The translations under genes were made by a program, and so were the position numbers. A stretch of 64,000 bases of DNA from Lineus longissimus (Eukaryota; Nemertea; Pilidiophora; Heteronemertea; Lineidae): NCBI RefSeq assembly GCF_910592395.1, contig NC_088326.1, positions 11,229,001-11,293,000 on the forward strand, written 5' to 3'. Shown in pieces: positions 1 through 64,000 of this stretch. Below the pieces are notes generated by a model. The model saw nothing but the letters and a program-made list of their open reading frames with translations. It did no database searches and was not told where the DNA came from. Within the stretch, counting starts at the first letter, position 1. Each line of letters starts with the position of its first letter.

Positions 1-500
1 CGACTGGAACCATGATGGCCTTGGGGCTGCTCTTAACCAAATCTGGATCCTTGGTAGTTGTCTGCCTGTCTTTATGTTTGTCAGTAGCAGCAACGCGTAG
101 ACTGTTTCCTGATACATTTGATGGAAGCCAGACAAGGCAATGTGCCCGACTGGAACCAAGATGGCTTTGGGGCTGTTCCTAACCAAACCTTGATCCTCGG
201 CTTGTTGTCTGCCTGTCTTTATGTTTGTCAGTAGCAGCAACGCGTAGACTGTTTCCTGATACAATTGATGGAAGCCAGACAAGGCAATGTGTCCGACTGG
301 CACCAAGATGGCCTTGGGACTGTTCCTAACAAAACCCTGATCCTCGGCTTGTTGTCTGCCTGTCTTTATGTTTGTCAGTAGCAGCAACGCGTAGACTGTT
401 TCCTGATACATCTGATGGAAGCCAGACAAGGCAATGTGCCCGACTGGAACCAAGATGGCCTTGGAGCTGTTCCTAACAAAACCTGGATCCTTTATTTGCT
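1..500. repeat. 146-147 bp tandem repeat, at least 3.4 copies
   Basis: Units begin with CGACTGGAACC at 1, 147, 294 and 441, and the fourth is cut at about 500. They are nearly identical, implying recent expansion. The array runs off the left edge, within scribble intron 5. Confidence 0.9.
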
Positions 501-2712
501 CTCTGAATGTCCAAATGTCTGTAACAGCAACATGATTTAGGGCCGACATTTTGTGCCTTTTATCACTCAAGGCAAACCAAAGGTTTCAGTAACGCTATCA
601 TAACACAAACTACTAAATGGCCGACCAAAAGTTAACTTGCGTACATACTGTCCAGCATATTATATCCCAAACTTCCAGGCCACAGGAGACGTCGACATTG
701 AGTCGACATTGAAAAAATCGAGGTGCGAAAGGGTTTACAATTTCTTTTCATTGTTCGTTGAATGAATATTATTGTGATTTATATTTTTGCAAATCAAGAT
801 TATTCTCGACATCTACTGAAATAAAATGCTCGCAGAAATTGGGTAGTTTAAAGTACACCAAATCACAATTCTTGCGTGCTTCTACCTTAACGATCACCTC
901 AGCTACACATCCTATCTGTGACGACATCTCCTTTGTCATCAAGTCGTTTCATCAGCGTCGAATCTACGCCAGCGGCAAATTATGCCGCTGAATTGATTGG
1001 GAACTATAACCGGTCCAACACCGGTAACTCCGCATGAATAAAATGGCAATTGTGAAGAAATATTGCATCGGAATATCAGAAGAAGCTGACATAGGTGTTT
1101 TGTAATTTGCTTGATTATGCCAAGAAGGCATCTGTGGCTTCGAGAGATTTCTTGGTTTGGAAAATGGCTTGTTGTGTATGATTTGGTTGTAAATTTAACC
1201 ATCAGGTTGTTGATACAGATGATTGCAACAGCTTGCCATGAGGGTGGTTATTTTGGTTCACCAAGGAGAATGTTGGAACGTTCCAGATTTGGCTGTCAGG
1301 GTGGTGAAAAGGATATATTAGAACCTGTCACCTCTGAGGTCCTTGGTTCAATTCCTGGTCATACTCATGTGGTAGAGAGGGCCCTCGGACAGTGTGGGTT
1401 TCCTACGGGATAAGTGGTGCAATGGGAACATTAGAACAGAGGTCACCTCTGAGGTCCCAGGTTTGATTCCTTGTCTGTCTTGTTATGCTCATGTGGTAAG
1501 AGGGCGACTCCCTCCAACAGTGCGGGTTTCCTATCGGTCAGGACACTTTCTATTCAGGACAGCACCTGTCAATCCCAAGGGGTTCAACTGTATAGGTCAA
1601 CTGCTCATTCTGTCAATCATTCTACTATCTCAACTACTCCATTTTGGCTCGGTGACCCCTTGGGTCAGCCTGGCACTTAAACATGCTTCCTAAGGGTTTC
1701 GAAGGCACAGCAAATATAGCCGCAATCAAGCTTTTGTTCAACCACTACACCAATCAGAAACAAGTATGTATCCATAGTAACACAAAACGGAGACAGGTCC
1801 ATTGGATAAGTTGACGTGGCCACTAAACCAAAATTGATAGGATGTGACAAAATGGCCGTCCATTTGCTCAACGTAGCGAAGAAGTCACGACTTACTATTC
1901 CACGACATTTGTCCATTTGCGAGAGTCTGGGTTATACCAGATATGACATCGCACGCCAATCACAACGTCAACAAATGGTATTAGGTATTTAATGTGTCTG
2001 CTACAATCATAATCTAGTAATATAAAGGATGTTATTCATTTTTTTCAACAGGTAGGTGGCAGGTCAAGGTCACTTTTTGATCACGACCTGGATGGTGATC
2101 ATCAACAAGACTTAGCACCAACAAATATTTTTCAAAACATGACAACTGACATATCTTTTTTTCATATTGTAAGATATCTTAAAATTTGTACGAATGTAAG
2201 TCTTCATAGATTCAACCTTAAAGCAATACTTTGAGAATAAAGGAAAAATTTCACAATGGAAGACGGATAAATATCATAAGAAATTGACAAGTGCTATAGA
2301 CTGTCTATTCCAGTGCCTGTTTGCCAACTTCGGCAGTGCATTGCTGCACTGTATAATGTACACTATCTGCATAATCTTAGGGTGGAATGGGTTTTATCTG
2401 TGCACTTTGCGGTATTGGATGTCTGGAGGAGGATTAGTGTCAAACCTCACACCCAGGTGTTATTTCTAACCCTTCTTGTAGCGTCGTTTCATTTGTGATG
2501 AACTTTGGCAACAAGGTCTGAACGAAATTTCAGATTAAGCTTTTTGAACATTTCAATATTGTTGCATTGAAGTATTGTTGCTTGGCAATATCAATGCCTG
2601 TAGCATCTCATCTGAAGCAAATCGACAGAGTTCTTGCTATCTCGGGCTAGTAGCTCTGAAAAACTTGGTTTTGTAAGTGTACTGTAGTGTAAGGGTTCAC
2701 AAAACAATGATA
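501..2712. other. scribble intron 5, otherwise no gene
   Basis: No exon was recognised. It contains a duplicated SINE-like stretch (1329-1540, separate entry) and otherwise unannotated sequence. Confidence 0.5.
1329..1540 (+). repeat. duplicated SINE-like unit
   Basis: CACCTCTGAGGTCC...GGTTCAATTCC...CTCATGTGGTA...GTGTGGGTTTCCTA occurs at 1329-1410 and again, diverged, at 1444-1540. The first GGTTCAATTCC is box B-like. Together they look like two degraded tRNA-derived units in tandem. Confidence 0.45.
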
Positions 2713-2873
2713 CAGCAGAACCTCCCTTATAGCGGACACCTCTCTATTAAGGACACTAGTTTTGGTCCCAAATTAGGTGTTTCTAATCATTTTACCTCTC
2801 TAATCAGGACATATCTCTTTTAGGGACAGCACTTGTCAGTCCTGAGGGTGTCCTTAATAGAGAGGTTCTACTG
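2713..2873. mobile_element. TA-flanked pogo/Tc1-type MITE
   Basis: 161 bp, starts CAGCAGAACCTCCC and ends AGAGAGGTTCTACTG, with TA on both sides. The interior has repeated CTCTCTATTAAGGACA words in both orientations. The same family occurs at 10582, 14241, 34764 and 58208. Confidence 0.75.
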
Positions 2874-2882
2874 TAATCATCA

Positions 2883-3041
<159 letters not shown>

Positions 3042-3152
3042 TCAAAAAAATCTTAACAAGGTATCGTAACTTGTGGGCTTACATCTGCATGATGCGCAGC
3101 TGGGTAGAGGGCAGGCCTATTCAATTCTGTGGTTCACAAGGGCAAAGGCACA

Positions 3153-3296
3153 GCAGATTCTCGCATAGTTCCAATCTGTTCAGGTTGGTAAGACTGCAAC
3201 CAAAACGTCAAAGGACAAGGCGTCTAGATATAATGTTGAGGCATACATCTGCATGATGTGCCGGGCAGATTCTACTCAATTCTGTGGTTCACTGCA
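3153..3296 (-). pseudogene. tandem duplicate of scribble exon 5 5' part plus acceptor
   Basis: The stretch 3153-3296 repeats 2987-3152 (offset about 155-166 bp). It contains a second polypyrimidine/CAG acceptor (3196-3194) followed by 41 nt of exon-like sequence, reading SLTNLNRLELCENL (two changes from the real exon). The copy then runs into duplicated intron sequence without a donor, so it cannot serve as a complete alternative exon. It is most likely a dead pseudo-exon, although its acceptor could compete with the true one. Confidence 0.8.
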
Positions 3297-5127
3297 TGTT
3301 ATGCCAAGTTGGGCCTCATAGGCACAGGATAACATAAACCCTTTGCTGTACGAAAAGGAGGCAGTCAGGTCCAGAGACCGGTAGTTTAGTTAATCGAATA
3401 CAGCAATCACCTCGGCCTCAGCAGAAGCAGGCAGGTAGTTACTGTCTGTTATAAAGCATCAACCAAACTTTCACCTCCCAACAGCAACCTGTATTTCGGT
3501 CAAGGACATAGACAAGGCAACACTGCTTGGTGAGCTTAGTAGGGCCGAGGTAGGCCAAGGATAACATACATCATCCGTTGTAGGAAAAAATTACTCTTGT
3601 TACTCTAAGGTCTTTCAATTACATAAAGTTCCCAGCGCTTGGCAGCTTAATGAACAACCCCCTGGACCCAATCAAAGAGTAGCCCCCCCCCCAGATTTGT
3701 CTATATTGTTTTTAAAATTTTAAGGTAAATGGCTCCCGTATCGATTTGAAATGTCGCATGAAAACACACCAATAGCCTATAATGTAATCAAGAAACCTCT
3801 CTCAAGAACTGGGAAAATTCCATTTTTAATCCTGAGAATTTCCAAACTGCTTGAACTTTGTAGAATTGCAAAAATGATAAGTGAAAAGCCTGAATACTAT
3901 CTGCCTAAGATTCCAGAATTTACATCACAATATGAAGAGACAACTTCTTTACACTGGCAGCATCTAGACTTCTATACCCTAGCCATCAGGGAGGCAGCTT
4001 ATAAATACATCAAGAATTTTAATAAAGCTCCTCATGAAAGCAATATGCCGGCACTATTCTTTGAGTAAAGATTTCCCATAGACTCAAGTAGGTGCAATAT
4101 AGAAATCATCGATTGAAAAAGTCAGCAAGTACCGAGAAGTTTCTGGAATTTGGCAGGGAGGCATGGAACATCTTTTGGAAGACTACACTCTAGTCTAACA
4201 TTTTGTATGCTACTTCAGCCTTAAGTGGGCACCAACCAAAGATTATCATGCAAAAAGCCTGAAAGTCTGGAGGAAGTTTAGGAAATTTGGCAGACATGGA
4301 GAGATGGCGAATTTCTGGAACATCTAATGGAAAACAACACTGAAACATTTATAAAACTTCAGGCTTAAGTGATCGACCAAAAATTATCAACATGTAAAAA
4401 GCCCGGGACTCAGAGTCTGGCTGAAGTTTCGGGAAACTTGGCAGAAACAGAGAGAGACAAATGTATGAGAGATGAATGGACCTAGAATAGAAGTCTACAC
4501 CCGATTTCGTAAGGAAATGGCACTCAGAAGTCAATTATTTGGTGGTTTCACACAGAACAAAAAGGTTCTTTTCTCTCAAGCCCTGGGCGGTCATATTCGA
4601 TTTAAAAAGCCTGACAGGCTGTTAGTGTTACCTGCTTGACAAAAGGAAAACAAATGTCAGTTCCAATCAGTGTTTTTGAAGCCACAATGATCTTCCTGAC
4701 TCTGGCCAAGGAAAGACCTTCCTTAGGCTATGTGTTTTAAGAGCAAAGAGCGTTAACCTACCAACTAGAGGTATAGCACCGACAAGCAGTGGTTTCTGTG
4801 GTTGTATCATGTGCAACGAGTCGAATACCAGAACTCTTTATTCATACCTTTCTGTTTTTGTTTCAGGGTGATAGCAAGAGTAGATTTCAGGCCTATCAGT
4901 ACATCTGCAAGGGCAAACTAAAGTTTGCGTTGGTTTTGAGCAACCCAGCACAGCCAGTCTTCTAATGTCTAGACACGTATCATCGCCAAGCGTTGCGGTT
5001 CTGTTGGAAGCCACCTTTTAATGAAAAACCAACGCACCTCACACCCAAGTTGGCCCTATAAGTTCCATCATGGGATGGTGTGTGAGATCACATCTGTATT
5101 TATGCCGGCCACCTGATGAATACGTAC
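3297..5127. other. scribble intron 4, no gene seen
   Basis: It contains an unexplained 105-codon open frame on plus (3751-4068) without recognisable domains, and a diverged repeat about GAAGTTT-TGGAAATTTGGCAG at 4135, 4270 and 4425. I do not call a gene here. Confidence 0.5.
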
Positions 5128-5217
5128 CTGCCAATATCCAGGGGTAACCGTGCAAGAGATATGTCATTAAGTCCCAAGTGTGTGAGGTTACGAAGCTGCG
5201 TGAAGCCATCTGGAAGT
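5128..5217 (-). CDS. scrib: scribble coding exon 4 (LRR)
   Basis: This is a 90 nt exon with acceptor CTCGTTTCAG and donor GTACGTATTC (5127-5118). It enters and leaves in phase 2. The reading LPDGFTQLRNLTHLGLNDIS then LARLPLDIG matches the Scribble LRR segment LPDGFTQLRSLAHLALNDVS closely. No start codon is present because it is internal, so it is invisible to a start-to-stop ORF search. It sits between the 8.4 kb intron 3 and the 2.1 kb intron 4. Confidence 0.95.
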
Positions 5218-5374
5218 CTGAAACGAGAAAACAACTATTTTTATAACGAAGTTCGACTTTAGAATAAGTGCTCAGCTGAAAATGAATGGTGCCTAGGACA
5301 TTCAGGACTTTCCAACTTCTCTCCTCAGCACAGAGGTAAACGGAGGCCTCTTTTTCTTCTTCATTGTCAGCTCT

Positions 5375-5695
5375 GCACTTGGAGGAGTGACTTCACTCTG
5401 CACTTGGAGGAGTGACTTCACTCTGCACTTGGAGGAGTGACTTCACTCTGCACTTGGAGGAGTGACTTTACTCTGCACTCGGAGGAGTGATTTCATTCTG
5501 CACTTGGAGGAGTGACTTTACTCTGCACTTGGAGGAACAATTTTGCTCTGCACTTGGAAGAGTGGTTTTTCTCTGTAGTCTGTACTTGGAGGAATGATTT
5601 TGCTCTGCACTTTTTTCATTCTGCACTTGGAGGAGTGATTTCGTTCTGCACTTGGAGGAGTGATTTTGCTCTGCACTTCGTCTACCCACTTGAAA
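5375..5695. repeat. 25 bp minisatellite
   Basis: The unit is CTCTGCACTTGGAGGAGTGA plus CTTCA, repeated about a dozen times with increasing divergence to the right. It lies in scribble intron 3. Confidence 0.85.
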
Positions 5696-5699
5696 CTTT

Positions 5700-7888
5700 C
5701 TAGCTACTAACAGAAATGCTCCTCATTGTGAGCGAATGCCTGATGCTTTCCGACACTAAAATTTATGACAGCAAATCTTTCCAAACGAATTCCTTTGAGT
5801 CAGAAATGATTGAACGTCTGACACATTCATCATCGGCAATCACACGTTCTCCATGATCGATAATGACGGATCGGAACAGGTTATCCCCAGGAATCATCAA
5901 CCAAATTGCCACCATAAATGTAAAATCACTTGTTGCTTTTAAAAATAGCTGACATGGCAAAATTGACAAGAAGTGATGTGACTGCTTTAGAAAGATCTAA
6001 TACGAAATATAATTTCGTCGAAAATGTGACGTGATTGATGGACGTTATGATGTATTGTCTGACTCTAGTGAAGAAATTCTTTAGAAACGTTGAGGTTTCC
6101 CATGAAAACTAACAATGGTAGCAGCCGCATTTTCAGTTAGAATCTTAGATATTCCAAAATCCGGGCCTACAGCTTTCATATAACAAGGAAAAATCTGATC
6201 ACTTCGAATGAAGGCGTCATCATTGCCCTAGTTTTTGCACCACCCCATTGCTTGTCAGCTTATATTCTTGAGTCTTGTCGATTGCCACTTGCCGCAAGTG
6301 CAAGACTTCATTACTCTGTTTACCCAACCGTACAGATGCATCTTCGAGAGCTACTGAAGGCAATGAATAAGCTATCCTTTATGTAGACCAAGAGGATGCA
6401 TTGGCTCTCTGCTCGTGGCACCTCCCAAAGCGTGTCATGTTATATTACGACCTTCAAGAATTGCAACTAAAAGCAAAGCAATTTCAGCGAAGGCCAAACA
6501 CCTCATTAATTACTCTGATAACACAACCGTACAGATACATCTTCGAGAGCTACTGAAGGCAAGGAATGAGCTATCCTTTTATGTAGATCAAGATGGCTGC
6601 ATATCAGCTCACTGCTTTTGGCCCCTCCGAAAGCGATTTGACTTCCTTATATTCACGACCCTCATGGAATGCAGCTAAAGGCAAAGCAATTTCAGCAAGG
6701 GCAAAACACTTCATTACGTGGTTCGGTCATAAATACAACAGATCTGTAGCACAGCTGAAGGCAATGAATGAGCTGCCCTTTACAGTGTTCTCCACAAGGC
6801 TATTTGTCAGGGTGGCCCACCCTACCTTGGCAGCTTACCACCCTACCTTGGAAGAGCCATCCTACCTTGCTCTAGAACTTTGTAGAGGGTTCCTATAGGG
6901 CCACCCTACCTCAAATTGCTGGCCACCCTACCTTGTGTTGCACACTGGTAAAACGTCATGAAAATCAAGGGTATCACCCTACCTTGAGAAAACCCTGTGG
7001 AGAACACTGCTTTTATGCATACCAAGAATCAGTTGGCTACATATTGGCTACTGCTCGTCCCTCCCCCCCCCCAAAGCATGTCACCCTCGTGGACTGTCAC
7101 TTCATTTCAGCCCAACAGTTCATAACAAGGTACTGTGTTTACCCAACCAAACAACAGATGGGTGGCACTACTGAAAGTGAAGGCAATGAATGAGCTACCC
7201 CTTTATATGGACCGATGGCTACAATTGATTTGGATCCAAATGTGGCGTTTACAAGGTTTTCGCACACCCTCACATGTCAAGTAGAAGGTACCAGTCGTTA
7301 AAATCCACAATTCATGAATCATGTTACCGGACAGCCATAGTTTCTTTGCGCCGGATTATATATTGCCTGTGCTCTCACAACCGGTACCGTTTCCAACCCC
7401 GCGGTCAGAGTTTTTGTCGCTAGGTTGGTTACCAAGGCAACCTGCCCTTAGCAAAATCTGTGTTTTTAATTGCATATGCTGACGTTGGATGATTCCTTGA
7501 CGACCCCAGGAGACATGAAGATAAACGAGAAATGTTGATTTTGATAATGTCAACAAACATCACAATGCTGTGTCTCTAGGGCAGATCATAACCTGGGTCA
7601 AATGAAATGAAATTCTCCTTGCGCACGACCGGAACTGTTTTTCTTGATGACGTTGTTCCGTCCCCGCTTGAATTGGCCGCCATTATCGCCGAATGTGCTG
7701 GATTCACTCATTTCATTATTATGTTAATAACATGTCATTCATTATGCGTTATATCAACTTATGCAAAACTTCGAGACATGGTCAAAAACTCTTAATCGAC
7801 ACAGCTTTAAACTTCCAACAACATCCTTTTTTGCAGTGACACGGGACTAATTTCAATCCAAAATACACCAGTTGCGAGAACTCAAAGT
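5700..7888. other. scribble intron 3, repeats only
   Basis: Apart from the tandem repeat listed, 7605-7790 carries a dispersed sequence (TTGAATTGGCCGCCATT) also found at 48040 and 49890. No exon was seen. Confidence 0.45.
6250..7205. repeat. degenerate tandem repeat of about 200 bp plus CCACCCTACCTTGG words
   Basis: The block ACAGAT-CATCTTCGAGAGCTACTGAAGGCAATGAA-AGCTA recurs at about 6330, 6530, 6740 and 7150. Between the last two, 6810-6990 is filled by CCACCCTACCTTGG units. The same CCACCCTACCTTGG block reappears at 9720-9960. Confidence 0.6.
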
Positions 7889-8328
7889 TATAGTCGTAGT
7901 TCCACCTATCATAAAACCCCATGTTTTTTCAAGACCCGTGTCTTCGCCGTGCGTCAAAAAACCTGGGGCGCACTAACACCTATCAGTGGTGTTAGATAAT
8001 GTTTAATAGCCCCGGCGACAGGTGCGCTGTAGGTAGGGAGCTCTCCTGTGTTTCTTTCCCGTTGGAGGGGAATTTCGCATGCACAATACCGAGGCAATTA
8101 CACCGCGCCATCTGTTGCCGGATCTTGGAACTTTGCCATGCCTATTCAGATTCCACCTATCAAAAAACCTGTGTTAAACACGGGTCTAAATTAGCCCCCG
8201 ATTAGCCCCATCGAGCTCGATGGGGCTAATAGACACAGGGATTTGACACACGGGTCTATTTAGACACGGCAATTCATAGGTGTAAGCGCAAAAGACACGG
8301 GGATTTGATAGGTGGAAGAACGACTATA
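7889..8328. mobile_element. 440 bp TIR element
   Basis: The left arm TATAGTCGTAGTTCCACC then TATCATAAAACCCC is mirrored at the right by GGGGATTTGATAGGTGGAAG then AACGACTATA. Arms are about 30 bp and the ends lie in TATA context, so a TA duplication is possible. The interior holds a 30 bp perfect palindrome (8201-8230) and repeated GACACGGG words. Confidence 0.65.
8201..8230. repeat. 30 bp perfect palindrome
   Basis: The arm ATTAGCCCCATCGAG is followed immediately by its exact reverse complement, with no spacer. Confidence 0.95.
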
Positions 8329-8742
8329 CAGCGACATTCCAAAACCAACATGGATGCTAACATGCTTGGATATCATGTCTGCTTTGGAAAATGATCAAAT
8401 GATAATGAGTAACGATTCTTGAATTGGGCATGATTGCACAATTTTCTTTTTTTCCATTGCATTATAAATCGACACTGGTGTTTTCAAATGTTATGAAAGC
8501 ACACAAAATCAAGGAAGTAGGTCAACGTCATTCTTCACGACAAGCATGACAACTGTGTCAACAAATAAAATCAAGTTCTTGAAGTTCCTGCTTCCTGCTA
8601 AAAAGGTAAAACTGGGTTATCCCAACATCCCAGTTTGTAGAGCACTTCTCTAATGTTCTTTATTTTCTAAAATGTTCAACAGACAAACTCACAACGGTAG
8701 ATTTGAAGAATACAACCATATCCCTGTGTTCATTAACTGAAC

Positions 8743-8960
8743 GCTTTCGGCGGTGTAGTCTGGGTCTCTGACTAGCAGTCAAGAGGTCCCTGGTTCAATC
8801 CCTGCTGTCGGCGTGAGACTCTAGGCAGGTTTCTTTACATCTGATTTGCCTTACCCCACTCGGGTGCATAAATGGCATGAATGGGGACCATTCGGAAATG
8901 CTCAGGTTGTATGCTGACTGTGCAGCTCATCTGAGTTCTACTGAAAGGTTTCACTTTCAG
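8743..8960 (+). mobile_element. tRNA-derived SINE-like element
   Basis: The tRNA-like head has GGTGTAGTCTGGGTCTC (box A region) and CTGGTTCAATCCCTG (box B). It is followed by GTCGGCGTGAGACTCTAGGC and then GGTGCATAAATGGCATGAATG. The same order of parts occurs on the minus strand at 44025-44215, so this is a dispersed family. No clear tail or target duplication was seen. Confidence 0.6.
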
Positions 8961-9699
8961 GACATAACCTGTTGATAACCTCTTATACCAGTTTTGATAT
9001 CAGACTACAAACACAAAACTTCAACATTCATATGAAGTTGAATTGTCTTTAATCAACATAAGGCACTATGACATGCAGACCATTCTGCCTACATTCGACA
9101 TCTCGTATACACAGCCACAGATATTTTGATTGCAAATTTCAATATTGATATAAAAATTCAAGTCAATCACATCACCTAAAGAATTTAGGTCACACGCTAT
9201 TCAGGCCACAATTCCATGTCATGTTTCCAATTTTGTTTCCATTTTTACATGGTCTACAATTGTGAAATATAGTTTAAGTGCCACAATTGGATGATTTTTG
9301 CCAACGTACCCAAGAGACTTTCTGGCAGAGAACCTGAGTGTGCATTCTGTGACCAATCACATTCAACAGGTTCACCGAAACAGAAGCGGTGCTACTCCAG
9401 TTAACAGAGTTGGTCTTAGGATGAGGTTCCTAAACTTCATGGTTGTTCCCAGCATCTTCGACCAGCGTTGCCTAGCAACACGACGTCTTGATTACAAAGG
9501 ATGTACAACAAATATAGAAATTCTTGACGTTTGGCGGTTATTTTTGCATCCCTGTCATTTCGGTGACCATGCTATTGAACACTAAGGCAAGGGCCATGAT
9601 TAAAGGGAGGGTGTCGAGACATCAATGTCCTCATCCTTGTAATCGACATAGAAGGAGAATGCTCACACTAGAGCGGACAAAGTTTCCCTGGCTTCTGAT

Positions 9700-9960
9700 T
9701 TGACTTTGTGTTCTCCACAAGGCCTTTTTAGTCAGGGTGTCCCACCCTACCTTGGAAGCTCTTACCACCCTGCCATGGAAGAGCCACCCTACCTTGGCAG
9801 CTCTCACCACTCTACCATGGAAGAGCCACCCTACCTTGCTCTAGAGTTTGTAAAGGGCTTCCACAGGGCTACCCTTCATGTACCTTTCACTGGACTGGCC
9901 ATCCTACTTGTTTTGCAAAGGTGTTTGGTCAGGGCCTCACATCCTACCTTGGCAGCTTAG
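9700..9960. repeat. CCACCCTACCTTGG repeat block
   Basis: Several CCACCCTACCTTGGAAGAG-like units after GTGTTCTCCACAAGGC, matching the block at 6790-6990. It is part of the same dispersed repeat. Confidence 0.6.
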
Positions 9961-10581
9961 CGCAAGAATTGCCTTCATTGACTCCACTTCTGTGGACCCC
10001 CGACTTTTAAAACCATACTGAAGTTGAACCAAAACACAGCATCATTGCATACCATATCATCCACAAGCTCCTCCCCTTGCAGAATCGTCCACAGCGATGT
10101 ACCAAATGATGCAACTACAGCCTCCCGCAAACCAAACCACAAATCATACGCAACAAATTCCGAAACTTCAATTTCTATCAAAGGCACTGCAATAAAAATA
10201 AATTAGAAACAATCATCGCAATGACATGCCTCATACAGATTGTTGATTTCACTTTTTATTACGCGACAAGCCAAGGGCGGAAAGCCGAAATGACTTTGCA
10301 TATCAACGTCTTTCTTGTTGCCTAGCAACGGCAGGCTGTGTCGCTAGCGTCAGGCAGGGTTGAATAACGTTTGGCCTGTCGCTTAGATGAGAGGCCATCT
10401 GCGCCAAAAGGGAAACCATCTACTGTGATCTAAATTTGAATGAATCGGGAAATAAAACAGAAAATTTACTGCAACTGGTGGAAGCCATTGTACATGAAAT
10501 AATTGTTTTTCAATCTTCAAATGCATGATTGCGATCAAATTGTGTCATTTATGAATTTGAATAATTAATCAGTACTAAGTA

Positions 10582-10751
10582 CAGTGGTATGGAACCTTTC
10601 TTAGCGGACACCCTCTCTATTATGGACACTGCATCTGCTCCCAAATTGCTCAATTCCATTCAGTTTGACCTATCTAATCAGGACACCCTTCTGTTAAGGA
10701 CAGCACTTGTCAGTCCCGAGGGTGTCCTTAATAAATAGAGAGGTTCTACTG
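10582..10751. mobile_element. TA-flanked pogo/Tc1-type MITE
   Basis: 170 bp, starts CAGTGGTATGGAACC and ends GAGAGGTTCTACTG, with TA on both sides. It shares the CAGTCCCGAGGGTGTCCTTA block with the copy at 2713. Confidence 0.75.
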
Positions 10752-11499
10752 TACTTCAGTTTGAATTGTTCAGGTTCTGGAAACCAGGTCCATCAATCTT
10801 GCCCCCAAGCAGACCCTCTGACATTTAGATTCCTTCACTAACGCACTTTATCTTTCTTAGGTTGTCTCTGGTAAGATCTAAGTCGAATCTCATTACAAAA
10901 CGAACGTTGGAACTGGGCGTTATCCTGAATAAGGTATCAGCCAGGTCAGATGTCGATCCTTTCCACAAAAGCCAAAGCCCAAATATATCAGAGCAGCAGC
11001 GGTAAAACATGCGTGGTCAAAATTCGACAGAGCAGACGTGCTACCTTCAAAGCCGTACAAACTAATTTGCAATAAATTTCTAATATCGCGATTGAACGGC
11101 AATTATCAAACTTATCATACTCGTAGACGTGATTACTTTGAAATACGGCTCAACAAGGTAAAAGACTGAGGTTATTCTCGCATCGCCATCATACCAAGGT
11201 TGCCTGGCAACGGGAAGTAATGGTTCTGACAAGACTAGGGAAGCGGTGGCAGAGTATGATGTTATGTTGATAATGATGCTATTGCTAGCCTCAGAAATTG
11301 TATGTTGTATAGTTGCTAATGATGCTATTGCTAGCCTCGGAAATGACTACCATGTCAAGTCAAGTTTTAAAAAAGAATTTCAGAACTTCAGAAATTTCAC
11401 CCCAATTTTGAAGGTCAAGTGCGGAGATACTGAGCTTGTTGCCAAGGACAATCCGTTGGAAAGAAAACTCTGTCCCCCCCGAGAACAATTTGCCCCTTT

Positions 11500-12310
11500 A
11501 ACACCACCTCGATTGCTGGACAGTAAAAGTTCTGTTACCAAGGACAGTACATCCACAAGGACAGTCCGTCTCCAAAGACATTCCATCCTAAACATGCCCA
11601 AGGACAATCTGTCCCCAATGATAAGCTGTCCTTAAGTATGAACAATCTGTCCCAAAGGACAATCTGTCCGCAAGAACAGTCTGGCCTGAAGGACAATCTG
11701 TCCACAAGAACAGTCTGGCCTGAAGGACAATCTGTCCACAAGAACAGTCTGGCCTGAAGGACAATCTGTCCGCAAGAACAGTCTGGCCTGAAGGACAATC
11801 TGTCCGCAAGAACAGTCTGGCCTGAAGGACAATCTGTCCGCAAGAACAGTCTGGCCTGAAGGACAATCTGTCCACAAGAACAGTCTGGCCTGAAGGACAA
11901 TCTGTCCGCAAGAACAGTCTGGCCTGAAGGACAATCTGTCCGCAAGAACAGTCTGGCCTGAAGGACAATCTGTCCCAAGAAGGATCTTTCCAAAGAATGA
12001 TCTGTCGCCAAGAACAATCTGTTCTGAGGAACGATCTGTCCAAAAGCACAATCTGTCCCAAAGGACAATCTGTCCAAAGCACAATCTGTCACCAAGAAAG
12101 AGGAAAGTCTGTCCAGCTCTAAGGACAAATCTGCCCTATGGAGAGTCTGTCCCAAAGGACAATCTGTCCCAAGAAGGATCTTTCCAAAGAATGATCTGTC
12201 GCCAAAAACAATTTGTCCCAAAGGACAATTTGTCACCAAGAAAGAGGAAAGTCTGTCCAGCCCAAAGGAGTCTGTCCCAAAGGACAATCTCTCCCAAACC
12301 ACCTGTCCAA
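11500..12310. repeat. 34 bp minisatellite with flanking diverged half-units
   Basis: The core (about 11660-11970) repeats GGACAATCTGTCCGCAAGAA plus CAGTCTGGCCTGAA, about nine near-identical copies. Flanks consist of looser 17 bp related words (AAGGACAATCTGTCCCA). On minus all three frames stay open because 34 is not a multiple of 3, giving spurious long ORFs (up to 255 codons) with a 34-residue period. Confidence 0.9.
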
Positions 12311-12875
12311 AAAATTGGTAGCAAGGACAAGGCCTCTTGAAGTAGACCTGTAATTGATATCACTGCCTTCAGCAGTCAAAGTCAAACCATTGCAACGCAA
12401 GCCATGCTGGTGAAAACAGCATCGCAAGATAAACATCTGCATTTATTATTACCTAGCAATTCCCTTGATCAATTTGATTAATACTCCAGTGGTATTATAA
12501 CACAGGCAGTTATCAAATTGTATATCACATAATAATAATAAGGGGGAGTCATCTACTTCGTCTATCGTATTATAAACGCAGGTTATTAACTTGTAATTGT
12601 ACGCTTGTAATTTGGTTTCCCGTGTTGCATATTACAATGCTCCAGAATGCCAAATCAATCTTTTATGCTGCAGAAAAGTAACTGACCAACTGAGGCTCTA
12701 GCATTTTGATCTGCTTACATGTTTATTTTATTTAATCAAGTCATGTTCTTGACCTCAATGTATGTAGTTTATTCCAGCCTCCAGGAAAGCGGAAAATCCA
12801 GTAGGAGTTCATTCAAACTGTTCTCTTCTAGCGCTCTCTCCACTGTGTATGCTTAAGCTCTACTTTCTGTCCCGA
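12311..12875. other. scribble intron 3, AT-rich, no gene seen
   Basis: AT-rich unique-looking sequence between the minisatellite and the first 5S-like element. No open frames of note. Confidence 0.4.
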
Positions 12876-12880
12876 CCCAT

Positions 12881-13034
12881 TGTATAGTACCCCCAGGTAT
12901 ATGGCACGGCTTAACCCGCCAGCCACGAGGGAATTCCTTTATGGCCCAGTGGTTGGCGCGTTGGCCCCAGAGTGGAAGTTAAGCAACGTTGAGCGCGGTC
13001 AACCTTTGGATCGGTGACCGGCGCGTACAATACA
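12881..13034 (+). mobile_element. 154 bp 5S-rRNA-like TG...CA element, copy 1
   Basis: Ends are TGTATAGTAC...GTACAATACA, flanked by perfect 5 bp direct repeats CCCAT (12876-12880 and 13035-13039). The 3' part (about 12975-13033) follows the metazoan 5S rRNA internal control region: GAAGTTAAGCAACG (box A), then at normal spacing GGTCA and TTGGATCGGTGACCG (box C), ending AATAC. Two other copies of exactly 154 bp lie at 13239-13392 and 58342-58495. TG/CA ends with 5 bp duplications suggest a solo LTR of a small retroelement; a 5S-derived SINE is the main alternative. Confidence 0.8.
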
Positions 13035-13190
13035 CCCATCACCCAGATGATTTCATTTTTTTCATTTTAGCACCCAGCATCCCAGTTGAAACCGCTTGTT
13101 CACCGCCAGACTTACCAATCTCTTTAGCCCTCGTACCCTCATCGCAAAATAAATGTTGCAGGTCACCGGGATAAAAATTGCTGGTATGAG

Positions 13191-13624
13191 CACCCTTGAG
13201 AAGCAATTCCCAGATTGCCGAGAATCAGGCAGGCCTTATGTATTGTACGCGCTGGTCACCGATCCAAAAGTTGACCGCGCTCAACGTTGCTTAACTTCCA
13301 CTCTGGGGCCAACGCGCCAACCACTGGGCCATAAAGAAATTCCCTCATGGCCGGCAGGTTAAGCTGTGCCATATACCTGGGGGTACTGTAAACCTTCCAG
13401 TTTGCCGAGTTGGTCTGTCCTGGGACATGTGGGAAGGAAACGTTACCAGATGGACACAGCTTATTTCAGAACGAACTTTGAGCGCTCGTTTTGACCGTTT
13501 TTCTTGTGACTGTAAGCCAGCCATTCTCCCAGGGCTCAAAGCAGTGTACCCAGGGCAGGCCGCTTGGTAATTATGAAAGACTGATAAGATTCTCGGTAAT
13601 CTGGGGAATTGATTCTCCAGGGTG
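13191..13624. mobile_element. TIR element interrupted by 5S-like copy 2
   Basis: The left arm (13191-13226) starts CACCCTTGAGAAGCAATTCC and the right arm, read on the minus strand, starts CACCCTGGAGAATCAATTCC. The arms are about 36 bp and share CAGATT-CCGAGAATC. Without the inserted 154 bp element and its duplication the unit is about 275 bp. No clear target duplication was seen. Confidence 0.55.
13239..13392 (-). mobile_element. 154 bp 5S-rRNA-like TG...CA element, copy 2 (inverted)
   Basis: This is the same element on the minus strand, 205 bp from copy 1, with nine hand-counted differences from it. The 3' terminus is intact (TGTATTGTAC on the plus strand); the 5' terminus is changed to TTTACAGTAC. 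Flanks are CCTTA (13234-13238) and CCTTC (13393-13397), a 4/5 match to a target duplication. It is inserted inside a larger inverted-repeat element (13191-13624). Confidence 0.75.
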
Positions 13625-13660
13625 GCGAGAGGTGCTTTTCCCTAGATATCATTCACTTAC

Positions 13661-13739
13661 TTGGATATGGGATTGCTGCTGAAGTCCGCAACTTGTAGAT
13701 TTTTACAAAACTTGATGTTCTCCGGTATATCACCAATAT
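13661..13739 (-). CDS. scrib: scribble coding exon 3 (LRR)
   Basis: This is a 79 nt exon, too short for ORF callers. Acceptor TTCTGTTTCAG is followed by ATATTGGTG, and the donor is GTAAGTGAAT (13660-13651). Joined to the last G of exon 2 it reads DIGDIPENIKFCKNLQVADF then SSNPIS, matching the Scribble segment DIPEIPE-IKFCK-L--ADF--NP. It enters in phase 1 and leaves in phase 2. The flanking introns are 1,745 bp (upstream) and about 8.4 kb (downstream, heavily loaded with repeats). Confidence 0.93.
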
Positions 13740-15638
<1,899 letters not shown>

Positions 15639-15670
15639 TCATCAGTGTTTCACGCCCCTTTTCGCAGTTA

Positions 15671-15880
<210 letters not shown>

Positions 15881-16022
15881 TTACTCCTTTAGAATATTAA
15901 GAAGCAGTTTATCCTAAATTTGCTAATCCTGAGCTGCCGTCGAGGGCATTTTTCGCCTGAGAGCCGTACTAAAATAGGTCAAGGAATGCCAGCCATGAAA
16001 CTTTGAACACAGTCTTCACGCG

Positions 16023-16030
16023 TGACGTCA
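16023..16030. promoter_or_regulatory. CRE-like palindrome TGACGTCA upstream of scribble
   Basis: A perfect TGACGTCA lies about 155 bp upstream of the scribble start codon, in a locally CpG-containing stretch (CACGCGTGACGTCATCCCGCCC). CREB/ATF sites of this form are common in proximal promoters. The transcription start is not known, so assignment to the scribble promoter is an inference. Confidence 0.35.
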
Positions 16031-16100
16031 TCCCGCCCAGATTTTGAGCAACAGTGAGGGCACCTGTTGGTAGGCTGTGGAACTGAAAAACAAATGGGAC

Positions 16101-16640
16101 AAATTCAAATTCAAATTAGTTTATTAATTAAAAGGCCCAGAGGGCAACAGTACACACGCTACAATAGAGATACAATGATTTTGATTGAGTACATACATGA
16201 GACATACATAAAATAAATGACATGAGTAACAATGTAAAGTCTATCAGGTCTACCGGGGTCAAACCTGGAATATTTAAATAGAAGTGGCGGTCCTTATTTC
16301 ATCCGATCAGAGAAGCATTTCTGGACAAATATAGACAGTTTCTGACAAATCATAGGGTCGTCATTTGAAAAGAGTTAGATAAACTTATTTTCTCTTGAAA
16401 GACCTGAACAGTTGATGTTGTTCTCATCGATAATTGAGAAAAAATCTTTCCTTGAAGCATCATATTTTGGACAAGCAGTCAGAAAATGAACCTCGTCTTC
16501 TATTGAAGTCCCATTGAAAGGGTATACTCTCTTTTCACCTTTTTCGACCCAGGTGAGTGTTGTTCTTCTTTCAGAGATCTTCTTATCTAACACTATAATG
16601 GTAAGAAAGGCTATGTTTGAATTGGCCATTAAATCAATCA
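16101..16640 (-). pseudogene. 5'-truncated LINE 3' end with broken RT C-terminus
   Basis: Read on minus, codons from about 16629 to 16294 encode the C-terminal part of a LINE polyprotein: SIEDEVHFLTACPKYDASRK is a typical post-RT motif (EDE-HFL--CP-Y---R). The frame is broken by an in-frame TAA at 16377-16375, after which FSNDDPMICQKLSIFVQKCF continues to a second stop at 16296-16294. The 3' UTR contains AATAAA-like sequence and ends in a short (TTTGAA) tail at 16101-16119, typical of CR1/L2-like LINE ends. It is dead on arrival, sitting just upstream of the scribble start. Confidence 0.8.
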
Positions 16641-16644
16641 GTTC

Positions 16645-19600
16645 ACAATTAGTATGACTTTAATCAAATTAATCCCAGCTTGTGTTTACATTCGAGGGAG
16701 CAACTGCAGAATACCCGGGACACTATAGGAAGCAGCTTAATAGGCAAGATAATGTTAAACAAAGTCGCCAACAGGGGTCTCTCCCTTCTTTAATGATGTC
16801 AAAACTATTCACGCTTGAACGAGGGATATTTTTAATGGTGAACGAAACATGACCAAGTGCCCTCACTGTGCATCTCACTGTGTTAGTCACCTTAACACGT
16901 TCGCTTCCACCCCATTTTTTTCAGCGCATCGCCATTTTCCACGTTTGCCAGGTTTTTCGATTTGCTCCATTGCCACACCACGAGTGCAGGATGTGATATG
17001 TTGAACAATCCACCCTTTTCGACCATAACCTTGTTTACAAACAAAGATTCGTCTTAGAAGTGTTATAACATGTACATTGCGTGGTATGGTTGAATTTCAC
17101 TTCCTATACCTGGACACAAGGCCTGATTGAAATTGACTTAGGCCCATATTAGTATTCAGTCAATGTTAGACATTGAGTCCATATCAAGCACTGAACATTA
17201 AGTTTACCTGGGGATAATAATTTGTTTATCAACAAGGGTATGGCCGAAACTGGGGAATTCACTAGTTATCTTTTAATGGAGCTTGATACAACCAAACTAA
17301 TAATGCGATTAAGATGTTATTTCACTCTTGGCCAGTGTTTTCTGTCAGATGAGTAAGAGGAAGGGAACGTGTATGGAAAAGGAGAAATTTCTTTACCGGT
17401 AAAATGTTGTAACTAGCTTACAATATGTTTCAATGCAGATCTATGTACATGAAAATGTACATGAACGGCGTATCAGTTGAAAATGGATACCATACGCACC
17501 GCGATGTACGTAAACATAAATATAAATTGCGGCCGACACACATTGACTCTGGGCGTGCTTTTTTTGAATCAGCACTGACCCCTTTTTACAGCCTGTCAAA
17601 ACATCCTGTTCCTAAAATACTGATTAAAGCCCTCTATCTCCTCGAGTAGCAATTTGTGTCATTATTTGTCCTAAACATTTTACGCATACACATAGAAAAC
17701 ATTTCTTCACGTTGACAAAAGTTCCAAACGATCTGACCTACTTTGGAGGTTTATGTACAAGTAGGTCAACCTGCTGACGTAAGTAGGTCACGGGACCACT
17801 TACACTGACTGGCATGTGATGCACAGGTGTGTACATGTACTTGAGGACATACGTGTACATTGATCCGATGTATATATTGAAATAATGATACTCTGGTTAT
17901 TACCGCTATACATGTATAGCTTGACCTGAAAATCAATAAAAAGAATACAGTAGGATTATTATATTGTTGGTAATTGCATCAATAATTGCGATGTCCCAGT
18001 TTGGGCAAGTTATTCCGGGTCATCCAGCGCTATTACGAAGGAATGATGACCCAAATATACTCTTATACATTGTAGCCTTACAGAAGCTACTGCACTCGGA
18101 CTTCGCTGCATGTGTCGATAATAGATTTGTTTTGATCAAAGGCCCTGGGAATTACATCACAAAGTAAATGGGTGCATCGTAGAGTTTATCAAGTCTCCAT
18201 CATAAATTTAGGCCTATATGTACTTTTTTAGTATGTACAGTGACAAACGGATTCTACGGCAAATTGTTGGCTTGTTATAATTATTTCTCGTCAACCCGCA
18301 TTTCCTAATAATTGGCAACTCAAAAGTGTAGGATCGATAACGCAGGAAATAACGGACTAAGTGTACTAATGGATCAACTGATTTACTAGTAATTATGATA
18401 TACTAGTAAACGGACTAACAGGAAGTGTATAGAAAATTGGGCTCGATCTACAAGACCCGAAAAAGGTAAGTCCATTTCTCTAGATGTTTGATGTTTCTCA
18501 TAGACAACGACCAAGAACAAGACCAAGACCTCACCATCGACTAATCTTCGATAGCGGTCATGATCTACCTCTGGTCTGCCAATAGATTTTATACCTCTAT
18601 CATATGATAAAACTTTGTTTTTTGTTGCCAACTATGAGAGCGGGCCACTGATGCGCAATATTCTCGTTGCCGATCAGTGATGATCTAGAAGCCACGCAAG
18701 TCAATCTGGTCGCAGTCTCCACTTTCCACAGGCGGTATTTTTGAAGGACTTCCTGTCGTCTTGACCAATCAGAAACCGTTAATCCTCCTTCACCGGCCCT
18801 GCTCTCAGCACTGAACCAATCACAAGGTACCGCCCTAATCTTCCGGCCAGCTTAGGAAAGTGGTTTGCGAATGTGCGTTCTCAAAGACCACTGCGCCGCC
18901 GGGAATGGCGAAAGTGGTGACTCGGTTCAGTTCTGTTCCCTATCACAAGAAACGCCACTGTGCCGCCATCGATGAAGGATCGTGAGATCTTCAAGGTGTT
19001 TTTAAAACTCCTCTTTGTTGCATTCCATAAGTCCTATTTCCCGTGGTAAGCACCAGGAGCCGCCACTGTGCCGCATCATCAGCGTTATAGTCACCAACCT
19101 TCAAGTATCTTTCGGATTTTTCATGGTGGCCAAGCAAGTGTCACAGGTTGTGCAATTAATCTATCAAGGAAGCAAGCTGTGAATCCGACAGGTGCGAGGA
19201 ATTGTAACAATTGTTCAAGTGCGGATATACGGCTGGTGAACAGTGGATAGGAGCTTATTATCACGCGCGGAAAACGTGCTTTTTGGCGCAAAAATTAATT
19301 GGATACAGCCGTGCGTGAGGTTGTTTGCAGAAGAGCGCTCAAGCGGAAGCAGAGTATTACTTGTGAGTTGTGGTTTCACTGAAATGTATTTCCGTTCCGA
19401 GCGATTTTTGTGATTGGAAATGTACAATCGTTTTTTTATGTTCAGATTAGCTTGGAACAGATAGTTATGTAATCAGTTTTTTCGTTGTTAGTTTTATGTC
19501 GTTGGTGTACACTGTTTCAATTTGCTAGTGTTGTATTTAGTCAATTATCGTGTTATTGGAGTTGTTTCAAAACTATTTGGCATTGTTTATATAACGGTGT

Positions 19601-20715
19601 AACGCGTCTTCAATATCGAAGTGGCGGATCATCTACACCGATCGGACCGTGCACAAAAACATTGCAAAATATTGTACAGTATCAGAAATTCTGAAATTCA
19701 TTAGAATATTGTTATTGTCTGAAATCAAACCTGGCAAAAGGCAGGTTCAGACTTACGAAGAGCAACGAACGACGAAGAACAAATAATCTACATGTTCTTC
19801 ATCGACAACTTTTTGTACATTTTTTCCCGATTCTTCGTACAACTGAATAGAAATACAGCGTAATTTACATTTTCATAAAATATAAACCCCTTAGTTTTTG
19901 AGTTTGATAAAATTATTGTTCTCGGTTTTTGCCTGCTAGTGACAAGAATTCTCTGCCACGTCTTTGTTTGTATCGGGTTCGTTATTTATTAATCAGTTTG
20001 TGTTGTTTGTGTCCATATTGGTATTGCTTTTCGCATCGTCGTGTGGAGGCACTTTATATTACTCAATCTGCGACTTATAAGATCAGTTCCCATATTTGTA
20101 TTTAATTCAAATTATAAAGCCCAAATACACAGTTGAAATATTCTGGATTTTATGAAAGCGAAACTGACCTTGTAAGTCCAGAGAATTATTTCATCTTCTG
20201 CCATGCTAATTGTCACAAAACGAGGCAACGTATCAGATAAACCCCGTGGGACCCAACGGGTCCTATCCAAATTCGGCACTCTCTGTTCCCCCCCCCCCCC
20301 CCCATATAAATGGGGTCTCCCAACGCATAGAACTCCGTGCTGCGGTCGAGATAATTCACCATGCCAGTGCTTTTTATTGCCACCGTGTCAAGCGGCTCAC
20401 TGGAGTCGGCTATCTTTTCGGTTCAGCTGTTCCATATTTCGCCTCCTGGGGACACCTGTCATCAATTTCCTAAGCATTTAGTCGCCTTCTCATGCTAAAG
20501 GTTAATGTGAAGTCGACACTTATATCTATATACTTCGGTTTGTTGCCTTATTCTGTCCCATTGAACGCTGCAACCGAAAGCATGGTGCTTCCTGTATTTT
20601 GCCTTCCGAAGACAGCGAACTTCCGGCGGGGAAGGAATTGAACCGGCGACAAAGACAACGCATATAGGGTCAATTAAAAAAAAACAAAAAAAACAGCAAG
20701 CGCGGCATATATAAG
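16645..20715. other. intergenic, no gene recognised
   Basis: 18880-19070 is locally GC/CpG-richer and carries three CCACTG-GCCGC words, which could mark a regulatory region. An 18 bp C run lies at about 20287-20304. No coding exon was recognised. Confidence 0.45.
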
Positions 20716-20734
20716 ACGAGGTTCAGGGCAAACC

Positions 20735-21370
20735 ATTTTTGACCGGGAAACTTAAAACAGTGGGCCACATAGAATCAGGGGAGCATACCACACGGAACAG
20801 ATGACTCGGGGAACATAAAACCAAGGCTATCCGGGAAAATACAAACCGGGGAATAGCGGACGACCCGGGAACATAAAGCCCAGGGAATATACCCGGGGAA
20901 CACACATGTAGCCTAGAACGTGGACCACGTAGAATCAGGGGAACATAGCCCAGAGAATAGGGGACTGGGGGAACATATAGAACCTGGGAATAGAGGTTGG
21001 CGGATCCTGGAGCAAACAACCCAGGGAATTGGACCGGTGAAACATAGAATCTGGGCAACATAGTATCCGTGAACATAGGAATCAGGGAACATATGCTTCG
21101 GGAACATAGGGCTTGGGGAACATATCACCTGGGCCACATAGAACCCGGGAACATAGGATTCAGGGAACATATGCTTCGGGAGCATAGGGCTTGGGGAACA
21201 TAGCACCTGGGCCACATAGAACCCGGGAACATAGAACTCGGGAACATTGAACCAGGGAATATAACACCAGGGGAAGAGCAGAGCAGAGATACACCATCCC
21301 GATCTACCTGCGTTTTGCGTAATACAGGATTGATGTTCACCATATATACGCTGCCTTCCTCCAACACGGG
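20735..21370. repeat. 15-16 bp minisatellite with 78 bp higher-order unit
   Basis: Words like GGGAACATAGAACCC and GGGCCACATAGAA recur throughout. A 78 bp block is duplicated at 21073-21150 and 21151-21228. Minus-strand open frames (117 and 158 codons, rich in Cys, Pro, Val, Phe) are by-products of the repeat. Confidence 0.8.
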
Positions 21371-21745
21371 AACACATTGAACTCCTCATCTGCTGGTTTT
21401 GGAAATACTACATACAATGTACATTGTGTCGCAAACCGGAAGGCACAAAACCAATACAACTTCAAAACTGAAACAAAATTCCAATACAAGCCGTCGGCGA
21501 CTGACATCTCAAACGCAAAATCAAGTTATACGATTTTTTTATTCACACAAGTTCCATGATCGATAAACAGGATCGCGACGGTCGTTTCAGAAGCTGTGGC
21601 TTTGATAAAAACTATTCATTTTGCATTTGATCCCGAGATAAAAAGCTTGCTGCTGGATGTGATCGCTTGGTAAGATTCGCAGTGCGGCGGAGAACTGACG
21701 CGGCAAACGTTGCTTGTAAAGTGTTTTTCATATCGTTCGGGCTAA

Positions 21746-21902
21746 AGGTACCTAATTGAACTCAGGAATGTGACCACACTCTATACTATAAGAACCGAGT
21801 TTCAGCAAGTTCTTATGCATAATAACTGCACTTCGACAATGCGTAGAACTGCATTTTAATTTCCTGGACCACCACTTCACTATATATAAACGGCGTACCC
21901 CA
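21746..21902. mobile_element. partial TTAA-type MITE (AGGCGTACGCC family)
   Basis: Shares TTTCAGCAA-TTCTTATGCATAATAACTGCACT and CCTGGACCACCA words with the full copies and ends near AAACGGCGTACCCC. The left end is missing. Confidence 0.55.
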
Positions 21903-22219
21903 AACAAATAATATCGGCGATCTTCTGAAAATACCTCCCCGGCCGCATACCGGGTGCGCACATTTACGATTCGGAGCATGCGAATGTTGTTATTGAAAAC
22001 ACTGCACATGATTCGATCCATGGAGATAAATGAATTGTAAATATCTCTTGTTGTCCTACGATATCAACGACTTGTTTTATGCTCCTGCTGAATATCTAAT
22101 CCACTGTGTGTGTAGCGCTTTTTGCTCAGATACCAATGGACATACAGAGAGTAAATAGGTTATTTCCTCTAACCGGAAACAATGTGACGCATGGTCGGAT
22201 CAAAGGGAAGAGATTGATA

Positions 22220-22290
22220 TTGTTACTCTTCTTCTTCCTCGTCCTCGTCCTCATCATTCTTCTCCTTCTTCTTCTTCTTCTTCTTCTTAT
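22220..22290. repeat. CTT/CTC microsatellite
   Basis: A pyrimidine-only tract of TTC and CTC triplets, about 70 bp. Confidence 0.85.
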
Positions 22291-22545
22291 AAACGTATTG
22301 CACATGTTTGTGATATTTTTTTTTCTCTATTGTATTAAATGTACAGAACTAATGCACCACTTCTGCATCTGCAGCATCATATTGAATTTTATCGATGAAA
22401 GATGAGGTGCGCGCATTAATCGACGAACTATAAATTATCAGCCGTTATCCCCAAGGCGGTTATTGGGATTCCGCAGGAAAAAAACGTCGCATAGGAAAGT
22501 TAGCAGAAATAATTTTTCTCTGTGATGTGATTATTGCTGTTGATA

Positions 22546-22885
22546 TAAAAGAGTACACCGTTTGTATTAACTGGTGGGTCAGGATAATAGAATTGCAGAT
22601 ATGTATACAGTGCGGTATTGCAGTTATGCTAACAAATTAATTGCTGAGACTTGGTAGGCCTACATGTATTTATAGTATTTTTATATTTTTCTACATTGCG
22701 GCATTGTTGAAATTTATGTTCAGTTGGTATTTACACAATTTGAACTTTTCAAACTCAATTACAAATTCTACATTTTTAACAAACGGCGGCCATTAGCGTA
22801 AAGTCAACTTGTTTTCAAATTCAATTACTGTACAAATCATACATTTTTAACGTATGGCGGCGGCCATTAGCATAAAGTCGACTTG
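22546..22885. mobile_element. degraded AGGCGTACGCC-family MITE with duplicated end
   Basis: GAGTACACCGTTTGTATTAA at left and ACGGCGGCCATTAGCGTAAAG at right. The last 65 bp (22749-22812) is repeated diverged at 22816-22882. Confidence 0.5.
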
Positions 22886-23136
22886 TTTTTTTGACACATT
22901 TGGGCTAAATTTCTGTCAATACTTTTTTCGCTCCGGTATTGGTGTACATGTATGCCAATTCTTCGATATGCTCTTAAAATGTGCGCAGAATGTCCATGTT
23001 AGTAAATTTAGGCAAATAGTTGTTTTTATTAGGTGTTGCAGCGAAATAACGCGCATTTGTGCTTGTCGATTTCGACCATCGACCTCCATCAACGCTGTTT
23101 CGTTCGAGTCGATATAATCATAGTTTGCCCTTTGAA

Positions 23137-23585
23137 AGACAGTAGAACAATAGGAAATTAGGCCTGTAGGTGCGAGCGGGCTTTGTTTGGAGACAATAAA
23201 AGTGGATTTGCCCTGATAACCCTTTGATAGACAGTAGAACAATGGGAAATTAGGCCTGTAGGTGCGAGCGGGCTTTGTTTGAAGACAACAAAAGTGGATT
23301 TGCCCTGAAACCCTTTGATAGACAGTCGAACAATGGGAAATTAGGCCTATATGTGCAGCGGGCTTTGTTCGAAGACAACAAAAGTGGATTTGCCCTGATA
23401 ACCCTTTGATAGACAGTAGAACAATGGGAAATTGGACCTATAGGTGCAGCGGGCTTTGTTTGAAGACAACAAAAGTGGATTTGCCCCGATAACCCTTTGA
23501 TGGACAGTAGAACAATGGGAAATTAGGCCTGTAGGTGCGAGCGGGCTTTGTTTGAAGACAACAAACGTGGATTTGGCTCGGTCTG
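23137..23585. repeat. 91 bp tandem repeat, five copies
   Basis: AGACAGTAGAACAATGGGAA units start at 23137, 23229, 23320, 23411 and 23502 and run directly up to the TTAA of composite element A. A diverged single relative (CGAGCAGGCTTTGTTTAAGG) lies at 52890-52940. Confidence 0.9.
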
Positions 23586-23785
23586 TTAAAGCTGAACTGC
23601 ATGCACAAAACCAGAGCGTCCCATGCGGCAATAGTAAGAAATTCAAACGATCGAAAGGTCCTTCTGAATACGGCCTGAAACATGATAGACCTCCAATGCT
23701 TCGATGCACTTGATTTCACAAACCAGCAAGCCACAGGACGATGCAGACAGTCTCGGAGAAATATGGAAGAGAAAAAAATCAAAAT

Positions 23786-23859
23786 CTTCTGCAGGGATTC
23801 GAACCCGGGAACTCGGGCTCAGAATACGAACGCTCTAACCGTCTGAGCTAGGGGGGCTT
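23786..23859 (-). ncRNA. tRNA-like module 1 in composite element A
   Basis: The minus-strand reading begins GCCCCCCTAGCTCAGACGG, then TTAGAGCG (box A, D-arm like), and ends with GGGTTCGAATCCC (perfect box B, T-arm). The anticodon stem does not pair well and the acceptor stem is not closed (GCCCCCC against GCAGAAG). It is therefore a tRNA-derived Pol III promoter rather than a working tRNA. The counterpart in copy B is at 32915-32988. Confidence 0.65.
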
Positions 23860-24147
23860 TCTTGTAAACGGCTGCCAGCAAATATATCTTATATGAATGG
23901 CGATTATGCTTTATTTTTGAGAGATGAACCAGAAATATTCTCAAGTACATGTAATAGAAGAAGACACCAACAAAGGTGAACTTTGCTAAGAGAAAACGTA
24001 GACTCCGCATACATAATCACGCACAGCAAAGAAAAAATGACTTTCTTCCTCAGTTGCCCACTGGAAGCCACTCAAAGATATTGAACAAAGATTACACACA
24101 AATGTTTGCACATGCTATAAAGGCGTATGAAACGACAGGCATTTGAA

Positions 24148-24225
24148 GCAGCCCAGTGGCCTTGCGGGCAAGAGTGTTGGCAAGTAAAGCAAGAGGTCTC
24201 GAGTTCGAGTCCCGATGAGAGGACC
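24148..24225 (+). ncRNA. tRNA-like module 2 in composite element A
   Basis: A box A-like GTGGCCTTGCGGGCAAGAGTG is followed by a box B-like GAGTTCGAGTCCC, with spacing as in a tRNA gene. No convincing cloverleaf closes. The counterpart in copy B is at 32542-32622 on the minus strand. Confidence 0.6.
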
Positions 24226-24424
24226 TTTTTATTTATTTTCCTTCCAGGATTCTCTGCGAAGTTCCGCATCGTCTCACGGCTTGCTGGTTTGTGAAATCAA
24301 GCGCATCGAAGCATTGGAGCTCTATCATGTTTCAGGCCGGATTCAGAAGGGCCTTTCGGTCATTTGAATTTCTTACTATTGCCGCATGGAGTGCTCCTGT
24401 TTTGTGCATGCAGTTCAGCTTTAA

Positions 24425-27402
24425 CTGCAAAGCAAGGGGCAGAATCATGTAATTCAGAAACAATGCGGACGAAACACTTAGGAAGGGACAAGAGGAACTG
24501 TTTTATTTTTGCATACCTCGATTTCGGAACAGAATCAGCCACGACGTATTCTCAAGACCCTCAGGGCACAACCCGGTATATTGGCAGCCGTAAATATCGG
24601 CTTTATCCTAAGCCCCCCTTACAGACATGGATACAAAAAGTCATCCCAACCCACGCGAACCTTTCATGTTGGAAGCGATTATTGGGGTGACTGAATCAGA
24701 GTCTTTCAAATATTTGAAAGGTTCTGATTGAGTCGACGACAAAAGTGCGTTATATGATTTTCGGTAAATATTGACAATCGATAAAAAAAGCGATGTCTGT
24801 ACAAATAAAAAGGAAGCCAAATGTAAAATTTCGGTGATAAATTTCAGTTTCGTCCACATACTTATCTGTGTATTTCAAGCTGTTCTAATATCAATTTACG
24901 GAATAAAAAGCTAGACATATCAGCATGATAAAATCCAACATGTCCATGAATTATCTTGAATAAGCCAACATGATTACTATAGTTACATCGATCTAAGGCA
25001 AGTTGATAAATTACTGTTAAATCGAAACAAAGGCCACGCCGGAGCAAGTTGTCATGACAATCGGACAAACTTGGTGTCGCCAATCTTGAATATCGGGTGG
25101 GCATAAAATAACGTCTTTAACTTTAAAATTTTAAAATAATACGTAGATATTTCTAATAGGGAGGTAAAATTTGGCACAGACTATACAACAGTGGTGCTGT
25201 TACTTCGTGCTTGAAATCGCATGCATCTTGCATATAATTGAAACTTTTTGTTCTATACCAAACGCAGTAGCCCATTTTCAGCGTATTTTCCCGGCTTTAT
25301 GGGCAGAAATGAGGTATTCTGTTTGTGCACATTTTGTTTACTCGATCAATCAGCTGCGTGCCTTGTCATTTTTATAGACCCCTAGCGGTTCTTTGGTCAT
25401 TACTTGTTCTCTTCTTGGAAGGGTTCTTCCAGGGGCCTATACAAAGCGTCTGGGTCCGCCCTGTAAATACCACTGCGTACAAAGTACACTTGTTCTATCA
25501 CCGGAAATATGAGTCAATTTACCCGCACCTTCGTGAACTTAGGCTGGTCAATTCCAATCGGCCCGGAAAATGTCCACACCCTCAATAATGTCATATCTCG
25601 GCAACCCATTGAAATAGGCTCCGATCCGCTGTTAACTCTTGTGGTTGGATGGGGTTGTCGATCTAATATGTGGACTTTCTTCCCCCCAAAATGACGAAGA
25701 ACACGGGCTCGTGTTTCCTGAACGTAGCAACTGTACCATTTACCACAGCAAATATGGACAACTTGACTTGCAATTCACGCTCATCTCGGCAAGTCGCACC
25801 GGAGATTTCACTTTCGGTACGTATCTCGAATTCAGTATCATTCAGATATCATTCAAGTCCATTCATGAAGGCTATGTCCGCATCGTTTGGGGCTCTGAAG
25901 GTTGACAACGGTTAGGATTGGGCAAATAGCGTACATGTACTTTTTTCTCTTCTCATTATTAGTAAGTTGTTCTCTGTCGTATTGAATTTTTGTAATCTTC
26001 TACAGTATATAGGAAGAATCAATAGATTCACGAGACTATAGGTTATTTGCGAAATCCGAACGTGATGCTTTTATTTGCAAAAAAGTCTCCTGAAAGCTTT
26101 TGATCAATTTCAAATTTCCACTAAGTGTATTGAAGCGTCATTCGATTTTGTGAGCCTGGCGTTTTTTTCTAACATTAAACGTGAATGTTTCACGATTGGT
26201 TAAACCAAAAAAACACATTTAGTAAAAACGAGACACAAGTAAAATGCGTCCATCAAATTCTAACGCGGATCACGAGAGCTAAGTGAATTATTTATCTCAA
26301 CCTAGACATTTAATAAATCCGTAGCGCAGTGCTTAGGAAGAACAGTACAGGGCTTGGTCTCGTGTACAATGTACATTATGTAGCAGTCAATCGAAACAAC
26401 GTTCATGGGGATCGGACTCGATAGAGTGTTTCACGGTCAGCTAACAATGATTTTCTAATGCCTGACTTAAAACTGAATCGCACGCTGCCATGGCCTTTTG
26501 GGCTTGCTTTCTTTTGTCTGTCCCTCCATGGCAGGTGATGACGTCACCTGAAAGCACTCACTGTATTGGATAAAACCGGGAACGGAAATAAACGTGTACA
26601 TGTACGGTGATGCTCGGTTGTAAAGTGCCGAATGAAAGGCCCTGACGTTCAGGATGGTAGCCATGCGGAAACCATATACTGCCAGGGTTACAGTGCCACA
26701 ATACAAACGATTAACACTGGCCCTCGCTCATTTTGTCTTCAAATGTGGAAGGTCGGACATCTTCATGCGGAAACCATACGTGCTATGGTTACGCCCATAA
26801 CACCGCGATATGACAGGTTTCATCTCGAATAACATTTATTTTTCTCACTGTCATATAACCAGTCATGTGGAGTGTGTTCCCTGGTGTTTCGTGTTCATGA
26901 CCCCGGTGTTCGACCGTGCTGTTGAATGCTTGCGAGGGATTAGTGATCCTCTTGGTTGATTTATTCATTCAGAGGTGGGCAGATGCGGTGCAGGTCTTCT
27001 TGTATAGTAGTCTTGGTCTTGATCATGCGTTCACGAAAACAGTGTATCATATCAACTCACACCGGTGTTACATCCGTGTCTGTTCACAGACGTGGCAGAC
27101 ACGAGACGACTCCTTACAGTTTTCTCTTTCACAGGTGCTTTTTTACAATTATCATCTCGTTCTCCATTGATTTTTTGGGGGCTTTTTTTGTGTTATTTTT
27201 TTTGGTAATTTTTCATCTTCATTTTGGTTTTTTTATCGGTATGCTTTTTCACCACATTTTAACTTTTTAATCGCTTTACATTTCAACAGCCTTTTAACTT
27301 TTTTTCTGTATGTAGGCCCACCACCTTTTAGATTATTATATGGATGCATTTCTAGCACATTTTGTGTATACTTTATTTTATAGGACACATTCATTTCCAT
27401 CA
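24425..27402. other. intergenic, no gene recognised
   Basis: No conserved domain was seen in any frame. Short words ATGCGGAAACCATA recur at about 26660 and 26765. Confidence 0.4.
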
Positions 27403-27520
27403 GGGTGATATGAATAAAGAGTAGCAAATGCTTTTACTTTAATTGTGTACAGAAAGGCCTAGTGTAAATGTACATGGAGTTTTAGATAAAAGCATTTGCT
27501 AGTCTTTATTCATATCACCC
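27403..27520. mobile_element. 118 bp foldback MITE
   Basis: The left arm GGGTGATATGAATAAAGAG then TAGCAAATGCTTTTA and the right arm TAAAAGCATTTGCTAG then TCTTTATTCATATCACCC are inverted repeats of about 34 bp. Related words (AGCAAATGCTTC, TTTATTCACATGG) occur at 62095-62330. Confidence 0.75.
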
Positions 27521-27819
27521 AATGTCTATTACATCTTTTGCCGTTACCCCGCAGTTGAACGAATTCCGGCTCAGTCCAATACGAGGTCTATTGTCATTAG
27601 TCAAAGGCGACTCGCCTCAGGCCTCAATTCTCAATCGAAAACAAATAGTACTTAGACACGGTTTTGAAAACAAACACACAACTACCTTTGATAGCAAGGA
27701 CATCAAAACATCATTAAAGCACTTTCGATATGCTTAATAAAATTTCAAGAACACGGCGAATCTGTTGGCAAGATAAAAACCATTAATCAAAAGGTGCACA
27801 GGTGTTCTTGTCACGTTAA

Positions 27820-28049
27820 AGGGTACACCGTTATCGTATTTTATCGTGGGTCAGGAAAATAGAAGTGCAGTTATACACAATGCTGTAGTGCAGTTATTAT
27901 GCATGCAAATTTGCTGAAACTTGGCATGTGTACTATTTGTATATCTGTCTACACAGTGGCTGTGTTAAAATTTATGTTCAGGACGTAGTTACACAATTTG
28001 AAATTTTCAAATTCAATTACAAATTTCAAATACTGAACAGCGTAGGCCT
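27820..28049. mobile_element. TTAA-flanked MITE (AGGCGTACGCC family)
   Basis: 230 bp between TTAA copies (27816-27819, 28050-28053). Starts AGGGTACACCGTTA and ends CAGCGTAGGCCT. The interior GTGCAGTTATTATGCATGC and TTTGCTGAAACTTGGCATG is shared by all copies. Confidence 0.75.
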
Positions 28050-28647
28050 TTAAATGTACATTAGGGTCGGGCAAGGCCTTGGGGATATGTTTTGCAAAAA
28101 TGAAAACGGCCAGAAGGCATCAGGATCATTTGGTACGGTCAACTTATTTCAATAAGCATCATACAGAATAAAATGAGACGAAGATATCTTGATTGGATGT
28201 ATGGTAAGCGCCAAGGCTTGTTGTGTGAAGGAAAGCCGGGATGATACGAGCCGAAAAACTGCATTAGACTAAGTGCAAAATGAGTCTATATTTTGCAAAG
28301 AAATAATTCGCGCTGGAGCTAAAACTAAAGATTGGTATCATTTTTCTTCCAGAAATATTCCCCTTTCAGCCGTCAAGGTGATGTATTTCCTCTCCAGCTC
28401 TGGTCGAACTATGGGTGTCTGTTTTTTTTGAGGCACCATGTATTTCTCCCCACAGTTTTTTCCCATCAACAAAAACTTAGCGGCCAACACCCTTCACTCG
28501 GACGGAAAAACCTCACCTCAACAACCCCTCAACAGACACGCTCCGCTTATTTCCTACAAATATTGTCGCGTGCATATGACTTCGAACGTGATGGCAGCTT
28601 TTAATTGCTGCCCGAATTTCCCACCTGAAGTGAAGATCACTCTTTAA

Positions 28648-28869
28648 AGGCGTACGCCGTTCGTAATTACTGGTGGTCCAGGAAAATAGAAACGTATACA
28701 CAATGCCATAGTGCAGTTATTATGCATGTAAATTTGCTGAAACTTGGTATGTATAGTATTTGTATATCTGCCTACACAACGGCTCGGCTGAAATTTATAT
28801 CAAGAACGTATTAGCAAAGTTGGAAATTTTCAATTTCAATTTCAATTTTTTCACGGACGGCGTAAGCCT
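28648..28869. mobile_element. TTAA-flanked MITE (AGGCGTACGCC family)
   Basis: 222 bp between TTAA copies (28644-28647, 28870-28873). Inverted ends AGGCGTACGCCGTTCGT and ACGGACGGCGTAAGCCT. This is the best-preserved copy. Confidence 0.8.
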
Positions 28870-29667
28870 TTAAGGTCTCGATCGTCTCCTGCAGTCGATT
28901 GATTTGACCCTTAAGAGACAGACGCTCATTAAGTCAGTGAAATGAAACTCATGTTCGAGGGTCGAGCGTCTAGTTTCTTCTGTTGGGCGATTTTCAATCG
29001 CCCGGAATGTATTCTAATAATTGGCAGATTTCGAAAACAGCTCTGGTCACGTTGCCTCGCCAGATGGCGTTCAATGGGCAACTGATCTGCCTAATTTCTC
29101 GTTTAGAACTCTGGCCAATTTCGCACAATCTCCACTTGCACTCATCGTGTTGCTGAGGTACTTGGATAATAATCGCTTTTGGCCGAGTTGGAACGTTTCG
29201 TTTCTATGAAAAGTTTTGCGCCACACTGTATTTTCGCAGCATACAGAAATCTTCCTCGTATTATAAAACACCCTGTATGATCTGATAACCTATTTATAGG
29301 CAACGAACGTGACAGCGGCTGCCCAGGGCTGTGTAACATAGCTACTTGTGATCACACTATTACAGTCTATCTGAAAAATACTTTAGTGTGTTGAGATGCT
29401 CCTACTTCTGACACACCCTGTATAATACCAATCTCATTTTGTAGGTACACAACGTGACCCAAAGCGTTCCCAACAGTGTTTATCTCTGCCGTCTGCTAAC
29501 TGATGACATACCGCAATCTCGCCGAAGAACGTCAATACCAGTGCCCCGTCACGACCGTGTCAACACTAAATTAACAGTGGCGTTCCCAAGCCGCAGAACG
29601 ATGTGCAATTTTCTGGGGCAGATCTCGGGAAATTAGCAACAATCTCGCAGCAGTTGGTAGGATCTTA

Positions 29668-30150
29668 CACTATCTGATAAGAAAAGCCACTGTTGTCATT
29701 ATGTACTGATTTCTAGCGACAGAATGGAGCCATCGTCACGATTTAAAGCTGGTTAGAAAATATATTGCGATAGCGTTCCGCAGTGGTTAACCCAGAAGCA
29801 TTTCAAAGTCATCTGCTGCAAAAGTGGATGGTAATCTTTATATTGTCTTAGGATAGAGCTGGAAGGGCGTCTTTTGTGAGCGCGTACTCATTCAAGCTCA
29901 AAATGTAAACAGCCGTAGTTTCGAATCTTGTGATCGCCTGCTGAAAGTAGTAAAAGAAGTTCAATATTCAACCGGAAATGAACAACCCTGGCCGTCATTG
30001 ATTGGCTAAATCTTACCGATTTTCTGACTGATAAGAAATCCTGCTATTGTCAGAACGTACTGAATTCATTTGCAGAATGGAGCCGTACTTCCGAATTGAT
30101 AAATCTAGGTAAAACCAATCAAGAAATCTATTGTGAATTCAGCCGGAGGA
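29668..30150. repeat. direct repeat upstream of KCNQ exon
   Basis: 29668-29800 and 30022-30150 share CTGATAAGAAA, GT-CTGA-TT, CAGAATGGAGCC and a similar continuation (about 130 bp, diverged). They sit in the putative 5' flank or 5' UTR of the KCNQ gene and could be repeated regulatory sequence. Confidence 0.45.
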
Positions 30151-30200
30151 TGTGGCCGCAGATTCAAATTGGCAAATAGCGCGAAAGTAATCTAAGATTA

Positions 30201-30658
30201 ATGTCAAACGCACGGAAGGGTTGCCTCAAAATGACTAAAACACCGGATGTGAAATTTCAGATCTGTAATTCTGCTGACGAAGATGATTGCGAAACGCAGT
30301 CTCCGCAGACGACAGCGGGAAAGTACCCGACTGTACGCGAGGCTGATTCCTCGCCGCCGCTTTCGCCGTCGAGCGCGGAGCGCAAGCCATTGCGTGTGGA
30401 ATTCATAGGCATGGAGGAGTTAGAGAGAAACTCTATCAAAAAGGATAGCGATGCCACTTCTAATAAGGATTTTATCAAGTTCAAAAGAAGGATAGGGAAT
30501 GATCCCCGCTTTAGGGAACCCCGGTTATCCCTTCTCGGGAAACCGTTGTGCTACAAGGCGCATCGAAAGGATATCAGGTATAGACGCGCCCAGGCGAAGA
30601 TATATAATTTTCTGGAGCGGCCGAAGGATTGGAAATCCACAGCCTATCATCTAATTGT
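30201..30658 (+). CDS. KCNQ: KCNQ-type voltage-gated K+ channel, first coding exon
   Basis: KCNQ (Kv7) channels are tetrameric plasma-membrane potassium channels that set membrane excitability. This exon gives 152 codons plus two bases of cytoplasmic N-terminus: a Ser/Asp/Glu/Pro-rich low-complexity part (about residues 20-65), then a basic part (RYRRAQAK), then YNFLERPKDWKSTAYHLIV. The last block matches the conserved YN-LERP-GW---YH--V motif immediately before S1 in KCNQ proteins. The end at donor GTAAGT (30659-30664), just before S1, agrees with the usual KCNQ exon 1 boundary. The start is the first ATG after an in-frame TAG at 30177-30179; a second Met is at codon 11. All channel exons lie further right. 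The Y-NFLERP form resembles KCNQ1, while SLLGKPL and the RYRR region resemble KCNQ2-5, so I do not assign a subtype. Confidence 0.88.
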
Positions 30659-31825
30659 GTAAGTACACCTTTGTTTATTTCTTCATTGATTTAATCGGTT
30701 AACCCTTTCAGGTATGTGGTCAGCTTTTAAACGATCACATGCACTTCAGTATGCCTGTGTAGAATTTGACTAAAAAACCATTAAAGAGTGAAAGGACTGA
30801 CTGGTGATTTCTAATTCATTATAAACATGTATCATCTAACCATGTTTAAAGGACTTCTTTACCTTTTTATTGATTCTATACAATTCGCCGATTAACCCTT
30901 TAAGTTATATGCCATTGCGGAATCTCACCTGAAAGTCAAATGTTTGAAAGAAAGTAAAATCACTTGAATTATCATATTACAATACAACTTGTGTTGAATA
31001 GTGCATGGCCTTTGGTATTTTTGTTATCAATTTACTGATATGGTTATTGTATTGATTAACCCTCGAGGTTTTACTTGTCACCAGCTGTAGCAATCAGTCA
31101 GAAAACAGACCAATCAAGTAGGCTGAAATAATCACCGGTGTCGTAAGGTTTCAACAAGGCCTTGTCTTTTAGAAAAGAAAGGCGCTTATGTTTTGGAACA
31201 CCTAAATTTCTAAAAACAAACACTTTTTAAAGCCTTTCGAAGAACAATTTTTGTTTCATGTGTCTTTTTCTTGTCAAATGCTTCAACAAGAATGTTTAGG
31301 ATTCGCCATTCTGTTTACTGTCATTATACCTTGGCGAGTCGAACTGGAATACGTTCGGAACAAAGCTAGATTTTCTTCTCAATTTCGAGGAGCTCAATTT
31401 TCTATTAAAGGTAGATGCTTCAGAAGATAATTGTCAAACGGTACACGTTTTTCTTTAGCTAAACCTAAGGACATGTCACAACCTCCACATCATAAACCCA
31501 AGTCTATCATAGGATATCCAGTGGTCGAATCAATGTCGACTGACTATTTCTTTACAGCAGTATTGATAGTCTTCTCGAAGGGCTTTTGACATACTATATT
31601 TGTAGATTTGTGACTTTGTAATATCCGAAAGAAATCAATTTGTCTTTGATCGAACACGGTGGTTACATCCGCCGAGGTCATTTTTGCTTGATGCACTCTG
31701 ACTGGACACCACAATGGCCGTATTGAACATGATAATTAACATAGGGCCCGCCACTTACGGTGTCCAGCTGTCAATACCATCTTTACCGGTCTCTGACATG
31801 AATACATAAGATCAATCGAAGTGTC

Positions 31826-31911
31826 TGGCGTCCCATGGTTGAGTGTTTATAAGAATGCCAGACTCCCAGCCAAGTGGTTGTGGGTTCGAATACCCTTTGG
31901 AGACACTTAGC
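31826..31911 (+). tRNA. tRNA-Leu-like sequence, probably pseudogene or SINE head
   Basis: The stretch starts GTGTCTGG and ends GGAGACAC, which pair as an acceptor stem. ATGGTTGAGTG and GCCAGACTCCC recall the D-arm and anticodon region of type II tRNA-Leu, and GTGGGTTCGAATACCC recalls the T-arm, although the T-stem has a G/A mismatch. I cannot place an anticodon with certainty. It lies in the inferred KCNQ intron. Confidence 0.4.
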
Positions 31912-32541
31912 TGCTCTCTATATCGACTGATATTCAGACGTGCAGTAATTTTATATTTAATTCAGTAGTGTGTAACTGTAAGGTGATGGCATGGCTGATG
32001 TTGTTTCTAAAGAATACCAGCTGTTATAGATGTACTTTACTCATATAGTGTCTGGAGTAATCATTCTTATCAGCGCTTTTATCAGGTTGTAAGCAGCATG
32101 AACCTCAATGAAGCGTCATCGCAAACTCTTGATAGCGAAGACAGAAGCACACTGTGAGGTCATTGGCCTCTGTATTACCTTTTCATTATTATAGTTGATC
32201 GAACCACACGGCGTAGAGTCATTGCACTACGCCTTTATTTCGATGCCGAACCTTTACCTCAAAAGAACCAGGCAAACATGGCGATGATTCCCATGTACTT
32301 CCCTGCCCGGGGTTCACGTACAAACATGATCTACTATAAGGCGGTTTGGCTTAAATCTGCATGCACAAAACCAGAGCACCCCATGCGGCAATAGTAAGAA
32401 ATTCAAACGACCGAAAGGCCCTTCTGAATACGGCCTGAAACACATAGACCTACAATACTTCGATGTGCTTGATTTCACAAACCAGCAAGCTGTGGGACGA
32501 TGCGGACCTTTGCAGAGAATTCTGGATGGAAAAAAATAAAA

Positions 32542-32622
32542 AGGTCCTCACATCGGGACTCGAACTCGAGACCTCTGGTTGTATTTGCCAACCCTCTTAT
32601 CCTCAAGGCCACTGGGCTCCTT
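32542..32622 (-). ncRNA. tRNA-like module 2 in composite element B
   Basis: The minus-strand reading carries CAGTGGCCTTGAGGATAAGAG and CGAGTTCGAGTCCCGATG, the same boxes as in copy A with a few substitutions. It lies next to the left inverted arm and faces outwards. Confidence 0.6.
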
Positions 32623-32914
32623 GAAATGCCCGTTGTTTTATACGCCATTATAGAATGTGCAAACGTGTGTAATTTTTGTTCAACATCTTTGAGCGGCATC
32701 CAGTGGGCAACTGCAGGAGGAAAGTCATTTTTTCTTTGCTGAGCGTGATTTTGTATGCGGAGTCTACGTTTTCTCTTAGAAATGTTCACCTTCGTCTTGG
32801 TATCTTCTTCTATTACATGTACTTTTTAAATTTTAAATTTCTGGTTCATCTCTCAAAAACAAAGTATAATCGCCATTCATATAAGATATATTTGCTGGCA
32901 GCAGTTCACAGGAG

Positions 32915-32988
32915 AGCCCCCCTAGCTCAGACGGTAAGAGCGTTCGTATTCTGAGCCCGAGTTCCTGGGTTTGAATCCCTGGAGAAGA
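32915..32988 (+). ncRNA. tRNA-like module 1 in composite element B
   Basis: CTAGCTCAGACGGTAAGAGCG (box A) and GGGTTTGAATCCC (box B, one change from the copy A version). It has lost one base in the D-loop relative to copy A. It faces outwards towards the right inverted arm. Confidence 0.6.
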
Positions 32989-33532
32989 TTTTGATTTTTT
33001 TCTCTTCCATAATTCTCCGAGACTGTCCGCATCGTCCTGTGGCTTGCTGGTTTGTGCAATCAAGCGCATCGAAGCATTGGAGGTCTATCATGTTTCAGGC
33101 CGTATTCAGAAGGACCTTTCGATCGTTTGAATTTCTTACTATTGCCGCATGGGACGCTCTGGTTTTGTGCATGCAGTTCAGCTTTAAGACCTTATCGAAA
33201 AGACGCAGAGAGCTGTCACCATGACCTGAACACTTACTGTCCACCTTTAATCTCACATCTTCTATTCGGCCATTGGCATGTCAACTGTGATTTCGTATGG
33301 TTTCTTCACGTGAGATTTTGCAAAAATGATGATCGCTGCGCGGGGTGCCCATATGGCTCAGCTGGGATTGACATCGGAAAAGCGTGATAATTCAGTCAAA
33401 TCCGGCTTGAATTTTTCCATTCCTTAGCAATTTCTCTGATGAGAACTTTTACCGTAGAGTGGAAATTAGAATGATTGGAAGCGACGTCAGGTTGGATTTT
33501 GGCGGCCATCTTGGATTTGAGACAAAATCCAT

Positions 33533-33892
33533 TAGGTGAGGTCACAGTCAGTGTTACACCCAGTGTTGGGTGTCAGTGTTAGGGGTTACACCTAATCGGA
33601 CCCCTCTAATCCTGGGGTCAGTTTGGTGTTAGGTGTTGGGTGTTCCGTGTTAGGTGTCAGACATGGTGTTGGTGTTGGTGTTTGTGTTCAACACCAAGCT
33701 GGGTTTACGGTGTGACACCTGGTGTGATCCTAAAGTCCAACACGGGCTGTGACCTAGGATTACACCAAGATCAAGTGTTATCTAGAGGATCACACTTGAT
33801 CCTGTCGATTGGGCACAACTGGTGTGATCTTTGGTGTTAGGTGTTAGGATCAGGCGTTGGTGTGATCCTAACACTGGCTGTGACCTCACCTA
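33533..33892. mobile_element. 360 bp TIR element filled with GGTGTTAGGTGTT repeats
   Basis: Ends TAGGTGAGGTCACAGTCAGTG and CTGGCTGTGACCTCACCTA are inverted (about 25 bp). The interior is low-complexity GTGTTAGG/GTGTGATCC sequence in both orientations. No target duplication was identified. Confidence 0.65.
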
Positions 33893-34763
33893 GTGACTCT
33901 AAAGCTTATCAAAGAGCACGCTTTCACAGAATGATATAATCAGTGAGAAAAGCCTGTTTGGAAAAAATGACAGTTTTTGTTGCTGGGGCCTGCTGATACT
34001 CTAATACACCGTCGACAACACGCAGTGAACTGCTGTTTTAACAGCAGCGCTCAGTTATCGTTAGCCAATATTAGCCGCTGCCATGGCATTTTTTTGTTCA
34101 ACATAGCATGCTTAATCATTGCTAACTATTCTACGATGACAGGCATGGCGGTCAACAATGGAGGGATGGTGAATCATTAGCTGTGTTATCTTTTCATTTG
34201 TTCGACGTTACCTGCTAATGTACATTTGGGATAAAAGATTTGTGAAATATTTCCATAAAAAGCTTTTACTATGGCATATTGAGGATGAGGTACACTTCTT
34301 TCCTAAGTGCTTTAGGGTTGATTGCTATGTATGGCAATGCCATACATATGTGGGAATTGTTTCAAAATTGTAGGAAATCAATGTAAATTTCTGATTTAAA
34401 GTTTTAATAAAGGCCTACAAAATTCGTGTTCTAGGGTGTCAACGTGACCAAAATTGACTTTAAGAGTATATCGATCATATGACATCGATGTAAAGAACAG
34501 CATTGAAATTTGGAATCAGTGTGTATCAAATATTGAGAAATGTCAATTTCGATTTGATTGTTTTAATGAACGGCGTAGGCCTTAAAAACGCTTCCACAAA
34601 GTAGCTTAGCTTTGTCTGATTGAGGAAGAGGTACACTTTTTTCTTATGTGGTTAATTTTTAAATGTGGCTGTGTATATGATTGACATGCAAGATAATCTG
34701 TTTCATATGTTCTATCTGCTAAATCCGATGAAATCGACGGGGCGAATTATTCAGAATACGTTG

Positions 34764-34924
34764 TAACCTCTCTATTAAGGACTGACACATGATGCCATCA
34801 ATAGAGAGGTGACCTGATTACAGGGGTCAAACTTTTAAACGGGCACGCCAATTTGGTAGCAAATGCAGTGTCATCAATAAAGAAAGTCTCAGTAGTGAGG
34901 TGTCCACAGAGGAAGGTTCCACTG
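34764..34924. mobile_element. pogo/Tc1-type MITE, left end degraded
   Basis: TAACCTCTCTATTAAGGAC at left; AAGGTTCCACTG then TA at right. Interior words match the other family members. Confidence 0.65.
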
Positions 34925-36117
34925 TACTGCACTCGCGTCATATATTTGGTTTTATTTTCAGTTAATACCCATCATGCTAATGCTAACGTGTGTACCTGGA
35001 GCTATATCGATGCTGAGTAATTAATGCTAGCTACACATGTTGACAATTTGCCTCATTGTTCTAGCCGATTCTGTCTACTTATCCCTTATTGGTGACGATA
35101 TTGATTACCGATAGCACACTTGGCGTGTCTGGGGAATACCGCTGGAGGCGTTATCTAATTGCATAGTGATGATAACGTGTCAGGGCAGGTTGGTTTCTCT
35201 GCCGGGTCGATCCGGATGTACGCCCATATGGATGGAAACTCTCCCATTTGGATGGTGCCCATATAGTCCAGGAACCGAGTGGTCGAACCTGAAGATGATG
35301 GATGAAGTTTTCTTCGCTGTTTTCAATAGTCTGGGGATATTTATCAATTTTTAAGAGGGTGCCCGCTGAGAATTCATCAAAATATGCAAATTAAGCCGCC
35401 ATTACTGAAATTCCATTAATTGGCTATAACTCGATGAATATGCATCATAACAAAACAAAATTGGTGTCTATACCCAGGTTATTAGGGTCTACGAACCTTA
35501 TGAGCCCATCGCTGTTTTAATCAAATGTGTTGAACTTATGCAAATCATGCAAATGGGGTCGGCCATAACATTCGTTTCGTTCTTTGGCTTCCGAATATAC
35601 AATTGCTCCGATACGAATTCTTTATGTATCCAAGAGTAATGTGTTGCTGTTTTTTCAACACTGGCATGGAAAGTCCCATCATTTCGATGCAGAAAGGTCA
35701 CTAAGACTAAAGCTGACGTCTCTTTATTACTGTCCATGCCTGGAATCGATAGGATGTATCTATAAGTGTATACACCTATCAACTATTAATGGCGTCTGTC
35801 AATACACATGGTCCGGATGGGGACACAATCATCGGACGGATACAACCAAAAGGCCAAATGTCCAGCGCGACCTTTGGAGCGTGCATTAAAGGTAGACAAG
35901 AGGCATGAGCAAAGCAGGTCAGATTAAGTTACACAAAGTGGCCGATAGGGTCTCTCCTGTCACACAGTAATGGTACATCGAAACTACTAGAAAGTACGCT
36001 TTTATGGCAGAAACATCATTTTCACTTATCAAACACAACCCCGGCCCCTTACTCTGCATACGAGTCACATGAGGACTCCAATTTTCACCCCTTGCTCCTG
36101 CTAAAAGTCACCCTTAA

Positions 36118-36322
36118 AGGCAAACGCCGTTCGTTGAATATTTGAAATTTGTAATTGAATTTAAATATATAAAATACGCACTGGATATAAATTTCGACAA
36201 TGCCTACTGTGAGTAACGAGCTTCAGCAAATTCGTATGCACGATATATACTGCACTACGGAATTGTGGATATCTGCATTTCTATTTTCCTGGACCACCAG
36301 TATTTGCGAACGGCGTACCCCT
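36118..36322. mobile_element. TTAA-flanked MITE (AGGCGTACGCC family), inverted
   Basis: 205 bp between TTAA copies (36114-36117, 36323-36326). Starts AGGCAAACGCCGTTCGTT and ends GAACGGCGTACCCCT. It is opposite in orientation to the copies at 27820 and 28648. Confidence 0.8.
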
Positions 36323-36699
36323 TTAAGGTGGTCGGATTGAGATGAGAGAAAAAGTGATGAAGCGGTACAAAATATTGCTTTGATTAATCACACCTGTGAT
36401 TGATGTCCACCGGCATTCAATGCATCAATATTTAAACGATTTGCTGAAATGATGTGATTTACATGCTGAGGTCCAATGGAGTCATTTGTGTTGTTGACAC
36501 TAAATTCCTGGACAAGTTGGTGGCTGACTATGTAAACCCATTAAATGGTTTACTTTGAATTTGTAATAACCTAAGACATTGGGGAAGGTGGGACAACGGC
36601 AGTGATGCCAACTCTTCCAGATAGACTGGGAACCTCCCTGTTTTGCTGCGTATTTTTTTTTTTAACAGTGTGCATTTTCCTATCCTCCTGGGTAGTTTT

Positions 36700-36805
36700 T
36701 CAGTCTCTCCCATGTTTTTCAGAGATAAATTTTATGTTTTTCATGTTTTTCAGAGATAAATTTTTCATGTTTTTCAGAGATAAGTTTTTCAGAGATAAAT
36801 TAAAT
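36700..36805. repeat. short tandem repeat TTTTTCAGAGATAAATTTT
   Basis: Four to five units of CATGTTTTTCAGAGATAAA of uneven length. Confidence 0.7.
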
Positions 36806-37532
36806 GGAAGTTTCATAAACCTCCCTATTATTTTATCTTTGACCTCCTGGGTTCATTCTAGAAGGTTGACAACACCAAATTTACGGAATCATTAATTTTG
36901 GAACCCTCCCCCGTAAACATTACCAAGGGCATTGATATCAATAGAGAGAGTTGTATATCTAAGCTAAGGCCAGGCGCCCATCTGTTGAAATTGAGACAAT
37001 GAGACCCTCTGGTTTGGACACAGCAATGTAAAAGTGTGTTATGTGCGGACTTGGTAAAATGGAAGATGTCTCTCATTTTCCTATAACCTGATTCTTTTAG
37101 ACATTCGTAGACAGAAATGTTTTTAATGATACATGTATGTGATACGTGTCATCAAAATCTATTCTCTCAGATTGAATTAACGAATGAATTATTGAAATGC
37201 CCTTTTATCCTCAACGGCTGTAGTACACGTAATCTAATGAGATTTTAGAGTGAGCAAACAATTTTATCACAATAATTACACAATGATTCATTTCTCGTCG
37301 TGCTGGGTAAAGTCATTGACATTTACATTATTGCTATCTTGCATGTACGTAGGATGTGTTTTCCACCAAGAAAAAAATTGAAATTAAAAAAGTAAATTTG
37401 AAACATAAAGCATTCGGTATTACATCACAGAACACTTTACACAGACGAAAGAAGTGTAGCTCATCCTCAATGTGACATATCTAAGTTCCTTGTGCAAAGT
37501 TTAGTGTGCATCATTTATCATTAATGTTCATT

Positions 37533-38010
37533 ACCCAGCTGACATCGACCACATGGACAGATAACGTAGCTAATAATTCTTCATTTGTTCATTGTTGACC
37601 GCAATATTGTCATTATAGAGTGATTAGTTATGATTTAGCATTCTATATTATGATACGAAAGAATTATTGCGGATAAATCATGGCAAAGAAAAAAGGAACT
37701 GCAGTTGAAAACCTCGGTCTTCTGTAATTTGTCGATGGAAGAGTATACTAACCTTTTCCTAGGCTGAAGCTTTTTTTCATGGGAGTTGAAAGAGACGAAT
37801 CTGCTTTAATCAGCTTTTATTAGAAGTGTAGGCTACATAACTCAGCTGGCAGGGAACAGTCGAAAAGATTACATGGCTAATAATTCTCCATCGGTCCATT
37901 GCTGACCGCCTTGCTTGTCACTGTAGAATGATTAGCTATGATTTAGCATGCAATATTACGATAGGCGATAAAAAATAAAACGGTGGATAAATCTTTAGAA
38001 AGAGATGCCA
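37533..38010. repeat. diverged 150 bp direct repeat
   Basis: 37550-37690 and 37860-38010 share GCTAATAATTCT, TTCATTG-TGACCGC, ATGATTTAGCAT and GGATAAATC in the same order about 300 bp apart. The function is unknown. Confidence 0.6.
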
Positions 38011-38230
38011 TGGATCTGCTATTTGACTATAATGGCCTTTGCATGTAGCAGCTATAATTGTAAGCCGCTAACGAACTTGGTGAGCTTCGTCCAGAGATGC
38101 TTCTTTGGGTGTGTTTGGACAGATTTTGTTGCTGGCAAAAATCGTCAAAAATGCCTTTCTCACTGCATTGCCTCGGCAGGTGGCGCTCACAGCAGCACAC
38201 TAACCTTTTGAACTCTGGGCAATCTCACAC

Positions 38231-38546
38231 GCGGTCACCGCCGTGTGGCAAACTTACTGACTTATCCCGTCCTACCCCCGGCCGAGGCATAGGCTAGGTC
38301 AGGCACAACTCCTCTCCACGTCCTCCTGTCTTGGCAACTCTCTCCAGGTCATTGAGCTCCAGTCCTGCGGACCTCGCCTCGGCCCTCAGTTGATCTTCTC
38401 CAGGCTGTGTAATCCTTTTTACGTTGCCAGGGCATAAGCCAGGCATTCACAACTCCTCTCCACTTCCTTCTGACTTTGGTCACTCTCTCCAGGTCATTCG
38501 GCTCCAGTCCTACTGACCCCGCATTTGTCTTTTCAACAGCCAACAC
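38231..38546 (-). pseudogene. RT-like C-terminal fragment, internally duplicated
   Basis: Read on minus: GLEPNDLERVTKVRRKWRGV, then VNAWLMPWQ, resembles the extreme C-terminus of LINE reverse transcriptase polyproteins (DLERV--DR--WR--V). A second, frameshifted copy (LELNDLERVAK) follows about 120 bp on. No catalytic RT domain is present. Confidence 0.45.
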
Positions 38547-38559
38547 AAATATGGACCCC

Positions 38560-38705
38560 CTAAGTTTTTCACAAGCTCAAAAAGCTTTAAGCGTTTTTTT
38601 CATTTCTCTGAAAAACCTTACATAGGGTGCATATTCGTTTTGGTTTAAAAATCCTAAAAAGCTTTTCAAAACTCAAAAGCCCTTATTATTAAGAGCGTAC
38701 TCAAT
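38560..38705. repeat. dispersed 110 bp repeat, three copies
   Basis: TTTTCATTTCTCTGAAAAA then GGTGCATATT-GTTT and AAAAGC-C also occur at 47268-47368 and 49367-49475. No inverted ends were seen. Confidence 0.55.
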
Positions 38706-40599
38706 ACATGAAGTTTCTGTACATCGTTCTCGACAACATGATGGGGATATCTAACGTCAAAGCTGCTGGTATCAATCCAGGGTATAATTGTCTATGTTTC
38801 CGAACGTACTCGAAACCTCTCTATAATTGAAAATAACAAAATCACTACTGTCGACGAAGATAAACTGATTTCTAATGATGATGTCCTCGCATTAGCGCGC
38901 TTGATTTAGCGAAAATGGCTCTAAATGCAATTGTAAAGCAATCTCGTGGAAAAAAATGTTCTTTGTAAATCCCCCCAGAAGACTATACCAGATCTTCAAC
39001 AGCTTCGTTACCTAAATGACGCATCAGTCTGCATTCTTTGGTGAAATTCATATTCGGCTCGTTTTGACACAATCAGTGAGTGAATTAGGATAACGTAATG
39101 AAAAAAAATTGAAACACAATCCTTGTGGGTGTTTAAATTGGGACATAATACAATTAGGACGGACGACAGCAAGTGCCGGGTATCATGTCTGATTCTAATG
39201 ACATCTTTCAAGAATACATGATGGTCATAATGGGTGCATCTTGGCCAATTAGGTTGGGATGAAGTAACATGTACTGTGATTCATAATGGGAAAATAATCG
39301 CTATCTCCTTCTATATCTACCCACGGAGTTAAAGAAGATAGCGCCATGTTTCACCGAACATGACTCTTAGATTTGTAGATGTGTCGCCTCGTAAAGCCAC
39401 GCGCCTCCCTGCGAGGTGTGGTAATAATTGGATTATCGAAACCGTAGCTACAATCCAACTCCACGTCAGGAGTTGGCGTAGGCGCAGAATGACTTTTGAC
39501 GAGGCTGGTAAATTTTTATCATAATTTGGGTTAAAACCTAAGGTTAGAATTCTTCTACTGGCCCATTTTCATGGATATGTCCTTGCTCAAATCACTTCGT
39601 CCATCCCTCAGTCTTCCGCAACTACTGAGAGCTCTAGGTCAGGAGTTTGGGACACCAAACATGCCACCACGTGTCCCACGCACCGACTTGCAGATGAAAG
39701 ATTATCCAAATGATCTGACTCCACACAATGGCGCCCTGAATGCTTAGTATCGCAAATGGATCGGTCAGCCATTGACGGAAACAATTGATTTCGACTCGAT
39801 TCCTGAAGAGGATCGACTCGAACTTCAGTACAACTCCGCCATTGATGACGTTATTGGCGCCAAAAACTACTTCTTTTCAGCTCGATTCTAACATTCATAT
39901 TCCAAAAATGGCCGTTAAAATGTTAAAATCTGCTACAAATATCCTTTAGTAGATCACTGAGCTATATCAATACGTTATAAATGTATCGAGAAAAAAGTAT
40001 ATATAATGAAATGTACTATTCTTTTGAGAACTATTTTGGCCAATTCACCCTACTACTTACGCGACCTCGTCACAGTTGTCATCTGGTGGCGACGCGGACT
40101 GATTATTCAATATGGCGACGTCGATTAGTTTCAGAGGGTCTACCTCTACCTCATTTCCGGGTATACTCCTGTCGCCTCTCTTCTATCAGAATGTTGGCAC
40201 TCCATGTGTCTCCTCCAAGGCTGGCCTCCCCCTCTCATCGTTTGACATCCGATGACAGGATGCCGAGTCTCCCTCGGGAAGACATGGCCATGTCACACAG
40301 TAATATGGTCATACTTATCCATCACTTGTTGGTGATCAAACATCTGATAGCTTAGATCGGCGTGAGGCTTTTATGGGCTGTGCGCATAGGATTATATGGC
40401 ATTGAGGCCAGTTTGAGAGCATTTCTACAACTACTTCTTTTTCTACTTCTTCTTCACTTCCTACACTTCCTACTTCCACATCAAACCTTTGAGAGCTGCT
40501 TTTATAAACAGTGTGATAGTATTGCATGGCCTTCGGGCAAGCTTGAGAACGATTCCCGAGAAGGCAGTCTGTGCCCTTTATCTAACGAGCTGATGGTAG

Positions 40600-40712
40600 C
40601 CACCGGCCGCATTGTAAGGAGCTACCGACGTGGCTCGAGCCTCCGACCTCCCCATTCACGAGGCGGACGCCATAACCACAAAGCCAACGGAATCGGTATG
40701 AAGAAATCCTAA
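40600..40712 (-). mobile_element. tRNA-like SINE head
   Basis: Read on minus: GGCTTTGTGGTTATGGCGTC (box A like) and GGAGGCTCGAGCCACG (box B like), followed by a less defined body. Only two boxes support it. Confidence 0.4.
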
Positions 40713-40769
40713 TACCCCTATACCCCAATGTTAGTCAGGTCCCAACTTCAATGGTTGACCCCGTACCTT

Positions 40770-41225
40770 CTCGTTCTGTCAACTCGTTCAGTAACAAGCC
40801 GTCAAAACATGGGATCTCACCAGGTGCTGGTCGTCCAAATTGATCACGTTCTTAGTTTGGGTATATCATCATGAAGGCGTCCTTTGAATTGACTCGGTAC
40901 CTTCTTATACACCATCACGCCGTTTAGTGATTAGTCGTCAACATAATCGAGAAAACATTTGGGTTCTCATCAAGTGCAGGTGTTCCAAGTTGGTGCCATA
41001 AAGACTCTTGGCCGTCTTGCAAAGTTATCCTTCGACTCCGTAATTGATCCCATATGTCTCGTTCGAGAAGATAGTGACCCAAGAGGCCTGCTCCAAATGC
41101 CATCAAGGACCGGGCAACAATGACTGACCCCTGATCCTCGCGTCCACTGTCAAGCCATTTAGCAATTAGCTATCAACATAACACGAACACATGGGCACCA
41201 ATCAAGTGCAGGTGGTCTGATGACT
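40770..41225. repeat. degenerate satellite, three units
   Basis: GTCAA--CGTT-AG then AGTCGTCAACATAA and CATCAAGTGCAGGTG recur at about 40776, 40910 and 41150 with uneven spacing. Confidence 0.5.
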
Positions 41226-41450
41226 TGCCAAGCTTTCCGTCGCCTAAGGAACTAAATGCAGTCTGCGACCACTCCTTACCATTTGTTCCTAGCGAGCTTT
41301 ATTCTAGACAGATCTGGAACCCAAGCTTGTTCTCTTCATCATCCACGCTAATGGCGTCGCGTCCGAGACACGACGATTTTGGGTCGGAAGGTCAATGTGA
41401 CGCTTGCTCCTTGCTGGCATAACTTGGAGTGCGGTGATGTACTTTCACAA

Positions 41451-41488
41451 GGGGGGGGGGGGGGGTTAAGTGTTGGGGGGGGGGGGGT
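41451..41488 (+). repeat. two long G runs separated by TTAAGTGTT
   Basis: A run of about 15 G, TTAAGTGTT, a run of about 13 G, then TTAAGTGTTGCAATAAGTG. It could form a G-quadruplex, but could also be slippage or an assembly artefact. Confidence 0.8.
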
Positions 41489-41642
41489 TAAGTGTTGCAA
41501 TAAGTGTTGCAATAATTCTGACGTGTTGTTTTCCTTCATTAGAAAGGTTCAGATGTTGGTCCGAAAACGAGAACAATTTCAGAAAGAAATCTGCTGGCGA
41601 AACGCATCAATTAGATATTATTGCGCCAATCTGAAAGAATGA

Positions 41643-44024
41643 AATGACTTATTTTCTAACTTTTTTTACTAAACTATTTGGATTGATCTCATACCCACGG
41701 AGTATTTTTTCAATACGAGAAGTTCCCCCATTGATACCTGGTTCTCTCCATCCCCATACCTCGTCAAATGCTGGTGTTGTCTCATGTGTACATGTACTTT
41801 AAACGCACACGTTCTTAGAAGTCTTCTTGGCTGTTAATTTGGGCTCGCTAACCCGATTATCCCCCGACAGACAGACGATACAATGAGTTAATCTATTTTT
41901 GTCTTGCTCCAGGATACTGGTGTCTCAGCTGCAGATCTTGCAGCACCAATAACAATCCCGCAAAAGATAATGTGCGTGGTACATCACGCAGGAAGAGATC
42001 GGTACATCTTTGATCGTCCGATGAATAATTAATTGAACCCGTCAATGCGATTTGCCGTTCTGTTGACGTCATTGCGACCACGTCATCAACATCTGCTACT
42101 GTCAGGAAAAGAGCGCTTTCCGTGGCGAAGATAATGTTGTTTCGAATTGTTCTTTTGACATTGGCCTCGACACGTTGATTGGCGGCCACACGCATGCACG
42201 TTTTTTCAGAGAGAAATCAGAAAGCGAAAGAATAGGCCTACACCTCTCTGAAAAAAACTAGATACTGACTGAAGTGAAAGCGGAAAAGCTTTGGTCCGGC
42301 CATGTTAAAGGCATATGTTGTTCGTGCACCGCACTGTGTTAACATGTGTCCCTCTGGTAACTGGTAAAATTCGGAGAAAATGTCAAAATTTCGTCAACAA
42401 AATACTTTTACATGCTTCTTACTTCGTAGCTCTTCGTCAAACTTTCGGTACGTGCCGGATATCAAAGCGTAGGGGTCTAGGTGCTTCCATTAAGAGTTCG
42501 CATCTTTGATGATCAGACACAGAGGCATTTTTTTCCCGGGGGACAAACGGCTCTTTTGCAGGTTTCCAATACATCTTATAAAGGATTCAGAGAGCTTGTT
42601 ATCACAGCATTGCCGCCGAGATGTATAATGCGCAGGGTCGCTGTCCCTTTATGGCCATTTTCGAGCACAAGCGCAATAAACCTGATGAACGAAATTGGCC
42701 CGGAAGGGCGGCCCTTATATCCAGCTGGGATCGGGATCAAAGCTGGGTATGATTGCAAGGTATTAACTCGCCAAAAGGATAGCACTCTTTGAGGTGGACA
42801 GGGTCTTTATCATTCTTGCCAATCTGTCGTTATTGTCGTTGCGTCTAAGACTAGTTCCATGACTGCTGGCCTCGTCAATAATGTTACAAAGGTCCTTGCC
42901 AAGGGAATGTGATTTTTACTCATTAATGGTCTTCGACACGCATAGCAGTCACTTGAATCCGGGACCTAGTCTGTGGAAGTGAGTTTGTTACAACTGAAGC
43001 CACACCAATACTATCATCCTCAATTTCAAGTCAGTTGTTGTAGTTGTTGTATTTGTCTGGTTCCACGAGTACCGCGGTCGCCAAGGGAAAGGATGCTACA
43101 TTCCTTGGAGGTGATCAATGTAGATTTTGTCGTCATTATCTTGTATGAAGCATAGAGATGAAAGTGATTATGGTTATGCTTTTTCCAAATTGATATACAC
43201 GAGTTTGCCATGATTCAAACTAGTTAAATGCCCAAAGCTGAATATACGTTTTAAAAATTGAATATTGAGTTGAATTCGAAAATTTCGATTTGTGAAAATA
43301 CGCACTGAACATTAATGTAAAAAAAGCTGTTGTGTAGACCGACGCTACAAATGCCAAGTTTCAGCGAATTGGCGTGCATAATAACTGCGCTTAGGCAATG
43401 TTTGTTTCTATTGACCTGAGCCACGCGAGAGTAAAATAAATACAAGACGTCGAACTTTAATATACAAAACAACGCGACAGTGGAGAATTAAAAAAATTTG
43501 ACATCGAATCATTACTCGCTCTGACACCGAGATAAAAGAATAAACCTCCTATATTTCTTTCTGCTTTATTCTTCTAATCCCACCGGTACCCTATTCTTTA
43601 AAACCCAAATTAATTCAGCTCATCTACCGGCTCTAGCGAGCTGACGGATTATTAGGTTGGAGATGAGATTCATGTTATTTTAGAATGCCGGCAGAGTGAG
43701 GTTAATTTTGAATGTTTGTGTTTTGGATATTGAGGATTAGTTTTCAAAATGATTCCAAAAGAGTTGAATGACACGAGCTGCTCTAGATTTAGGAGAATCA
43801 TGCTAAAAACTAATTGTGACTTAATTCTGGTGCTAATTTTCACAAAAGGCTGATGGAAGAATAAGATGATGGCGAAGAAGCTAATGTCGAATCTGGACTT
43901 TCGTATTTTGAATCAACTGCCACTTCTGCCCAATCAGAGGTCTAGCTTTTATTCAGTGCGAAGTTAACAATGGCGCTGTGTGGAGTATCGTGTACAAATG
44001 TTGAAAAACATTAAGTTTATTGGC
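41643..44024. other. KCNQ intron, no gene called
   Basis: 42481-42792 stays open on both strands without a recognisable domain; 43245-43435 is a degraded MITE. Nothing else stands out. Confidence 0.4.
43245..43435. mobile_element. degraded AGGCGTACGCC-family MITE
   Basis: It retains AAATACGCACTGAACATTAA, CCAAGTTTCAGCGAATTGGC and GTGCATAATAACTGCGC words in family order; the ends are lost. Confidence 0.5.
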
Positions 44025-44215
44025 CCGTGCCAATTTAGGCCTATCTGAGAATTTCTTACCGGTACCCATTTATACACCTGGGTGAAGAGAGGCAAGTAAG
44101 ACAAAGAGACCTGCCTACATTCTCACGCCGACTGTGGGGATCGAACTCGGGATATCTTGATCTCTTGACAACTAGATGTAGTCGAGAGTCCCAGCCACTA
44201 CATCACAGCGACTCC
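44025..44215 (-). mobile_element. tRNA-derived SINE-like element
   Basis: Read on minus: GTCGCTGTGATGTAGTGGC (box A region), CCCGAGTTCGATCCCC (box B), GTCGGCGTGAGAATGTAGGC, and a body with CAGGTGTATAAATGGGTACC. It is the same family as 8743-8960. Confidence 0.65.
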
Positions 44216-47200
44216 CTCTGCATAACATTCTCATCCAATCTTGTGTTAATCCATCACCCAGCATTTAATTTCTTCGTCGCCTGTTTTGTGCCAACCTCCT
44301 TTGGTCATCAATCAAATTATAAAGATATCAGATGCGATATTTTGATGAATGTCATTTTCTTTAATAATAGGGAAATGATTGTGTTGACGCTGTGAATAAA
44401 CTTTGGAGAATGGCTGTCAAAAAATAACATTGCTGGAGCTGAGTTTGAGTGTCGTAAAATGAAGATGACGAAGGGCGGTAGTGTCGCAAATAAACATGGC
44501 TGGTAAATATTTGAATTATCTTAACATGCACTGAGTGGAGAGCAAATGCGGTGGAGGTAACGTTTTAAGTTTAAAAAAATCTTATTAGAATTTAGTATGG
44601 TCTGTTGGGGAAATATTTTGAAGTTTCCAGATCACTACGCTGCATACATGTTCCTGTCTGTGGCTTTGAACCATGCATCCGAAAAATTAGTGTCACATTG
44701 AAAATCGTTAAAGAAAAGCGCCACCTATGTTCAGACCTCCAAACCTTGAATTCATCACACATAACGTACAACGCAAATATCATAGTTTGACAGGCTTGGA
44801 TGGATCTATTTGGCTGTGAAAGTGTTCCTCGCTGATTAAGTCCGAGAAAAAGTTATGAGCGAGTAGATTGTGCCAATCTAACTGAAAAATGGCTTATAAG
44901 TTTATTACAGGTGCGTTACTCGGAACTGATATCTTTGAAGCTTTGTTTTTACAGCGGTAAGACCAGCATTAATTTGCATCGCTTTCCGTAAAAATAGTGA
45001 AGAAGCCGTGTTAATGGACGAATAGATTCCAGTCCATGTATGGAAAAACGACCATGCTCATCAAGACTGTATACGGTTATGCAGTCGAATACTTTTTTTT
45101 CTCATTCATGACATCTTACAAAGATGAAAAAAGGACAAAAAAGTCGTTTGGCCGAAAAGAATACCCATCATTATTGCGAATAATAATCTGTTTTGACGGA
45201 AACTTTGCATTTATTCTGTTTTTCTTATCGCGTTAACGGGAGTCTGAAAGCACGGCTTTTTTCCAAAACCTCATCAGGACGCACTATACATGTATATTGG
45301 TCTAGCGCCCACAAACGAGGATTTTTTTGTGGTAACGACCTGCGATCATGATTGCATGCGACAAAAATCGCTCAAGGGGGCGTTTCGGCGACGGGTATCG
45401 CGGTGGTGTCTTTGATGTTTGGTACGCCTAGAAGCAGTTATATAAAACAATTGACTTGACTTGACCTGACCTGACCTAACGGCTTCAACCGGAGAAAAAA
45501 AAGCTTTCGTACTATGATCAAAATGTGAACCTCGCTATTCTCTCTTTTAAATGTTGATTTATCAAGAGATACTTCAAATCAACTGAACATTACATCCGTA
45601 TCACCGGGGATAAAACGGAAAACATTCCATGAAAAATCTGCAAGTGGGTTCTATCATAACTGACAATAAAATAGCGCCCATAATTCATAAAATTACCTCT
45701 AGCGCTGCCATTACCTAGAGAGCTTCTCAATTATTCAAAGCGAGGCAATTCCCATAAAACTGCATTAACTTGTCCAAGTGATCGCAAAGAAAAAATGTTC
45801 AATATGTTCCAAGTGCCAATTGAACTGCCTGCCTAGCGTTTTTCTAAAATCACCGGGTTGGAAGTTCTTTAAATTGTTTTTTGCCTGCAAATATTAAAAC
45901 GACCTTGTACTTCCAACTGAAAGGCCTACATGTATACACCGTTCGTTAAAGATTTGAAATTTGTAATTGAATTTGAAAATTTCTTTAAATACTCCCATGA
46001 CGGAAAGAATGGTGAAAAATGTATCTCAATGTGTTGCAAATAACCATTAAAATAGCACACTACCAATAAAATTGTTCAGGTGTTTTTTCAAAGTCATTTT
46101 CGTTTATCCATGCACGTGACATCACTCTTGAGTGTTATTATCCACGCATCGTTTGGGACTCTGGAGGGCGAACTCGTGGTCGGATTTCTTTGGAGTGTGG
46201 TTTTGTTGATCCTTGCCTCAAACAGGATTTAAGGGGTGCAGCATTCTCAGTGCAGAAATACATTTTTTTCTTCAGATAAGTGCCAGGGTAAATTGAGGGT
46301 ACCCTGGATAGGCCATGTTTTAAAAAAAAATATTTTCATGCATTCTTGCTATATGAGTAGATAAACACATAAAAATTATGGCCTGAACATTTTATCCAGA
46401 TTGATCCAGAAATCAACCGTACTGAGCGGATATGTGCGAATTCATTACATAATTGCATATAAAAAATATTTCCCGTTACCATGGTTGATTAAATGATAAT
46501 ATCCTGTTTGGTTTTTAGGTGAAGAGCAAGATAAACCAAACTGTAAAAAATCCGATGCGGACATAACATTTATGAACGGAATGTAGTACTTGATTTTGTA
46601 ACTTTTCAATAGTTAGACAAAATTCATGTATCTCTTACTATCAATCTGTCCGTACATAAGGTCCAATCAAAGACACAGAGAATTTAAAGTGTCTCTTAAT
46701 GTACAGAATCTTTGAGAAATTAAAACTTAATTTCCGCTCGATGTGTAATATCTTAGAGAACAATTCTAATGTAAAATAGAGTCGTAAAACTGAAAATCAG
46801 TTTCAACGTAAGTTGTCAGGTAGCACCTAAACATTTGTGGAGATTTATACAGGTGAAAATACAGGTGAAATAAACTCTATTCCATCTAGACTGTTACAAA
46901 TTAACAACTCGTCCGGAAATCGTGTGGCAAAGTTAAAACGCCATTAAAATAGTCTTAATGTCTTGAGCGACCTTTACAGATTGCCAACTCGGGAGCCATT
47001 ATTGCCCCATACATCACTGACAACAATCTCGACAATGAGCTGTGCGAGACCTCGACGTCACAGTTGAGACGCAAATGAGTTTTTGCACTTCTGATACTGT
47101 GGGTTGTTATAAAACAGGACCAGTGCATTTATTCTAATACATGCTAATTAGATTAGAATATGACATGAGAAGAAGATTACTATCAGTGACAATACAACTG

Positions 47201-48355
47201 TCACGAAAGCAGAGTTACAAATGTACTACGTCTAATGGAATGAAAATGCCTTTGAAGATTCTCACAAGGTCAAAATCCATTAGGGCTTTTCATTTCTCTG
47301 AAAAATCTCTGGAGGTGCATATTTGTTTTGCAGAAAACCCTAAAATACCTTATGGTTAGGAGTGTGCGTGACTGTGAACCATTTCTCGAAAATATTGCGT
47401 TTTAGCAACCCCGAAAAGCTAAAAAGGTGCAGTTCGTAGGTGATTCTATACGCAGAGAGCTTGAAGCCACAGAGTGGTTTCACGTGACGTCAACACCTGC
47501 CATGCTGGAGGGAAACACAAAAAAGAAGGCAAGCCCGAATGACCATGACAGCATTTGATTCAGTTAAGTCAGGCATGACAAATCGTTGTTCTGCCCTACA
47601 ACATGGCGGGTCGTGAAAACACTCTATATTAACTATATTATGCTTTCGGAACTCAATTATGTTCGCTCCTTGGTAACTCGAAATAAAATTAAAGTTCTTC
47701 TGCCTCACTGCTTTCATCCCAATTATTTTTCAAGAAAGCGAAGAAAATCGTCACTTTCTTCAAAGACCACAGTCCTTTAACTAAGACGCATTTAATTTGC
47801 CTCAACGCGTCACCCTCCCTCACCCGTGATTATTAAAAGCTTGACTGTTCATTAAAACTCGGCGCGAAATGTAATTAAGGTATTTCGAGTCGATTCACTT
47901 CATTGAAGTCTGGTTGCTTTTAATCATACCTCAATCGATAATGGAATAAACACGCCAGGCTCATGTGGGGAGAAACTGTCCTGGTTGTCACGGCATGAGT
48001 GTTCACTGTTGAATTGTTCAAAATCGCAAGTCAAAGTGATGGCCGTTACCATACTCCGGCGCAGTGACATTCGTGTGATGAGGCGGGCCTACTTGCCCTG
48101 CTTGAATTGACCACCATTGAATCTGAATGTGTTGAAATCGCTCATCAACATAAACACTGGACTTTTTGCTCTTTTTTATAGCAAGAATTGATAAAAGGTT
48201 GTCAAAGTGTTTTACAAGACTTGTCCGAAATAATCCTCCTAAAGTGATGTTTTTTGGTGCGTGTTGTATACGCCCTATTTTTGAAGCGTGTGGAAAATTG
48301 CAGTCTGATTCGGTGCGTTCGTGCAGGCGATGATTTCAAACGAGGTAAGGTTACA
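44216..48355. other. KCNQ intron, no gene seen
   Basis: AT-rich sequence with a MITE fragment at about 45930-45990 (ACCGTTCGTTAAAGATTTG) and the dispersed repeat at 47268-47368. Confidence 0.4.
45445..45482 (+). repeat. short GACTT/GACCT tandem, possible LINE tail
   Basis: TTGACTTGACTTGACCTGACC after TATATAAAACAA resembles the pentameric tail seen at some LINE 3' ends. No coding part was recognised upstream. Confidence 0.3.
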
Positions 48356-48357
48356 TA

Positions 48358-48541
48358 CGGTGGCTGGGAAGGACATCACTTCTTTTTTTCAACATGAAAA
48401 TTTCTTTTTCAAGAAATGTCTCGATCGATGGACTTATTATCTCGAGCGCTCGAGATAAATATCTTGATCGCTCGAGATATTTCCTGGAAAAAAATTTTCT
48501 TGTTGAAAAAAAAATCATGTGATGTCCTTTCCCAGCCACTG
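48358..48541. mobile_element. TA-flanked MITE with central palindrome
   Basis: 184 bp, starts CGGTGGCTGGGAAGGACATC and ends GATGTCCTTTCCCAGCCACTG, flanked by TA. A 22 bp perfect palindrome (48437-48458, arm TTATCTCGAGC) lies inside. Confidence 0.8.
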
Positions 48542-50104
48542 TAGTTCTAACAGCAGACTTGAAAATTTTAAAAAATCGTAACATTCACGGCATTTTTGCG
48601 TACATTATTTGTATTACACATGCAATACACGTGCAATGGACGCCAAATACTGGCAGAGATATGCCGCCGTGAATATCGTATCTCTGCTTAGGAGAATGCA
48701 CGATTGCCTCTGATCAGATTAAACTTTCTTGAACAAGATTAAGGAAAATTGTACAGACTGTCAAAATGAGCAACCTTTTCTCATTGGCTTGCCTCATCGC
48801 TCAAAGGAGTTTGAAGTGTTTGCTTACAAGAAGCTTGTATCTTGCTAACAGGTTCACGCCAATGGTGTTCGGTCGCTACATTAGATTAAAGCTTCATAAA
48901 ATATTCACACCAGCATATTGACCCGTCATTTTGTTACCATACGTTTCAGAGAAACAGCAGAAAAGATTTCTTAATCAATGGCTGCATAAAGAAGGACTTA
49001 GGTAGCATGGGCAGAGATGCTGCAGGACTCAGTTGATGAAACTGCTTGGCCCAGTTTATACTCAAACGGCTTTAGAGACAGACGCCACCATAAGCTTAAC
49101 GAAGCGTTGCCCTTTAGTAAATTCAGTTACAATAAGTAGCGTTCGGAGTTCACGCCAACGTTACTGCTAACGGCGAAGAGTCGGGTCCTGGTCGGCTATT
49201 TTCAGCTGTGCAATAGGATCAGGTTTGAATCAACTAAAAGGTCATCTACCGACTCACATCACCACAATGACCTGTTTTATTGCTATGACCTTCAGAGACG
49301 AAAAATACACTCTTGATACAAAACTTTTTCTGGGAAATGAACAATTTTGCTGTTTTTCACCAGCCTAAAAACCTTTAGGGTTTTTCATTATTCTCTGAAA
49401 AACATCTCTGAGGTGCACATTTGTGTTGGATGAAAAAACTCACAAACTTATTTTCAAAAGCTCATGGAGTGTATCACATATAAAATGCCAATTGCTAATC
49501 GGATTTTGATAGGAGATTAGATGGGGGGCGCAGTTGATCAGGCGTCATTTGAATTCACATCACGTCTATTGACCGGTCGTGTTGCCGCAAGGTCTGAGAT
49601 TAAATTAGATGAGATTTCAATTCGATCGAGCCAAGGCTGTGTCTTATTGGAGTTTTATTAGGAGATTCGCATCTTATTCGCATAGCTCGGAGGGTAGGCG
49701 AAAGGGCCGGGGGCGGCGTGTGCGAATGGTTCAGATCAGATGTTAGATTACAGATGCGGATATCAGTGGTTCGATATATTCACATCACGTTACTGACCTG
49801 CCTGTTGCCATAAGCTGAAGAGATAAAGTGGATATTTCAATCGGGGCTAGAAATGTTTATTGAAAATTTTTCACGAGATTTGCAACGGTGGGTTACGTCA
49901 GACTCTGAGAGGCGACCGGACAGCCTCCTTATGCCGGACCGGAAGTCCCATGTTTAATGACGTGATTCCGCCCTTGTTTGAATTGGCCGCCATTGCCCCA
50001 AAATGGCATAGGCTGGGCCATTTCGTCCATACGACTTCCAGTCAGCCGAAAGATTGCCACGTGGTTCAAATGTTTCATCAAAGAATTTTAGTTGACATGT
50101 GCAT
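48542..50104. other. KCNQ intron, no gene seen
   Basis: It holds a dispersed repeat copy at 49367-49475 and the sequence around 49960-50000 (TTTGAATTGGCCGCCATTG) shared with 7660 and 48100. Confidence 0.4.
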
Positions 50105-50290
50105 GATTTAATGGTGAATCCACTGTGCATGTAGTCAGTGGTGAAAGCACTGTGAATCTAGTGATAAAAACACTATGCATTCAATATAATGAATGCGCTC
50201 TGCATGTACTGTGCAGCCAGTGGTGAAAGCTCTGTGCATGATGAGAGCACTGTGCATCCATGGTGAAAACACATTGCGTGCAATGCATCA
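50105..50290. repeat. degenerate GTGAAAGCACTGTGCAT tandem
   Basis: About eight uneven units of AGTGGTGAAAGCACTGTGCAT. Confidence 0.6.
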
Positions 50291-53200
50291 TTCGATGCAG
50301 AGATTTCTGTTTCCGTAACCTCAGTGCAGTACATCCTTCAACCAATAAACCAACCCGAATAAAGGCGAGTCGTATTTCGCTTTTGCATATTTCTTGTTGA
50401 AATGAATGTCTGCCGTCTGCGGAATTGATCTTGACCTCATTGAAACGAGACTACGAACACTTCAATGATGTTTTCGCTACTCGTCTTGCCTCCGATACAC
50501 CTCCTCCAAAACCATATCCATGTACGCATTGTGTATTCGTAGATCAAAGAAAAAAACCAATATGGTTTTGATGATAATTTTTTTCACTTGTAGGTTTTCT
50601 CCCAATATTGCGGTATTTCCAGATAGATGTCGGGATTATATTCCATAAGTTGTGATGTATGGCTTTGTTGTGTGATTATTCTGAAACTTATATTGAGAGC
50701 GGGGAAAAAAGTGGAGTGGATCTTTCACGTAACTGGTCTAGGTCATGAAGGGGCCTACTCCACAAGTTGTTGCCGTTTAAAGAATTGATAGCGAACTATA
50801 GGTATTGGTTGTCTCACCAAATACCCCGAGCGTGGAGCTAAACGTTGAGCAGAATGTAGCCTGATCCAAGTGGTTATGGTTGTAACATTAAAATCTGCGC
50901 TGCAGCCAAAATGTAGCGCAATGCACTGGTAAGTTACATAGTAAATTATGTTGCGTTGCAACTAGCGTGTTTTAAGAATGGTCTGCAACATATACCAGCT
51001 TGTTTTGCAACACAAGAACAGTGGTCATCATCCAATTTGGATGGACCACTGGCCGTTCGTGTTGGCTCAGTGACCTGTCTTCGGCTCTGTTCACGGCACC
51101 GTTGGATTAGGTCTGTTGGTAAACAGTCACGACGAAGACAAAAAATGTCGTGAAGTATGCGGCAAACAAAAGAAGTGAAGCAGATGGTGCAATTTCTCAA
51201 GTATTCATCTGCTTTCGCACGCGTACGCCAGCAATCTGGGCGGTCGAAAAATCAGATAGGATCCTGCCATCTTGCCTGCGGGGAGATCACAATATTATAA
51301 AAACGATTTCCGTGCTCACACATTTTATCTTCAATTGTTGGTCTAGATAATGTAGGTGTTGATATATCAATAGGCACTTAACCGGGGGCGCTGGGCAACA
51401 ACCGTATTCCGACCCGCCTGTCGGCCATCTTTGATACACCTGATAGAATCGTGACATTCTGGTCCATACACAAACTACAGAGCTTGCGGGTCCAGCCACA
51501 AATATTTAAATAGCTGTCTCCAGGAAAGAAGATAAGGTCTCCCAGGGGTCCGGCCTTGCCCGTTGCTCGCTAGCCAGTCCGCTTTCTCGTTGAATAAAAT
51601 TCCGCGGGGCCATCTTCAAAGTATAACTGATAGCATCTTGACATCCTTGTCGCGATACAACCTACATCCCAAGGGACAGGCCACAATATTGCAAAAATGA
51701 TTTCCTCGCTAGTATATCTCCGATCTTTTGGTATAATCTGATTGACACGTGCGTTTGATCTCCCAAGTCTTCAGATTGAGTTCATGATTGATTGGTTTGG
51801 ATATGCGAGGCGGATTCATTTAGATGATTTGATCAGGATGTAGAAATTCTTTTGGGGTGGGATATAAGAGGGCTTGGCTTTTATATCGCACTGTGATCAG
51901 TCATGCGGAGAGTCCCGCGTGCTGGTTGTCGCTTCGTCTGGGAATCTTCGGTACTTTCTGCTGCGCCAACTCATGTTCGAGACATGTCGAGACGTCCGCC
52001 GTAGCCCATCAAAATAGGTTCGATCCGCTACGCTCCTTTTGCTAGGAACGAATTATCATTGGTCTATGTCCGCCGCAGCTAGATTTACGAGTTGTCTCTA
52101 GATTTAGCTGCGTTTTTTCTAAAAAAAGGTTTGTGCAAAAAGCGCACATCTACGCATGTTCTTGTTGATTTCGTCGACGAAGTCCAAATTTACTCTGTTT
52201 CTTGGTATACAACACCCGACTTGACAATCGGTAAAATTGAGTAAGATATCGCACACGTGTCGGTACAGCCAGCTATCTCTCATGACATAGTCAAATCAAG
52301 GAGTTTCGAGGGGGGTGTGGCCCGATTTGGTAACAAGTCCCTTCATTGGCGACAACTCGCAAAACTTGGCCCTCCTTGTCTGACTGGTGATGCCTGGTAG
52401 TCCAATCGACACCTACAACTTTCTCAATAGGCAGGTTTCGAAACCCCTACGAATGACGGACCTAGGACGAACTACGAAATTTTGCTGGCCGTGTCACCAA
52501 GTCCTGTGCAAGTTCATTTACGCGATAAGTTGAACGAAGAATTGGAACATTTGAAAAAAATTGCCGATAAAGACGTACTTCGTTTGTGTAGCTCTTCTCA
52601 TTGTTTGCGGAACCTGTCTATTGTGATATCAACTTACAGTTGTTGTCGTAACATATTGAGTTGCGGATAGATTGGTTCTTCGGAAATGTCAAGTAGCGAG
52701 GGAAATATTTGATTTTGGTGATTTGATTAGGTTGAAGAAAGCACTCTCTTCTGGAAGTGGGGATGGGACTTGGGTGTACTTCTTTATATTATTGTAGTGG
52801 TTGCAGCAGAAAAACATAAGAGTCTGTTTGTGACTTTATCGTCTATTATTTACCCCTTACCTCGCTCACATTCAACGGAATTAGGGCCGAGACCGAGCAG
52901 GCTTTGTTTAAGGACAACAAACCGTGCATTTGGTGAGGCCTGAATTCTTTTAACTGCCATTTTGAACTTTAAATCCTAAAGCAATTAGAGCTCACTTCAA
53001 AAAGTGAATGTCCATTCAAAATATGGGAGGCTGTTCACTAGAAAACTACATGTATTCATAACAGACTCCCATCCTTGAAGTAGGCATTCACTTTGTTTCG
53101 AAAAAGTTGTAAGTGCTATAGTATTTCAAGTTCTAGCCAAAACCGTGATGCAAATGGTGAACCCTTAAACGAATAACGCTTTTATTTGACCACAGTATGC

Positions 53201-53399
53201 ATATATCTTTCTTTATCGCGTTGCACGGGATCTCCTCCGGGATATAGCAAGCTAGTCGAACGACCAGGGGTCAGATGTGCCGGTCATGACGCAGAAGAAG
53301 CCAGATCTCTATCGGACTCCTTTGAGAGGGCACGAACTAGCAGAACGACAAGCGGAGTCCGGCATGTCAGCCATGCTTTCGTCAAAGTGAGAGCGTACC
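50291..53399. other. KCNQ intron, no gene seen
   Basis: Only a single relative of the 91 bp repeat (52890-52940) and a GGCGACAACTCGCAAAA word shared with 61325 were noticed. Confidence 0.4.
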
Positions 53400-54120
53400 G
53401 GTGTATAGAAGTCTGAATGACCTAGGATAGAATGATCGGGGAACAAAGGGATTCTTATCTGAGCTACATATATTGACGGTCATAGCCTCTATAGAACCAT
53501 ATACCATAATGCATCAGAATACAATAGGCCGGGACACTTTTTCCAGGGTGACATTTTCTACTTCCACATCGTTGTTAAGGTGCGAAATGTCCTAGGATAG
53601 AATGTCCGGAATGTCCGGGAACGTGCGAAATGTCCTATAGGATAGAATGTCCGGAATGTCCGGGAACGAAGGAATTACAGTATGCGCTTTGTTATCTTAG
53701 CTAATGACGGTTATAGTATCTACAGTACCTGATACGTGTACCATAATCCGCATGAATATCATAAAGCTGGGCACTTCTTCCATGGGGATATTTTCAATTT
53801 CTACACTGGCAACCTAACTGAAAGACCACCGGGGCCGGGTCAGAACCACCTTCTATACTTATAACCACATACAATAGTCTGTCAGAATACAATAGGTCTG
53901 GTCACTCTTTCGAGGGGAATATTTTCTACATCTCCACCGGCATCCAGACTGAAAGACCCCAGGGCCTAGGTCAGAACCACCTTTTATAATATAAAGAACC
54001 ACATACTATTAATCAGTCAACACAATAGGACCGGACACTTTCTCTTGGGGGATATTTTCAACTTCCACACCGACAACTTATCTGAAAGATCACAGGGACC
54101 CGAGTCAAACGTGCCATTCA
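53400..54120. repeat. 43 bp and about 125 bp tandem repeats
   Basis: 53575-53670 has two copies of GTGCGAAATGTCCTAGGATA then GAATGTCCGGAATGTCCGGG. Around it, about four diverged units contain CAATAGG-CCGG-CACTTT then GGGGATATTTTCTACTTCC and CTGAAAGACCACAGGG. A relative occurs on minus at 60355-60420. Confidence 0.65.
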
Positions 54121-54799
54121 TGACACCATAGAATGAAATCCCGCGAAGTCACGTTCATATAAGCTACCAAAATCCGCCCGAGACTTCCGGCAGCCCCCTG
54201 TTTCCCCAGCTCGTGACGAGGAAAGAAGTATTTCATTTTCGTTGACGGCTGCGGTGTCGATTTTAATCACCGCAAAGGATCTCTGAGCACGTTTACATCA
54301 CGTGACAGGGCTATCCAATCAGAAATGATGCTGCGCATGTCGTCACGTAAGAGCGGCGAACAAGTTGATAAGGTGAGAGATTTTAAAATTACTTGAAACT
54401 TACGTCAAAAAATTGAATTGACCCACTAATTCTTTTTACGACATTCTCGCAACATTTTTGCGACATGTTGGAAGACTAATCTTGCTTTGTGCATACTATT
54501 AAACATTTTTACAACAAGGTGCTGTAGTGCAAATGTTGTGAAAATGTTACCAGTGTACACTGGCCTTTAAGGCGGACGAAACCTATTGTCGTGACCATCA
54601 GCTGGAAAGCTCACGATGCGCATGTTTTGATGGTTCTAGCTAATGGTGAATTTCACTTTCTTAACAGTTTTCTCCAAAAGCTCGCCATTAAAAAAGTGGG
54701 ATCACCCTCCTCTCCACCACGCCACCAGCACTACCACCATCCCTCCGTTTTATTACTCTAGATCAACATGCTTTAGGAAAGTCTACAGAAACTGTCTGA

Positions 54800-55505
54800 A
54801 TACATCACCTGTCCTTTGATAGTGGAGATATTAGGTGATGTCGATAAACAAAACGTCCCCTGGAGACGTGTCGGCTCTTATTACTAACCTTAGTGTACAC
54901 TAGCTATACCGTCTGACAGTGGAGTCATGGCATTGTGTCAAAGGCTGACGGGTTTGCACTTACCAAAGAGGGTTTGGGGCGAGAATAGTACCGGTGCAAT
55001 CAAGGGCCCTAGAAGGATGCTTGGAGTGGAAGAGGCTGGCGAGAGGCTTGACTTGACGTGTTTACACTCTAACAACAAACCGACGAGAGGTGGCCTGTAT
55101 TTGCTGTCGGAGGGTCTATCCACGGTTGATGTAGAAATGGTCCTAAAAAGTATCTACGAAAATAAACAAAAAACGATCCGGGCGACCATGTCGGCTCTTA
55201 TTACTTAACCTTGCTCTACGTAAAGTCATTACCTTCTGACAGTGGAGTCATGACATTCTGTCAAAGACTGTCGGGGTGGGTGTAGGGGGTACTTATCAAA
55301 GAGGGGTTTGCGGCGGGAATAGTACTGGTGTAATGAAGGGCTCTAAAAAGATGCTTAGAACGGAGATGCTGGTGAGAGGTTTGAGTCGAACTACTTTTAA
55401 AGGTGTTTACATCCTAACGACAAAGCAATGAGCGTAGGCTTTGGGTCATGCCACGGTTGATGTGGAAATGATCCGCCAAAGTATAAACAAAAAATCGGCT
55501 ACGGT
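54800..55505. repeat. 320 bp satellite, two full units and one partial
   Basis: Units begin TCGGCTCTTATTAC at about 54869 and 55191, share CTGACAGTGGAGTCATG, CAAAGAGGGTTT and CCACGGTTGATGT, and the tail of an earlier unit precedes them. A 93-codon open frame inside the first unit is broken in the second. Confidence 0.7.
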
Positions 55506-55974
55506 GTGGAGTAAAAATATTACTTAGTGTACTATATAAACCACTGCATGTAATGTACAAACAAGTTCGATGATCCCTGAAGTGAACAAAACCATTTCAC
55601 CATATGTTAGCCAAGCTCGCCTGTACATCAATGAATATGATACAATGTAAAATGCACTAATAATACCATTCACATTCATTTGAACCAAACATAATGGAAA
55701 TCAAATTGATCAAATTCATGTGCAACCTGTCATCGATTGAACTAGATTTACGATACCCAAACATTGAATCATTTGCGCTATTATAAGGACGGCGCTAACC
55801 TGGATGACTTTTTTATGATTACACCGAAAGGTTGGAGGTGGTTGGTGTTGTTATCAAACTATTCCTAGGGGAAACAGAACAATTGCTTAGATTTATACTT
55901 TTATCGGACTTATGTGCTATTGGAGCGAACTCAAAAAAACGTAATCACTGTTAATACTACATGTAACTTCCTAT

Positions 55975-56185
55975 TACTAACTTCGAAATGCTCTGACTTT
56001 GATATTCGATTCCCGTCCGGAATTTTGTTACTAAACTCAAAAGTCTTTTACTAACTTCGAAATTGTATTGGCTAACTTCGAAATTGTATTGACTAACTTC
56101 GAAATTGTATTGACTAACTTTGACATTGCATTACTAACTTCGAAATTCTACATATTACTAACTTCGAATTTTCTGTTCGAAGTTT
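55975..56185. repeat. 22 bp minisatellite ACTAACTTCGAAATTGTATTG
   Basis: About nine units, each with a palindromic TTCGAA core, the middle three nearly identical. Confidence 0.8.
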
Positions 56186-56239
56186 CAAAAATTCTCTTGC
56201 TAGCTGCGGAATTCTGTGACTAACTTGGTAAACTGTACA

Positions 56240-58205
56240 AGGAACTTTCAAGCGATGCAGACAATTGCGAGGGTTTAAGTTGGACTTTGTTAAAAGTCCC
56301 ACTATTGGTCGTGGCTAATATGCAATTGCGAAAGCTTTCAGTTGTTGATGGCTAAAAAACCCACCACACAGATTCGCCATCGGCCTTGGCGTCGCCCGCT
56401 TTGTAAACATCGCTATCGTCTGCCGACGATGTAATCATATTTCAATTTCGTCTGTTCAGGCCATAACAAATCGTTGATGATTGGGTGTCTCCCACAAGGC
56501 GAGTCTAACACCCCTGGCACACACTCAACAGTAATCACACTGGATGGGCAAACTGTTATGAATGACCTCCGAGGATATACATTGATTTCCTTCAGTACAT
56601 TCCCTGGCCTTGGCAACGGAATCCGCCATGGATAGAGCCACTATCAGTGGCAATGCGCCCAGCTGTAACAACACCTCACCGATACATTTCCATTTTTCTT
56701 CTTTCAGTAGAAATCGCGATTCACGATTTAACATTGCTGCAACAAATATAGGTTACTTGTTATGTCATTACGAACTAATGAAATACAAATACTCATTTTT
56801 TGCTCCTGGCCAGTAATCGTATTGATTGATTGAAGTCGATATTGCATAAACTTGATTTTTCTGCAGATTTACAAACTTTTGTGATATGTTGTTTTTATTG
56901 CGGCGCAGTGCTTTGTGGGTAAACATGGCGGTCTAACTGTACGTTGCAGTTATGAAATAAGACCAATAACTATTTCAAGGATCCATTTTTGACGACGTTA
57001 TCAAACCACTTTGTTTTATTTCATTCCCTCTTTTAGAAACACCCGTTTCAACATGGCCGTCAAAAATGGATCTTCCGGTTATTTCTTATTTGCTTGTTTT
57101 TATGTTTAGCCAGCTGACTGCTTCCTTGGAAATTTCCTCAGGGAGTACAATAACATAATGAGTTATTTTCTGCTTGCTTTGTGTCAACTTAGCACCACGG
57201 ACTGTTTACAGATGTTCGTGTTGACACCTACAGTATCCATACAAAAGCATGAAGGGGCCCATTTTCTTCCGTGCTGTTTACCCAACATGCTACCGATAGC
57301 GCTGACGTCTGATCGCTGCGCTATTCAATCAATGCGCGATCAACCAGTAACAGAATGGTAGGAGATTTTCATGTCCTGCGGCGCTGTGTTGATAGCCTTT
57401 TAAGTATCTTTGCCATGTTCGTGTCATTTTCTGTCAGATGCAATGGCTAGTATATGTTGATGGCGATCTCTGCGCGCACTGGGATGGGGTGGGTCTTGCA
57501 TCATTGGGAAGCGTGACTACTTTGTTTTGATGTATTGTCAGCTAGGAGAGACTCCTATCGGCGATTTATTAATCTGACAAGACTTTGGGACATGATCAAG
57601 GGAATGCTCTGAGATATCTATTTCATCACTACACAAGAATTTCTGTTGACACAAATTGTTCGCGCCTACTCATCCAGCTACTCACGAAAAAAATCACATT
57701 TTTTGTATCATTCACTACGAACTTTCGTCTGGTTTTTCCAATACAAAAATAAATTTTCGTGATTTAATTTTCGCACATCGATGTTACTCGCGAAATTCGA
57801 AAAAAAGCTCGCGAAAATTTGGTGGTTTACAAACCCTCGACGATATGTTGAAGCAGGAGGATCGTTGCAATAAAAGCAATTGCTTGTTATGAGGAAAATC
57901 TCAACTATAACACCTGGTATCATTTTGGCTCCTTCACAACGCGCATGCTCAGTCTTTGTTGTCACAAGTTGCCATGGCAACCGAGGATTGGTCTCGTCTC
58001 TGATCCTGTGCCTTGTAATTGAAATTAAACAAGCTGATAAAACGCTTGAATCGAATCATCATTATCGGAAACTGTTCGAAGTTTCCGTGTCTTGGTGATC
58101 AAAACACGTCCGGCTCTTTGAGGTAAATTATTGAAAAAAGTGTTTTAGGTAATTTGTAGAAACTTTTACCAAGTACTTATCTTGGCTACTTGTAGCTATC
58201 GAAGC
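56240..58205. other. KCNQ intron, no gene seen
   Basis: No repeat or exon recognised. Confidence 0.35.
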
Positions 58206-58207
58206 TA

Positions 58208-58544
58208 CAGAAACGCCTCTCTATTACGGACACCCTTGGGACTGTCACATGCTGCCCTTAATTGAGAAGTGTCCTGATTACAGAGGTCAAATTCAATGGA
58301 ATGGAAGCAAACATGCCAAATGTGGTGTCCTAAGAAAGACGTGTATAGTACCCCCAGGTATATGGCACGGCTTAACCCGCCAGCCATGAGGGAATTCCTT
58401 TATGGCCCAGTGGTTGGCGCGTTGGCCCCAGGGTGGAAGTTAAGCAACGTTGAGCGTGGTCAATCTTTGGATCGGTGACCGGCGCGTAAAATACAAGACG
58501 GTGCCCTTTTTGTAGAGAGATGTCCATTTAGGGAGATTCAGCTG
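58208..58544. mobile_element. pogo/Tc1-type MITE split by the 154 bp element
   Basis: Starts CAGAAACGCCTCTCTATTAC after TA and ends GGGAGATTCAGCTG before TA (58545-58546). The inner 154 bp at 58342-58495 is the 5S-like insertion with its AGACG duplication. Confidence 0.75.
58342..58495 (+). mobile_element. 154 bp 5S-rRNA-like TG...CA element, copy 3
   Basis: Five differences from copy 1 and again exactly 154 bp, with perfect 5 bp flanking repeats AGACG (58337-58341 and 58496-58500). It is inserted into a pogo/Tc1-type MITE (58208-58544), whose two halves resume on either side. The 5S-like boxes lie at about 58436-58485. Confidence 0.8.
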
Positions 58545-58546
58545 TA

Positions 58547-61500
58547 CTTTCGACTCTGTCAGTCAATGTCAGTCTCCTAGGATCGTTGTGAATAGCAACG
58601 ATAGCAAGATTTCAGGGAAAGCTACATGGATTTTTATCGGTTTTGGCGGAGATAGCTGCATTGAATCAAGGTTTCTTGACGCGACCTCAAACAATTGGGC
58701 CATTCTCCATAGCAAACATAGTATTCACCTATATGATAAGCAAGCATTTTCTCTCTGCCAGTGTTAGCCTCCATGTTGTATTAGTCAATGTGCATCATAC
58801 TAGTACATTGCAATCGTGCTGTGTAATCGGATTAAAAACAGCCGCGACCACAGATAGATTCGTACTCACTTTTGGGGATAAAATTACAAAAACTCATGTT
58901 GTCTAAAATAAAACAGTTCTGCCAAAGTGTTTCAATGTATCAATTTAACCATCGTAAACTTTTCCTTGACTCGAGGCCCGATAGGTCTTATGGTAATGAA
59001 ATGGCCTAATTGAGGCCATTCGAAGGCAATGGCCTATTCAAGCAGGGAGAGAACGACGTCATCAATAAAAAGAGTTCCGATTCTGCGCAAGGAGAATGGG
59101 CATCAAAAATAATTGCTTCCATTAGTGCGTCCTCCGCCCCCAATAACTCATATTTTGATACATATTGCGGCACGGGATAAGCGGCTTGCTCGGTAACAGA
59201 TGTAGCCGATGATTTGTAGCCGCAGTCATCGATCAGAATAATAGTTCTACTTGGCATTAAGCTACTTTTGCGACAGGTAGCTATAGTATGCAAGCGCGGC
59301 TAAACATGGATTTGCGGATAAATCTGTAAAGGTCAGAGGTCGAAAGAAGATGAACGATTGATATGCTGATATTTGTTATCATCTGAAGGACATAATGGAA
59401 ATCCAAGTTTCAGTCCTTTCGTTGCATTCGCCAATATCCGACATCAAAATTGCCCGAAACTATAATCCCAATTAAGTGCTGTTCGATTGCCTAATTGCAA
59501 ATGTTCGCGCCGGGAATGCAGAATTCGGCACTTGTGATTGGACTATACCACCGGAAGTAACTCCAAGTTTATCTTCCGGAAATCCTGAACGATCGCGTTA
59601 ACTGTAAAGCGAGGTGTCCTTTTCAAGAGGAACATTTTCGACTGCTCACCAGTGTAGCATCTGCGGCTGTCTCTATATTTCATCATTTTCATACAATATA
59701 CAGCTGAAGAAAAATATTCCTGTGCTTTAATACAATAGAGAGTTAGAGAAACCGTATTTCAGTGTTTCCATACAATAGGCAGCTAGAGAGACCAGAAGGG
59801 AGAAACAGAGAAGAAAGTGTCAGGTCTTGAGCGTTCTCAAACATTCAGGGGAAACACTCAGAAAAGAGAACAGTGATAAAACGTTACACCGAGTTTTTTC
59901 GATATCGTTTTTCTCTTAATGTGGGGCGTTCCTTGTCCGTGACCACCTCGGCGCTTCTGGTGATTACATATGGCGTAATAAAATTAGCTGCACTTTGAGT
60001 AATGCAGCGTTAGCCAATCACGTATTTTAAAACATTAGCTGCAGTAATTATTACATGGAACTATTTTGCTCCTCCGGCCGTCGTGAAAATCACCTCCGGA
60101 GTGATTAGCGCGCGGAATAATTGAAGAACAGAACGGGAATATTAGGACTGCCAGCACTAATTGTATCTAACCAATCACGCAACGACGACAAAAAACGCAA
60201 TTCTGCACTTACTTTTTAATCGGAAATGCTATTTCTGGATTGTCTCGTAATTACCGGCCAAATGCTGACGGTCACGGACGACACCGCCATTTTATTAGTT
60301 GTCATGGCAACTGATTGGAGCAGTGATAAAAAGGTGACTCCGCACTTTGTGGGGATTATGTTGTGCCGGTGTAAAAGTAGAAAATGTCTCCCTTGAAAAA
60401 GTGTCTGGCCCTTTTGCATTCTGACGGATTGTGGTCAGGCCATCACCGGTAATAACTAGCTCAGAGATTAAAGCGCATAATACAAGCCTTTGTTATCCAT
60501 ACATTCTATTATTAAGGACATTTCATCTTCTTCCCCGGATATACGTTTTTGAGTGTTTACCTTCATTTGTTTGGTAACGCTATGAGATAGATTGACGCGT
60601 TTTTCTGTGTTTACCCTATTGAGAAGTCATGGTCTCACTAGCTGTCTACTGATTAGAAACACTGAAATCTGGGGAACAGCAATGCGGGAGCTGGAGCTCG
60701 GCGGTCGCGCTGATGCTTCTGCTGCGCCACACCGACAGCCCCAAATTATTCGCGGAGAGCATCTTTTCAACTTGACAAGTCGGCAAAAGTTCCCTGTTTG
60801 GCGAGTTGTCGCCAATTTGGGCGTTCGGGCGACAACCCCCTTGAAACTCACCGATTCTATTTCGTGATGGAGAATGTGAACAACATTTCACACATGCACA
60901 TTACAAACAAATGTGCGATATCTCGCTAAAGTTTACTGATTGTCAAGTGCTGATAAACCAATAGCATTCCGCGAAGTTACTATTTATAGCTCACAAGGTC
61001 ATTTGCATAAGATATTGATGACGTTTTAGTCACGTGACAGTCGGACATCGACACTTATTTCTACGCATTTGAGCTTATTTTAAAGTAAATTATCTTTGAC
61101 CCTGCATTGTTTTTAGCATGAATGATACCATAGAGTCAGAGAGAGAAATATTCAGAACAATTATGTAGTATTTCCAACACTCGGACATGTGCCAGATTGA
61201 ATCTAACTGCCCTAGTTAGAAAGCCTGAATCCATTACGAAACCGCATGTTTGTCCGACATTGCCTGTAATTCAGCGATGGGGAAATAGAGGGCAGCAGCT
61301 GCAGTGACCTCATTATCGCGGAATGCTATTGGCGACAATTCGCAAAAGGGAGACCCTATAGCCTGACTGGTGACTGATTTTCTGCTTTTCCTTTCTGTGT
61401 ATACAATGCTAACCTGCATAGCAAAGCATACGGATGAAAGTGTGGTCGAAATCAAATCACGGCCTCGCTGATATGGTTTGTATCGGGAAAACTGACCCGC

Positions 61501-62090
61501 TTGTAGTAGTCTCGGAGTAGCTGAGGAGATAACTGGCGAATGTAGCCAGGTTACGAGGCAAACGATCTTATTTACATAAGATTGGCCTTGCGGGTGTGTT
61601 TAGCGGGAAGAGATGATTTGAGTTGTGCAGATGGATTGCTGTACAACAGTTGAGTGGTTGGAACTCCCGGACAATACTACAATAAGGTCGATCGTTGAAG
61701 TACGTGAAGTATCCATTTACCCCACCAACATGGCCAATGCTACAGGGCGGTCTTAAAGAGGTGATTTTAGCCGGATTTTAGAGATTGACCAGCCAGACTA
61801 CACCGTCAGTTCGGCTTCATTGACGTGGAGTCTCAATCAGTGAGGAGACTTCTTCTAATTCCCTAGCTTACGCTGGCGACGGGTGAGGCGACCAGCCATT
61901 GACGAACACAGCGTAGCGGATGAGTCCCTTGGCAATAACGGCAGCCGTTGCCTCTGCGACCTTAATTGAAAAGAGTAGATTGACCATCCAGGGTTGATTT
62001 TTGCGCGGTGGCTAGTATTGTGAAGGATCAGCATGGCAAATGAACAAGCTGATCTGGAACTACGTGATATACAGTGATTTCACAACGTTG
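58547..62090. other. KCNQ intron, no gene seen
   Basis: 60355-60420 carries a minus-strand copy of the 53.5-54.1 kb repeat. GCGGAATGCTATTGG and GGCGACAATTCGCAAAA words recur between 60780 and 61350. Confidence 0.35.
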
Positions 62091-62094
62091 GAAG

Positions 62095-62330
62095 CAAATG
62101 CTTCAACCAGAAACAGTATTTGCTGAAAGTAAAAGATCATGCTTGTTTTCGTATGAATAAAATGGACCTTTCACTACAATTGCTTTGCTAAAAATCATCA
62201 AGCAAATACTTTGACCTGAAGCAAAAACTCACATTTCCTAGCATTTGCTGCAGTTTAATTCATACGAGTAAAAGCAAATGCTTCAAAATCGGCAGAGACA
62301 GCAAATGCTCATTTTTATTCACATGGCCCC
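62095..62330. repeat. AGCAAATGC-rich diverged repeat
   Basis: AGCAAATGCTTC, AGCAAATACTTTG and TAGCATTTGCTGC recur in both orientations, with CATATGAATAAA-like words, recalling the arms of the 118 bp MITE at 27403-27520. Confidence 0.5.
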
Positions 62331-62837
62331 ATTTATTTTTTTCTCAACAGTCTTCAGATGAAAGTCTTTACAGGACTTTACAAATGCTTATATTGTAGAG
62401 GCAAATTTACAGTGGGGCCGAGTTTCTCCCTCGGATGCGTACACCCTACTTGGATTGCCCCTACAAAAAGTTTGTACACGAACTTCGTTCTAAAAATTGC
62501 TGATGTTTTCCCTGGCAGTTCTAGAGCACTTTCCAACACCTCCCGTTTGATTTCGAACTTTAATCATTTTTTATATTGGTCCATTAATGATTAACATGTA
62601 CCTGACAGGTACATCTATCCACTTCCCCGGGCGAAATTTCCCAATTAAAAATTGTTATAAAGTGAACAACGTCATTGCTTCAAGCACCTGACCGAGTTAA
62701 TGGGTATCACAATGCTTAGGTGTGCATGCATGCGGAAATTGTAGAAAATTGCTCTCGAGTATAAAAAATTGTACAAATTTTTTTGTCAGTGCTACAAGTA
62801 GTATATGCCTCGCCAATTGATCGTTCAAAGCAGCGCA

Positions 62838-63052
62838 CTATAATCGGCTTCATAAGTAAATGTCACTATCTTTTTGGGCTCTTTTTTTCTTTAAAATCAA
62901 AAAAATATACATTTTGGGCTGTAGTGCGAAAACTACTGGACCGATTCCTTCAAAGTAAGTTTTTTCTTAAATCAAATTTTGAGACTCAACACATTTTCCA
63001 GGTTAAAGTTTTGAAAAATGACAGTGACATTTACTTCTGAAGCCGACTATAG
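62838..63052. mobile_element. 215 bp TIR MITE
   Basis: The left arm CTATAATCGGCTTCATAAG then TAAATGTCACT is mirrored by AGTGACATTTACTTCTGAAG then CCGACTATAG at the right. Arms are about 30 bp and the ends lie in TA context. Confidence 0.75.
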
Positions 63053-64000
63053 ACTGCTTAATTTTGCGCTGCTAACTAATTTCACACAGTGTGATTTTTC
63101 AATTGAACTGCACTTGTGGGAAGTTAAAATTAGTTTCAGTTCTCACGACATGTTTTTTCACAGAACTCCCTGATACTGCTCCCTACTCTATATTGATTTT
63201 TATCACGACCGTCCAGCGCCACCTAAGAGCAAATTTGGAACGACGCAGTCGGAGCGCCAGCAATTAGCCTGAACTTGATGTTGGAACATGTGGCGAACCC
63301 ATCTCTCGCTCTTATTATTAATTGATCCACACCATGATGGCCAACATTATGTCCCTGGATGCGTCTTTAATGTTCACTGCTGCATTATTAATCATATCGA
63401 CATGTTGTTAGTTGTGGAAAGGCATTAAGAAAAGTCTTAGGATAGCCTGGGTTAGGCTGCATTGGAATTCCATTGGTTTTGTAGCTGATCATGTGTTGAA
63501 GTTTTTACCCGGGGCGCCTGTCCAAAAGGCTTGTCTTACGTATTGTAATAGTAACAGACGCGCCTCTACCGGCTAAAGACCGTCCCAAAACAAAAAAATC
63601 AGCTGTTTAGTTCCCAAAATCATCGTGGCGGAATGTGGTTACTTTCTTTCGCGGACAGGCAAAATTCCCAAGATACGCAAACGGAACGGCTAATGCCAAG
63701 GGTCCTCGGGGTAACCTTTATAACGCAGACCCCCATGAAACACGTTTCATGGTGGTCCTTAGACCTAAGCCAGTTGGGGCAAGTAAATGTAATGAGTGCT
63801 TGTGACTAGATGTTGTATGTTTATGCGCATCCGTGCATACTTAGATGTTCCCCTGATGACGAGCATTTGCTACATGTATACATGCAGCCTTTACAATGCA
63901 TTTGGCATATCCGTATTATTATCGACCTTTATAATCCTGTGCATGAAAACAATTTACACTCGGTTGCGCGAATTCTTTTCGATTGTCGCAAAAGCGGCAT
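63053..64000. other. KCNQ intron, no gene seen
   Basis: No repeat or exon recognised up to the right edge. Confidence 0.35.

Follow-up and report, generated by a model that had tools for sequence, protein, structure and literature searches.

Within the 64,000-nucleotide stretch of Lineus longissimus DNA analysed here (the window), three separate 154-bp units combine ends typical of LTRs with a segment resembling 5S rRNA, which raises the question of what kind of element produced them and how it was mobilized. Judged by length and anatomy, all three are solo LTRs of Ajax, which is a non-autonomous LTR retrotransposon of Lineus longissimus, 421 bp in length. The explanation that best accounts for all the data, and which is considered very probable as a whole, is that these solo LTRs arose through a Pol III RNA, the proteins of a Gypsy helper and LTR-LTR recombination.

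The units in the window and their 5S-like segment

The boundaries proposed in the first-pass annotation proved to be right (Table 1). All three copies are 154 bp long and, as had been counted by hand, copy 1 differs from copies 2 and 3 by nine and five substitutions respectively, with no indels. The reported TG...CA-type ends are present with slight variation, copy 2 starting with TTTACAGTAC and copy 3 ending with GTAAAATACA. The unit ends TGTATAGTAC/GTACAATACA are inverted repeats over 9 of 10 bp. The target duplications of about 5 bp were likewise recovered, perfect around copies 1 and 3 and matching at four of five positions around copy 2.

The previously noticed 5S similarity in the 3' part of the unit was borne out by alignment to the 5S gene of the host itself: in this ungapped alignment, unit positions 95-140 pair with 5S positions 48-93. 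The local alignment of copy 1 with 5S scores 60, a value reached by none of 1000 dinucleotide shuffles (maximum 36). This 5S-derived fragment is only about 46 nt long and spans box A/IE/C; Rfam did not find 5S in the window at the gathering score, nor in copy 1 even at E values up to 10. No run of four T is present in copies 1 and 3, and no tRNA was found in the window by ARAGORN. Upstream of the 5S part, copy 1 contains TGGCCCAGTGG, which resembles the consensus of a tRNA-type A box; this motif was absent from the first-pass annotation.

Table 1. Ajax units of the window (positions counted from its first letter), hybrid elements and candidate helper
Feature	Position	Strand	Remarks
Ajax solo LTR copy 1	12881..13034	+	154 bp
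Copy 1 target duplication, left	12876..12880	.	CCCAT
Copy 1 target duplication, right	13035..13039	.	CCCAT, 5 bp
Copy 1 tRNA-type A-box-like motif (presumed)	12942..12952	+	unit 62-72
Copy 1 5S rRNA promoter-like segment	12975..13020	+	unit 95-140; 37/46 vs host 5S 48-93
Ajax solo LTR copy 2	13239..13392	-	154 bp
Copy 2 target duplication, unit 5' side	13393..13397	.	GAAGG on minus strand
Copy 2 target duplication, unit 3' side	13234..13238	.	TAAGG on minus strand; 4/5
Copy 2 5S promoter-like segment	13253..13298	-	36/46 vs host 5S
Ajax solo LTR copy 3	58342..58495	+	154 bp
Copy 3 target duplication, left	58337..58341	.	AGACG
Copy 3 target duplication, right	58496..58500	.	AGACG, 5 bp
Copy 3 5S promoter-like segment	58436..58481	+	39/46 vs host 5S
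Hybrid L002, 200-bp Gypsy LTR A			duplication TTTGC/TTTGC
Hybrid L048, 200-bp Gypsy LTR A			duplication AACTT/AACTT
Hybrid L131, truncated A-related LTR			duplication ACCCC/ACCCC; junction within internal region
Hybrid L077, 156-bp A relative as LTR			no clear duplication
Hybrid L004, 224-bp LTR B			duplication CAGGA/CAGCA, 4/5
Candidate helper A, 12.2-kb Gypsy element	G000:C3:12351684-12363922		LTRs differ 2/200

Solo and complete elements across the genome

The unit is a genomic repeat with at least 42 matches among those listed (40 of 507 candidates were scored); the viral contigs contained no exact match to a 29-mer taken from it. Insertion sites were analysed in a sample restricted to intact units with clear flanks, from which four exact duplicates were dropped. 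The sample comprises 19 solo units, window copies 1 and 2 included, and 46 LTR-internal-LTR elements, which are not all independent insertions because segmental duplicates remain (L013/L014 and the C14 group). Solo units were taken from the best-scoring unit matches and full elements mainly from the PBS (primer-binding site) pattern; since the two were selected differently, their ratio in the sample is meaningless. The duplication is perfect in 18 solo units and 4/5 in one. When, as a control, the left flank of one element was combined with the right flank of another, 5/5 matches were obtained in 10 of 4160 pairs and matches of at least 4/5 in 145 of 4160. The single 4/5 solo unit is window copy 2.

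Direct copies paired within one 5-bp duplication and enclosing a PBS-like start and a polypurine tract (PPT), the arrangement which the first-pass annotation had advised looking for, are represented by the 46 full elements. Their duplications match at 5/5 positions in 32 cases, at 4/5 in 12 and at fewer in 2. The internal region measures 112-114 bp in 41 of the 46, and the typical element of 154+113+154 = 421 bp also has the commonest total length (16 of 46, range 409-430). At 113 bp, the internal region has no room for the genes that an LTR element would carry. Arrays of three LTRs inside one duplication were found as well. L039, considered as a longer element, proved to be a truncated 3' end of Ajax and was rejected as such.

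The PBS-like start is conserved among Ajax internal regions. Out of 111 places with the PBS pattern, 100 were listed and all of these were inspected within their loci; the locus-orientation rows with an internal start, also 100 in number, include some single places seen twice (L010/L024, L050/L051), and arrays were counted once. As the PBS of elements picked by this pattern is partly selected, counts are given from loci selected by their LTR: the 22 internal starts so obtained (two places seen twice) read TCTGGCAGACC in 19 and TCTGGCGACC in 3. The 23 internal ends from LTR-selected loci show AATGA after a purine tract rich in G, with a T within the tract in two of them and after it in one. In copy L017, three extra bases TGA, matching the PPT end AATGA, separate the duplication GCAAT from the LTR and are read as a trace of PPT-primed synthesis. 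Ajax has two direct LTRs, a PBS, a PPT, a length below 1 kb and no ORF, as does a TRIM, and is a TRIM with a predicted Pol III-type promoter.

Two other kinds of element were weighed against this anatomy. Ginger-type DNA transposons have inverted ends and 5-bp duplications, and the imperfect 10-bp inverted ends of the unit could suggest a MITE of that type, inserted by cut-and-paste; this reading was rejected, with practically no probability left to it, because direct LTR pairs enclose a PBS/PPT internal region, three-LTR arrays lie within single duplications, and both the PPT-slip copy L017 and hybrids with Gypsy LTRs exist. The 5S box A/IE/C segment, the tRNA-type A box and the occurrence of single units in the window would suit a 5S-derived SINE (SINE3), inserted by a LINE via target-primed reverse transcription, but the fixed ends, the absent tail, the 5-bp duplications of 18 of 19 sampled solo units and, decisively, the 46 paired forms with PBS-like start and PPT make it scarcely credible, and it was rejected. 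SINE3 elements such as HaSE3 share a 5S promoter segment with Ajax, but according to the available text of PMC3272025 they end in a LINE-type tail, have duplications of variable length (in two cases 8 and 19 bp) and lack an LTR pair, where the present unit has fixed ends and 5-bp duplications.

The elements recovered here correspond in length and anatomy to Ajax-1_LiLo, for which the available text of Kojima 2024 (PMC10886601) gives a length of 421 bp, 5-bp duplications, box A/IE/C, 1114 LTRs versus 151 internal regions, and tRNA-Leu as the primer tRNA. The 5S boxes within the LTR and the TRIM size (421 bp in Ajax-1_LiLo) are common to the present units and to the published Ajax-1_LiLo and Ajax-1_NGe; published Ajax and the present units also have in common 5-bp duplications, a PBS-like start, a PPT, many solo LTRs and the Lineus longissimus host, and no difference in length or anatomy was found from that text. 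The first-pass annotation had thus correctly inferred solo LTRs, two-LTR forms being found elsewhere in the genome, and had recognized the right kind of element in proposing an animal counterpart of Cassandra; a new animal Cassandra was however rejected, Ajax having been published from the same species (PMC10886601).

Hybrid elements and a candidate Gypsy helper

At five loci, the LTR on the 5' side is foreign while the internal sequence and the 3' LTR belong to Ajax (Table 1). Six odd rows were inspected for the reverse polarity, and no Gypsy LTR stands at the 3' end of any of them. The candidate helper A, which is bounded by one of these foreign LTRs, is flanked by TAGCC duplications and has the PPT AGGAGGGGGGTGA. 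Its Pfam matches include RVT_1 (5.7e-27), RT_RNaseH_2 (1.8e-33), Integrase_H2C2 (1.7e-17) and rve (4.3e-9), with Gag, zinc-knuckle and protease matches below the Pfam cut-offs (8.2e-4, 0.002 and 0.018). Its PBS is near-identical to that of Ajax: copies L012, L030 and L042 share its PBS start TCTGGCGACCTTCCC, but most Ajax PBS have one A more than the Gypsy PBS (17 of 20 distinct LTR-selected internal regions). An LTR-B element on C10 has AGGAT on both sides and an rve match (1.4e-11). The 9.2-kb L128 on C5, both LTRs of which are A-related, gave no Pfam match in the six open frames scanned, out of 15 listed that are 90 aa or longer.

A Gypsy lineage that has the PBS TCTGGCGACC and LTRs starting with TGTATGGTAT is the most likely helper, because the hybrids with Ajax internal region and Ajax 3' LTR carry its LTR as their 5' LTR. 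Within one genome, this lineage would comprise two families of LTR, A and B. The hybrids themselves are probably strand-transfer fossils, formed between a Pol III-type TRIM RNA and co-packaged Gypsy RNA. They would thereby identify the lineage that helps Ajax, and would indicate that what ties such a TRIM to its helper is a shared PBS together with similar LTR tips, not homology over the whole LTR.

The proteins might instead come from another, unseen family whose PBS is merely shared by Ajax and by Gypsy A and B. LTRs A and B are indeed rare (13 and 12 places by their 5'-end pattern, hybrids included) and the A/B elements are candidates on sequence alone, but to insert a hybrid, one integrase must have acted on a DNA with a left end from Gypsy and a right end from Ajax, and this alternative is deemed unlikely. 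A post-insertion origin, by recombination or nesting of neighbouring Ajax and Gypsy copies, would make the hybrids uninformative on the helper. Rearranged or truncated Ajax copies do occur (L039, L049, L072, L075), and L131 alone fits equally well, its junction being inside the internal region rather than at the PBS. This origin is nevertheless quite improbable, as three hybrids (L002, L048, L131) each lie within one perfect 5-bp duplication, L002, L048, L004 and L077 are joined exactly at the LTR/PBS boundary, and the sampled flanks of the five hybrids (100-400 bp per side) have no sequence in common.

With a Gypsy helper, the working of Ajax can be proposed as follows. Pol III would start near unit position 48, where the 5S +1 would map, and produce a short RNA. 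The Gypsy reverse transcriptase would copy this RNA, with a tRNA at the PBS and the PPT as primers, and the integrase of the same Gypsy would insert the resulting DNA with a 5-bp duplication. Later LTR-LTR recombination would leave solo LTRs, including the three copies of the window. Hybrids would form when Gypsy plus-strand strong-stop DNA is transferred onto the Ajax minus strand via the shared PBS.

Relation to other TRIMs and significance

The analysis independently recovers Ajax as an animal analogue of the plant TRIM Cassandra. According to the available texts of PMC10853983 and PMC10886601, both carry a 5S Pol III promoter in their LTRs and lack proteins of their own, Cassandra measuring 565-860 bp versus 421 bp for Ajax. 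The Ajax unit is set apart by retaining only the short 5S fragment described above, and Kojima argues that the two arose independently (PMC10886601). Helenus, a tRNA-type TRIM, resembles Ajax in the Pol III-type promoter of its LTR and is tied to Gypsy by its PBS in animals, but has tRNA boxes A and B and, in animals, 4-bp duplications, whereas Ajax has 5S boxes and 5-bp duplications (PMC10886601, available text).

How the dependence of TRIMs on an autonomous element is maintained is not known according to Kojima, who indicates no helper for Cassandra; the available text of that paper (PMC10886601) mentions neither a helper nor hybrids for Ajax, and searches of the open-licence literature found none. 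What the present analysis adds to published Ajax is a candidate helper. Hybrids bearing one LTR from each parent would point to a helper directly from sequence, and may be searched for in the case of any orphan TRIM.

Ajax solo LTRs in the window

Three units of the window had been described in the first-pass annotation as an animal Cassandra-like element. This reading is right but its novelty does not stand, the element being already known as Ajax, a 421-bp TRIM (LTR 154, internal region 113, LTR 154). Their common length of 154 bp, the 9 and 5 substitutions separating copies 2 and 3 from copy 1 without any indel, and the claimed 5-bp duplications were recovered as described (see table). A BLAST search with copy 1 as query returned these three as the only full copies in the window. 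Copies 1 and 2 are oppositely oriented with unlike duplications and therefore do not form one element; all three units are isolated, solo LTRs.

Features of the window and of the rearranged locus L075
Feature	Position	Strand	Detail
Ajax LTR, copy 1	12881-13034	+	duplication CCCAT
Ajax LTR, copy 2	13239-13392	-	duplication (G/T)AAGG on minus strand, 4/5
Ajax LTR, copy 3	58342-58495	+	duplication AGACG
Tandem array	1-491		147-bp unit
Tandem array	5371-5564		25-bp unit
Tandem array	11600-12269		17/34-bp units (and 144)
Tandem array	23128-23575		91-bp unit
Open frame	15671-15880	-	by eye, presumably scribble-type (LRR) exon
Open frame	30180-30662	+	by eye, presumably KCNQ-type exon
Locus L075	G000:C11:9716888-9719250		inverted Ajax pieces

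Neither open frame of the window gave a Pfam match. Ajax was described from Notospermus geniculatus and L. longissimus (Kojima 2024, PMC10886601), and that paper reports 5S box A/IE/C inside the LTR, 5-bp duplications, a primer-binding site (PBS), a polypurine tract (PPT) and, in L. longissimus, a length of 421 bp with 1114 LTRs versus 151 internal regions. The present elements have in common with Ajax the 5S segment of the LTR, the 5-bp duplications, a PBS-like start, a PPT and the length of 421 bp, which is the commonest total among intact elements (16/46). Given this length and the published traits, the window units are therefore Ajax-1_LiLo solo LTRs, matched by length and anatomy.

Anatomy of the element across the genome

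The genome assembly (391,118,348 bp, 30 contigs), in which the window occupies G000:C20:11229001-11293000, was searched, and the first 30 loci fetched correspond to 29 places, one being seen twice (L010/L024). Solo units account for 13 of these places, all 13 with a perfect 5-bp duplication; the others are 11 two-LTR elements, two three-LTR arrays, one internally deleted element (L021) and two elements with a foreign 5' LTR (L002, L004). L013 and L014 are one duplicated insertion, because their flanks are common to both. A larger sample provided 46 intact two-LTR elements with internal regions of 106-115 bp (113 bp in 25 of them). The duplication matches at 5/5 or 4/5 positions in 44 of the 46, as compared with 5/5 in 10 and at least 4/5 in 145 of 4160 control pairings of flanks from different elements. 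The two exceptions are L062 (2/5) and L017, where GCAAT lies on either side and three extra bases, TGA, precede the 5' LTR; these are the exact end of the PPT, which suggests that synthesis of the second strand began three bases too soon. At loci selected by LTR alone, the internal region starts with TCTGGCAGACC or TCTGGCGACC in 22 of 22 cases (20 distinct) and ends with a G-rich purine tract followed by AATGA in 23, a T interrupting three of the tracts.

The earlier inference of solo LTRs is thus borne out by paired LTRs, PBS-like start, PPT and 5-bp duplications, and the direct unit pairs proposed as a check, enclosed by a single duplication and carrying PBS and PPT, are found in the 46 intact elements. 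The two-LTR structure, the duplications, the conserved internal start and the PPT rule out both a SINE and a MITE.

Seven multi-LTR arrays (LTR-int-LTR-int-LTR, some deleted: L010, L028, L050, L067, L086, L103, L110) were also encountered; the outer duplication is a perfect 5 bp in four, 4/5 in L050 and absent from L028 and L067. Template switching or unequal exchange may have produced them. Six elements of near-identical structure spread along contig C14 (L089-L092, L094, L095) look like segmental copies.

The 5S-like segment of the LTR

Alignment to the species' own 5S gene upheld the claimed 5S match: positions 95-140 of copy 1 are identical at 37 of 46 positions, ungapped, and the local alignment score was reached by 0 of 1000 shuffles. 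The host has at least 47 5S copies among the matches listed (44 on C6, three on C5). Identity of the segment is higher to host 5S than to fly (34) or human (32) 5S, to each of which host 5S itself is 39/46 identical. By the same alignment, 5S +1 would map to unit position 48. Upstream of the 5S part, the tRNA-type A box, for which we assumed the consensus TRGCNNARYGG, is matched in 93 of 102 distinct ungapped units, against a background of 2/415 window slices on one strand; since the units are relatives, this putative box is one ancestral feature. Kojima 2024 (PMC10886601) points out that the 5S-like sequence of Ajax is similar, in its upstream portion, to some SINE3 elements of Lepidoptera. 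Conservation along the LTR is nearly flat (0.96-0.99), which in young copies gives no special support to promoter boxes. The 5S-like segment was not recognised by Rfam, and copies 1 and 3 contain no run of four T. Ajax would probably be transcribed by Pol III.

Three loci of C13 (L082, L083, L116) have in common a 5' LTR from which unit positions 97-126, the bulk of the 5S-like segment, are missing, and a 3' LTR that aligns to unit 1-49 only. They may be segmental copies, or may form a subfamily devoid of 5S box A.

Hybrid elements and a candidate Gypsy helper

At four of 100 PBS places listed, the 5' LTR is foreign and the rest of the element, internal region plus 3' LTR, is Ajax. The foreign LTR is the 200-bp LTR A in L002 (TTTGC/TTTGC) and L048 (AACTT/AACTT), the distinct 224-bp LTR B in L004 (CAGGA/CAGCA) and a 156-bp relative of LTR A in L077, whose duplication is ambiguous. 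In L131, a fifth hybrid from the LTR A search, Ajax begins at internal position 64, right after a truncated A-related LTR, and ACCCC/ACCCC flanks the whole. By eye, we take CATAAAAG (TATA-like) and AATAAA to be signals of LTR A. L075 is a complex Ajax-Gypsy rearrangement, with a Gypsy-type PBS (TCTGGCGACC) after one Ajax internal region; the sequence past it, read in antisense, resembles RVT_1 weakly (1.1e-4, short of the Pfam threshold).

LTR A occurs at 13 places (5' 28-mer pattern) and LTR B at 12 (27-mer pattern), hybrids and relatives counted, while the reversed patterns gave 0 matches. On C3, the candidate helper A spans 12,239 bp between two LTR A copies inclusive (2/200 differences, TAGCC/TAGCC), with the PBS TCTGGCGACCTTCCCC and the PPT AGGAGGGGGGTGA. 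In Ty3/Gypsy order, its pieces match gag, zinc knuckle and protease, all three short of the Pfam thresholds, and then RVT_1, RNase H, integrase zinc-binding and integrase core. On C10, two LTR B copies with AGGAT on either side enclose an integrase core match and a PBS containing CTGGCGACC. The Ajax copies L012, L030 and L042 start with TCTGGCGACCTTCCC, whose first 15 letters are identical to helper A; one extra A is present in the PBS start of the remaining 17 of the 20 distinct LTR-selected internal regions. The LTR tips TGTATAGTACCCCCAG and TGTATGGTATCCCCAG are common to Ajax and LTR A. An A-related element on C5 (L128; 8.9 kb from LTR start to LTR start) has PBS and PPT, and none of its six open frames scanned, including one of 482 aa, matched Pfam.

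The hybrids have these joined structures and duplications, and Ajax and Gypsy have the PBS in common. Gypsy plus-strand strong-stop DNA (LTR and PBS) may have annealed to the PBS end of the Ajax minus strand and not to its own; the completed product would be Gypsy LTR-Ajax internal-Ajax LTR, as observed in the hybrids, and a single integrase would insert both ends. Gypsy-Ajax co-packaging and this strand-transfer step are probable on such grounds. The principle is already known, since template switching was proposed for complex LTR elements of cereals by Sabot and Schulman (PMC1950507). The new part consists of the hybrids and the candidate helper to which they point, provisionally and from sampled loci. 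Ordinary Ajax copies would likewise be moved by these Gypsy families.
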